A stretch of 44,882 bases of DNA, taken from the NCBI GenBank assembly GCA_023250585.1, contig JAHFAK010000004.1, positions 1 through 44,882 on the forward strand, written 5' to 3'. A model generated the notes under the pieces. It was not told where the DNA came from. It saw only the letters and a list, made by a program, of their open reading frames with translations, and made no database searches. This stretch comes from Deltaproteobacteria bacterium. GTDB lineage: Bacteria > Bdellovibrionota_F > JAHFAK01. This document shows, piece by piece, positions 1 to 44,882 of the stretch. Both the position numbers and the translations under genes were made by a program. Numbering within the stretch: the first letter of the stretch is position 1; each line of letters starts with the position of its first letter.

Positions 1-76
1 GTTTTTAGTGGATTCTTCCCGTTGATTTTTGTATAGATGCTCCAGTATTTGTGCTCGTGAAGTTTCCGGAGGGAAA

Positions 77-1117
77 ATGCATACTCAGCAATGCACTACA
101 TGTGGTAAAAATTTTGTTCCTAAATTTAGTTTTCAGAAAGTAGACGCTAACGGAACTCTTACTTTTTACTGTTCGATTTCATGCCGTAATCCGGTTTTGA
201 ATACAAAAGAGTCAAAAATATGTTCTGTGTGTAGTAAGCTGACTCCTATTACTAAGATCAATCAAATCTATAGCGTCAATGGCGCTACTTATTATTTTTG
301 CGATACGACCTGTCGGGCACAATTTCTCGCGAAAAAAGAAGAACCAAAGGAAAAATTTCCATCGACAAAAAGTGCTCGTAAGATTGCAATTTTAAATAAA
401 AAGGGTGGAACCGGAAAAACAACAACAGCATTGAATCTTGCTGCTTCATTATCAATTAAAGGCTATAAAACGCTTCTTGTTGATACCGATTCGCAAGGCA
501 ATATTGCTGCAAGCTTGGGTCTGAAATGGCCACGTACTTTGGGACATTTTTTAGCGGATGGAATCCAGTTTGAGAGTTGTATTGTTTCAAAAGCTCCGAA
601 TTGGGATATCATGCTTTCCGATGAAGATATTGCTCATGTTGAGTTGAATTTAGCTACGGTAAAAGAACGAGAGTTTGTTTTAAAAAAGAAGTTTGAAAAG
701 ATTTCTCCACGTTATGACTTTATTATTTTTGATTGTGCTCCATCACATAGCTTGATGAATAAGAATACTTTGCTTTTTGTTGAAGAACTTATCATTACCG
801 TTTCATGTGACTACTTATCGGTCGTTGGTCTCAACCAAGTACTCAAATATATAAAACATATAAAAGATCTCTATAAACATAATATTAAAATCTTAGGTAT
901 TCTTCCTACATTTTACGATATTAGAAATAATATTGCTAATAGAGTGATCGAACTTTTACGTTCGAACTTTAATGGCAAAGTTCTCGATCCTATACGAATT
1001 AATACGACCCTCCGAGAAGCGCCTCTTTATAAAAAAACAATTTTTGAACATGATCAGCTATCCCGCGGAGCAGAGGATTACCATAATCTCACTGCGCATG
1101 TGATAAGGAAAGCTTAA
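77..1117 (+). CDS. ParA-family ATPase with two N-terminal zinc fingers
   Basis: This is a ParA/MinD/Soj-type P-loop ATPase of 346 residues. The reading frame is open from 29, but ATG 77 is preferred because a GGAGGG ribosome site lies at 68-73. Two small zinc-finger-like modules come first: C6-x2-C9 with C32-x3-C36, and C49-x2-C52 with C75-x3-C79. They resemble TRASH/MYM-type treble-clef fingers. The deviant Walker A box (KKGGTGKTT, residues 108-116) and a DTDSQGN switch motif follow, typical of ParA proteins that dimerise on ATP and bind DNA non-specifically. No ParB gene or parS site is visible nearby, and the 3' end converges on mutL 7 nt away. Chromosome or cargo positioning is the family role; the zinc fingers suggest a specific partner or DNA contact (inference). 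Confidence 0.88.
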   Translation: MHTQQCTTCGKNFVPKFSFQKVDANGTLTFYCSISCRNPVLNTKESKICSVCSKLTPITKINQIYSVNGATYYFCDTTCRAQFLAKKEEPKEKFPSTKSARKIAILNKKGGTGKTTTALNLAASLSIKGYKTLLVDTDSQGNIAASLGLKWPRTLGHFLADGIQFESCIVSKAPNWDIMLSDEDIAHVELNLATVKEREFVLKKKFEKISPRYDFIIFDCAPSHSLMNKNTLLFVEELIITVSCDYLSVVGLNQVLKYIKHIKDLYKHNIKILGILPTFYDIRNNIANRVIELLRSNFNGKVLDPIRINTTLREAPLYKKTIFEHDQLSRGAEDYHNLTAHVIRKA

Positions 1118-1124
1118 AACTCCT

Positions 1125-2861
1125 CTATGCTCTTCCAAACATTCGCTCGAATTGTCCTAATGTATATTTGATATAGATAGGCCGGCCGTGTGGACATGTT
1201 TGATTATGTCGTGCGTGATCGAGGTCAGCCAGAAGAAGGCGTATCTGTAATTCATTGAGATTTTTATTCGCCCGCAATGAATGATGGCATGAGAGAGTTT
1301 TTAAAATATTCTTTTTGATTTCTTCTGCATTTGTTACAATATCATTTTCTTCAAGTTCTTCATACAGATCTCGGAATAATTTTTCTACATGTGCTTCTAA
1401 AAATAAATTTGGAATAGCAGCAAAGATAAGCTGCTCGTCTTGTATGGCGAGATTGAATCCAATGGTTTGCAGCTCTTCGATAAGACAAGAAATAATTTTT
1501 TTATTGAGATTCTCTATTGGAATAGCAACAGGGAAAAGCAGCTTTTGTATTTTTTTGTCCTGGTTTTTTTCCAGTGTACATAATCGTTCATACGTAATTC
1601 TTTCAGCTGCTGCATGTTGATCCATTAGAATGAGATTATTATCTTTTTCGAGTATGATATACGTGCTATTGTATTGCCCTATAATAGTGCTGTCTGCAAA
1701 GGAAGAAGCCTTTTCTATTGATTCATCAATGACCGGGACATTTTTCTTTTCTTCAATAAAATTCATGTGCATTATTGCTTCTTGAGGTGATTTTTGCGGA
1801 ATAGTCTTGGCATAAAAAGATTGAGATGAAGATTGAAAGAAATTTTGAGCAGCAGTTTGGGTGGGCTTACTATAATAATTTTTGTTAATCAGAGCATGTT
1901 TAATACTTTTATAAATCAGCTGGTATATCTCGTTTTGATTGGAAAATTTTACTTCTTCTTTTCGTGGATGAACATTCACATCAATCCGATGAGGAGGAAT
2001 CGTAATATAAAGAACAGCAATAGGGTATTTTCCATGAGGAATAATATCTTGATAGGCATGCGTAATTGCATGATTGAGAGAAGAATTCCGAATAGTGCGA
2101 TTGTTGACATACGTATATATGCTTTGGCTATTTGATTTCGTAGAATGTGGATGAGAAACATAGCCAAAAAGTTCTATATCAAAGCTATTATGGTGAAATT
2201 CAATAAGATCGTTCTCATTCATGCCAAATATTCGAAGGATTCTTTCTTTGCTTTTTGCTGTACGTGGATAGTGAATATGTTTCGAATCAGCATGGAGTGT
2301 AAATGAAATATTTTCAAACCCGCACACACAATAATTCCATTTAGTAATACAATCTTTTCGTTCTGTCTCTTCACCTCGCAGAAATTTTTTTCGCACCGGT
2401 GTATTAAAGAATAAATCTTCTACAGTGATAGATGTTCCATCTTTACATCCAATCGGTTCACTATGAATAATTTCTCCACCTCGCAAGACAATACGTGTGC
2501 CTAAATCACTATTTTTTTGTTTTGTTTCAATTTTCATTTTTGATACAGCTGCAATAGACGGAAGCGCTTCACCTCTAAATCCCAGTGTTGAAATTGTATA
2601 GAGGTCATGTATATCTTTAATTTTACTTGTGGTGTAACGTTTCAAAGCGAGTAAAACTTCTTCACTACTCATGCCGATGCCGTTATCTTCAATTGTTATT
2701 GATTCAATGCCTGAACTGGTTATTGCAACCGTAATTTCTGAAGCTTCTGCGTCTATGGAATTTTCTACAAGTTCTTTAAGAATAGATGAGGGACGTTCAA
2801 CAACTTCGCCTGCTGAAATTTTATTAATGAGATCTTCGGGGAGAATGTTGATCTTACTCAT
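1125..2861 (-). CDS. mutL: DNA mismatch repair protein MutL
   Basis: MutL links MutS mismatch recognition to strand removal. The N-terminal GHKL ATPase is clear, with motifs ELVENSIDA, DNGIGM and GFRGEALPSIAAV. The C-terminal part carries DQHAAAERITYE (residues 414-425), an exact match to the DQHA-x2-E-x4-E endonuclease motif, and ends with the CPHGRP motif. This is therefore the nicking type of MutL found in bacteria without MutH. The length of 578 residues is slightly below the usual 600-650. It is transcribed leftwards, divergent from the phosphatidyltransferase, with giant hairpin element 1 in the intergenic region. No clear ribosome site precedes the ATG. mutS is not in the window. Confidence 0.97.
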   Translation of the reverse strand: MSKINILPEDLINKISAGEVVERPSSILKELVENSIDAEASEITVAITSSGIESITIEDNGIGMSSEEVLLALKRYTTSKIKDIHDLYTISTLGFRGEALPSIAAVSKMKIETKQKNSDLGTRIVLRGGEIIHSEPIGCKDGTSITVEDLFFNTPVRKKFLRGEETERKDCITKWNYCVCGFENISFTLHADSKHIHYPRTAKSKERILRIFGMNENDLIEFHHNSFDIELFGYVSHPHSTKSNSQSIYTYVNNRTIRNSSLNHAITHAYQDIIPHGKYPIAVLYITIPPHRIDVNVHPRKEEVKFSNQNEIYQLIYKSIKHALINKNYYSKPTQTAAQNFFQSSSQSFYAKTIPQKSPQEAIMHMNFIEEKKNVPVIDESIEKASSFADSTIIGQYNSTYIILEKDNNLILMDQHAAAERITYERLCTLEKNQDKKIQKLLFPVAIPIENLNKKIISCLIEELQTIGFNLAIQDEQLIFAAIPNLFLEAHVEKLFRDLYEELEENDIVTNAEEIKKNILKTLSCHHSLRANKNLNELQIRLLLADLDHARHNQTCPHGRPIYIKYTLGQFERMFGRA

Positions 2862-2931
2862 ATATAGAAGTTACTTAACTAATCTCGTATTGCGAATCAA
2901 TAAAAAAGCATTGTAACAGCTCAGTAAATGG

Positions 2932-3058
2932 GGTAGTAAGGGAGTAGGTAAGTTCTAAAGAAGTATGTATATCGACGTCGCTTCCATAATACTTTTAAGA
3001 ACAGGAAAGCGCGCTCGATATACATACTTCTTTAGAACTTACCTACTCCCTTACTACC
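2932..3058 (-). repeat. Giant hairpin element 1 (variable-arm family I)
   Basis: Left arm 2932-2975 and right arm 3015-3058 are a perfect 44-bp inverted repeat. The 39-nt head (2976-3014), read on the minus strand, matches the heads of elements 2 and 3 almost base for base (one end base and one internal base differ from element 2). The arm end next to the head, TATATCGA, is shared; farther out the arm sequence is specific to this copy. It lies between divergent mutL and the phosphatidyltransferase gene. There is no T tract, no open reading frame and no obvious target duplication. Weaker flanking complementarity exists (CTCA 2920-2923 with TGAG 3059-3062). Confidence 0.93.
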
Positions 3059-3112
3059 TGAGGGATTACAAAGCATTACAATTTTTCCTGCAAGATACTA
3101 CACAATTTATGT

Positions 3113-3661
3113 ATGATGAAAACATCTGATATTATCAATCTTCCAAATGTAATTACTTTTTTGCGAGTGCCGTTAGCATTCTTATGGTTAGCTTATTATC
3201 AAGATCATGGCATTCAATTAGGAATTATTGTTGTCATTATTCTCACCGATATTATTGATGGCTATTTAGCCCGAAAGCTCAGACGTGTGACTGACTTCGG
3301 TAAAATCTTTGATCCTATTTGTGATAAATCAATATCGCTCTTCGCATTTTTTTGTTTCTACTTTTTAGGAAAAATTAACGGCGGTCAGTTATTTATATTC
3401 ATTGCTCGAGATGTTTTTATTTTCATGGCAGTGATTTTTTATTTATTATTTTTTAGAAAATACAAAATAAAATGGCGTGCGCGATTTTTAGGTAAGCTGA
3501 CCACAGCCGCGCAATTCCTTGCTATATTTGCCTTTACGCTATCTTATGATTATTTTCTAGAACTTTTCATTCTTGTTTTTGTTTTTTCTTTTTTATCTAT
3601 CATGGATTACTCATTATTTTTTATTTCTTCATTGAAAAAAAGAGAAGTTGTCGCAGAATAA
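3113..3661 (+). CDS. CDP-alcohol phosphatidyltransferase (PgsA-like)
   Basis: This 182-residue integral membrane enzyme transfers a phosphatidyl group from CDP-diacylglycerol to an alcohol, probably glycerol-3-phosphate. The full family signature is present: D46-x2-D49-G50-x2-A53-R54-x8-G63-x3-D67-x3-D71, whose aspartates bind two metal ions. Several hydrophobic segments follow, as expected for a six-helix protein. Length fits phosphatidylglycerophosphate synthase (PgsA), but a cardiolipin-synthase or other head-group specificity cannot be excluded, so no symbol is given. Two adjacent ATG codons (3113, 3116) are possible starts and neither has a good ribosome site. Giant hairpin element 1 ends 54 nt upstream. 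Confidence 0.9.
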   Translation: MMKTSDIINLPNVITFLRVPLAFLWLAYYQDHGIQLGIIVVIILTDIIDGYLARKLRRVTDFGKIFDPICDKSISLFAFFCFYFLGKINGGQLFIFIARDVFIFMAVIFYLLFFRKYKIKWRARFLGKLTTAAQFLAIFAFTLSYDYFLELFILVFVFSFLSIMDYSLFFISSLKKREVVAE

Positions 3662-3766
3662 AATAATTCTTTGGAAATGCTTGTATTTAGATGACATGAC
3701 GGTGTACACGAAAAATATTATTTTGTTTAAATTTACGACAAAAATAAAAATATTGTACAACTTTGT

Positions 3767-3795
3767 TTGACATAGAAAAAAAAATACTTTAAAAT
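3767..3795 (+). promoter_or_regulatory. Strong sigma-70-type promoter for the lysine-rich peptide
   Basis: A consensus -35 box TTGACA (3767-3772) is followed after 17 nt by TAAAAT (3790-3795), five of six matches to TATAAT, in a very A/T-rich setting. Transcription should start near 3802, giving a leader of about 45 nt before the ATG at 3847. Confidence 0.75.
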
Positions 3796-3846
3796 TTGAT
3801 TTATAGAGCGAAGTGCAGACTATAACTTTAAACAAAGGAGGCCATC

Positions 3847-3912
3847 ATGGCAGCTAAGAAAAAAACAAAGAAGAAAGCAACAAAGAAGAAAGCAACAAAG
3901 AAAAAGAAATAA
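3847..3912 (+). CDS. 21-residue lysine-rich basic peptide
   Basis: A 21-codon frame encodes a peptide with 13 lysines in KKK(A)T blocks, resembling the tails of histone H1-like bacterial proteins. Three signals argue that it is expressed: an ideal AAAGGAGG ribosome site (3834-3841) 5 nt before ATG, a near-consensus promoter at 3767-3795, and a terminator hairpin at 3949-4010. Such a short peptide with this composition could bind DNA or RNA as a compaction peptide, but that is inference. It could also be a remnant of a longer H1-like gene, although the strong signals and clean ends argue against decay. It is monocistronic. Confidence 0.7.
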   Translation: MAAKKKTKKKATKKKATKKKK

Positions 3913-3948
3913 CGTTGCTTTTTTAAATTTCTGTTAGAACATTTCATC

Positions 3949-4010
3949 AATAAGACAATCCCAACAACTTAATTCTAAATATGAACTTCTTAGGGGTTGT
4001 CTTATTTTTA
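3949..4010 (+). terminator. Hairpin terminator after the lysine-rich peptide
   Basis: A 14-bp stem (3949-3962 with 3993-4006, one G-T pair) with a 30-nt loop is followed by a T-rich run. It sits between the convergent peptide gene and the leftward FG-GAP lipoprotein gene, and A-rich sequence on its left side could let it serve both strands. Confidence 0.6.
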
Positions 4011-4024
4011 TAAGTTTCTTAATC

Positions 4025-6640
4025 TTATTTAAACACATAGACTGCTCCGCTATTAGTCACACTATTATCGCTTTGTGTACCGTTAATACCTGTTGCATTA
4101 CTGTCTTCATTATATGCACCAACAACAATCGTATCACCTGATATTTTTACCTCTATTCCAAAATAATCAGTTGACCCCGGATTAGAAGCTTTTAAATATG
4201 CTCGCTGAGTCCAGGTAGAACCACTGCGTGTAAATACATATGCCGCGCCACATTCACTACAAGTATTATCATTTTGATCTCCATCTATGCCAGTTGCATT
4301 ACTGTCATCAGCATAGGCACCAACAACTATAGTATCGCTTGATATTGCTACGCTCCATCCAAAGTAATCGAACATTTCCAGATTAGAAGCTTTCAGATAG
4401 GCTTGCTGACTCCATGTTGTTCCACTTCGAGTAAATACATATGCAGCTCCACTACCATCTACACTATTACCGCTACCGTCTTCTTGATAAGCACCAACAA
4501 CAATAGTATCTCCTGATATTCCTACACTCCACCCAAAGCTATCATCCGCTTCAGTATTAGAAGCTTTTATATAGGCTTGTTGACTCCATGTAGATCCACT
4601 TCTTGCAAAAACATATACTGCTCCACTATTGCTTGCACTATTATCGCTTGCATTTCCATCAATTCCTGTTGCACTACTGTCTTCGTAACGACTTGCGATA
4701 GCAATAGTATCCCCTGATATTACTGTACTCCATCCAAATTGATCATTAGCTTCAGTATTAGAAGCTTTCAGATAGGCTTGCTGACTCCATGTAGTTTCAC
4801 TGCGGGTAAATACATATGCCGCGCCACAATTAGTCACGCTATTATCGCTTTGATTCCCACCTACTCCGGTTGCATTACTGTCTTCGAAGTAAGCACTAAC
4901 AACAATAGTATCTCCTGATATTCCTACGTTATTTCCAAATTTATCAAATGCTCCAGTATTAGAAGCTTTCAGATAAGCTTGCTGACTCCATGTAGTTCCA
5001 CTGCGGGTAAATACATATGCCGCTCCACTATTGCTTGCACTATTATCAGTTTGATTCCCACCTACTCCGGTTGCATTACTACTTTCTAAATAAGCACCAA
5101 CAACAATAGTATCTCCTGATATTGCTACGCTATTTCCAAAATTATCCCCCGCGCCAGTATTAGAAGCTTTGAGATAGGCTTGTTGACTCCAGGTAGAACC
5201 ACTGCGTGTAAATACATATGCCGCGCCACTATCAGCAGCACTATTATTAGTTGAATCGCCATTGATTCCTGTTGCATTACTGTCTTCGTTATAAGCACCA
5301 ACAACAATAGTATCTCCTGATATTGCTGTGCTATATCCAAAGAAATCAGATGCTCCGGTACTAGAAGCTTTCATATATGCTTCTTGTGCAGTAAGGCCTC
5401 GTGTTACTACAATAGTATATGTTTTTTGAGTGGTTTGATCTTCTGCTGTTACAACAACCGTTATCGTATTGGTTCCTAAATTCATAGTTATACTACTCGA
5501 AGCATTTCCTGAAGTTACACTGCTACCATTGACCGTTATACTTGCTCCAGATTGTTCTTTGGTCGGAGTTACCGTGATTGATGATGTACCTATACCTACA
5601 CTCGCCGTATATGAGGTGATTGCAGCAGAAAATGCAGGAGCTACAGTTCCCGATGATAAAGTTAATGCTGATAGATTTGCATTACTCGATGCAACTACAT
5701 CAGTGATTGTAACACTCACTCCGCTTTCCATTTCACCTGCCGCATTTTTTGTATAGACGAGTAAATAAGTAGCATTAGTTGGAATTGCCGTATTTGCGGG
5801 GATAGCATACGTAAGATTACTACCTGATTTAGCAATTGTTGAGATTGCAGATTGTCCTGAAAGTTTCGTTGATGAATTACTTCCGTAGTATAAAACATAG
5901 TGAGTAATATCAGTTTCATTAGATGCTTTAGTTATGGATACGTTTCCTGCAATTTCATTCGCTGTAATATCCGTATCGGTAAATGAAACTCCCTGGGCTG
6001 CGTATTGCGGTACTGCAACATCTATAATTGCCGTGCTAATAGAAGAGCTCATTTCCCCTACGCTATTTTTAGTAAAGACGAGTAAATAAGTAGCATTTGT
6101 TGGAATTGCAGTATTTGCCGGGATAGTATAGATTAGATTACTACCCGTTTTCGCAATCTCTTTAATAGCACTTTGTCCGGCGAGTTTTGTCGTTGCATTA
6201 CTTCCCCAATATAAAACATAATCGGTGATGTTGTCTTCATTAGCAGCCTTTGTAATTGAAACTGTTCCTCCTAGTTCATTTAAAGTATAATCGCTATCAG
6301 TAAAGGTGATATTCCCTGCTTTATCTTCAGGTAAGGTAGCTGCTTTAGCATTGCTTTCTACGACTGTTGTACTGCTGGTAGTAGTAGTTGTTGTTGTGCT
6401 CTCAGCTGCTACTTCGTCATCTGAAGTAGCTTCCTCATCTTCTGTTGCTTCAGTGCTGTCTGTCACTGCAGCGGTATCTTCTTGGGTTGAGTCTTCTGTT
6501 GTTGTTATACTCGTATCATCATTAGGATCAGGTTGTTCGCTTGTACTACATCCAGGGGTTACACTTCCTCCTCCTAGACATAAACACAGTAAGAATAAAA
6601 AAAGATACGTAAGCAGTGATTTGGTAAGTATAGATTTCAT
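4025..6640 (-). CDS. Large secreted lipoprotein with cadherin-like and seven FG-GAP-like repeats
   Basis: This 871-residue envelope protein begins with a hydrophobic signal segment (about residues 8-22) and a cysteine at about residue 31 that could be lipidated, although the lipobox is atypical. A Ser/Thr/Asp/Glu-rich linker to about residue 105 follows, then two near-identical modules of roughly 105 residues (to about 317), a cadherin-like beta-sandwich of the PF12733 type (about 322-414), and seven tandem repeats (421-871). Each repeat contains SGDTIVVGAY, a calcium-loop-like DSNATG segment and GAAYVFTRSG, typical of FG-GAP beta-propeller blades; seven repeats would close one propeller. Surface adhesion or ligand binding is the likely role (inference). 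It is transcribed alone, leftwards. Confidence 0.88.
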   Translation of the reverse strand: MKSILTKSLLTYLFLFLLCLCLGGGSVTPGCSTSEQPDPNDDTSITTTEDSTQEDTAAVTDSTEATEDEEATSDDEVAAESTTTTTTTSSTTVVESNAKAATLPEDKAGNITFTDSDYTLNELGGTVSITKAANEDNITDYVLYWGSNATTKLAGQSAIKEIAKTGSNLIYTIPANTAIPTNATYLLVFTKNSVGEMSSSISTAIIDVAVPQYAAQGVSFTDTDITANEIAGNVSITKASNETDITHYVLYYGSNSSTKLSGQSAISTIAKSGSNLTYAIPANTAIPTNATYLLVYTKNAAGEMESGVSVTITDVVASSNANLSALTLSSGTVAPAFSAAITSYTASVGIGTSSITVTPTKEQSGASITVNGSSVTSGNASSSITMNLGTNTITVVVTAEDQTTQKTYTIVVTRGLTAQEAYMKASSTGASDFFGYSTAISGDTIVVGAYNEDSNATGINGDSTNNSAADSGAAYVFTRSGSTWSQQAYLKASNTGAGDNFGNSVAISGDTIVVGAYLESSNATGVGGNQTDNSASNSGAAYVFTRSGTTWSQQAYLKASNTGAFDKFGNNVGISGDTIVVSAYFEDSNATGVGGNQSDNSVTNCGAAYVFTRSETTWSQQAYLKASNTEANDQFGWSTVISGDTIAIASRYEDSSATGIDGNASDNSASNSGAVYVFARSGSTWSQQAYIKASNTEADDSFGWSVGISGDTIVVGAYQEDGSGNSVDGSGAAYVFTRSGTTWSQQAYLKASNLEMFDYFGWSVAISSDTIVVGAYADDSNATGIDGDQNDNTCSECGAAYVFTRSGSTWTQRAYLKASNPGSTDYFGIEVKISGDTIVVGAYNEDSNATGINGTQSDNSVTNSGAVYVFK
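4028..5380 (-). repeat. Seven tandem coding repeats (about 201 bp each)
   Basis: The 3' half of the lipoprotein gene consists of seven head-to-tail units encoding 67, 67, 67, 67, 58, 67 and 58 residues. Copies share long stretches at DNA level, so unit gain or loss by recombination is possible. The fifth unit has a 9-residue deletion in the loop after the strand segment; the seventh simply lacks the C-terminal connector. Confidence 0.9.
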
Positions 6641-6906
6641 GATGCCCCCTAAATTTAATTGTACCTAAATTAAGATAGGTACTATCCTTAAATATTAGTA
6701 TATCATTATTTTATTATAAGTGCAATAGAATTAGCTATGAGATACATCACGTCTCCTTGGATAAGAAGACCTTTTGGCTTAATTGCTTGAATTTATTGGT
6801 ATATTTCAATAACATTTATCTGACGATTCTTACATTTTTTTCTTGCATAGAGCGTAATTTTTTGGTAGCTAAAATAAGTTTACTAATATGGTTATGTAGC
6901 TTATGG
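6641..6906. other. AT-rich non-coding region upstream of the nusA leader terminator
   Basis: I see no credible gene here. A hydrophobic frame starting with TTG at 6757 runs into the terminator and lacks a ribosome site. The best promoter-like signal is TTGCAT (6843-6848), 17 nt, then TAGCTA (6866-6871) preceded by a TG extended -10 motif; it would give a leader starting near 6878. Upstream signals for the leftward lipoprotein gene must also lie here. Confidence 0.4.
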
Positions 6907-6934
6907 AGGCTTTCTCGAGAAAGCCTTTTTTTTT
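6907..6934 (+). terminator. Intrinsic terminator in the leader of the nusA operon
   Basis: A perfect 20-nt palindrome (6907-6926, AGGCTTTC core) is followed by nine T residues on the plus strand (6926-6934), a textbook intrinsic terminator. No gene precedes it on this strand, so it ends either a short untranslated RNA or a leader. It lies about 150 nt before nusA and directly abuts structured element A, suggesting attenuation (inference). Confidence 0.85.
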
Positions 6935-6935
6935 A

Positions 6936-7069
6936 TTAATGAAACTCTACAAACGCCCATCTACGGCGTTAGTCAGTTAAGATCCTCCTTGCGGCGTAAC
7001 TACAATGTACGCCTCAGTCGGCATCTTAACTGACTGCCTTGTATCTGAGCATTTGTAGAGTTTCATTAA
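6936..7069 (+). repeat. Structured element A (variable-arm family II), nusA leader
   Basis: Outer arms 6936-6953 and 7052-7069 pair perfectly over 18 bp. Inner arms 6971-6983 and 7023-7035 pair perfectly over 13 bp. The apical stem GCGTA/TACGC (6994-6998, 7008-7012) closes a 9-nt loop. The junction motifs CCATCTACG (6957-6965) and GTATCTG (7041-7047) are unpaired and are shared with element B at 20711-20834. The element ends 17 nt before the nusA start codon, so it is probably in the nusA 5' leader. Confidence 0.85.
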
Positions 7070-7086
7070 AATAATGGAGAAACATT

Positions 7087-8436
7087 ATGTCTGAATTAAA
7101 TAGAATTTTGGATCAGGTTGAAAAAGATAAAGGGATTGATAAAAAAATCCTTATTGAAGCCCTCGAGCTAGCTATGCTTACTGTTGCTCAGAAAAAACTG
7201 GGAACTGCGAGAGAAATTGAAGCTCAGTACAATGAGGAAGCAGGCGAAATAGAACTTTTTGAATTTAAAACTGTTGTTGATAAAGTAGAAAATCCTCAAG
7301 TGGAAATGACTATTAAGGAAGCAAAGGAAATAGATCCAGATGCTCAAGTTAATGATAGCCTTGGAGTTAAACTCGATTCAGCTGAATTCGGAAGAATTGC
7401 AGCGCAGGCAGCCAAGCAAGTTATTATTCAAAAAGTTCGAGAAGCAGAAAGAGATATTGTATTTAATGAATATAAGGATCGCAAAGGAGAAGTTGTTACT
7501 GGAATTTTGCGTCGAGTAGAGCACAAGGATTTAATTATTGATCTAGGAAAAACCGAAGCCGTTCTTCTCGAGGAAGAACAAGTAGCAAAAGAACGCTATC
7601 ATACGGGAGATCGTATTCAAGCCTATATTTCCAATGTTCATAAAATATCACGAGGCCCTCAAATTGTACTGTCGAGAATTCATCCGGGATTATTAATTAA
7701 ACTTTTTGAAACAGAAGTTCCTGAAATTTATGAAGGTGTAATTAAAATAAAAGGCGCCGTACGCGAACCTGGCGATCGAGCAAAGATCGCAGTATATTCA
7801 GAAGATTCGGATGTTGATCCCGTTGGAGCATGCGTAGGGTTAAAAGGATCTCGTGTTCAAAATGTTGTACAAGAGCTACGAGGAGAAAAAATTGATATTG
7901 TTGAATGGGATCCAGATCCTGCAAAGTTTGTATGCAATGCCATTGCTCCTGCAGAAGTTCAAAAAGTAATTATTGATAAAGAAGAAAAGCTCATGCAAAT
8001 TATAGTGGGAGATGATCAGTTATCTCTTGCAATTGGTAAACGTGGTCAAAACGTTCGTCTTGCTGCTCAATTAACTGGTTGGAAAATAGATCTTCATTCA
8101 GAATCACAGGTAAAAAAGAAAACGGAAGAAACGAAGAAAATCTTGCTTAAATTACAGGATATGGACACTGCTCAAGCCGATCTTTTACTTAAACAGGGAT
8201 TTTCCGATGTGCTTGATATACAGGCATTAAGTGATAATGATTTGTCTGATATGTTGGGTATTAGCGTTGATCGTGCTAAAAATATTCTAGAAAATCTTAA
8301 AAAGGTTGTAGAAGAAGAAAAGAATAAAGTTACAAAAGAGCAGGAAGAAAAAGTCACTGAAGTAAAGAATGAAACGGAATCAAAAGAGTCACATTCAGAA
8401 CCTACATCAGTAGAAAATAACGATACCAAAGAATAA
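7087..8436 (+). CDS. nusA: Transcription termination/antitermination protein NusA
   Basis: NusA binds RNA polymerase and nascent RNA, controlling pausing, termination and antitermination. The 449-residue protein has the N-terminal polymerase-binding domain, an S1 domain (about 135-200) and two KH domains, including GACVGLKGSRVQNVVQEL and AIGKRGQNVRLAAQLTGW. A single C-terminal helix-hairpin-helix segment and a short charged tail follow. A GGAGA ribosome site lies before the ATG. It heads the operon with infB 25 nt downstream. The usual upstream partner rimP is absent; a terminator and structured element A occupy that place instead, hinting at autoregulated attenuation. Confidence 0.97.
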   Translation: MSELNRILDQVEKDKGIDKKILIEALELAMLTVAQKKLGTAREIEAQYNEEAGEIELFEFKTVVDKVENPQVEMTIKEAKEIDPDAQVNDSLGVKLDSAEFGRIAAQAAKQVIIQKVREAERDIVFNEYKDRKGEVVTGILRRVEHKDLIIDLGKTEAVLLEEEQVAKERYHTGDRIQAYISNVHKISRGPQIVLSRIHPGLLIKLFETEVPEIYEGVIKIKGAVREPGDRAKIAVYSEDSDVDPVGACVGLKGSRVQNVVQELRGEKIDIVEWDPDPAKFVCNAIAPAEVQKVIIDKEEKLMQIIVGDDQLSLAIGKRGQNVRLAAQLTGWKIDLHSESQVKKKTEETKKILLKLQDMDTAQADLLLKQGFSDVLDIQALSDNDLSDMLGISVDRAKNILENLKKVVEEEKNKVTKEQEEKVTEVKNETESKESHSEPTSVENNDTKE

Positions 8437-8461
8437 TAGGTACGTGGAGATACAAAAACGA

Positions 8462-11197
8462 ATGGCTAAAATAACAATTAATAGTATTGCGGATAAATAT
8501 AATATTGATCCATCGGTTATTATAAAAATCGCACAGGATTTTAAAATCGATGTAAAGAATGAAAAGAGCTCTATATCTGATATACAAATTAAAAAGATTG
8601 AACGAAAACTTGAGCAGATACAAGAAAGTATTCGTCAAATTACCGGTAAAACTTCTAAGAAAGTCGAAAAAGAAAGAACTGAAGTTGCCGTAAAAACAGA
8701 TAGTGCTTCTCCTCATCGCAAGATAATCAGAAAAAAGTCAGCTTCATCAATTGATACTTCTTTGGTCAAAGCAGAAGAAAATACAATCCAGGAAGTAGGC
8801 CCTTCTCAGGGAGAACTAAAGACTATAGCTGATCTTGATGAAGAGGGATTAAAGCTAACAGAGCAACGAGTTCAAACCTCGGTTATTCGTCGACGGAAAC
8901 GAACAGCTGAAGACATTGAAAAAGAAAAAGCGCACTTTGAAGAAATCCAGGAAGAAATTAAAAAAGAAGATACCAAGAAAGCAGCAGAAAAAATTCCTAC
9001 TTCTGTAGCAAAGCCTTCTCAAGAAATTGCGCCATCAAAGAAGGTTAAAGAAAAAGAAACAAAAGCTAAAGAGAAGAAAGAGACGAGGCTTCGCTTAGAG
9101 GACTTACAAAAGGAAGAAAAAATTTCTACTAAACCAAAAGAGACCGTATCCGTAGTGATTGAATATTCAGGCCCTGAAAAAGAAGAGGTGGACGATAAGA
9201 GCAGGCAAAATCAACTCGATACTGTTGATTCGACAAAAGGTCCTGTATTGTATGACGATGAAAGTGTAAAATTTGATAAATTTAGCGCTGAACAAAAGAA
9301 GATACGGGAGACCTTCCGTCCTGACAAAGGATATCGCGGGCAACAGGGTGAAAGAAAAGTCCGAGAACATTATATTCCAATAGCACGAAAGCATAAATCT
9401 AAGAAAAAAACCATTGGGAAGACCATGATGACAACTCCTAAGGCTTCCAAACGCGTTATAAAGATGTATAACACAATTGTTGTTGGTGAGCTAGCAAAAG
9501 GTCTTCAGGTAAAAGCTAATGAAGTTATTAAAAAACTCTTCGATATGGGAGTAATGGTAACAATTAATCAGTCGATAGATTTTGATACTGCTTCTATTAT
9601 TACCTCTCTTTATAATTATGAAGTAGAAAACGCAACGTTTACCGAACAAGATATTTTAACTACATCTGAAGATAATAAAGAAGATTTAGTCCCGCGTCCT
9701 CCTGTTGTTACGGTTATGGGACACGTAGATCACGGCAAAACGTCTCTTTTAGATTATATTAGAAAAACAAATGTTACTGCGCATGAACAAGGTGGAATCA
9801 CTCAGCATATTGGAGCATACACTGTTACGGTTAATAATAACAAAGAAATTACTTTTATCGATACTCCCGGACACGCAGCTTTTACTTCACTGAGAGCACG
9901 TGGAGTACGTATTACGGATATTGTTATTCTTGTTGTTGCAGCCGATGATGGCATTATGCCTCAAACACGAGAAGCGATTGATCATGCAAAGGCCGCAAAG
10001 GTTCCTATTATCGTTGCTGTCAATAAAATTGATTTACCCAATGCAAATTCTGAACGTGTGAAACAAGGACTAACCGAGTTTGGTCTTGTTCCAGAAGCCT
10101 GGGGAGGAGATGTGCAGATCTGTGAAATTTCTGCAAAAACAGGAATGGGGATCCCGGAGCTTCTTGAATCAATTTTATTACAAGCTGAAGTTCTCGAACT
10201 AAAAGCAAACCCAAAACGAAATGCAGAAGGTGTTATTATTGAATCAAAACTTGATAAAGGACGCGGTCCCGTAGCGACAGTTCTTGTTCGCAATGGTACG
10301 CTGAAAGTTGGAGATAATTTCGTTGTTGGTTCATTGTATAGCAAGATTCGAGCCTTACTCAATGACAAACACTCAAATGTTCCAGAAGCTTTACCAGGAA
10401 TACCCGTTGAAGTGCTGGGACTTCCTGATGTTCCGAATGCGGGAGATATTCTGTCGGTTACTTCTGATGAAAAGTCTGCCAAAACAATAGCTATGCATCG
10501 TTCTAATCAGAATAAAGATGCGAATATCGTTAAAAAAGTTGGAGTCAGCCTTGATGAAATCTATCAAAAAATTGAAGAAGGAAAAATCAAGGATCTTAAT
10601 ATTATTATTAAAGCAGATACGCAAGGTTCGGCAGAAGCATTAGTAAAATCCTATAATGAGCTTTCAACGGATAAAGTAAAAATAAATATTGTTCACACCG
10701 GAGTAGGAGGAATTACGGAATCTGATGTTCTTCTTGCTCAAGCATCCAATGCTCTCATAGTTGGTTTTAATGTTCGACCAGATTCAAAAGCAAAAAACGT
10801 TGGTGAGCAACAGAAAATTGATATTCGGCTTTATGGAATTATTTACGATGCAATTAATGGTATTAAAGAAGCGTTACGTGGTGCGGTTGAACCAGTGAAA
10901 AAAGAAGAAGTAATCGGTCATGTAGAAGTTCGGGATATATTTACTATTCCTAAAATTGGTGTTGTTGCTGGTGGATTTGTACAAGATGGCCGTATTTTAC
11001 GCAGCAGCTTTGTACGACTCATTCGTGATAGTATTGTTATTTATGAAGGAACGCTTCAATCTCTTCGGCGTTTTAAAGATGATGTTCGTGAAGTAGCTGC
11101 GGGATATGAATGTGGAGTTACTATACAAAATTACAACGATCTGAAAGTAGGAGATGTAATCGAATCGTATACGATTAAAGAAGTTCGGGAATTATAA
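8462..11197 (+). CDS. infB: Translation initiation factor IF-2
   Basis: IF-2 is the GTPase that brings initiator tRNA to the 30S subunit and promotes subunit joining. ATG 8462 is chosen over an upstream in-frame GTG (8444) because it starts with the usual MAKITI-type N terminus and has a GGAG site 11 nt before it. The 911-residue protein has an IF2_N module, a long charged Lys/Glu-rich linker (about 60-320), a second IF2_N-like segment, then the G domain with GHVDHGKTS, DTPGH and NKID, and the C-terminal beta-barrel domains. The stop codon shares one base with the DUF503 start (TAATG), implying translational coupling. Confidence 0.97.
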   Translation: MAKITINSIADKYNIDPSVIIKIAQDFKIDVKNEKSSISDIQIKKIERKLEQIQESIRQITGKTSKKVEKERTEVAVKTDSASPHRKIIRKKSASSIDTSLVKAEENTIQEVGPSQGELKTIADLDEEGLKLTEQRVQTSVIRRRKRTAEDIEKEKAHFEEIQEEIKKEDTKKAAEKIPTSVAKPSQEIAPSKKVKEKETKAKEKKETRLRLEDLQKEEKISTKPKETVSVVIEYSGPEKEEVDDKSRQNQLDTVDSTKGPVLYDDESVKFDKFSAEQKKIRETFRPDKGYRGQQGERKVREHYIPIARKHKSKKKTIGKTMMTTPKASKRVIKMYNTIVVGELAKGLQVKANEVIKKLFDMGVMVTINQSIDFDTASIITSLYNYEVENATFTEQDILTTSEDNKEDLVPRPPVVTVMGHVDHGKTSLLDYIRKTNVTAHEQGGITQHIGAYTVTVNNNKEITFIDTPGHAAFTSLRARGVRITDIVILVVAADDGIMPQTREAIDHAKAAKVPIIVAVNKIDLPNANSERVKQGLTEFGLVPEAWGGDVQICEISAKTGMGIPELLESILLQAEVLELKANPKRNAEGVIIESKLDKGRGPVATVLVRNGTLKVGDNFVVGSLYSKIRALLNDKHSNVPEALPGIPVEVLGLPDVPNAGDILSVTSDEKSAKTIAMHRSNQNKDANIVKKVGVSLDEIYQKIEEGKIKDLNIIIKADTQGSAEALVKSYNELSTDKVKINIVHTGVGGITESDVLLAQASNALIVGFNVRPDSKAKNVGEQQKIDIRLYGIIYDAINGIKEALRGAVEPVKKEEVIGHVEVRDIFTIPKIGVVAGGFVQDGRILRSSFVRLIRDSIVIYEGTLQSLRRFKDDVREVAAGYECGVTIQNYNDLKVGDVIESYTIKEVREL

Positions 11198-11487
11198 TGG
11201 TTATTGGGGTTTTACGACTGAGCATACGTTTTCATGGAAATAGCTCTTTAAAAGGAAAACAAAGTAAGATCAACAAACTCAAAACTCAAGTACGCAATAA
11301 ATTTAATATTTCGATTGCAGATATCTCTGAAGATGAAACCGACGTTGAATTAGCCGATATTGGAATGGCAATTGTTAATAATGACGGCTCATATGTAAAT
11401 AAAATTCTTGATCATGTGATAAATGAAGTAGAATCATTGTGCATTGGTGATCTTCTGAAACATGAATTCGAAATAATAAATGTGTAA
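11197..11487 (+). CDS. DUF503 family protein
   Basis: This small 96-residue protein starts with MVIGVLRLSIRFHGNSSLKGK and contains the DETDVELADIG region characteristic of DUF503 proteins. These sit between infB and rbfA in many Deltaproteobacteria, Firmicutes and Thermotogae. Biochemical function is unknown; the fold and constant position suggest a role linked to ribosome assembly or initiation. Its start overlaps the infB stop by one base and rbfA follows after 17 nt. Confidence 0.9.
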   Translation: MVIGVLRLSIRFHGNSSLKGKQSKINKLKTQVRNKFNISIADISEDETDVELADIGMAIVNNDGSYVNKILDHVINEVESLCIGDLLKHEFEIINV

Positions 11488-11504
11488 TGTAACTGATATA
11501 ATGT

Positions 11505-11864
11505 ATGGCTATGAGATCAAATACAAATAGAACAGAACGAGTTAGATATGAATTAAAACGATTTATCGCTTTGCTGTTACAAACTGAGATTAAAGACCCT
11601 CGCGTTAATTTGGTAAGTATCACTGAATGTGTTGTCTCAAAAGATCTCAAATATGCAAAAATTTACTTTACTGTTATTGGTGATAAAGCTAGGGTTGAAG
11701 CAGCACTCGCGGGTTTAAATAGTGCTCGAGGATTTATTAAAAAAAGAATAGGCGAGAGCTTAGAATTGCGTCATACACCAGCTTTGACTTTTTATTATGA
11801 TAGTTCGGTTGAATATGGAGTAAACATTGATCAACTCTTACATAAGGTGAGTCATGAAAAGTAA
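11505..11864 (+). CDS. rbfA: Ribosome-binding factor A
   Basis: RbfA is a KH-like 30S maturation factor that helps process the 5' end of 16S rRNA and is important in the cold. The 119-residue frame has the family pattern: an N-terminal R-x3-E-x-R-rich helix, IKDPRVNLVSITECVVSKDL, YAKIYFTV and a C-terminal RHTPALTFYYDSSVE segment. Two ATGs (11505, 11511) are possible starts and no good ribosome site is seen, so coupling to DUF503 translation is likely. Its 3' end overlaps the next gene by 11 bp. Confidence 0.95.
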   Translation: MAMRSNTNRTERVRYELKRFIALLLQTEIKDPRVNLVSITECVVSKDLKYAKIYFTVIGDKARVEAALAGLNSARGFIKKRIGESLELRHTPALTFYYDSSVEYGVNIDQLLHKVSHEK

Positions 11865-12822
11865 AGAATTAGTCCTAGCCGATATTAAAAAAGCCATTCA
11901 AAATAGTAAGCATGCCGTTATAGCGTCTCATAAAAATCCTGAAATAGATTGTATTGCTTCTGCGGTTGTTGTTTCGTTGATTTTTGACAGCTTAAAAAAA
12001 AATTATACGCTCTATAATCCTGATGTCTTACCTTATAATTGTGGATATTTAAAAAATTCTGAAAAATTTAAAAGAGCTCTTCCAAAAGAATACGATCTTG
12101 TTATTGTAGTTGACTGTGGTGAAATTGAGAGAATCGGCGAGGCACATAAAGTAATCCAAGCAAGTAGTGCGACCGTTATTAATATTGATCATCATTTAAC
12201 CAATACAAATTTTGGTCATGTTAACTATGTGGAACCGCAAGCTGCGGCTACATCAGAAGTACTATATGATGTCATGAAACTATTTCCTGAATCGCTTACG
12301 AGAGACATGGCTATAGCTATTTATAGTTCTCTCATGGCTGATACGGGGTCCTTTCGATACTCCAGTACATCGGAAAGAACCTTTGTCCTTGCTGCTGAAA
12401 TGCTCAAAGTTGGAATTAATTCATGGGATGTTTCGGAGAAAATTTATGAAAATCAGCCGCTCAGCAGAATTAAATTAATTCAACTCGCTTTAGGGACCTT
12501 AGCTATAGATAAGTCTAAAAAAATTGGTTCGATTTTAGTGAGCCGCGCTATGATGAAAAAAACAAAAGTAACGTCTGCAGAATGCGATGGACTGATCAAT
12601 TACCCTCGTTCCATTCAAGGTGTAGAGGTTGCTTTGCAATATAGAGAACTTGAGAAAGATCTCTATAAAGTTAGCTTCCGTTCAAAAGGTAAAGTCAATG
12701 TAGCAGAAATTGCTCAATCTTTTGGAGGAGGCGGTCACCGTAATGCTTCGGGTTGTGAACTCAAAGGCTCGCTCGACTCGATAAAAAAGAAACTACTGAA
12801 AGCAATAAAAGAAAAACTTTAA
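11854..12822 (+). CDS. nrnA: DHH-family phosphoesterase, NrnA-like nano-RNase
   Basis: This 322-residue DHH/DHHA1 enzyme most likely degrades nanoRNA or pAp like Bacillus NrnA. Visible motifs are SHKNPEIDCIASA (the usual DxDAIGS site appears as PEIDCIAS), VDCGE, NIDHH and the C-terminal GGGGHRNASGCEL substrate-binding motif of DHHA1. Position after rbfA and before truB is the usual one in many bacteria. The gene overlaps rbfA by 11 bp. A short hairpin (TGAGACA 12830-12836 with TGTCTCA 12859-12865) follows it and precedes truB. Confidence 0.9.
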   Translation: MKSKELVLADIKKAIQNSKHAVIASHKNPEIDCIASAVVVSLIFDSLKKNYTLYNPDVLPYNCGYLKNSEKFKRALPKEYDLVIVVDCGEIERIGEAHKVIQASSATVINIDHHLTNTNFGHVNYVEPQAAATSEVLYDVMKLFPESLTRDMAIAIYSSLMADTGSFRYSSTSERTFVLAAEMLKVGINSWDVSEKIYENQPLSRIKLIQLALGTLAIDKSKKIGSILVSRAMMKKTKVTSAECDGLINYPRSIQGVEVALQYRELEKDLYKVSFRSKGKVNVAEIAQSFGGGGHRNASGCELKGSLDSIKKKLLKAIKEKL

Positions 12823-12829
12823 AAGGACT

Positions 12830-12865
12830 TGAGACATGGGAACGAATTCTTCTGCTCGTGTCTCA
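12830..12865 (+). other. Small hairpin between nrnA and truB
   Basis: TGAGACA and TGTCTCA pair over 7 bp around a 22-nt loop just before the truB start. There is no T tract. It may tune truB initiation, which lacks a clear ribosome site; function is unproven. Confidence 0.4.
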
Positions 12866-12881
12866 TGCCTTCTTCATTCGT

Positions 12882-13772
12882 ATGCTCCACGGTGTATTAA
12901 ACATACATAAACCAAAGGATTGTACTTCATATGATGTTATTCGTAGTCTTAAAAAAATTCTTCCTCCAAAAACTAAAATAGGTCATGCGGGAACTCTTGA
13001 TCCTCTCGCCGAAGGTGTTTTACCTGTGTGCATTGGTGAAGCAACTAAGATTGTTCCCTATTTACAAAGTGATGATAAAATATATCGTGCTACACTTCTT
13101 TTCGGAAAAGAGACGGATACCCAAGATATTAGTGGGCAGATAATTAATACAAAAAGTATTTCGAACATCACCTCTGCAAAAATCAGTAATATTCTTCCGC
13201 AATTTTTAGGAGAACAACTTCAAATTCCACCGATGTTTTCTGCAGTTAAGAAAAATGGGATTCCTCTGTATAAGCTTGCACGAATGGGTAAAACGATCGA
13301 ACGACAATCACGAAAAGTGATGATTTATAGCATAGAGATAAATCGCATTGATTTACCATCAGTTGTCCTTACTATTTATTGCTCAAAAGGAACGTACATC
13401 CGAACCCTTGCTGATACTATGGGAAAGGCATTAGAAAACTATGCGTGTTTGTCGGAATTGGTAAGGCAGAGGTGTGGAGTATTTACTCTCGACCGTGCTG
13501 TATCTCTCGAGTTATTGAACCGGAATAATTATATGGATTATATTATTCCGCTTGCTTCATCGTTAGAGGGATTTCCCTCTCTTATCGTTTCCGAGAGTGA
13601 CGAAGCGTTCATGCGTAAAACAGGATTAATTCCAAACGATCTCGGCATCGTATGCATTCCTGACCTCATTAAAATTGTAAATGAGTCAAATAATTTGATT
13701 TGTCTAGCTTCGAAGAAGCACGACACTCTACGCATAGAAAGATTATTTAATCTTACAACCCAAACGTCTTAA
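12882..13772 (+). CDS. truB: tRNA pseudouridine synthase B
   Basis: TruB makes pseudouridine 55 in the T loop of tRNAs. The start ATG 12882 gives the standard family N terminus (GVLNIHKPKDCTSYDV); an in-frame GTG lies 8 codons upstream. The catalytic motif GHAGTLDPLAEGVLPVCIGEATK contains the nucleophilic aspartate. KGTYIRTLADTMG is the second conserved segment. The last 100 residues are variable, as usual. The 3' end overlaps the leftward TPR gene by 20 bp. It is the last gene of the nusA cluster. Confidence 0.95.
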   Translation: MLHGVLNIHKPKDCTSYDVIRSLKKILPPKTKIGHAGTLDPLAEGVLPVCIGEATKIVPYLQSDDKIYRATLLFGKETDTQDISGQIINTKSISNITSAKISNILPQFLGEQLQIPPMFSAVKKNGIPLYKLARMGKTIERQSRKVMIYSIEINRIDLPSVVLTIYCSKGTYIRTLADTMGKALENYACLSELVRQRCGVFTLDRAVSLELLNRNNYMDYIIPLASSLEGFPSLIVSESDEAFMRKTGLIPNDLGIVCIPDLIKIVNESNNLICLASKKHDTLRIERLFNLTTQTS

Positions 13773-14877
13773 CTTTTTTCTTAGTATTTTTTGTAAATTC
13801 AGGGTTTAGCTTGCTTGCTTTATTAAGATAAAATTCTGCTTGAGAGTCCTTTTTTTGATATTCATAAATTTTACTCATATTGTAGTATGCTGTCGATATA
13901 AGTGAAGTGCTTTTTGTTATTTTTGTTACCTTGATATAATGAGATAAAGCTTGAGAAGCATATTCGCTCTTCTTTTTTAATTGATACTGATAGAGATATC
14001 CTAAATTCAGATGAGCAATAGCATAATCTTTATGGATCTCAAGCGCTTTTTTGAGCATAGTTTCGGCTTGATCATATTCTTTTTTTTCGCGGTGCCCGCG
14101 AGCAATAAATATTTTGGCTATAAGATTATTGGGATATTTGTTTTCAATCTTGGCGGCGTATTCAAGGAGTTTGTTGGGATTTTTTTCTACTAAATAGACA
14201 AAACAGAGGCAAAGATACGAGGCATATTCAGTAAAATGTGCTTTCCCGATAGCGTTGAGAATTCTTTTTATTCCTTGATTTTTAACATCTTCAAAAAAAG
14301 GCAGGAAGGAATATTTTTCACTTAATTTAGATCTGAAGTATTCATAAAGCCCTATTCCCAGATCAGCTTCGTAAAGCGTCGGATCAAGTTCTTTCGCTTT
14401 TTGAATATGTGTTAAGCCTGTGTATCCCTTTTTGATTACGTCCCACCAACTTTTTTTGCGAGCTTCGAGTAATCCATCAAGACCGTAGCTAGATCCCGAA
14501 ATGAGATAAATCCACGCATCCGCTTTTCCAGAATCAATTTTTTTTTTGATTATTTCTTGCGCTTCTTTTGCTACTTTTCGATATTCTTTTTCAAATGCAA
14601 AATCTTCTTCTTCGACCATTCTCATTTGATAAAGCGCGCTTTGTCCAAATTTTCCCATGGGCGAGTTGGGGTCAATCTTTTCTAGCGCTTTAAAATCCTC
14701 GAGCGCTTCTTCGTACTTTCGATCAAAAAGGTTATCTATTGCACTCATGAGCCTTTTTTCATATTCTTCAGAGTAATAGATATTGTTTTTTATATTTTGC
14801 GCAGAGAAAAGAGGAGATTCAAAAAGCAGTATACTAAAAAACAAAATAGTGATATGAGCGAACCTCATTGGTACCAT
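13753..14877 (-). CDS. Exported TPR-repeat protein
   Basis: The 374-residue protein has a signal peptide ending near FSAQN (about residue 27). It is followed by helical repeats with tetratricopeptide spacing, most clearly YDQAETMLKKALEIHKDYAIAHLNLGYLY and AYYNMSKIYEYQKKDSQAEFYLNKA near the C terminus. The central part resembles the TPR proteins of outer-membrane or gliding-related systems but carries no specific signature. It is divergent from the uridylyltransferase gene and its 3' end overlaps truB by 20 bp. A periplasmic scaffold role is inferred. Confidence 0.8.
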   Translation of the reverse strand: MVPMRFAHITILFFSILLFESPLFSAQNIKNNIYYSEEYEKRLMSAIDNLFDRKYEEALEDFKALEKIDPNSPMGKFGQSALYQMRMVEEEDFAFEKEYRKVAKEAQEIIKKKIDSGKADAWIYLISGSSYGLDGLLEARKKSWWDVIKKGYTGLTHIQKAKELDPTLYEADLGIGLYEYFRSKLSEKYSFLPFFEDVKNQGIKRILNAIGKAHFTEYASYLCLCFVYLVEKNPNKLLEYAAKIENKYPNNLIAKIFIARGHREKKEYDQAETMLKKALEIHKDYAIAHLNLGYLYQYQLKKKSEYASQALSHYIKVTKITKSTSLISTAYYNMSKIYEYQKKDSQAEFYLNKASKLNPEFTKNTKKKVKTFGL

Positions 14878-14922
14878 ACGAGTATCTTTATAGAATTTAT
14901 TAAAAATTGAAAGGAAAATTTC

Positions 14923-15639
14923 GTGAGTTCAGCAATTATATTAGCAGCAGGTAAGAGTACACGTATGCAATCGGAGCTGAATAAACATTTGCACATGCTT
15001 CATGACAAAACTGTTTTACAACACATTGTGGATACAGTGCAAAGTGTGGTTGATGAACGTATTATTATTGTCGTTGGTTATCAAAAGGAAAAAATCAAAA
15101 AATCTCTAAAAACATTTCCTCATCTTATATTTGTTCATCAAAAAGAGCAGTTAGGCACGGGGCATGCGGTTCGTGTATGCAAAGATGTATTGAATGGTCT
15201 GAAGGGATCCACGTTCATTCTTCCCGGTGATACTCCTTTAATTAAACCACACACATTACAAAAAATGAAAAAAAAATTTACTGAAACTAAATCTTTGATA
15301 ACTCTTTTGGTAGCTTGTGTGCATGAACCAGGTTCGTATGGACGAATTATTCTCAATGAAGCAGGAAATGTTGAGAAAATTGTCGAAGCACGAGATGCAA
15401 CAAAAGATGAATTAGCGATTAATGTGATTAACTCTGGTATATATTTGGCAGATATATCTTTTCTTTTTCAGGCGCTCGAAAATATTACGAATGCGAATGA
15501 GCAACGAGAATATTATTTGACCGATATTGTTGCCGTAGCAGCTCAACAAAAAAGAGTTTCGTGTCTGGTTGTTGATGACGAAAATGAGATTATTGGTATT
15601 AATACCATGAAAGATCTCGAAAGAGTGAAAAATTTATGA
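14923..15639 (+). CDS. GlmU-type nucleotidyltransferase domain (stand-alone)
   Basis: This 238-residue protein matches only the uridylyltransferase half of GlmU, which makes UDP-GlcNAc from GlcNAc-1-phosphate and UTP. It has LAAGKSTRM (nucleotide loop), QLGTGHAV, GDTPLI and INVINSGIYLAD, with an NEQREYYLTDI segment typical of GlmU. The left-handed beta-helix acetyltransferase half is absent. The start is GTG 14923 with AAAGGA about 8 nt upstream. The stop overlaps the exchanger start as ATGA, so the two are translationally coupled. Either another enzyme supplies the acetyltransferase step or this acts on a different sugar phosphate. Confidence 0.85.
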   Translation: MSSAIILAAGKSTRMQSELNKHLHMLHDKTVLQHIVDTVQSVVDERIIIVVGYQKEKIKKSLKTFPHLIFVHQKEQLGTGHAVRVCKDVLNGLKGSTFILPGDTPLIKPHTLQKMKKKFTETKSLITLLVACVHEPGSYGRIILNEAGNVEKIVEARDATKDELAINVINSGIYLADISFLFQALENITNANEQREYYLTDIVAVAAQQKRVSCLVVDDENEIIGINTMKDLERVKNL

Positions 15640-16859
15640 AACAAAGAATATTTCTAGCTCTAGGTTTTATAACTATGTGTGCAATAACTGCGTTTGCTAC
15701 AGGAGAAGCTGTCCATGGAGTGAATTATTCTTTTGCCATTTTTACAACAATTTCAATCGTTTTTGCAGCACTGATTATTGGTTGGGCAACAGAAGCAGCA
15801 CAATTTTATATTTCACAAGGATTAGCTCTTGCAATTTTGGCGTGGATGCAGACGCTTCCTGAATTTGCAGTTGAAGCAGTGTTAGCATGGAATCAAGAAC
15901 GAGAGCTTATGATTGCGAATTTTACAGGATCGTTACGGCTTTTTGCTGGAGTTGGATATCCACTTGTTTTTTTCACTGCATGTATATCGCACTACATTAA
16001 GACAAAAGAAATTAAAAAAGAAATTATCTTTGATCATGAACATTGGGTAGAGGTTTTATCGTTTATTCCCCCATTAACCTATTTTCTCTTTATTTATGTG
16101 AAAGGATCATTGAGTGTCCTTGATGGAATAATTTTGATTTCGTTTTATGCTATTTATTTATTCCTGCTCTCCCGTATTTCTCCAAAAGATGAGGAAGAAA
16201 CTGAGGATTTGGCTTTTGTCGCGCGTACAATCGTGAAGATGAAACCTCGGAATAGAAATGTATCTATTGTACTGCTTTTTTTCATTGGAGGTGGAATCAT
16301 TTTCTTTGTCGCTCATCCGTTTATTGAAGGTATGAAGATGCTTGCCTTTAGTTTCGGTGTGTCGAGTTTTGTTTTTATTCAGTGGTTTGCTCCCTTTGTT
16401 TCTGAATTTCCGGAAAAGATAACCGCATTTAATTGGGCAAGAAAAGTAAAAAAAGCTCCAATTGGAATTATGAATTTTATTTCAAGTAGTGTAAATCAAT
16501 GGACTGTACTTACGGGAATGCTTCCGATGATATATAATATAAGCCTTGGTCGACTTGAGCCGCTTCAATTAACAATGCTTCAGAAGAATGAAATTTTGCT
16601 TACCATTGTTCAAGGCATTTTAGCCTTTTTATTATTGATTGAATTACGTCTTACATTTTATGGGACAGCGGTACTTTTTATTTTATGGTTTATACAATTT
16701 ATATATCCCTCTATTCACTCTGAAATAACGTTGGTGTATCTGGTGTTTATTTTAATCGAAGTAATAAAAATTTCTTATAGACGAAAAATGCCTGCTGCCT
16801 TTTATGGTGCAGCTAAAGCTTCATTGCTGGGATCTGATTCATCGACGCCATTAAAATAA
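15636..16859 (+). CDS. Sodium/calcium exchanger family membrane protein
   Basis: A 407-residue polytopic protein of the cation/Ca2+ exchanger superfamily. The two inverted alpha repeats are recognisable: QTLPEFAVEAVLAWNQ followed by NFTGSLR in the first, and FAPFVSEFPEKITAF followed by GIMNFISSSVNQWTV in the second. The acidic residues and the Ser/Asn positions are those that coordinate cations in the family. Substrate (Ca2+, Na+, other) cannot be assigned. The gene starts at ATGA overlapping the uridylyltransferase stop. Its last 58 bp overlap the 3' end of a convergent lipoprotein gene. Confidence 0.88.
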   Translation: MKQRIFLALGFITMCAITAFATGEAVHGVNYSFAIFTTISIVFAALIIGWATEAAQFYISQGLALAILAWMQTLPEFAVEAVLAWNQERELMIANFTGSLRLFAGVGYPLVFFTACISHYIKTKEIKKEIIFDHEHWVEVLSFIPPLTYFLFIYVKGSLSVLDGIILISFYAIYLFLLSRISPKDEEETEDLAFVARTIVKMKPRNRNVSIVLLFFIGGGIIFFVAHPFIEGMKMLAFSFGVSSFVFIQWFAPFVSEFPEKITAFNWARKVKKAPIGIMNFISSSVNQWTVLTGMLPMIYNISLGRLEPLQLTMLQKNEILLTIVQGILAFLLLIELRLTFYGTAVLFILWFIQFIYPSIHSEITLVYLVFILIEVIKISYRRKMPAAFYGAAKASLLGSDSSTPLK

Positions 16860-17215
16860 GTGATGTAATACGTATATTGTGTGCCTTGGGTAATATTCGT
16901 ATCGCTATATGAAGTGCTGTCTTTACTCACTTGAACATATGCTTGTCCTTCTTCTGCCTCGTCTGTTTCATCGGTTTTGAACAATGGAATACGATAAAGA
17001 TTATAACCCGAAATAAGATTTAATGGCATGTCTTCAAGGGGAGTCCAACTTAATGTTACGCTTCCATTTTCTGCAGAGGCGCTTAGTTGTAAATCTATTT
17101 TACTTGCATCATAGAGAGGATTGTCAGGATCAAAGGGACTTGCCGTGGCATCATATTTTTCTTCAAAGCCACACGATAGTATGCATAAAGATATAAGTAC
17201 TAATATCGGCTTCAT
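16802..17215 (-). CDS. Small lipoprotein with fibronectin type III domain
   Basis: The 137-residue precursor has lipobox ILSC with Cys15 as the lipidation site. The remainder forms one fibronectin-III-like domain, with GSVTLSWTP, SGYNLYRIP and the closing YYITYFNGVDESDPSNEA. The last 19 codons overlap the convergent exchanger gene, but the FN3 ending is intact, so both frames appear real. It follows the PEGA protein gene by 4 nt and is probably cotranscribed with it. An envelope structural role is inferred. Confidence 0.82.
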   Translation of the reverse strand: MKPILVLISLCILSCGFEEKYDATASPFDPDNPLYDASKIDLQLSASAENGSVTLSWTPLEDMPLNLISGYNLYRIPLFKTDETDEAEEGQAYVQVSKDSTSYSDTNITQGTQYTYYITYFNGVDESDPSNEALAAP

Positions 17216-17219
17216 GGGG

Positions 17220-17918
17220 TTAGTAATTATAATACGTTAAATATATTGCCTTACGTAAAAGGAAAAAACTTAATTTTGCTTCTGCTTTAATTTTTTTTAC
17301 TCTGAAATATTCATACAGCGTAAGGCCTCCGCTGATTGATCCTAGTCCCAGAAGACTATATGAAACGGTTTTTGATACATTTGAATACGTAACAAACTCA
17401 TTAGCTTTCTTGAGGCTTGTGTCGATTGATTCTTGCGATAACAATAAACGAGAATCAACCATATCGTTGTATGCTTTTTCTTTAAAATAGTAAGAGGCAC
17501 CAAAGGCAATCGCGCTTAAACTCAACGAACTAATGCTTCCAATTTTAAGAATATTATATAATGTATGTGAGGACTTATATTCCTTATAAATAGGGCGATA
17601 TTCTAAAGTAGGTTTATACGTATTTACAGTGCTTTCTTTAATTTCGATTTCTTGTTCAAATGGTTTTGTCCACAAGTTCTCGATTTTCATAAGATATTTC
17701 CCCGGTTTAATCCCTTCAATCTTAATAGGCGTTACGTCGATACGTTCTCCATTTAAATATAAGAGCGAATGTGCTTCTTGCGGCTCGACTTCCAAAGTTG
17801 TGGTCCTATTCCATTGAATTATATCCGGTGATGAGGGGACCTTTTTGCCAGACTCGCTATTTTCTTGAGCCGCAAGAGAGAGACTAAAAAATATGAAAAT
17901 CACAATAGATAGTTTCAT
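17220..17918 (-). CDS. Exported PEGA-domain protein
   Basis: The 232-residue protein has a signal peptide (residues 1-17, cleavage near LAAQE) and a PEGA domain (about 40-105) with LLYLNGERIDVTPIKIEGIKPGKYLMKI, the usual surface-layer-type beta module. A hydrophobic segment (about 120-142) and a second near 185-200 could be membrane spans. PEGA domains are found in envelope proteins of many Deltaproteobacteria and spirochaetes. The gene leads a two-gene unit with the FN3 lipoprotein. The TATA-rich sequence just upstream is consistent with a promoter. Confidence 0.78.
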   Translation of the reverse strand: MKLSIVIFIFFSLSLAAQENSESGKKVPSSPDIIQWNRTTTLEVEPQEAHSLLYLNGERIDVTPIKIEGIKPGKYLMKIENLWTKPFEQEIEIKESTVNTYKPTLEYRPIYKEYKSSHTLYNILKIGSISSLSLSAIAFGASYYFKEKAYNDMVDSRLLLSQESIDTSLKKANEFVTYSNVSKTVSYSLLGLGSISGGLTLYEYFRVKKIKAEAKLSFFLLRKAIYLTYYNY

Positions 17919-18066
17919 GCTTCTTTTAGTATATCATAAAATTTATACTTTGCAATAATAAAAGTTTATTTAAGCTGTTTATTTTTTAACATATTGATTC
18001 TAATTACTATTTTACTGTGAGCTTTCTCACTGAATTTTAAAAGCTATTAGAGTACTATAAAGTATA

Positions 18067-18095
18067 TTGCTTTTAGTTATTATTTGTGTTATAAT
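18067..18095 (+). promoter_or_regulatory. Sigma-70-type promoter for the large lipoprotein
   Basis: TTGCTT (18067-18072) and a perfect TATAAT (18090-18095) are separated by 17 nt. The start would be near 18102, giving a 57-nt leader. A small bulged hairpin (TTACC...GGTAA, about 18128-18148) precedes the GGGGAAGG ribosome site. Confidence 0.75.
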
Positions 18096-18158
18096 TATAA
18101 ATGGAGAATTATACGACCTTAAACATTTTACCTCTGCAGTGAGGGTAAGGGGAAGGCA

Positions 18159-20711
18159 ATGAAAACACAACATCAAACAAGATTATATATAGTGTATTTA
18201 TTGTTTTTAGCGTCTTGTTCCTCATGGTTACCCTCTACGAATGGAACAAGTGGAGATAGTGATGGTAGTGATAGCACGTCATCTCAGAATCTTATACCCG
18301 TGAGTCTTTCGATGAGCGCACAAACAACTCAAGCAATTGCGAGTGCCATTCCTCAGATTTCACAGGCTTTACCGGCTGCTTTACCGGCGCTGAAAAATAA
18401 ACACATTAAAAAAGAGTCAGATATTGATATGGTTATTATGGCGGCATTATCTATACCGAAATCTCTTGAAGAAATATTAAATAATTCTGAATGTATTCTG
18501 AAATATGATGTTATGACAGCAGAAGATTTTATTAATGGAGGATCCTTTAGTTTGGATCTCTGCGAAGGAACGACATATCATATGTTTGGAATTGCAGGGT
18601 ATGATTCGGTTAATAAAAAGGCAGAAGTGTGGGTAGAGGCTAACATTCCAAAACAAGGACTCATTCTAAAAGGTAAGGATAATTTTAATTTCGGAGAATT
18701 ATCGTATGATAAGAAGGGTGGGTTGAAGATGTCGGATACGGTACTTTCTGATCTTGAAAGTATTGTTAATGATATTGTTGCAAATCAGACATATACCATT
18801 CCTCAGTTTCTTGGAGAGCATACTCTACTCATCAGTAATTCCGGGGCCAGCGTTTCTGCTGAATCTTTTTTAAAACAAGATGAAAATAAAAATAAAAGTT
18901 CAGAGAAGATGGTTGTTTCTCTCTGTTCTCCTAAGGAATTAAGCAATGAGGGAGACATAACCATTATTATGGATAATAAAGATATTATAACAGGCGAATA
19001 CGCAATTACTGACAACGATCAAGTGACTATTGCCATCCAAGAAGAAAAACAAACTCTTGTTAAAGGTTGTAATGAGATTATTGTAACAAAGGCAGTTTTT
19101 AACTGCCAAGATAACGAATGCTCTACATCAGAAGGAGTTATTAAAGAGCTCTCAAAGCTTGAAGGAAACACCTGTAAAAATAAACAGGACAGTTTTAACG
19201 TTGTAAGTAAAGCATTTACAGCAACGAAGAAGTCTTCAGATTGTTTATTGACATCGAGAGCCACCGCGACAGGAACTCAAGAAACATCGCAAAGTTTGCA
19301 GTTTCCTTTAAAAGTTTCAAGTTGCTATGGTTCTCAGGGACCTTCGTGGACATATATAGATTCTTCAAAAATTGGTGGGTACATTGAAAAAATTTTGGGC
19401 AAGAATCCCGAGACAATTCCTCTTAACCTTGTGCTTCAAAATAATGACAATGTAATAAGCTACTCAATTAAAGGAACTGAGATATCTGGTAAGGTAACTT
19501 TAACGGTGGATTCCTATGGGTCTTATGGCTCATATAGCGGAGATTTATCTAATGGTCCTTATGAATTATATCTTTATTCTTATCTTGATTATATTAGCAA
19601 ATCACAAAAAATGTCAGGAAGCTTAGCTATTACTAATGCATCAAAAATGTATTCTTTGGAATCTGACGATGACGTCTATATTTCCTGCATGTTTGCGGAG
19701 GAACCATCCAAGACGCAAGAAATGGATACGTATAGTTATAATGATTATGCGACGGCCACAGAAGACGTGGCCGTCGACGTAGACGTTGCGGGAGAGAAAT
19801 TGACGAGTGATTTATGTGCTTCCTCTTATCAAAGTGGAAACATAAGTGATTTTAGTCAAGCAATGCAAAATGAAATTAATGCTTTGGATTTATTTCTTCC
19901 CGAAGACAGTAAATATTCATTAGGGGTAGAAATCACATCATCAGAGGCATTTACTGCTACTCTAACTGCATCAAATGGAAATACAATCGTACTCAATCAA
20001 GACGATTTTTCTGATACATCTTATTATTCATATACAGGTGGGTGGTCATTGAGCGCTTGGAGTAATTTCTCTTTATCAGATGGATATTGCTACGTAAGTT
20101 TTTACGTAAGTATGTCGAGTTATTCCGGTAAGGAAGAATTTTGGCCAAGTTATTCTATTAGTTGTTCATCATCTTCTGATTGGAGTGACTACTATTATCG
20201 CTATTTAGCTTCGGATAGTTATACATGCTCAACTGCCCAGCAAACTACTACAACTACGACAACTACAACCTATACTGAAACAACGTATTATAATTCTTAT
20301 AATTATTATGGTTATGAGAGTGAAGATAAAGCACAAGAAGATTTTAATAGTGGTAGTGGCAGCGGTACTCAAACCTATCAAGGAAAAATAGAAGCATCTG
20401 CATACTCGTATTCAGGCGGAACATGTAGTGGTTATACCGGCAGTTATGAAGTAGAAGTAAAAATGGACGGTGCAGAGGCTGCAATAAAAATGAAAAAACC
20501 TGATGGAAAGGAAGTATATTATAAAGCAGCTTGTACCGAGTCATATGGCTATAAAAGTTGTAGTTACTATAACTCTAGCCCTTATGATTCAGTATGGTTT
20601 TCTCCACCGTATACCAATAGTTATTATTCCAGCGATCCATATTTCAGCTATTATGGAGAAGTTGATTCTTCATGCAGCGTCAGCGTGTATGGAGCGCTGA
20701 CAAAACAATAA
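18159..20711 (+). CDS. Large lipoprotein with Tyr/Ser-rich C-terminal half, unknown function
   Basis: This 850-residue protein begins with a lipoprotein signal (LASC, Cys20). Residues about 85-520 are a mixed-composition region with scattered cysteines that may form disulphides. The last 350 residues are exceptionally rich in Tyr, Ser and Thr, with a T9 run near residue 700, YYNSYNYYGYE, and paired cysteines. I recognise no domain. A strong promoter and GGGGAAGG ribosome site precede it and structured element B starts at its stop codon. Composition suggests a surface-exposed, possibly self-associating, envelope protein. Confidence 0.8.
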   Translation: MKTQHQTRLYIVYLLFLASCSSWLPSTNGTSGDSDGSDSTSSQNLIPVSLSMSAQTTQAIASAIPQISQALPAALPALKNKHIKKESDIDMVIMAALSIPKSLEEILNNSECILKYDVMTAEDFINGGSFSLDLCEGTTYHMFGIAGYDSVNKKAEVWVEANIPKQGLILKGKDNFNFGELSYDKKGGLKMSDTVLSDLESIVNDIVANQTYTIPQFLGEHTLLISNSGASVSAESFLKQDENKNKSSEKMVVSLCSPKELSNEGDITIIMDNKDIITGEYAITDNDQVTIAIQEEKQTLVKGCNEIIVTKAVFNCQDNECSTSEGVIKELSKLEGNTCKNKQDSFNVVSKAFTATKKSSDCLLTSRATATGTQETSQSLQFPLKVSSCYGSQGPSWTYIDSSKIGGYIEKILGKNPETIPLNLVLQNNDNVISYSIKGTEISGKVTLTVDSYGSYGSYSGDLSNGPYELYLYSYLDYISKSQKMSGSLAITNASKMYSLESDDDVYISCMFAEEPSKTQEMDTYSYNDYATATEDVAVDVDVAGEKLTSDLCASSYQSGNISDFSQAMQNEINALDLFLPEDSKYSLGVEITSSEAFTATLTASNGNTIVLNQDDFSDTSYYSYTGGWSLSAWSNFSLSDGYCYVSFYVSMSSYSGKEEFWPSYSISCSSSSDWSDYYYRYLASDSYTCSTAQQTTTTTTTTTYTETTYYNSYNYYGYESEDKAQEDFNSGSGSGTQTYQGKIEASAYSYSGGTCSGYTGSYEVEVKMDGAEAAIKMKKPDGKEVYYKAACTESYGYKSCSYYNSSPYDSVWFSPPYTNSYYSSDPYFSYYGEVDSSCSVSVYGALTKQ

Positions 20712-20834
20712 GGGACCTCTAAAAACTATCCATCTACGTGTTGTCCACAAACTCGCAATCCTCACGTATTGGCATATACGCTCCGGTTGCTCATGTGTGT
20801 GCGCCTCGTATCTGGATATTTTTTAGAGGTTCCT
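20711..20834 (+). repeat. Structured element B (variable-arm family II)
   Basis: Outer arms 20711-20725 and 20820-20834 pair over 15 bp with one G-T pair. Internal motifs match element A: CCATCTACG (20730-20738), TCCTC, an apical CGTA/TACG stem (20765-20768, 20777-20780), CTC followed by CGG, and GTATCTG (20808-20814). The inner arm differs in sequence from A and pairs imperfectly (GCAA/TTGC and CACA/TGTG). It lies between convergent genes and its left arm begins in the lipoprotein stop codon. Confidence 0.75.
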
Positions 20835-20865
20835 AAAAAACGCAGTTATTAAAGGTGCCCAATAA

Positions 20866-21153
20866 TTACTTTTTCTTAAATAATTGATCGAATTGATTTT
20901 TGATATCTTTTTTATCGACATGATGCAGATGCTCTTTACCTGCGATATATGCAAAAAAGCCACAGAAGTTTCCAACGCTACGATCTGCTATATATGCGCT
21001 ATTAGGTTCTCGACATTGGTTCGTTGCGCCTTCATCATAAAATTTGCAGTTATAACAACATCGTAAATAAGCTCCGCAAAAATCGCAGACATCAAACCGT
21101 GTAGGCTTTACATCGAGATTAACTTCATTATGGCATTTATAACAATAGTACAT
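20866..21153 (-). CDS. Small cysteine-rich zinc-ribbon protein
   Basis: The 95-residue protein has YCYKC, CDFCGAYLRCC and NCKFYD motifs, then NQCREP and a terminal NFCGFF, giving several likely zinc-binding pairs. From memory, uncharacterised proteins with this pattern occur in Deltaproteobacteria and Leptospira; the function is unknown. The start is placed at the internal ATG (21153), 7 nt after the cvpA stop, because the longer frame would run 18 codons into cvpA. It is probably cotranscribed with cvpA. Confidence 0.78.
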   Translation of the reverse strand: MYYCYKCHNEVNLDVKPTRFDVCDFCGAYLRCCYNCKFYDEGATNQCREPNSAYIADRSVGNFCGFFAYIAGKEHLHHVDKKDIKNQFDQLFKKK

Positions 21154-21160
21154 AGTCAAT

Positions 21161-21673
21161 TCACACAATATCTTTTTCTTTAAAATAGATAAATTTCCCT
21201 TCTTGGATACGATCAAAAAGTTGGAAGGGTAGAATTTTTTCCATCATAGTTGTAATGCGAGAATCCCGTACTACTTTTTCTTTAAATTCTGGAGCAGATG
21301 ATGTCATGAAAAAAACAACTATAAGCAAGAGGATACATGCTTTAATAAAACCGAGCGTTGCGCCTAATCCTTTATTAATATTATTCAAAACATAATTTTC
21401 TCCGAGAATTACTTTTTCAGCTAGACCAAATATGAATTTGACTAAGAAATATATAAGAGTTCCAAAGATGATACTTGCTGTCATCATGTAGACCCCACTA
21501 TGGGTACTTTTCCATAGATCAAGAGATGTTACAATTGTTTTTGCAATAGTAGGTCCGAATATTATTGCAAGAATAAACCCTGTAAAGGTGAAAATCTGGT
21601 TAAGAATTCCCTTATAATAACCAATTAAAGCAAATATAAAGATGATGACTAAGAAAGCAATATCTAATATCAT
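21161..21673 (-). CDS. cvpA: CvpA family membrane protein
   Basis: The 170-residue protein has four hydrophobic segments with the CvpA pattern (LDIAFLVIIFIFALIGYYKG at the start, a glycine-rich second helix and FGLAEKV in the middle). CvpA proteins are inner-membrane proteins linked to colicin V export and to envelope stress or bile tolerance; molecular function is unclear. It is the first gene of a two-gene unit with the zinc-ribbon protein and diverges from the metallophosphoesterase. Confidence 0.85.
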   Translation of the reverse strand: MILDIAFLVIIFIFALIGYYKGILNQIFTFTGFILAIIFGPTIAKTIVTSLDLWKSTHSGVYMMTASIIFGTLIYFLVKFIFGLAEKVILGENYVLNNINKGLGATLGFIKACILLLIVVFFMTSSAPEFKEKVVRDSRITTMMEKILPFQLFDRIQEGKFIYFKEKDIV

Positions 21674-21746
21674 AGCTACTCCTCTTTACTTATAAGATGT
21701 TTTTATATAAAATATTGATTGTAAAATAGCAATACAAATCAATTAT

Positions 21747-22847
21747 ATGCAAGACAAACGATTAAAAGTAATTATTAGCGATTTTCATGTCGGTGAAGGC
21801 CATCAAATGGGCATTTATAATAACTATGATGACTTTTACTTTGATGATGAATTTGTGGAATTTCTTGATTATTATTCAAGTGGTCCCTATGAAAGTATTG
21901 ATGTTGAGCTTATTATTAATGGTGACTTCTTTGATCTTCTGAAAGTTCGATATGAAGGTAAGTTTAGTGAACATATTACGCTTCAGGTTGCGCTTGCTAA
22001 GCTCAAACAGTGTATCATTGGTCACCCAAAAGTTGTCAATGCACTCAAAAAATTTCTTGTACAAAAAAATCATACCATAACCTATATTCCCGGAAATCAT
22101 GATATTGAATTCATGTTTCCTGAGGTGGGACAATATTTTACAGAAATAATTGCTCCACATGCGAAAGAAAGGGTGAAGGTTATTAATGATACTGACACTT
22201 ATTTTCTTGAAGGCGGCATTCAAGTCCAACATGGGCATCAGTTTGAACCGGCAAATGCATTTAACTATAGAAAGATTTTTATTACAGACAATGTTCCTGA
22301 ACCCATCCTCGAGCTTCCGTGGGGCAGCTACTATATGCTTAAAGTAGTCAATGGGCTTAAAGATGAAAAGCCATATGTTGATCAAGTTAAACCTATTTCT
22401 TTATTTATTCTCCATGGCTTGCTGCTTGATTTCCGTTTTACAGCGAAATTTATATGGATGACAATTTATCATTTTTTTAGAACCCAATTTGTTCATAATC
22501 CTTTTCGAAAGAATAAACTATTCCAGACGCTTCTTATTGTCTTAACTTCTATTCGTTTTATTCCTGATCTCGAAGGAAATGCACAAAAAATTCTTAAACA
22601 TATTGTAAATATCAATACAATAATTATGGGTCATAATCATAAATTTCGTTACCGTGCTTTTGAAAATAATAAACTCTATGTTAACACAGGTACATGGACT
22701 CGTATGATTAATTTAGGTATTGATGAATTTGGACACGAAATAAAACTCACCTACTGTGTAATTGAATATAACAAAGATGAAAAGCCAAAAATATCACTCG
22801 AAGAATGGCAGGGAACGAGAAGACCTCATAGAAAAGTAAATTTTTAA
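21747..22847 (+). CDS. Calcineurin-like metallophosphoesterase
   Basis: A 366-residue enzyme with the full dinuclear metallophosphoesterase motif set: SDFHVGEG (D-x-H), NGDFFDLL (GDxxD), GNHD, QHGHQ and GHNH. Overall layout resembles the LpxH-like and UDP-diacylglucosamine hydrolase branch, but a hydrophobic helical insertion (about 210-270) sets it apart and substrate cannot be assigned. It is convergent with the nuclease gene (8 nt apart) and divergent from cvpA. Confidence 0.88.
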   Translation: MQDKRLKVIISDFHVGEGHQMGIYNNYDDFYFDDEFVEFLDYYSSGPYESIDVELIINGDFFDLLKVRYEGKFSEHITLQVALAKLKQCIIGHPKVVNALKKFLVQKNHTITYIPGNHDIEFMFPEVGQYFTEIIAPHAKERVKVINDTDTYFLEGGIQVQHGHQFEPANAFNYRKIFITDNVPEPILELPWGSYYMLKVVNGLKDEKPYVDQVKPISLFILHGLLLDFRFTAKFIWMTIYHFFRTQFVHNPFRKNKLFQTLLIVLTSIRFIPDLEGNAQKILKHIVNINTIIMGHNHKFRYRAFENNKLYVNTGTWTRMINLGIDEFGHEIKLTYCVIEYNKDEKPKISLEEWQGTRRPHRKVNF

Positions 22848-22855
22848 AAGACTCT

Positions 22856-24805
22856 TCACCTTTTTTTTCTTTCCATGATTGTATCTATATCAGAACGACA
22901 CGTATGATTGAAATTACAAAATGTGCAGTTTTCTCTATTTTTTCCCGGTGTGGGAATAAATTCGCCTTGGATAATTTTTGTATATATATTCCGAATTCGA
23001 TCTTCTAAAGCATTTTTATTGAATGCTTCATTAAATTCAAATCTCATGCGCTTTATTCCCGTTTCATGGAAAAGGTAATGCGCGTCTCCTTGATTACAAA
23101 CCAATCCGCTCGATTCAAAAATTTGATTAACACCATACATATAGAGTGGAATTTGTAAATATTTTCCTTGAGAGAGAGCTGATTCACTCATGGACTGCTT
23201 TCCTGTTTTATAATCAATGATGCGCAAAAGCCCGTTTTTTCTGTCGACGTCAATTCTATCAATGCGTGCTTTAATAAAAATTGTTTCATTTTTGTTCAAC
23301 GGAATTTTGATGAGATTTTTATTCATTGTAGAGATGGGATATTCAAAATACGTTGGGACAAAATATTCATTCTTCATTTCGCTCTCAAGATATGATCTAA
23401 CTTTAGTTTTAATTTCAGTTTGTACATAGAAAATAATTCCAGGAAGTTTGATGAGTAACTCATGTGAGTGGTGTGCAAAGCTTGAAGAAAGCGCTTCATC
23501 TAATAATCCATCGTATTCTTCAATTTTATTGATGTTGAGAGGAAATAAGCCTTTCTCTTTTAAAAGAGAATACAATTTGTATAATACTTCATGCGTAAGC
23601 GTACCAATAAAATGAGCGGGCGGATAATACTCTTTAATATATTTTTCATGAGTATCGATACCAAGAATATAGCGTAAATAAAATCTATACGGACAATTCG
23701 AAAAATCTTCAAGCATGGTGGGGCTAAAGATGAGGTCATATTTTGTTTTTAAAATATCTTTTATATCAATATTTTTTAACAAACCTAAATACTCATTTAC
23801 TGTTTTTTCTTTATACAATTTTTCATAGAAGTTTTTTTGTATGGCATTGAGTGAATGTTGTGAAGAAATTTCGTTGTGTTCCTCAAAGAGTTTTTTTTCT
23901 GTTTCAATGATTCCATTACCTTTTTGTATACCGTGAAAAGGTGTCAATCCTTTGCCCGCTATATCAAACCGCGAGAATGTTATAATTTTAATTAATTCAT
24001 CGTGAGTAATAAGAGACAATAAATCTTCGGTAATTTTTGCATGAACACCTTCTTCATTGAGGCCTGGAATAAAAATTATTTTAAATTGAGAAGCATTCAC
24101 TGAATTAAAATTAACAAGTGAAACTCCTGCTTTTTGTTCTTGGTTTATAGGCAGAGTTTTTAAGCTCTCTTCAAACGTAGCAAAGAATTCGTCTCGTGTT
24201 CCGATGGTTTCAAGCGATATCATGGTTTTTAATTGATTTGTTAGGAGCTCACGAGGAGTCATATCTTTGTCATCGTAATGTGATAGAAAAAGAGAAAGAA
24301 AATTGTGATACGTATCTTTGTCTTTAAAGAGGTTTAATATATCGATATATTTCTTTGTATATTCAATCATTATACTCATTTCATGATGGCTATATATATT
24401 CGCATTGCTAATCTGCGTAAGGCCATGCATAAAATCAGCAAGTGTCGTAGCTTTAATTTGTTCGTAGATAGAAAAAATATAGTCTTTGCGAATGGGGTGA
24501 TTTTTAGAAATAATAAACTGCAGTAAATAAAATGGATCTTTATCTCGTACGAACTGAAGAAAAGTGAATAATTTTTTACCTTCTTTAGTATCTATAAAAA
24601 ATCTACCAAAGCTATTAAAATAAGAAATTGTTGTATAATCTAATGTATCACGAATAATAGTATATAAAAGATCTTTTTCGGCTACGATAAGAGCCATTTT
24701 AGAAAATGGGATGAGATATTCTTCGTTGTAAGTCCTTATTTTATTTAGGATTATTTCACTTTCATGCACTGGATCGTAACATGATAAAATCAGTGTATTT
24801 TTCAT
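22856..24805 (-). CDS. AddB/RecB-like PD-(D/E)XK nuclease, lacking the N-terminal helicase half
   Basis: The 649-residue protein has a C-terminal PD-(D/E)XK nuclease domain with catalytic DRIDVD and IIDYKTGK. It has the four-cysteine iron-sulphur arrangement of AddB nucleases: C371, then C627-x2-C630-x5-C636. The N terminus (LSCYDPVHESEIILNKI) corresponds to the UvrD_C-like region found in the middle of AddB-type proteins. No Walker A box is present, and full-length relatives are usually 900-1,100 residues. It may be a naturally short nuclease or a 5'-truncated gene; giant hairpin element 2 starts 22 nt upstream of its start. An AddA partner is not seen in the window. Confidence 0.82.
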   Translation of the reverse strand: MKNTLILSCYDPVHESEIILNKIRTYNEEYLIPFSKMALIVAEKDLLYTIIRDTLDYTTISYFNSFGRFFIDTKEGKKLFTFLQFVRDKDPFYLLQFIISKNHPIRKDYIFSIYEQIKATTLADFMHGLTQISNANIYSHHEMSIMIEYTKKYIDILNLFKDKDTYHNFLSLFLSHYDDKDMTPRELLTNQLKTMISLETIGTRDEFFATFEESLKTLPINQEQKAGVSLVNFNSVNASQFKIIFIPGLNEEGVHAKITEDLLSLITHDELIKIITFSRFDIAGKGLTPFHGIQKGNGIIETEKKLFEEHNEISSQHSLNAIQKNFYEKLYKEKTVNEYLGLLKNIDIKDILKTKYDLIFSPTMLEDFSNCPYRFYLRYILGIDTHEKYIKEYYPPAHFIGTLTHEVLYKLYSLLKEKGLFPLNINKIEEYDGLLDEALSSSFAHHSHELLIKLPGIIFYVQTEIKTKVRSYLESEMKNEYFVPTYFEYPISTMNKNLIKIPLNKNETIFIKARIDRIDVDRKNGLLRIIDYKTGKQSMSESALSQGKYLQIPLYMYGVNQIFESSGLVCNQGDAHYLFHETGIKRMRFEFNEAFNKNALEDRIRNIYTKIIQGEFIPTPGKNRENCTFCNFNHTCRSDIDTIMERKKR

Positions 24806-24827
24806 TTTTTTATGATATACTTTAAAG

Positions 24828-24958
24828 TGAAGCAGGAGTGGGCGATATATGTTCTTTTTTAATTGTATATCGATCGCGCTTTCCTGTTCTTAAAATTATT
24901 ATGGAAGCGACGTCGATATACAATTAAAAAAGAACATATATCGCCCACTCCTGCTTCA
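24828..24958 (+). repeat. Giant hairpin element 2 (variable-arm family I)
   Basis: Left arm 24828-24873 and right arm 24913-24958 form a perfect 46-bp inverted repeat. The 39-nt head (24874-24912) has its own short stem, CGCTT-(T)-CC with GGAAGCG, and a loop containing GTTCTTA. The head orientation is opposite to element 1 and the same as element 3. It fills most of the 161-bp gap between the divergent nuclease and kinase genes, ending 8 nt before the kinase start codon, so kinase initiation signals must lie inside it or be absent. Confidence 0.94.
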
Positions 24959-24966
24959 AGAGCACT

Positions 24967-26604
24967 ATGAATAAAGTCACGGTAAAGATCAACGGGAAAG
25001 TCGAGAGCATCCCAAAATATACAACGATTTTAGAACTTCTTGAAGAGCAAGGAATTAAGTATTTTCCTCATTGTTATGCTGCTCTTGTTAACAACGAGCT
25101 TGTCAGTTTAAGTTATGTATTACATGCCGATGTAGAAATTAAACTTTTAGACTACACTCATACGCTTGGCGTGTCAGTATATAAACGAAGCGTTTCATTT
25201 TTATTGGCACGAGCACTCTTTGAAATGCAGCGAAATACACGTCTTGCCATTAATCATTCCATGGGAAATGCTTGTTATTATGATCTTTTCACTGATGCCC
25301 CAGTTACTGATGAGTTGTTATCAAACATTGAAAACAAAATGAATGAGATTGCGCGGCGTAATGAGCCTATTAAACGGAAAACTTTTACCGTTGAAAAAGC
25401 TAAGGCATTTTTTACTCAACGCGCGTATACTGATAAAGTAAGGCTTTTAGAGCATATGAATAAAGATGACAAAGTCGGAATTTATTCGTGTGGAAAATTT
25501 TATGATTTAGATTATGGGCCGCTTGTCGCTTCAACCGGCTTTATTACTCACTTCGAACTCAAAACCTATGGACAGGGATTTTTGCTCCTCTTTCCAAATG
25601 AGCAGCATTTCCCTCAAATTGCAGAGCTTCAAGATATGCCTAAAGTTTTTCATGTTTTTCAAGAAAGTAAACGTTGGGGAAAAATTTTACAGGTTAATAA
25701 TGTAGGAAAGCTCAATGAGTTTATTGTTAAAGATGATTATCGAGAATTGATTTATATCTCAGAAGCACTTCATGAAAAAAAGATTGCAGAAATCGCTGAT
25801 AATATTGCTGAGCATAAGAATACGAAACTTGTACTGATTGCGGGGCCTTCGAGCTCAGGAAAAACAACATTCTCACAATGGCTTCGTATCCACTTGCGTG
25901 TTAATGGGCTCCGGCCCGTTGTTTTATCGCTCGATAATTATTACATCGATCGTGATAAGAGTCCTCGAAATCCTGATGGATCCTACAATTTTGAAGCAAT
26001 TGAATGTTTGGATTTAGAGTTCTTTAATGCCAATGTTATTGATCTCTTAAAAGGAAAAGAGGTTGAGCTTCCTAAATATAGTTTTAAAGAGGGAAGGCGA
26101 AAATCAAATGGAACCAAACTACGCATTTTTGAAGATCAATTGCTCATCGTTGAAGGCATTCACGGTTTGAATGAAAAACTAACATTTGCGGTTCCGGCTG
26201 AAGCAAAATATAAAATCTTTATTAGTGCGCTTACGCAGATTACAATTGACGATCACAACCGTATTTCAACAACTGATTCGCGACTTATTCGCCGAATTGT
26301 TCGTGATCATCAATTTAGAGCATACAGTGCGCAAAATACCATTAAAGCGTGGCCAAGTGTGCGTCGTGGGGAAGAGCTTTATATTTTTCCTTTCCAAGAA
26401 GAAGCTGATATTATGTTTAATTCAGCACTTTTGTATGAACTTGCAGTTTTAAAGCCGTATGTTCTTCCTTTGCTTGCAGAAATTAAGCAAGAAAGCGATG
26501 AGTATAGTCACGCTAAACGTCTTATGGATTTTTTGAAACTCTTCAAAGACATTCCTTCCGATGAAGTTCCCAATACATCGTTACTCAAAGAATTTATTGG
26601 GTAA
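24967..26604 (+). CDS. TGS-domain nucleoside (uridine) kinase
   Basis: The 545-residue protein combines an N-terminal TGS-like domain (1-65, as in threonyl-tRNA synthetase), a middle synthetase-like segment and a C-terminal uridine/cytidine kinase domain with P-loop GPSSSGKTT (293-301), VVLSLDNYYIDRD and VEGIHGLNE. This architecture occurs in spirochaetes, Bacteroidetes, Thermotoga and others. It probably phosphorylates uridine or cytidine in pyrimidine salvage. No Shine-Dalgarno is present because giant hairpin element 2 ends 8 nt before the ATG. Confidence 0.9.
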   Translation: MNKVTVKINGKVESIPKYTTILELLEEQGIKYFPHCYAALVNNELVSLSYVLHADVEIKLLDYTHTLGVSVYKRSVSFLLARALFEMQRNTRLAINHSMGNACYYDLFTDAPVTDELLSNIENKMNEIARRNEPIKRKTFTVEKAKAFFTQRAYTDKVRLLEHMNKDDKVGIYSCGKFYDLDYGPLVASTGFITHFELKTYGQGFLLLFPNEQHFPQIAELQDMPKVFHVFQESKRWGKILQVNNVGKLNEFIVKDDYRELIYISEALHEKKIAEIADNIAEHKNTKLVLIAGPSSSGKTTFSQWLRIHLRVNGLRPVVLSLDNYYIDRDKSPRNPDGSYNFEAIECLDLEFFNANVIDLLKGKEVELPKYSFKEGRRKSNGTKLRIFEDQLLIVEGIHGLNEKLTFAVPAEAKYKIFISALTQITIDDHNRISTTDSRLIRRIVRDHQFRAYSAQNTIKAWPSVRRGEELYIFPFQEEADIMFNSALLYELAVLKPYVLPLLAEIKQESDEYSHAKRLMDFLKLFKDIPSDEVPNTSLLKEFIG

Positions 26605-26677
26605 GGACTGAAACGTGCCCGGCAACTTTCGGTCGATTTTCCGACAAAAAGGTACATGCATTTAATCGGTATTTATT

Positions 26678-26742
26678 AACCTTAAATTAAGATAATATTA
26701 CCTTAATTTAAGGTTGACAATGTTGTAGTCGATTGTTATGCT
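26678..26742 (+). promoter_or_regulatory. Palindromic operator overlapping a leaderless promoter
   Basis: A 38-nt near-perfect palindrome (26678-26715: 14-bp arms, A/C mismatch, TAATATTA centre) ends inside the -35 box TTGACA (26714-26719). After a 17-nt spacer comes TATGCT (26737-26742), and the ATG of the wHTH gene begins 7 nt later, at the expected transcription start. This predicts a leaderless message and autorepression by the encoded wHTH protein. Confidence 0.8.
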
Positions 26743-26748
26743 ACATGT

Positions 26749-27078
26749 ATGTTTGATAATTTATTTGGTAATACAACCGTAAGTAAACTATTGCTTTTCA
26801 TCGCTCGTTTTGGTGAAGGGTATCCTTCTCAAATCGCAAGAAATTTTGATATTACGGTTAGTATGGTTCAACAACAGTTAGATCGACTGGAAACAGGAGG
26901 AATACTGGTGAGTCAACTAAAGGGAAAAACAAGAATGTATACAATGAGTCCTCGGTATCCTTTTAAAAAGGAACTGTTGGCATTATTACATAAGGGGTTA
27001 GATAGTATACCAAAAAAAGAAATAGATGTTTATTATTCTAAAAGAATGCGACCTCGTAGAAGAAAAAAACCTTTATGA
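26749..27078 (+). CDS. Winged-helix regulator, candidate antitoxin
   Basis: A 109-residue ArsR/MarR-like winged helix: YPSQIARNFDITVSMVQQQLDRLETGGIL is the helix-turn-helix and recognition helix, and SQLKGKTRMYTMSPRY the wing. The basic tail (RMRPRRRKK) may add DNA contacts. No ribosome site precedes the ATG; the promoter places the start of transcription at the start codon. The stop overlaps the next gene as ATGA, so the two are coupled. The upstream palindrome overlapping the -35 box suggests autoregulation. This arrangement resembles a toxin-antitoxin operon. Confidence 0.8.
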   Translation: MFDNLFGNTTVSKLLLFIARFGEGYPSQIARNFDITVSMVQQQLDRLETGGILVSQLKGKTRMYTMSPRYPFKKELLALLHKGLDSIPKKEIDVYYSKRMRPRRRKKPL

Positions 27079-27617
27079 AGATAACGCAAAAAACTTCGTT
27101 AAAGCAATTAGCCGTTATTGTTTGTGATCATTTAAATAAAGAAGGTATAGAGGCTGTATTGTCAGGAGGAGCAGTAGTTACCATTTATTCAAAAGCGTTA
27201 TATCAGTCATATGATCTTGATTTTATAACCTTTGCTGATCGAAAAAAAATACAAAAAGCAATGGAGAAGCTTGGGTTTAAAAAAGAAAAAGGCCGTTATT
27301 ACACACATCCAGGAACAAAGTACTTTGTTGAATTTCCTCCAGGACCATTGGCTATTGGCGAAGAAATTGTCAAATCATGGTCAACTATGAAAACTAAATC
27401 AGGAAAATTATTCTTACTCACACCAACTCAATGTATTATGGATAGATTATGTGCTTTTTATCATTGGAATGATTATCAATCTTTGGAACAAGCTATACTT
27501 GTAGCAAAAAAACATAAAGTTACTATGAGTAAGATTAAAAAATGGTCTCTGAAAGAAGAGATGAATGAGAAATTTGAAATATTTCGAAAAAAGTTGGGAT
27601 TCCAATTGAAAAGGTGA
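27075..27617 (+). CDS. Nucleotidyltransferase-fold protein, candidate toxin
   Basis: The 180-residue protein has polymerase-beta-type nucleotidyltransferase features: LSGGAVVTIY (31-32 GG) followed by D47-x-D49 in YDLDFITF, and a helical C-terminal part. It resembles uncharacterised NTase (DUF6036/AbiEii-like) proteins that pair with DNA-binding antitoxins. It starts inside the regulator stop codon. Known relatives modify tRNA acceptor ends or other RNA; the target here is unknown. It could also be a metabolic or defence NTase without toxicity. Confidence 0.7.
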   Translation: MKITQKTSLKQLAVIVCDHLNKEGIEAVLSGGAVVTIYSKALYQSYDLDFITFADRKKIQKAMEKLGFKKEKGRYYTHPGTKYFVEFPPGPLAIGEEIVKSWSTMKTKSGKLFLLTPTQCIMDRLCAFYHWNDYQSLEQAILVAKKHKVTMSKIKKWSLKEEMNEKFEIFRKKLGFQLKR

Positions 27618-27642
27618 CAATCAACATTCTGTCAAAGGGAGT

Positions 27643-27667
27643 CAGTCGCATGTGACTGTCACTTTTT
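27643..27667 (+). terminator. Probable terminator of the wHTH-NTase operon
   Basis: A 5-bp stem CAGTC/GACTG (27643-27647, 27654-27658) is followed closely by five T residues. Outer GTGACA (27614-27619) and TGTCAC (27657-27662) can alternatively pair around it. The stem is weak, so the call is tentative. Confidence 0.4.
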
Positions 27668-27768
27668 CATTTGATTTTACGCTACCATTTTTGGTGACAT
27701 AGTAATTACAGTGTGCTGATCATAACAAGGGAGGATTGATTTATTTTCAAAAGAGATAGCCTTCTTAA

Positions 27769-28908
27769 TTATCGTTGGGTAATGGGAATATATTTTTTAC
27801 CTTCTTCTCCGATATACAGAGCTTTTGGTCTAAAGATTCGATTATCTTCCCATTGCTCGCGTACATGTGCTGCCCAACCCGAAACCCGTGCTATTGCAAA
27901 GATTGGAGTAAAAAGAATTGGATCAATTCCAATGCTATTGAGTAATATTCCTGAATAGAAATCTACGTTAGGATAAATTTGTTTGCCTTTTTCAGTCATC
28001 CTTGTGACAAAATATTCCTCGAGTTTTTCTGAAATTATCAATCGTTTTTTTGAGAGTTCATCTTTTGCAAATGCTTTGAGTGATTTTTGTAGAATAGTTG
28101 CACGTGGATCTTTTACTTTATATACACGATGGCCCATTCCGCTAATTTTCTTTTTTCGAGCGATAGCTCCGTCAATCCATTTTTCAACGTTTTCTATTGA
28201 GCCAATTTCGTCAATCATTTGTAATACCTTTTCATTCGCCCCGCCGTGAAGAGGTCCGAAAAGCGATCCTGTGGCTGCGGAAATAACACTACTCACCGGG
28301 GGAAGGCTTGAGGCTACTACTCGTGCTGTAAAAGTTGATGCATTTAAGCTGTGTTCCATATGGAGGATTAAAATTTTATCAAATATTTTTTCTTCTTCTT
28401 TTGGTGGTTTCTTTCCTGAAAGCATATATAAAAAATTACCTGAAAAGCTTAACTGAGGATCAGGTGTAATTACTTCTTGTTGCTTCATGATTCGATAGTG
28501 ACTTGCAACGAGAAGGGGTGTTTGTTCAATATATCCAATCAGAGTTTCGATAAACTTTTCTTTGTATGTGCTATCCCATATTCCACCGAGAGCGGCATAC
28601 GATGATTGTAATGCTTTCATCGGATGTGTATTTTTTGCAAGGTACTTTTGAATAGTCAATACTGAAGGTTCAAGCTTTCTATAGCGTTTTGCGAGGATTA
28701 AAAATTCACGTAATTCTTTTTCATTGGGAAGTTTTCCATAGAGTAGAAGATATGCAACTTCTTCATACGTAGCAGACTCAGAGAGATCAAAAATACTATA
28801 GCCATAATAGCTTAAATCACCTTTGACTCCATCAACTTTACAAATTTTGCTTTCTGCCGCAATAACGCCTTCGAGGCCTTTTGCGAAAGGTATCGTTTCT
28901 GTACTCAT
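27769..28908 (-). CDS. gltA: Citrate synthase
   Basis: Citrate synthase condenses acetyl-CoA with oxaloacetate at the entry of the TCA cycle. The 379-residue protein has the family signatures HGGANEKVLQ, GMGHRVYKVKDPRA and the C-terminal ALYIGEE region. Its length fits the short type II-like or 2-methylcitrate-synthase-like bacterial enzymes; methylcitrate activity cannot be excluded from sequence. It follows icd by 2 nt and is clearly cotranscribed with it, which favours the TCA function. Confidence 0.95.
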   Translation of the reverse strand: MSTETIPFAKGLEGVIAAESKICKVDGVKGDLSYYGYSIFDLSESATYEEVAYLLLYGKLPNEKELREFLILAKRYRKLEPSVLTIQKYLAKNTHPMKALQSSYAALGGIWDSTYKEKFIETLIGYIEQTPLLVASHYRIMKQQEVITPDPQLSFSGNFLYMLSGKKPPKEEEKIFDKILILHMEHSLNASTFTARVVASSLPPVSSVISAATGSLFGPLHGGANEKVLQMIDEIGSIENVEKWIDGAIARKKKISGMGHRVYKVKDPRATILQKSLKAFAKDELSKKRLIISEKLEEYFVTRMTEKGKQIYPNVDFYSGILLNSIGIDPILFTPIFAIARVSGWAAHVREQWEDNRIFRPKALYIGEEGKKYIPITQR

Positions 28909-28910
28909 GA

Positions 28911-30161
28911 TTAATTTCCTCGAATATTTTTTACAATTCTGTCTGCAAATTCCGAAGTCTTTGCGCGAGTAGCACCCGACATGGAACGTTCTAAATCATA
29001 CGTGACATATTTTTGCCCAATTGTTTTTTCAAGACCTGAAATAATAAGTCGTGCCACTTCTTGCCAGCCAATAAATTCAAACATCAGTGCTCCTGAAAGA
29101 AGAACAGAAGAAGGATTGATGATATCCTGATCCGCATATTTAGGTGCAGTACCATGAGTTGCTTCGAACATTCCCATATCATCTGAAACATTTGCTCCTG
29201 GCGCAATTCCGAGTCCTCCAACTTGTGCAGCACAAGCATCTGAAAGGTAGTCGCCATTTAAATTTGTTGTCGCAATAACGCTATACTCGTGAGGACGCAA
29301 CAATATTTGTTGGAACATGTTATCGGCAATACGATCATTGATTACTATTTTTCCTTTTGGAAGTTTTCCCTCATATTTAGCGTGCAGATCATTTTCCGTA
29401 ATAAGCATATCTCCAAATTCTTTACGTGCAAGCTCATAGCCCCAATTCATAAAGGCACCCTCAGTGAATTTCATGATATTGCCTTTATGAACAAGCGTTA
29501 CAACTTTTCGATTGTTGTCAATTGCATATTGAATTGCTTTTCGAATAAGGCGTTTTGATCCAAATTCAGATATCGGTTTAATGCCTATGGCCGATGCTTC
29601 TCGTATATCTTTACCGCAAGAAATAATTACATCGCGTATTTTATTTGCTTCTTTTGAACCTGCTGCCCATTCAACTCCCGCATAGACATCTTCGGTATTT
29701 TCACGGAATATAACGACATCAAGCTTTTCAGGAGTTTTTAGAGGTGATGGTACACCGGAAAAATAACGAACCGGACGAACACACGCATACAAATCAAGTT
29801 GCTGTCTCAGTGTAACATTAATACTGCGAAAACCTTCTCCAACTGGTGTTGTGAGTGGGCCTTTGATCGCAACTTTAAATTCTTTAATTGCTTGTAAGGT
29901 ATCTTCGGGAAGCCATACGTCTTTGCCATAAACACTACATGCTTTTTCGCCAGCATATACTTCTAGCCATACAATTTTTCGTTCATTTTTATAGGCTTCT
30001 GCTGTTGCGGCGTCGAATACTTTCTTCGAGGCTTTCCAAATATCTCGCCCGCTGCCGTCACCTTCTATAAAAGGAATGATAGGATTATTGGGGGTTATGC
30101 ATGTGCCCTTGGAAATGGTAATTGCTGTCCCTGCTTGGGGAGCGGTAATTTTATCAAACAT
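28911..30161 (-). CDS. icd: Isocitrate dehydrogenase, NADP type
   Basis: The 416-residue enzyme, the length of E. coli Icd, oxidatively decarboxylates isocitrate to 2-oxoglutarate. It has the substrate loop [26 protein letters not shown], the metal-binding aspartates in [14 protein letters not shown], and [10 protein letters not shown], whose Lys-Tyr pair marks NADP+ preference. It is the first gene of the icd-gltA pair. No aconitase gene is in the window. Confidence 0.96.
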
Positions 30162-30231
30162 AATTTGTTCCTTTTCTGTGTATGTATAGGATGGAAATAT
30201 ATAAAAAAGCTAGCTGATTTTTGCCATGAGA

Positions 30232-30615
30232 TCAACTCGAAAGTTTATCGTATATTTTTTTACTCAAAGTATAGTAAGTATGGAGACGGTCGTATAGTTG
30301 CTGAGCTAATTCTTCTGAATAAATATGAACTGACATATTTCGATCATCTGCCATACGGAGGCATGTTTCGATTTCCTCGTCACTTAGTTTGATAATATTT
30401 TTAATTTCACGAAAGCATGAGCGAGGCGAAGATACTTGAATCTTTTCGATCTCGCTTAAGTAGACTTTAATTGTTTTAGAGAGAAGTTCGTAGGTAAATT
30501 GAAAGCGTTGAATAGCCGCATCTCGTGCTATTTCAGAATAGGGACACTTAAGAACTTCTTCGAATTTTTTAAGAGCACTTTCCAATTGTATTAATTTTTC
30601 ACTGAGGTAAGCCAT
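30232..30615 (-). CDS. HEPN-domain protein (HI0074/HepT-like), candidate toxin
   Basis: A 127-residue all-helical protein of the nucleotidyltransferase substrate-binding (HI0074) family. The HEPN RNase motif R92-x4-H97-x-Y99 (RNMSVHIY) is intact. In characterised MntA/HepT pairs the His and Arg form the RNase site and the Tyr is AMPylated by the partner. It is downstream of the MNT gene and overlaps it by 25 bp, so the products are made together. A toxin role is inferred from the motif and partner. Confidence 0.85.
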   Translation of the reverse strand: MAYLSEKLIQLESALKKFEEVLKCPYSEIARDAAIQRFQFTYELLSKTIKVYLSEIEKIQVSSPRSCFREIKNIIKLSDEEIETCLRMADDRNMSVHIYSEELAQQLYDRLHTYYTLSKKIYDKLSS

Positions 30616-30887
30616 AGTATTTTTTCTTTAAAAACCTTGTTTTTAAATATTTCATCAACAGTATTAAAATCAATGACATCAACCGTATACGGTATTGTGG
30701 AATTCTCTAATGCTTCCCGTATAGCGCTTAGTCTATTTTTGTCAATTATTCCATCGATAATTCCAACATCAATATCATGAAATTTATTTTGACTAATACT
30801 TGAACCAAAAATAAATATACGCGTTTTAGGGCTAAGATGTTGAATAAGGATATTTTTAATTTCATCCTGATATTTTTTTTGCAGCAT
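30591..30887 (-). CDS. Minimal nucleotidyltransferase (MntA-like), candidate antitoxin
   Basis: The 98-residue protein is a minimal nucleotidyltransferase: FGSSISQNKFHDID contains G28-S29 and D38-x-D40, and D70 in TVDVID is the third acidic residue. Such MNT proteins neutralise HEPN toxins by AMPylating their active-site tyrosine. The gene precedes the HEPN gene with a 25-bp overlap. No DNA-binding domain is present, so regulation of the operon is not evident. Confidence 0.85.
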   Translation of the reverse strand: MLQKKYQDEIKNILIQHLSPKTRIFIFGSSISQNKFHDIDVGIIDGIIDKNRLSAIREALENSTIPYTVDVIDFNTVDEIFKNKVFKEKILWLTSVKN

Positions 30888-30975
30888 GAATTAAGTATAG
30901 AAAAGAGAGTTTAGAAAGACAATAAAAATTGGTTTTGAACTCATTAACTTTTTTCTTTGCTTATTAATGTTACTC

Positions 30976-32298
30976 TTACTCCTTTATTAAATAAAACATT
31001 CCACCGGTTATTTGTGCAAGTTCTTTCATTTCGTCTTCGACTTTTTTTTGTAATTTTATGCCAAGGATTGAAATACTAATGCCTTTTTGTTGAGCCAGAG
31101 TTACAACAGCGTGAGCGGCAGATTTACTCATCGTGTCCTCTCCATCAGTTAAAACAGAAATTCTGGTGCCGTTTTCAATTTGGAGCATGAGACTTTCCAG
31201 AGCAGCATAGAGAGGAGTAGACCCATCAGGGGTTACCATACTTAACGAGCTCTGGCATCGGCATCTCGCCGGGTAGATACGGACGTTAAATTGTTTGATT
31301 GATTGTCTAAAATAGTATACTTCAGCATGTTGAGGGAATCGATACCTCTCTACTTCCTGCCATTTTTCAGCTTCCATCATAGAACCTGAGCTATCGATCA
31401 AAAAAATATCGGTATTTTTTTCGAGAAATCGTAAACCTCTGGCCAAAGCAGATCTTTCAGGAATAATGGTTACTCTGCGATCGTTTTGATAGTTTTCTTT
31501 GCTCGTTTCGTTTGCCTTTGATTCTCCGTAAGAAACAGCGGTAATATTTTTAAATCCTTGCCCACGTAGATAGGCACTCACACTATCAATTCTTTGTTGG
31601 CTTAATATTCCATTCAATTCGGTAGCTCCACGTGGATCACAATAACCTTCAATTACAAATGAATCTCTTGCAGAGAGTTCGGTAGTATATTTTAGGATAT
31701 CACTTATATCATTAACCCCTAGGGTACTTTGTGCTGTGGGAAAGTAGATGGATAATTCATTATCTTCAATACTATTTTTTCTTTCATCTGTTGATGATCT
31801 TGATAATTCAGCTGGTTCAAAGGAAATGATTTTTCCATAAGGACTTTGTAAATTTGTTTGCAGCTTTTCTTTAGTTCTTTCCGTAATACGACAAACATTG
31901 GCATATTCAGTGTAAATAGTATTAATCGGTTCTTTTTTTGGTTTTTGCAGGGATAGAATTATTTCTTCTATTTCCTTTTTAGTTGTGGGTGTGTAGTCAC
32001 CTTTGACTATATTATTGAGAGCTTCCATTATTTCTTTTTCCGTAAAGACAGTTCCGGTATCAAGATGATAGATAGCGATGTCAGGGTTTAAAAAAACAAA
32101 GGCAAGCCGATTACCAACCTTTACCTTGAATCCATCGCATTTACATTTTTTTAATTTGCTTATGACTGTTTTATGTATTGAATTAGAAATTTCTACTTCT
32201 CGTACTTTTTCTTCTTGTCCTTGAGCGTACGCAATACCTAATGACAACATTAACAAACAAAAAGATACTTCTAATAATTTTTTCTTAATAACCCCCAT
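30976..32298 (-). CDS. Exported OmpA-VWA fusion protein
   Basis: The start is the ATG at 32298, preceded by AAAGGAGA; an upstream ATG lacks a site. The 440-residue protein has a signal peptide ending AYAQG (about residue 25). An unassigned N-terminal region follows, then an OmpA-like peptidoglycan-binding domain (IEGYCDPRGATELN, SQQRIDSVSAYL, GESKAN, NDRRV), and a C-terminal von Willebrand A domain with MIDAS-like DSSGSM and a late TDGEDT. It probably sits in the periplasm tied to peptidoglycan and binds a partner through VWA. The adjacent secreted protein is the obvious candidate. Confidence 0.85.
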   Translation of the reverse strand: MGVIKKKLLEVSFCLLMLSLGIAYAQGQEEKVREVEISNSIHKTVISKLKKCKCDGFKVKVGNRLAFVFLNPDIAIYHLDTGTVFTEKEIMEALNNIVKGDYTPTTKKEIEEIILSLQKPKKEPINTIYTEYANVCRITERTKEKLQTNLQSPYGKIISFEPAELSRSSTDERKNSIEDNELSIYFPTAQSTLGVNDISDILKYTTELSARDSFVIEGYCDPRGATELNGILSQQRIDSVSAYLRGQGFKNITAVSYGESKANETSKENYQNDRRVTIIPERSALARGLRFLEKNTDIFLIDSSGSMMEAEKWQEVERYRFPQHAEVYYFRQSIKQFNVRIYPARCRCQSSLSMVTPDGSTPLYAALESLMLQIENGTRISVLTDGEDTMSKSAAHAVVTLAQQKGISISILGIKLQKKVEDEMKELAQITGGMFYLIKE

Positions 32299-32325
32299 AA
32301 TATCTCCTTTATGCAAGCTTTTGTT

Positions 32326-33093
32326 TCATTGCTTTTTCATTTTTAATGTTTCGATGAATTTTTTATTTTCTGCAATGAGTTCTTGGAGTCTTTTTATAAC
32401 TTTTTGAGTATCAATTCCGTATTTTTTAAAGACTTTATAGGTATAAGGGTCAATTGTTTGATCTGAGGTAAGTAATAAAAAATGTTTGTTGATTAATTCA
32501 AGTCGATCAGTAGAAACGACATTCACCAAGGTTTTAATTCTTCCAGGATTACCTTCTTTTAAAGCTCCAATGAATTCTGGCTCAGTTTCTATAAAGGTAT
32601 TTTGTAACTCATGCATAACGGCGTAAAGCAATAAACCAAAATCAGAAATCAGTGTACTACTCAGAGTAAATCCACGAATATAAAGAGGAGGATTAGAATC
32701 CTTTTCTTGTAGTGTATATGAATACATAAGATAGGGAACAGGAGAGAGCTCTATGTTTTTTAAATGTTCCTTTCCCATGGTTTCTCGTATTGTTGTAATC
32801 GATTTTTCGCTTGTAACAAGAACGGACAATTTAGAAAATTTTCCAAGCGTTCCTTTGCATGACCCAGTACCGAGGACCAACTGGAATGCAGTCTTAATAA
32901 TATCTTCCAAACCTTTTGGTTTTTCTATAGATGTTTCATCAAGAGGAGTTTTTTCAAAGAAATTAACCTCTAAAGAAGGACAGCCGGTTTGATCATCCTG
33001 CTTTTGAACTTGATCTTGAGACGGGATGGCTGCTAAGGCCAGATTGAAATTTATACAAAGAACCAAAATAGATAGTTTTATTTTTGTTACCAT
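32326..33093 (-). CDS. Exported protein of unknown function
   Basis: The 255-residue protein has a signal peptide (cleavage near ALAAIP, about residue 22) and a GAAAGGA ribosome site. No known domain is recognised. A central segment, YAVMHELQNTFIETEPEF, has some resemblance to a metalloprotease-style HE helix, but the full HExxH motif is absent. It is 27 nt upstream of the OmpA-VWA gene and probably cotranscribed with it, so it may be an envelope partner. The 211 nt before it contain only AT-rich sequence. Confidence 0.75.
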   Translation of the reverse strand: MVTKIKLSILVLCINFNLALAAIPSQDQVQKQDDQTGCPSLEVNFFEKTPLDETSIEKPKGLEDIIKTAFQLVLGTGSCKGTLGKFSKLSVLVTSEKSITTIRETMGKEHLKNIELSPVPYLMYSYTLQEKDSNPPLYIRGFTLSSTLISDFGLLLYAVMHELQNTFIETEPEFIGALKEGNPGRIKTLVNVVSTDRLELINKHFLLLTSDQTIDPYTYKVFKKYGIDTQKVIKRLQELIAENKKFIETLKMKKQ

Positions 33094-33304
33094 ATCAATC
33101 CTTTCATTTCTTTTGTAAATGTCTCATACAGAAAAATGAACGCAAAAAGCGTGCCAATGTATTGAAAAAATAACCAACTGAATTTATTAGTGTTTTTATT
33201 TATGAATTACTTGTCGTTTAGATTTATTGCGACTTTTAAGAGATAATATTGGGACAAAATCGCCTTAAATTGAAACATTTAACGGTAAGTCCTCCGTATC
33301 ATGT

Positions 33305-34444
33305 TTAAATATATTCACCAGACCATAGATTTTCAATAAATAATTTCCATGAAATAATTTTTATCCCAGCAACGGTGCGAGGCTCTTTTTCTAAACATAC
33401 TAAGACACAATTTTTTACTGGCCCGTCTTCTTTTAAAGCTTTAAGAAAACGAAGATCTCCTTCATGGACACGATCAGAGCCCTTGATTTCAATTGCCAGT
33501 TCTTTATCTCCTAGAATAAAATCAACTTCTTGCCCTGTGCTTGTTCTCCAGAAATAAATAGGCACATCCGGATTTTTATAAGTTATATAAGCTCTAAGTT
33601 CCATTAATATATACTGCTCAAATGATTTACCAAATTCCATAGTTTTTAAAGCAGGTTTTCGTTTTGCCAGATAATTTGTAACTCCAACATCAAACAAATA
33701 AAATTTTTCCGTAGTAATCATTCTCCTATCTTTGGATTTGCCCCATGGCTGAATTCTGAAACCAATATATGTATCTTCGAGAATATCGAAATAAGTTCTT
33801 ACAACCTTATGTGAAACACCTGTGTCCCTTGCAATATTAACATAATTAATCAGTTCGCTTGATGTAATGGCTGCAACTCTTAAAAATTCTGAGAAAGCGG
33901 GCAAATTTTGAATTAATCCCTCTTGTGCTATTTCTTCTTTCAGGTAATCAAAAATATATGCTCTTAAATCTTCAATTGGACTAGGGGACAAAAAATGAGG
34001 TGGCAGCAAACCAGAAATCATGATTTTTTCTAAATCAAATCCTGAAACTTCTACTAAAGAAAGTGGCAACATTACTCTCCGCCAAGCGCGACCACCTAAA
34101 AGGTTAGAATGACCTCTTTTTAATTTTCTTGCACTCGATCCTGTAAGCAAAAATGATATTCCACTGTTTTCAATTAACCAATGCACTTCATCTAAAATTG
34201 CGGGAATTTTTTGAACTTCATCTATGACTATTAATCCTTTATAATCTTGATGTCTTTCTCTTAATAACGAAGGCCGAGAAGCATATTCGGCAAAAACATC
34301 TGTTTTAAGAAAATCAATTAATAGAATATTTTTTAGATTATGATTGATCCAAAAAGTTTTTCCAACTTTACGAGGTCCCCATAAAAAGGCAGATTTATTT
34401 TCTGGAAGATTAAGCTCGAAAAGTCTTTTGATAATTTTACTCAT
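33305..34444 (-). CDS. AAA_14 / DUF4143 ATPase
   Basis: The 379-residue protein has Walker A GPRKVGKT, Walker B LIVIDEVQ and sensor LLTGSSARKLKRG, then the C-terminal DUF4143 domain with GQEVDFILGDKELAIEIKGS, a degenerate PD-(D/E)XK-like fold. Such ATPases are widespread in mobile accessory regions and of uncertain function. The predicted message starts at or next to the ATG, since the -10 region ends 6 nt before it. A 20-bp palindrome covers the promoter. Confidence 0.88.
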   Translation of the reverse strand: MSKIIKRLFELNLPENKSAFLWGPRKVGKTFWINHNLKNILLIDFLKTDVFAEYASRPSLLRERHQDYKGLIVIDEVQKIPAILDEVHWLIENSGISFLLTGSSARKLKRGHSNLLGGRAWRRVMLPLSLVEVSGFDLEKIMISGLLPPHFLSPSPIEDLRAYIFDYLKEEIAQEGLIQNLPAFSEFLRVAAITSSELINYVNIARDTGVSHKVVRTYFDILEDTYIGFRIQPWGKSKDRRMITTEKFYLFDVGVTNYLAKRKPALKTMEFGKSFEQYILMELRAYITYKNPDVPIYFWRTSTGQEVDFILGDKELAIEIKGSDRVHEGDLRFLKALKEDGPVKNCVLVCLEKEPRTVAGIKIISWKLFIENLWSGEYI

Positions 34445-34449
34445 AAGGT

Positions 34450-34489
34450 AAATTTATCTAGATAAATTTGCTATGTCAAGAAATTTATC
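34450..34489 (-). promoter_or_regulatory. Palindromic operator and leaderless promoter of the DUF4143 ATPase
   Basis: On the minus strand TTGACA (34479-34474) is followed after 17 nt by TAAATT (34456-34451), six nt before the start codon. A perfect 20-bp palindrome AAATTTATCTAGATAAATTT (34450-34469) covers the -10 region, and a third half-site (34481-34489) lies upstream of the -35 box. This suggests repression by a dimeric regulator encoded elsewhere or by the ATPase itself. Confidence 0.65.
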
Positions 34490-34508
34490 CGTCGACTTTT
34501 CTAGTATT

Positions 34509-36068
34509 TTATAGAGAAGCTGTTCTTTTTTTGAATTCTCTTTCGAGCTGTTGGGCGGTTTGATTAAATTTATTTTTGTCCTTCCAGGTATCAATTGGAT
34601 TCAAGAGCTCTGGCGGGACGCCGTCACAGGTTACGGGATACGATAAACCAAAAATGGGGTCGGTTTTGAAGGTTGCATCAGAGAGTTCACCGGAAAGAGC
34701 CGCATCGATCATCTTGCGAGTATATTTAATATGAATTCGTTCGCCTTCGCCGTAGGGTCCTCCGGTCCAGCCGGTGTTGACAAGCCAGCATTGCGCTTTA
34801 TGTTTTTCAATTTTTTCTTTAAGCATGTGGCCATATTTTGTAGGTTTATGAACCATAAACGGAGCGCCAAAGCAGGTTGAGAAAGTCATTTCTACATCAG
34901 ATTTCATATCTCGCTCAGTGCCTGCAATTTTTGCCGTATAACCCAAAAGGAAATGCTCTACTGCTTGCGCGGGCGTAAGTTTTGAAATAGGAGGAAGAAC
35001 ACCAAATGCATCGCAGGTAAGCATAATGATATTTTGTGCATGACCTCCTCGTTCTTCAGGAATAATATTTTTATTAAATGAAATAGGGTATGCCCCGCGA
35101 GTATTCTCTGTATAACTATTATCATCAAGGTTAACAATTCTGGTTTCATCATTCATGACGACGTTTTCTAAAACAGTTCCAAACATATGGGCGCATTCAT
35201 AAATATCGGGTTCTCGTTCTTTGGAAAGCTTAATCATCTTAGCATAGCAGCCACCTTCGAAATTGAATACACCATTTTCGCCCCAGCCGTGTTCATCATC
35301 ACCAATCAATCCACGCTGTGGGTCTGCTGAAAGACTTGTTTTGCCGGTGCCTGATAAGCCAAAGAATACTGCGGTATCTCCAGTTTTTCCTACATTGGCA
35401 GAACTATGCATGGTAAAGACTCCTTTTAACGGGAGTAGATAGTTAAGAATGGTAAAAACACTTTTTTTAATTTCTCCTGCGTAGCATGTCCCACCAATAA
35501 GAATAATTTTTTTCGCAAAATTAATAATAACAAATGCCTTTGATCGTGTCCCATCACGGGTAGGAGCTGCTTCAAATCCATTGCAGCTTATGATAGTAAA
35601 ATCGGGAGTATAATTACGGAGTTCTTCCTTTTTATTGATAGTAATAAACATATTTTGGGCAAAAAGGCTTTGCCATGCTCGGTCGGTAATAACGCGTATA
35701 TTCATTCGATATGAAGGATCTGCGCATACATAGAGGTCTTGTACAAATGCATCTTTACCCTCAAGATACTGAGTTACTTTCGAGTAGAGGGCGTCGAATT
35801 TGTTTGTCTCAAAAGGTATATTTACTTTACCCCAATCAATAGTATTTTCAGAAGTTGGTTCTTTAACTATAAATTTATCTTGTGGAGATCTTCCCGTATA
35901 AGGACGAGTGTCGACGACTAAGGGACCGGCATATGAGATTTTAGCTTCCCCGCGTTTAGTCGTTTCTTCATAAAGTTCAGCTCGAGAAAGGTTATAAAAT
36001 ACATGATGAGTATTTTTAATACCTATCCCTTTAAGTTTTTCTCGGATTTCAAAAGGGTCGCGATGCAT
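34509..36068 (-). CDS. pckA: Phosphoenolpyruvate carboxykinase (ATP)
   Basis: This 519-residue enzyme interconverts oxaloacetate and phosphoenolpyruvate with ATP/ADP. Motifs include PYTGRSPQDKF, the kinase loop GLSGTGKTSLS, metal-binding GDDEHGW and the adenine-site region near GPYGEG. A strong AAAAGGAGGG ribosome site precedes the ATG. It is upstream of nothing obvious in an operon; dxs ends 32 nt upstream of it on the same strand, so cotranscription is possible. With icd-gltA it points to gluconeogenic or amino-acid-based carbon flow. Confidence 0.97.
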   Translation of the reverse strand: MHRDPFEIREKLKGIGIKNTHHVFYNLSRAELYEETTKRGEAKISYAGPLVVDTRPYTGRSPQDKFIVKEPTSENTIDWGKVNIPFETNKFDALYSKVTQYLEGKDAFVQDLYVCADPSYRMNIRVITDRAWQSLFAQNMFITINKKEELRNYTPDFTIISCNGFEAAPTRDGTRSKAFVIINFAKKIILIGGTCYAGEIKKSVFTILNYLLPLKGVFTMHSSANVGKTGDTAVFFGLSGTGKTSLSADPQRGLIGDDEHGWGENGVFNFEGGCYAKMIKLSKEREPDIYECAHMFGTVLENVVMNDETRIVNLDDNSYTENTRGAYPISFNKNIIPEERGGHAQNIIMLTCDAFGVLPPISKLTPAQAVEHFLLGYTAKIAGTERDMKSDVEMTFSTCFGAPFMVHKPTKYGHMLKEKIEKHKAQCWLVNTGWTGGPYGEGERIHIKYTRKMIDAALSGELSDATFKTDPIFGLSYPVTCDGVPPELLNPIDTWKDKNKFNQTAQQLEREFKKRTASL

Positions 36069-36100
36069 ACCGCCCTCCTTTTCTGTTGAATGTGATTAAT

Positions 36101-38101
36101 TTAAATGTTCTTTACTACTTCTTTATTAAGAACTGATGGTGATTCGATAAAATCACTTTCAGAAGGTTCTTTCATGGTTGAGAGAAATTCTTTTTGGATA
36201 GTGTGCGGTAACAGCGAACGTATCGTTTTGCAGATACGTTCTGGATCAAGCCCAATTTCTTTTCTCAAGATGGATTGACTTCCATGCTCGATATAACGAT
36301 CTGGAACACCAAAACGTTTTACCGGGACTGCAATACTTCCATGGGTATCATTTAATAGTTCAAGAATTGCTGATCCAAATCCACCGGCAAGTACATTTTC
36401 TTCTACGGTTACGATGAGTTTTGCGTCTTTTGAAAATTTGAAAATTAATTCAGTATCAAGAGGTTTTACAAATCGCGCATTGATAACAACGGTATTGATA
36501 TTTTCTTTGTTGAGAAGCTCTGCCGCTTCAAGGCTTGGCTGAACCATATGACCGAGTGCGATAATAAGAACATAATCTTTATTTGAATCCATTTTAATAA
36601 CTTCCCCTTTTCCAATAGGAATGTTTTTAAATGATTCATCCATTGGTATTCCAAGTCCTTCGCCACGTGGATAACGAATTGCTTTCGGGCCTTCAAACGT
36701 CGTTGCGGTATAGAGCATATGTTGGAATTCATTTTCATCTTTTGGTGACATGACAACCATATTGGGAAGCTCTCGTAAATAGGTAATGTCGAAAACTCCA
36801 TGATGAGTCGGCCCATCATCACCTACAAGTCCAGCACGATCCATGGCAAAACATACATTGAGTTTTTGAAGACAGACATCATGTACAAGTTGATCAAAAG
36901 CACGCTGTAAAAAGGTTGAGTAAATGCATGCAAATGGTTTTATTTTTTGAAGTGATAAACCCGCAGAAAAAAGCACCGCATGTTGTTCAGCTATTCCTAC
37001 ATCATAAAAACGTTCGGGAAAGGCTTCGGCAAATTCTTTCAAGCCCGTTCCTTCTTTCATCGCAGCGGTAATCGCAACAACTTTGTCATCCATTTTGGCA
37101 AGTTTTTGTAATGTATTACCAAGCACTTTGGTATAGGTAATCTTCGCATTTTTTTTAGGAATAGCCTTGCCTGTTTTTCGATCAAATGGAGTAAATGCGT
37201 GGCATTTTAATGGGTCACCTTCTAAGAACTCGCATCCATGGCCTTTTTCAGTAACTACATGAAGAAGAATCGGACCTTTGAGTCCTTTAATATCTTTTAA
37301 AGTTGTAACTAATGTTTCAAGCTTGTGTCCATCAATTGGCCCAATATAACGTAACCCTAAACATTCAAAGAAAAGGCCAGGAGAAAAAATTCCTTTAATA
37401 GCCTCTTTACTCTTTTTGGCTACGGCATAAATTTTATCACCAAATGTAGGAATCGATTTCATCAAATGTTTTACTTCCTCACGGACGAGATTCATGTAAT
37501 GTCCTGTTGTCGCACGGCTAATAAATGAGGAAAGTGCGCCTACATTTGGAGAAATACTCATTTCATTATCATTGAATATAATAATAATATTTCTGTTCAG
37601 TTCGCTGACATTATTAAGACCTTCATACGCAACACCGCCCGTCAATGCTCCATCACCAACAACTGCTATAGTATATGATGAATCACCGTTGAGGTGTTTA
37701 GCTTCTGCAAGTCCTAATGCACTGGATATTGCAGTGCTTGCATGGCCTGCGCCAAAGATATCATGTTCGCTTTCATCACGTTTGCAAAATCCAGCAATCC
37801 CTTTATATTGTCGGAGTGTTTTGAAATCTTCGTATCGTCCGGTTAACAGCTTATGCGGATATGCTTGATGAGATACATCCCAAAAAATATTATCTCGAGG
37901 AGAATCAAATAAGTAATGTAAAGCGAGGGTCAATTCAACAACACCAAAGCTTGCTCCTACATGGCCTCCGGTTTGCGAAACAACGTCGAGAATATATTCA
38001 CGAATTTCTGATGCCAACATTTCAAGATTAGGAATATCTAAACTTTTTAAATCCTGGGGTACTTTTATGTCTGAAAGTGGGATGTGTTTTTTTGTTTGCA
38101 T
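36101..38101 (-). CDS. dxs: 1-deoxy-D-xylulose-5-phosphate synthase
   Basis: Dxs makes the first intermediate of the MEP isoprenoid pathway from pyruvate and glyceraldehyde-3-phosphate using thiamine diphosphate. The 666-residue protein has VVGDGALTGGVAYEGLNN (TPP/Mg site), FNDNEMSIS, RFYDVGIAEQHAV and MDRAGLVGDDGPTHHG. The C-terminal extension beyond the usual 620-640 residues is short and charged. It is the last gene of the xseB-ispA-dxs unit, starting 11 nt after ispA. Confidence 0.97.
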   Translation of the reverse strand: MQTKKHIPLSDIKVPQDLKSLDIPNLEMLASEIREYILDVVSQTGGHVGASFGVVELTLALHYLFDSPRDNIFWDVSHQAYPHKLLTGRYEDFKTLRQYKGIAGFCKRDESEHDIFGAGHASTAISSALGLAEAKHLNGDSSYTIAVVGDGALTGGVAYEGLNNVSELNRNIIIIFNDNEMSISPNVGALSSFISRATTGHYMNLVREEVKHLMKSIPTFGDKIYAVAKKSKEAIKGIFSPGLFFECLGLRYIGPIDGHKLETLVTTLKDIKGLKGPILLHVVTEKGHGCEFLEGDPLKCHAFTPFDRKTGKAIPKKNAKITYTKVLGNTLQKLAKMDDKVVAITAAMKEGTGLKEFAEAFPERFYDVGIAEQHAVLFSAGLSLQKIKPFACIYSTFLQRAFDQLVHDVCLQKLNVCFAMDRAGLVGDDGPTHHGVFDITYLRELPNMVVMSPKDENEFQHMLYTATTFEGPKAIRYPRGEGLGIPMDESFKNIPIGKGEVIKMDSNKDYVLIIALGHMVQPSLEAAELLNKENINTVVINARFVKPLDTELIFKFSKDAKLIVTVEENVLAGGFGSAILELLNDTHGSIAVPVKRFGVPDRYIEHGSQSILRKEIGLDPERICKTIRSLLPHTIQKEFLSTMKEPSESDFIESPSVLNKEVVKNI

Positions 38102-38112
38102 ACATCTACTCC

Positions 38113-39006
38113 TTAATAATCGCGTTGTATAATGAATTCAGCTATTTTTTCAAGTATTGTTGTATCAGCATCGATCTTGCGAAGAGAATCGATAGCAATT
38201 CTTAAACATTCTTTTGATTCGATTTTAGATGCTTCAAGGCCTAAGAGTTTAGGAAAGGTAGTTTTCTCTTTTGCTATATCACTTTTTTGATCTTTGCCGA
38301 TTTTTTTACTGCCTTCAATATCAAGTACATCATCTTTTATTTGAAATGCTAAACCAATTGATTGCCCAAAATGTGCTAAATGTTCTTTTGTCTTTGCATC
38401 TTTGCCGGCAAGGGTTGCCCCAATAAGTACTGACGCTTCAATGAGTTTGCCGGTTTTTAACGTGTGAAGTGTCTTGAGTTTATCTAATGGTATATCTTTT
38501 GCTTCATAGAAGAGATCAAGAACTTGACCTCCAACCATACCATGATATCCAGAGCCATGTGACAAGAGTTTAATACATTCAATTTTGATTTCAGCATCAA
38601 AATATGGACATGAGGCAATTTGATTAAAAGCTTCGGTTTGAAGAGCATCAGAGGCAAGAAGAGCTGCTGCTTCACCAAATTGTTTATGATTTGTTGGGTT
38701 CCCTCGCCGTAAATCATCATCGTCCATACAGGGTAAATCATCTTGCATAAGTGAATAGCAATGAATGAGTTCTAAGCTTGCAGCAATTTGAATTGCATGT
38801 GTTGAATTATTTCCAAAAGCCTCGTAAGTGGCAAGACATACTATAGGACGAATTCTCTTTCCGTTTGCGAGGAGGCTATAGTGAATACTCTCGATTAATT
38901 GCTGTAAATCATGAATCCGTGTTCCAAAAATTTTTTTTAAGTGAATATCTATTACTTCCTTCTTGATTGCTAGGTAGGAAGTAATAGAGAAAGGGTTAGT
39001 TGGCAT
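38113..39006 (-). CDS. ispA: Polyprenyl (farnesyl-type) diphosphate synthase
   Basis: The 297-residue protein condenses allylic and isopentenyl diphosphates. The first aspartate-rich motif is LMQDDLPCMDDDDLRRG (DDxxxxD, as in bacterial short-chain synthases) and the second is FQIKDDVLDIEG. Size and motif spacing fit farnesyl or geranyl diphosphate synthase. It overlaps xseB by 11 bp and precedes dxs, a typical proteobacterial order. Confidence 0.95.
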   Translation of the reverse strand: MPTNPFSITSYLAIKKEVIDIHLKKIFGTRIHDLQQLIESIHYSLLANGKRIRPIVCLATYEAFGNNSTHAIQIAASLELIHCYSLMQDDLPCMDDDDLRRGNPTNHKQFGEAAALLASDALQTEAFNQIASCPYFDAEIKIECIKLLSHGSGYHGMVGGQVLDLFYEAKDIPLDKLKTLHTLKTGKLIEASVLIGATLAGKDAKTKEHLAHFGQSIGLAFQIKDDVLDIEGSKKIGKDQKSDIAKEKTTFPKLLGLEASKIESKECLRIAIDSLRKIDADTTILEKIAEFIIQRDY

Positions 39007-39220
39007 CAGGGAAGTCCTCTTCTTTTACTTCTCCATTCGCAGCCGTTTGTAAAATGGTAATTTTTTTTGATGTTGCATCAAGAATAGCATTACACTCATT
39101 TACAAGCTTAATTCCCAGTTCGTATTTTTTAATAGATTCTTCAAGATCGAGTTCATCTTTTTCCAGGAAACTTACGATTGATTCAAGTTCTTTTACTTTT
39201 TCTTCAAATTTTGACGCCAT
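38996..39220 (-). CDS. xseB: Exodeoxyribonuclease VII small subunit
   Basis: The 74-residue protein is the small, helical subunit of exonuclease VII, with FEEKVKELESIV and LDLEESIKKYELGIKLVNEC as family patterns. It overlaps ispA by 11 bp, so translation is coupled. The large subunit xseA, normally just upstream, is not in the window; the preceding gap goes straight to an unrelated peptidase gene. Confidence 0.92.
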   Translation of the reverse strand: MASKFEEKVKELESIVSFLEKDELDLEESIKKYELGIKLVNECNAILDATSKKITILQTAANGEVKEEDFPDAN

Positions 39221-39323
39221 AATTTTTTCAGAATCCTTAAGAAAAAACTTTTAGTGTATCTATTTACAGAAGTCAATTTTTCTTGATGATCTGTATAGTA
39301 GACATCATTTAGAGACAATTGCT

Positions 39324-40691
39324 TTACTTCTGAGTCAGTAATTCAAAATATTTTACAAATGCTTTGACGCCTCCTTGAATTTGCTCCCAGGCAAAGGATT
39401 CATCTGGCCCATGGTAACCATCTGAAGGAAGGCTAAGACCCATAAACAGAATTGGTTTTTGGAGTATTTTATCCATTGAGGCAACTGCACCTATGGATCC
39501 TCCTTCGTGAACTTCTGCTGGGCTTATACCAAATGCAAAGTGTAAAGCTTCTTTTATTTTATTCCGCAAAGGAAGATCTCTCGGAGCTGCATAGGGTGCC
39601 AGTACAGCTTCTTTAATAACTTCAATATCAGGATTGAGCTTGTGAATATAATTTTTAAATAAAGTGAAGATTTCATCGGGATTTTGAGGTGGAACTAAAC
39701 GGAAGCTTACTTTAGCTTCCCCCTGTGGAGGGACAACCGTTTTTACTCCTGCTTCTTGATAGCCTCCGGCTATTCCATGGACTTCAAAGGTAGGCATGGC
39801 CCAAATTCGTTCGACAACATCGGAAAGTTTTTCATATCGTAAGTGTGATAATCCAAGGGCTTTTTTAAAATTTTCAACGGTAAAGCCTGATTGTACAAAA
39901 TGTTCTCGTTCTTCATCACTAATTCTTGTCCATGTTTTTTCGAAGCCAGGAATGGTAATATTTCCCGTTTTTGCATCAAAGCACTGCGAAATTACTGCGA
40001 TGAGTTCTGCGAGTGGATTTCGTGCTGCCCCGCCGCCTACACCCGAATGAACATCTTTTGCGCCTGTTTGCAATTTCATAATAATGGTAAGAAGGCCTCG
40101 TAAACCCATAGTGACTGAAGGTTTACCGCGATCAATCCAAATAGTATCGGATACAAGAATGGAATCCGCTTTAATAGTGGTTTTTGCTTTCTCAAGAAAT
40201 TCCATAAAATGGGGGCTTCCAATTTCTTCTTCGAGTTCCCAAATGAATTCAATATTGATCGGCAGTTTCAGTGCTCGTGCAATTTTTGCTGCCCAGAATG
40301 CAGTCATGGCAGGACCTTTATCATCGGTTGTACCACGTGAATAGAAACGACCTTCATGTTCGGTAAACGTAAAAGGTTCGCGCGTCCATCCATCTTTACC
40401 TTTTGTTGCAGGCTGGACATCGAGATGATTATAAATTGCCACGGTAGGAGCATTATCGCTGTAATGAAAATGTCCGAATACGATGGGATTGCCTTTCGTC
40501 GCATATACCGTAACTTCGGCGCCGGCTTGTTTTAAAAACTCGCGTGCAATGCGAGCTGTTTCTTCAATATCTTTTTTGTGTTCAGGATGTGAACTAATTG
40601 AAGGGCTCTCGACTATTTTTTTATAATCAGCTAAAAATACTTTTCGTTCCTTTTCAATCAATTCATCAATACGTTTATGATCAATACCCAT
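39324..40691 (-). CDS. M20 family metallopeptidase (dipeptidase)
   Basis: The 455-residue zinc peptidase has the M20 motifs: NHLDVQPA (first metal His/Asp), TTDDKGP, the catalytic EEEIGSPHF, SDTIWID and a C-terminal HEGGSIGAVA. It matches the branch hydrolysing dipeptides (ArgE/DapE/PepV-related; often annotated 'dipeptidase' or 'M20/M25/M40'). It is monocistronic, transcribed leftwards, with giant hairpin element 3 starting 22 nt upstream of its start codon. Confidence 0.93.
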   Translation of the reverse strand: MGIDHKRIDELIEKERKVFLADYKKIVESPSISSHPEHKKDIEETARIAREFLKQAGAEVTVYATKGNPIVFGHFHYSDNAPTVAIYNHLDVQPATKGKDGWTREPFTFTEHEGRFYSRGTTDDKGPAMTAFWAAKIARALKLPINIEFIWELEEEIGSPHFMEFLEKAKTTIKADSILVSDTIWIDRGKPSVTMGLRGLLTIIMKLQTGAKDVHSGVGGGAARNPLAELIAVISQCFDAKTGNITIPGFEKTWTRISDEEREHFVQSGFTVENFKKALGLSHLRYEKLSDVVERIWAMPTFEVHGIAGGYQEAGVKTVVPPQGEAKVSFRLVPPQNPDEIFTLFKNYIHKLNPDIEVIKEAVLAPYAAPRDLPLRNKIKEALHFAFGISPAEVHEGGSIGAVASMDKILQKPILFMGLSLPSDGYHGPDESFAWEQIQGGVKAFVKYFELLTQK

Positions 40692-40712
40692 ATAGACTCC
40701 TTTGTATATGTT

Positions 40713-40826
40713 ATGAGAGGTTATATATTCTTTTTTTGTTTTATATCGATCGCGCTTACCCCGTTCTTAGTATTTTTATGGAAGCGACGTCGATATAAAA
40801 CAAAAAAAGAATATATAACCTCTCAT
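40713..40826 (+). repeat. Giant hairpin element 3 (variable-arm family I)
   Basis: Left arm 40713-40749 and right arm 40790-40826 are perfectly complementary over 37 bp. The 40-nt head (40750-40789) matches elements 1 and 2; it keeps GTTCTTA and the GGAAGCG half-stem and replaces the bulged T by A, preserving the bulge. It is in the divergent gap between the M20 and M23 peptidase genes. Confidence 0.93.
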
Positions 40827-40860
40827 TGAGCAGCTTCTACATAAATTATCTATATTTTTC

Positions 40861-40928
40861 TTGCAATTCTTTTTTTATCAATTTAATTACACAATAACTA
40901 CTGCGTGAAATGAAACATAATAAGGAGG
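40861..40928 (+). promoter_or_regulatory. Promoter and looped ribosome site of the M23 peptidase gene
   Basis: TTGCAA (40861-40866), 17 nt, then TAATTA (40884-40889) form a plausible promoter. The AAGGAGG ribosome site (40922-40928) lies in the loop of a small GAAATG/CATTTC hairpin, leaving it accessible. Confidence 0.55.
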
Positions 40929-40939
40929 CATTTCATTAA

Positions 40940-41868
40940 ATGAGTAAAAAAGGTTATACCCTCATGATCATTCCTGATAAAGGCACCAGAACAATAAAAA
41001 ACATTTCTCTTTCTCCTCGTATTATTACAATGCTTAAGCTTTCAGGCATACTGATAGGCTTTTGTCTTTTGGTTTCACTATTCGCTATATATCAAGGTTT
41101 GGAATATAAAAACGGATATGATCGAGTAAATAACGAGAATAAAGATCTCCGTGAAAATGTTGTGGCAATTCAGTATCAATTAAAGTCGATTGAGCGATCA
41201 TTTAATCGCATTAATGAATTTTCTAAAAAAGTAAAAATGTTAACAGACCTCGATAATGATTCTAAACAGCTTATGGCAATTGGTCCGTTAACCGAAGAAG
41301 ATGAATTAGCAATGTCTTTGCAAAAAAAAAAGTTTTAGAGGGATCGGTTCTTCCAAAAATTGATCATCTTATTGATCGTGCGAACGATCTTAATACTATT
41401 TCAGTTAATCTGTCAGAAAAATTAAATGGCTTGTATAATAATCTTAAAAATCGCGAAAAACTCTTAAAAGCTCTTCCAACGCTCTGGCCATCAAAAGGTT
41501 GGGTAAGTTCTGGTTATGGTTATCGGGAGAGCCCATTTACTGGAGCCGTTGCCATGCATGATGGGTTAGACATTGTTGCATCTGTGGGAGATAGCGTCTG
41601 TGCTCCTTCAGACGGCGTTGTATCTTTTACTGCTGAATTACCTGCCTATGGAAAAATACTCTATATTCAACATGGATATGGCATTGAAACTCGTTATGCT
41701 CATTTAAGTGCGATTTTGGTAAAAGCAGGACAGAAAATTCATCGAGGAGATAAGATTGCCCTCATCGGAAATACCGGGCGAAGTACGGGCCCACATTTGC
41801 ATTATGAAACACGAGTGAAAGCAGTGCCAAAAAATCCGCTGAGCTTTATCTTGGAAGAAATGCAATAA
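40940..41868 (+). CDS. M23 family metallopeptidase, split by a -1 frameshift at an A10 run
   Basis: Two frames belong to one protein. Residues 1-132 (40940-41338) hold a cytoplasmic start, a membrane anchor (about 32-51) and a coiled coil, then stop just after the A10 run. Shifting -1 at that run continues without a break into VLEGSVLPKIDHL and the M23 domain: MHDGLDIVASVGDSV, a middle HGYGIETRYAHLS, and GPHLHYE with its HxH metal ligands. The combined product of about 309 residues is a typical membrane-anchored lytic/endopeptidase regulator of cell-wall remodelling. The split could be programmed or transcriptional slippage at A_AAA_AAG, a phase-variable homopolymer, a true mutation or an assembly error. 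Confidence 0.8.
41321..41338 (+). other. Slippery A10 run with in-frame A_AAA_AAG heptamer and stop
   Basis: Codons CAA AAA AAA AAG TTT TAG read in the upstream frame place A_AAA_AAG at 41326-41332, the efficient bacterial -1 slippery heptamer, six nt before the stop ending at 41338. A -1 slip gives the downstream frame exactly. A GNRA-looped hairpin (41374-41389) is 41 nt downstream. Confidence 0.75.
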
Positions 41869-41870
41869 CA

Positions 41871-42281
41871 TTACTTCTTCCATTCGAAACCACATTCACG
41901 ACAGCGCCATTTTTTCTTGAGATAGGGAATAGGGAAAGTCAAAAGAAGCCATGATAAAAATGCAATCCGTTTGGAAAATTTTTCAAAGCTTGTATTCTCT
42001 GAACCACACTGAGGACATTTTATAATATCATATTCATTTTCCGTGAGCTCACCTTTGTAATTTTCATTAAGAATTTCTTTAGCTCGATCTTCGTCTTCTT
42101 TGCGTACAAGAAGTTTTGCTCCACCTACTGCGCCAGAGAGAAGCCAATTCATACTTACAATGTTTTCATTTGAAATAAAAACTTCGATGCTATCCGCCTC
42201 CAACCTCGTTTTTGCAAGTTGTGCTTCTATTACTTGACTAAATGTAGCAATAGTCACCAGTTGTTCTTTTGAAGTTTTCAT
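41871..42281 (-). CDS. DUF2007 protein with C-terminal zinc ribbon
   Basis: The 136-residue protein has an N-terminal DUF2007 (putative signal-transducing) fold (VTIATFSQVIEAQLAKTRLEAD, LLVRKEDEDRAKEIL) and a C-terminal CPQCGSEN...CRECGFEW zinc ribbon with a hydrophobic stretch between. Such proteins are widespread and uncharacterised. It is convergent with the M23 gene (2 nt apart) and divergent from the EamA gene. Confidence 0.85.
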   Translation of the reverse strand: MKTSKEQLVTIATFSQVIEAQLAKTRLEADSIEVFISNENIVSMNWLLSGAVGGAKLLVRKEDEDRAKEILNENYKGELTENEYDIIKCPQCGSENTSFEKFSKRIAFLSWLLLTFPIPYLKKKWRCRECGFEWKK

Positions 42282-42324
42282 ATTGTAAAGTACCCTACTT
42301 TATTTTATATATAGAATATCTTCT

Positions 42325-43230
42325 ATGAAAAAACAAGAATTTGGCTATCTCGTATTATTATTCCTTACTGCATTTGTTTGGGGAGCTACATTTATTCTTG
42401 TTAAATGGACTGTTTCTGAAATGGATGTGTATTATTATCTTTTTTTAAGATTTTTCGTGGCATTTGTCTCACTTCTTATTTTTTATCCAAAGCAATTTTT
42501 TCGTGTAGATAAAAAAACTATTCGATCTGCTTTTATTTTAGGGGTACTTCTATTCTCTGCGTATGCAGCTCAAACGGAAGGATTGCGTTTTACCCCTGCA
42601 ACTCATTCAGCGCTGATTTCAGGGCTCTATTTAATTTTTATTCCTTTTTTTTCATTTCTGTTGTTGCGTCAACATGTTCCACTGCCCGCGTTTTTTGGTG
42701 CGCTAATTTCTTTTGTTGGCCTCTATTTTCTTACTCAATATAGTTATACAGGAATTAATGTCGGTGATGGATTAACGCTTTTGTCAGCGTTTATTTATAC
42801 CTGGCATATATTATTTACCGGTAAAGTTGCGAAAGAACATTCTATTCGAGCACTCGTGCTCTGGCAGTTTTTCTTTATAACTCTTCTGAGTGGCAGTATT
42901 GCCGCTGCAAAAGGAGAATTTATTTTTACCTTTTCTTCTTTAGCACTCCTCACAATTTTTATTACAGGAATTTTTGCAACGAGCTTTGCTTTTATTATTC
43001 AAACTGCAGCACAGCGGATTATTGAACCAACGAGAATTGGAATCATCTTTGCTCTTGAAGGTGCGATAGGCGCATATTTTGCCTGGGCCTTTGGGGGTGA
43101 GACACTTTCATTCATTTCATTCATGGGGGCATGTTTCATGGTTTTTGGCGTTATGATATCTGAATTATCAATGTTTTTTTTCATACTCTGTCGTAGGGGG
43201 AAAAAGATACTATGCATGAAACCTTTATGA
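42325..43230 (+). CDS. EamA/DMT family transporter
   Basis: The 301-residue protein has about ten hydrophobic helices arranged as two EamA repeats, with FVWGATFILVKWTV at the start and a second repeat beginning near GLTLLSAFIYTW. DMT-family members export amino acids or other small metabolites; the substrate cannot be assigned. The 3' end overlaps the deaminase gene by 19 bp, suggesting an operon. Confidence 0.88.
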   Translation: MKKQEFGYLVLLFLTAFVWGATFILVKWTVSEMDVYYYLFLRFFVAFVSLLIFYPKQFFRVDKKTIRSAFILGVLLFSAYAAQTEGLRFTPATHSALISGLYLIFIPFFSFLLLRQHVPLPAFFGALISFVGLYFLTQYSYTGINVGDGLTLLSAFIYTWHILFTGKVAKEHSIRALVLWQFFFITLLSGSIAAAKGEFIFTFSSLALLTIFITGIFATSFAFIIQTAAQRIIEPTRIGIIFALEGAIGAYFAWAFGGETLSFISFMGACFMVFGVMISELSMFFFILCRRGKKILCMKPL

Positions 43231-43682
43231 GAATGGCAATTGAAAAAGCACGGGAGGGAATAAAAAAAGACCAGAGTCCCTTTGGAGCGTGTATTGTTGG
43301 GAATAACGAAAAAGTGGTAAGTATCGCTCATAATGAAGTGTGGCAAACAACTGATAGTACAGCCCATGCTGAAGTACAAGCAATTCGATATGCATGCAAA
43401 AAATTAAAAACAATTAATTTGTCTGGCTGTTCATTGTATTCTACATGTGAGCCTTGTCCTATGTGTTTTAGCGCTATTCATTGGGCACGAATTGATACAA
43501 TTTATTTTGGAGTTCACATTGAAGATGCACAAAAAACAGGTTTTAATGAGCTGAGCATTTCAAATGAATCTATGAAATCGATGAGTGGAAGCACTATAAA
43601 AATTTATTCTGGTTTACGTGCCGACGAAGTCAAAAATCTTTTTGCAGAATGGATGAAGAATTCCAATAAAAAGACGTATTGA
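43212..43682 (+). CDS. Cytidine/guanine deaminase-like protein
   Basis: The 156-residue zinc deaminase has H52-A-E54 in the active site and C82, C85 in CEPCPMC. The region after the metal site, WARIDTIYFGVHIEDAQKTGFNE, resembles bacterial guanine deaminase (GuaD) more than the tRNA adenosine deaminase TadA, which has a different sequence there. Guanine or cytidine-type nucleobase deamination is most likely; TadA is possible but less supported. It overlaps the EamA transporter gene by 19 bp. Confidence 0.82.
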   Translation: MHETFMRMAIEKAREGIKKDQSPFGACIVGNNEKVVSIAHNEVWQTTDSTAHAEVQAIRYACKKLKTINLSGCSLYSTCEPCPMCFSAIHWARIDTIYFGVHIEDAQKTGFNELSISNESMKSMSGSTIKIYSGLRADEVKNLFAEWMKNSNKKTY

Positions 43683-43710
43683 AGGGGTAGAGAATATATC
43701 TGCACCCCTT
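43682..43710. terminator. Hairpin between convergent deaminase and DsbA genes
   Basis: AAGGGGT (43682-43688) pairs with ACCCCTT (43704-43710) over 7 bp, and AGA/TCT pairs inside. No long T tract follows, so bidirectional termination is only probable. Confidence 0.5.
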
Positions 43711-43721
43711 AGAGCATCATT

Positions 43722-44426
43722 TTATGATTGGCTTTTGATTCTTTGTAATTCAGATTCAAAATATTCTGGGCTACGACTCTTAGCTTTTTTCCCATTAATA
43801 TAAACCATTGGAGTTCCGGTAACGTCTGCATTTCTGCCGTCCGTAAAATCTTTATTAATTTGTTCATTAACCGCTTCGTCTTTAAGATCTTTTTCGAACT
43901 TCTTCATATTGAGGCCAATTTTTTTTGCGATAGAATTAATTGTTGTAGGAGAAAGATCCCTTTGGTTTTTAAAGAGTTCATCATGCATTTGCCAGAATTT
44001 TCCTTGACGATGAGCTGCAAGAGCCGCGAGAGCTGCAGGACGAGCATTTTGATGGAAGCTTAAAGGAAATTGTTTAAAAACAAGTTTAACATCTTGTTGG
44101 TGTTTATTAACAAAGTCCATGAGAGCAGTAGCTGCTTGACCACAAAATGGACATTGAAAATCAGAAAATATCACCATGGTCATTTTTGCGTCTTTACCAC
44201 CTGTAACAGGGCTTCCTTCTGTAGGAATCGTATACTCTTTGTCAAAGTCTATTGGTGGACGTTCTGGCATTTGAGGCCGTGTAACTTGTTTGGTGATTTC
44301 TCCTACTTTTTTTTCGAGAGTTTCAACCTTTGTTGAAAGTTCATCAACCTTTTTTTCAAGCTTTGCTGTACAGCCTACAAGAGAGAATGCGAACAGCATA
44401 ATAAAAACATAAGAAAACTTTTTCAT
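43722..44426 (-). CDS. DsbA/thioredoxin-fold lipoprotein
   Basis: The 234-residue precursor carries a lipobox LVGC with Cys19. A short coiled coil (21-47) follows, then a DsbA-type thioredoxin domain with active site C92-P-F-C95, FPLSFHQNARPAA and VTGTPMVYING (cis-Pro loop). It probably introduces or isomerises disulphides in envelope proteins while anchored to the membrane. A CAGGAGG ribosome site precedes the ATG. It is monocistronic; no DsbB partner is visible. Confidence 0.9.
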   Translation of the reverse strand: MKKFSYVFIMLFAFSLVGCTAKLEKKVDELSTKVETLEKKVGEITKQVTRPQMPERPPIDFDKEYTIPTEGSPVTGGKDAKMTMVIFSDFQCPFCGQAATALMDFVNKHQQDVKLVFKQFPLSFHQNARPAALAALAAHRQGKFWQMHDELFKNQRDLSPTTINSIAKKIGLNMKKFEKDLKDEAVNEQINKDFTDGRNADVTGTPMVYINGKKAKSRSPEYFESELQRIKSQS

Positions 44427-44558
44427 AAAACCTCCTGAATATTTTATTTTAAAACAATACGTAAGTTTACACTCTCTAAATGAAAAATCAAATATACAAA
44501 TTTTACAAGTTTAAGTAATGGTCAAAAAGGAGAGATTGTAAGCAAATGAATAAAAAAA

Positions 44559-44634
44559 TCGGGGTGAGAGGATTTGAACCTCCGGCCCCCTGCTCCCAAG
44601 GCAGGTGCGCTAAACCAGGCTGCGCTACACCCCG
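44559..44634 (-). tRNA. tRNA-Pro (anticodon UGG)
   Basis: A complete cloverleaf can be drawn on the minus strand: 7-bp acceptor (CGGGGTG/CACCCCG), a D arm, a CCTGC/GCAGG anticodon stem with loop CTTGGGA (anticodon TGG), and GTTCAAATC in the T arm. The discriminator base is A. The 3' CCA is not encoded. A short T run follows. Confidence 0.95.
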
Positions 44635-44655
44635 TAAAATATATGGTATGAATAT

Positions 44656-44683
44656 AAAAAAGGCCTACCGAAAGCGATAGGCC
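44656..44683 (-). terminator. Intrinsic terminator upstream of tRNA-Pro
   Basis: On the minus strand a 9-bp GGCCTATCG/CGGTAGGCC stem (one T-G pair) with a CTTT loop is followed by six T residues. It would end a short leftward transcript before tRNA-Pro, which must then have its own promoter. A possible TATAAT at 44784-44779 with TTGTAC (44809-44804) upstream has a long 19-nt spacer. Confidence 0.7.
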
Positions 44684-44799
44684 CAGTGCTAAAACTATAT
44701 CCTTAAACAAAGGATTCACCATTTTTACTTGGTTGCCTTCTGAATTTCAAGAAAATTTTCTATAAAGCTCTCTTGACAATTATAAAGAGCGAGATAAAA

Positions 44800-44882
44800 A
44801 TGAGTACAAGAACAAAGAAATTTAGTATGGATTACAATAATTTACTTGAATTTGCCCTCATATCATTTACCTCTATATTTGG
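44800..44882 (+). CDS. Possible gene start, truncated by the window edge
   Basis: An ATG at 44800 opens a frame that stays open for 27 codons to the window end (MSTRTKKFSMDYNNLLEFAL). TTGACA (44773-44778) lies upstream but the spacing to the start is too short to be a clean promoter, and no ribosome site is clear. Support is weak. Confidence 0.35.
   Translation, partial: MSTRTKKFSMDYNNLLEFALISFTSIF

Follow-up and report, generated by a model that had tools for sequence, protein, structure and literature searches.

The window that we analyzed is a 44,882-nt stretch (contig C156 of its genome assembly), and it contains three long hairpins, at positions 2932–3058, 24828–24958, and 40713–40826 (Table 1). 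The sequences at these positions match their description in the first-pass annotation, and a recount of the stems (44, 46, and 37 bp) found no mismatches in 127 pairs. As had also been described, all three carry a common head, which is 1 nt longer in element 3. An inverted-repeat search ranked elements 1–3 above all others in the window, with arms of 52, 54, and 45 nt and 93–94% pairing, as these arms included the base of the head. A small hairpin makes up the head (CGCTT-[T]-CC...GG-AAGCG, which has a bulge and an 18-nt apical loop), and a 3x3 internal loop (KCG/ACG) lies between the head and the stem. The predicted fold of element 2 is 18–21 standard deviations below dinucleotide shuffles on either strand (z = -18.6 and -21.0), and the 21-nt edge of the head occurs three times as compared to an expectation of 0.01. 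Together, these two results exclude chance.

Table 1. Features of the three hairpin elements in the window.
Feature	Positions	Strand	Remarks
8-bp target-site duplication, left copy	2905–2912		AAAGCATT; identical to 3070–3077
Element 1, entire class I mini-transposon (157 bp)	2913–3069	-	end A (GTAACAG...) on the left, hairpin between, end B (...GGGATTAC) on the right
Element 1, left arm	2932–2975		44-bp perfect stem
Element 1, head	2976–3014	-	type A, 39 nt; the tip is conserved and has a bulge and an internal loop
Element 1, right arm	3015–3058
8-bp target-site duplication, right copy	3070–3077		AAAGCATT
Element 2, left arm	24828–24873		class II, no transposon ends; 46-bp perfect stem
Element 2, head	24874–24912	+	39 nt, type A
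Element 2, right arm	24913–24958		stops 8 bp upstream of a gene's start codon (ATG) at 24967
Element 3, left arm	40713–40749		class II; 37-bp perfect stem
Element 3, head	40750–40789	+	40 nt, type B: CTTACCCCGTTCTTAGTATTTTTATGG
Element 3, right arm	40790–40826

The first-pass annotation had named a lack of further copies as grounds for giving up the element, which did not apply: we found about 75 copies in the genome. Pattern searches gave 10, 21, and 68 places in turn, and a covariance model that we built from 50 copies gave 78 matches on the head strand, of which 73 scored above 84 bits, plus one half-copy. We extracted 75 copies for analysis. All of these copies come from a single genome (2.24 Mb in 164 contigs, 96.7% complete), which we compared with one other genome of its phylum. 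The covariance model did not find the family in this second genome, and patterns did not find it in 40 genomes, 39 of which are from other phyla. Scans of GTDB contigs (with exact 20-mers) and of IMG/VR contigs (with exact 17-mers) found no copy elsewhere; the genome's own records might be absent from both collections.

The copies fall into two classes. In class I, which has about 40 members including element 1, the hairpin lies between two unlike ends, A (GTAAYNGCTCAGTTAATGGGG..) and B (GTAATSCCTCAGTTATTAGGG). The consensus of end A is GTAAYNGCTCAGTTAATGGGGgAGTtAGGG. The unit is usually 157 bp, which is the commonest length among the other copies as well as the length of element 1. Direct repeats of 8 bp flank 29 of the class I copies, with 0–2 mismatches each, and many of the repeats are exact. 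When class I copies inserted, the mini-transposon was 157 bp long and duplicated 8 bp of the target. The first-pass annotation had contrasted the hairpins with the inverted repeats of transposons, and this contrast fails for half of the family, as class I copies, including element 1, are themselves miniature transposons that have GTAA ends and are flanked by 8-bp duplications.

Class II has about 33 members, including elements 2 and 3. Their head is that of class I and their stem is about 37 bp, with neither GTAA ends nor duplications, and many are packed between genes. The consensus of the stem is ..ATATGTTCTTTTTTTATTTTCTATCGA in class II and ..ATGTTCTCAAAAAGTATTTCTATCGA in class I. So, although the stems diverge widely between copies, as originally described, they are not wholly unrelated: there are two stem classes, each with a recognizable consensus. 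With an end-detection threshold that was set from background flanks, an A end and a B end are both present in 36 of the 73 copies with a usable stem and both missing in 29, and the remainder are partial.

The ends of class I (GTAACAGCTCAGTTAATG and GTAATCCCTCAGTTAT) start with GTAA and are CTCAG-like, as in miniature inverted-repeat transposable elements (MITEs) of the IS66/ISBst12 type. The 8-bp duplications of the 29 copies, such as AAAGCATT on both sides of element 1, also agree with this type. For instance, the ends of ISDge4, from the ISBst12 group of IS66, are GTGACTACTCAGCA and GTAACTGCTCAGCA, and its direct repeat is also 8 bp long (PMC12898284). The ends of class I would fit mobilization in trans by an IS66-family (ISBst12-group) transposase. 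We found no gene that matches the IS66 transposase (PF03050) in the assembly, which is broken at repeats and is 96.7% complete, so the ends are our guide to the mobilizing enzyme and we classify class I as having IS66-like ends only. Class I resembles the MITEs of the ISBst12 group (PMC12898284) in having GTAA...CTCAG ends, 8-bp direct repeats, and no coding capacity; unlike them, it contains a perfect inverted repeat of 37 bp whose head is asymmetric and inverts, and half of its family has no such ends. Class II does not belong with these MITEs, given the 29 copies with neither end and the few with one weak partial end.

A search for an autonomous element with class I ends found only truncated copies, scars, and a sister repeat. 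This repeat is an unrelated GGATCC-type palindrome that also carries class I ends and has about the same total length. In five scars, the duplication is intact or nearly so, 35–43 bp of end sequence is left, and the hairpin is gone, so the hairpin can be deleted. We also considered some neighboring repeats (L018/L061/L050) as a potential empty site, and rejected them because they are another repeat family that adjoins the hairpin.

The two target duplications are identical at the time of insertion, and they can be used as a clock. In the 29 class I copies with duplications, 15 of 232 duplicated sites now differ (6.5%), versus 12 mismatches at 1117 positions in the arms of the same copies (1.07%; Fisher p = 5.5e-6). 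Three copies with seemingly recombined arms account for eight of these 12 mismatches. The lower rate in the arms implies that they were kept alike after insertion, in copies on which selection should be negligible. More broadly, in the 69 copies with stems of at least 28 bp, we counted 34 mismatches at 2658 stem positions; 49 of these stems are perfect and 20 have real mismatches. Among nearest-neighbor copies, 125 positions changed in both arms versus 18 in one arm, and the paired changes include 63 transversions and 59 transitions. Between class I copies, the divergence of the stems (0.16) is about that of the unpaired ends (0.17), and the divergence of the heads is 0.07 (0.04–0.06 within one head type).

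Some copies retain traces of how their arms came to match. The internal loop is fully paired in four of about 73 copies: it was healed left-from-right in L022+, L031, and L057 (TCGACGTCGCTT) and right-from-left in one copy (C58:1065, L101; AAGCGCGCTCGA). Copied tracts also reach beyond the hairpin and into its unlike ends. Tract A was copied into B in element 1 (GTAATCCCTCAGGTAGTAAGGG) and in L028, and tract B was copied into A in L019 and L032. Element 1 has an unconverted sister, L063/L122, and L063 reads GTTATTAGGG where element 1 was converted. The A-type tract in end B of element 1 (GGTAGTAAGGG) is why its stem is 44 bp instead of the usual 37.

Measured against ends A and B, the orientation of the head is AB in 17 copies and BA in 19, as assembled from short reads, which might mask mixed orientations within the population. 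The orientation is opposite in 15 of 27 nearest-neighbor pairs, even in pairs with a single difference between their stems. On a tree built from the ends and one arm, the orientation requires 13 changes, versus a mean of 11.5 for shuffled labels, so it is randomized with respect to relatedness. As a control, we used the GGATCC repeat, which has the same ends and imperfect arms; its orientation is kept in 21 of 22 copies (21:1). Because this control barely flips, inversion of the head depends on perfect arms.

We think that these hairpins are most probably non-autonomous, palindromic mini-transposons whose arms are recopied from each other and whose head is turned in place. Comparison of the copies strongly supports arm copying and head inversion at the DNA level: the arms differ less than equally old neutral sites do, multi-base tracts were copied in both directions, and the loop is inverted, which are all expected of a template-switch palindrome. 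After insertion, one arm would be copied from the other at the DNA level. The molecular step that we infer would most simply be template switching within the hairpin during replication; alternatively, it could be intramolecular recombination between the arms. The same arm exchange or template switching would also turn the head around in place, so that a single process could account for the identity of the arms, the traces of copying, and the inversion of the head. With its arms being recopied, the stem could drift freely while remaining paired.

Frequent copying between the arms would also predict that the internal loop is healed frequently, yet just 4 of about 73 copies are healed, so an additional constraint on the head must be assumed. 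We infer that only copies with a proper head multiply further, in which case the head would matter for mobility. The asymmetry of the head is probably kept, despite the potential for healing, because copies with damaged heads do not multiply. Alternatively, exchange between copies might keep the heads constant, as each stem class includes heads of both types.

No single mechanism of mobility covers the family, since class II has neither ends nor duplications and its heads are equally conserved. One possible explanation, although we consider it unlikely, is that class II is an independent mobile element that is recognized as folded single-stranded DNA via its head only (the internal loop and the bulged base), with any pairing sequence serving as the stem. 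Class I would then reflect the capture of this element by an IS66-type mini-transposon.

We doubt that the entire family is a REP-like hairpin that is mobilized by Y1 (RAYT-type) transposases, with class I as a secondary fusion to transposon ends. The genome does contain four matches to Y1 transposases, three of which are in ORFs of 189–224 amino acids, or about the size of RAYTs. Also, class II lacks target duplications, the base of its stem is rich in GGAG-like purines, and the hairpin core of class I shares the 37-bp stem with class II. As with REP/RAYT palindromes, there are many intergenic hairpins in one genome with a conserved part, and Y1 transposases might mobilize them. However, none of the four Y1 genes is flanked by the head or the stem, and we found no link to these genes. 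REPs, at 20–40 bp and with a conserved sequence, are much shorter hairpins; here the stem is at least 37 bp and is free in sequence. Furthermore, the ends of class I account for that class.

Another explanation for the paired arms, which seems improbable to us, is selection on folded DNA without any copying of arms: a protein would bind or cut the cruciform or single-strand hairpin, and copies that do not pair would be lost. A recognized fold could explain why the head, with its bulge and internal loop, is conserved while the stems vary, and it would account for the lack of strand bias. On the other hand, selection would hardly keep the arms of inserted copies six times more alike than their own duplications. 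The healed loops, the outward tracts, and the inversion of the head would be left unaccounted for, and the scars show that the hairpin can be lost.

Covariation is standard proof of RNA structure, and the covariance model, which the first-pass annotation had proposed as a check, does show very strong covariation of the arms on a conserved loop. In the alignment of 50 copies, 28 of 30 pairs in the main stem changed on both sides. Across the whole structure, there are 494 doubly changed cells versus 159 after shuffling, with a covariation score of 0.68 versus 0.16. The hairpins might act as RNA, as a 5'-UTR structure, a small RNA, or a processing site, with compensatory mutations maintaining the pairing. 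The predicted folds are stable on both strands and some class II copies are 10–25 bp from start codons. Nevertheless, we consider a role as RNA to be very unlikely. Compensatory evolution in RNA would go via G-U pairs and prefer transitions, but the main stem has only about 5 G-U pairs in 1500 cells, mismatches include 11 G-U and 6 A-C, and half of the paired changes are transversions. In class II, the head strand is split 9 to 9 relative to neighboring genes that share a direction, and the hairpins are placed alike between divergent, same-direction, and convergent genes. In half of class I, the head is inverted. Finally, the hairpins have no match in Rfam; the sole Rfam match in the window is a tRNA. 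Selection on pairing and copying of one arm from the other had been offered as alternatives, and the low mismatch of the arms relative to the duplications, together with the two-way, one-step multi-base copies, favors copying, while the scarcity of G-U pairs, the transversions, and the absence of strand bias count against selection at the RNA level.

It is hardly credible that palindromic chimeras from the library or the assembly made the arms equal, even in a genome of 164 contigs with several contigs that terminate in related repeats, because about 75 copies have unique flanks, two-sided duplications, differing stems, and mismatches in 20 of 69 stems, and because the whole element (about 115–157 bp) fits inside an ordinary read.

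Template switching has been described to invert loops and to correct stems, and its role in maintaining short RNA stems was considered "less clear" (PMC8794818). Like template-switch hairpins and corrected quasipalindromes (PMC8794818 and the bacterial studies that it cites) and the mitochondrial palindromes of Nematomorpha (PMC6649704), the hairpins that we describe have copied arms, multi-base paired changes, and occasional inversion of the loop. Unlike those, there are about 75 copies of one hairpin in a single bacterial genome, and many of them have an insertion clock and unlike ends from which one can read how far and which way the copying went. Chloroplast hairpin loops such as trnH-psbA, which lie between short inverted repeats, flip so often that their orientation is homoplasious, at 19:16 (PMC2903610). 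Our ratio of 17:19 is similar, but those minute inversions are at one locus across species, while here the flips are spread over many mobile paralogs within a single genome, and the head is conserved. In Wolbachia, recombination between terminal inverted repeats has inverted the insertion sequences at 9% of IS loci (PMC3004938). There too, exchange between inverted repeats turned the content of a transposon; here, the orientation is fully randomized and the repeats that exchange would be internal arms.

The upkeep of hairpin arms by template switching in nature has rested on circumstantial evidence. This family is a natural record of a mutation process that is usually studied only in laboratory constructs. 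It comprises about 75 parallel replicates, many of them with a built-in clock, with ends that record the extent and direction of copying, and with a head that records inversion. It is also a warning that overwhelming covariation can arise in DNA repeats without any function as RNA. The near-absence of G-U pairs and the share of transversions are a simple way to separate these two kinds of covariation.

SbcCD is a hairpin nuclease. In this incomplete assembly, we found no match to SbcC and no match to SbcD above the cut-off; the same search does give matches in control genomes. We rejected an SbcD-like match in a 251-amino-acid ORF (L172) because it starts like a small single-domain phosphoesterase and is below the cut-off for SbcD. 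If SbcCD is absent, as this assembly suggests, then long hairpins would be able to persist, and the apparent absence connects, in a way that can be tested, the processing of hairpins to the survival of long palindromes.

As for effects on neighboring genes, no gene family recurs consistently among the flanking ORFs. We also rejected a general function as a terminator or promoter because of the mixed gene context and the unbiased strand of the head. A local effect may occur where an element takes up an entire spacer: for example, the two divergent genes on either side of element 2 are 21 and 8 bp away.

Some of the loci in the source genome carry scars: fused end sequence of 35–43 bp, bounded by 8-bp duplications that are intact or nearly so. 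That is, these are element copies whose hairpin went by deletion. SbcC had zero matches in the source genome, and SbcD had none above the cut-off. In contrast, a MutL-like gene is present in the window (1125–2861).

There is also a second mini-transposon family, whose GTAA ends are identical in kind to those of the class I hairpin copies. Its units are ~157 bp, usually with 8-bp repeats, and have a GGATCCCGYGGTCAAGCCRCGGGATGACA-type palindrome in place of the hairpin head; shorter derivatives (91–107 bp) are also present.

One of the four Y1-transposase genes is IS200-like (145 amino acids), and the other three are about the size of RAYTs (189–224 amino acids). Inverted copies of GGTGGGGACCGACATATG lie on both sides of the gene at L121.

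Two other repeats adjoin some of the hairpins. The shorter (~125 bp) is joined to the hairpin head at L030 and L077, with the junction at GCGAC; the longer abuts one end of some copies or takes that end's place. Finally, the window contains a nested double hairpin, with stems of 34 bp (82%) and 28 bp (79%), which looks like another repeat family.

Locations of the features (L numbers are loci in the source genome)
Feature	Location	Remark
Scars	L018:2554-2588, L028:2477-2512, L088, L089, L096	
Second GTAA-ended family	L085, L107, L109, L112, L140-L143, L152, L153, L156, L161, L168	
Y1-transposase genes	L118, L119, L120, L121	
~125-bp repeat, GATACTAAGTTGCATTCAAAATGATAA...GTTTGAATGCAACTTAGTATC	L018, L050, L061, L133	
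Longer repeat, GAAGGTGTGAAGAAATCAAGAGAGAGCT... with GTCATTGCGAAAACCTGAAGGGTTTGAAGCAATCTC	L021, L025, L027, L166	
Nested double hairpin	window 6931-7074	upstream of ORF at 7087
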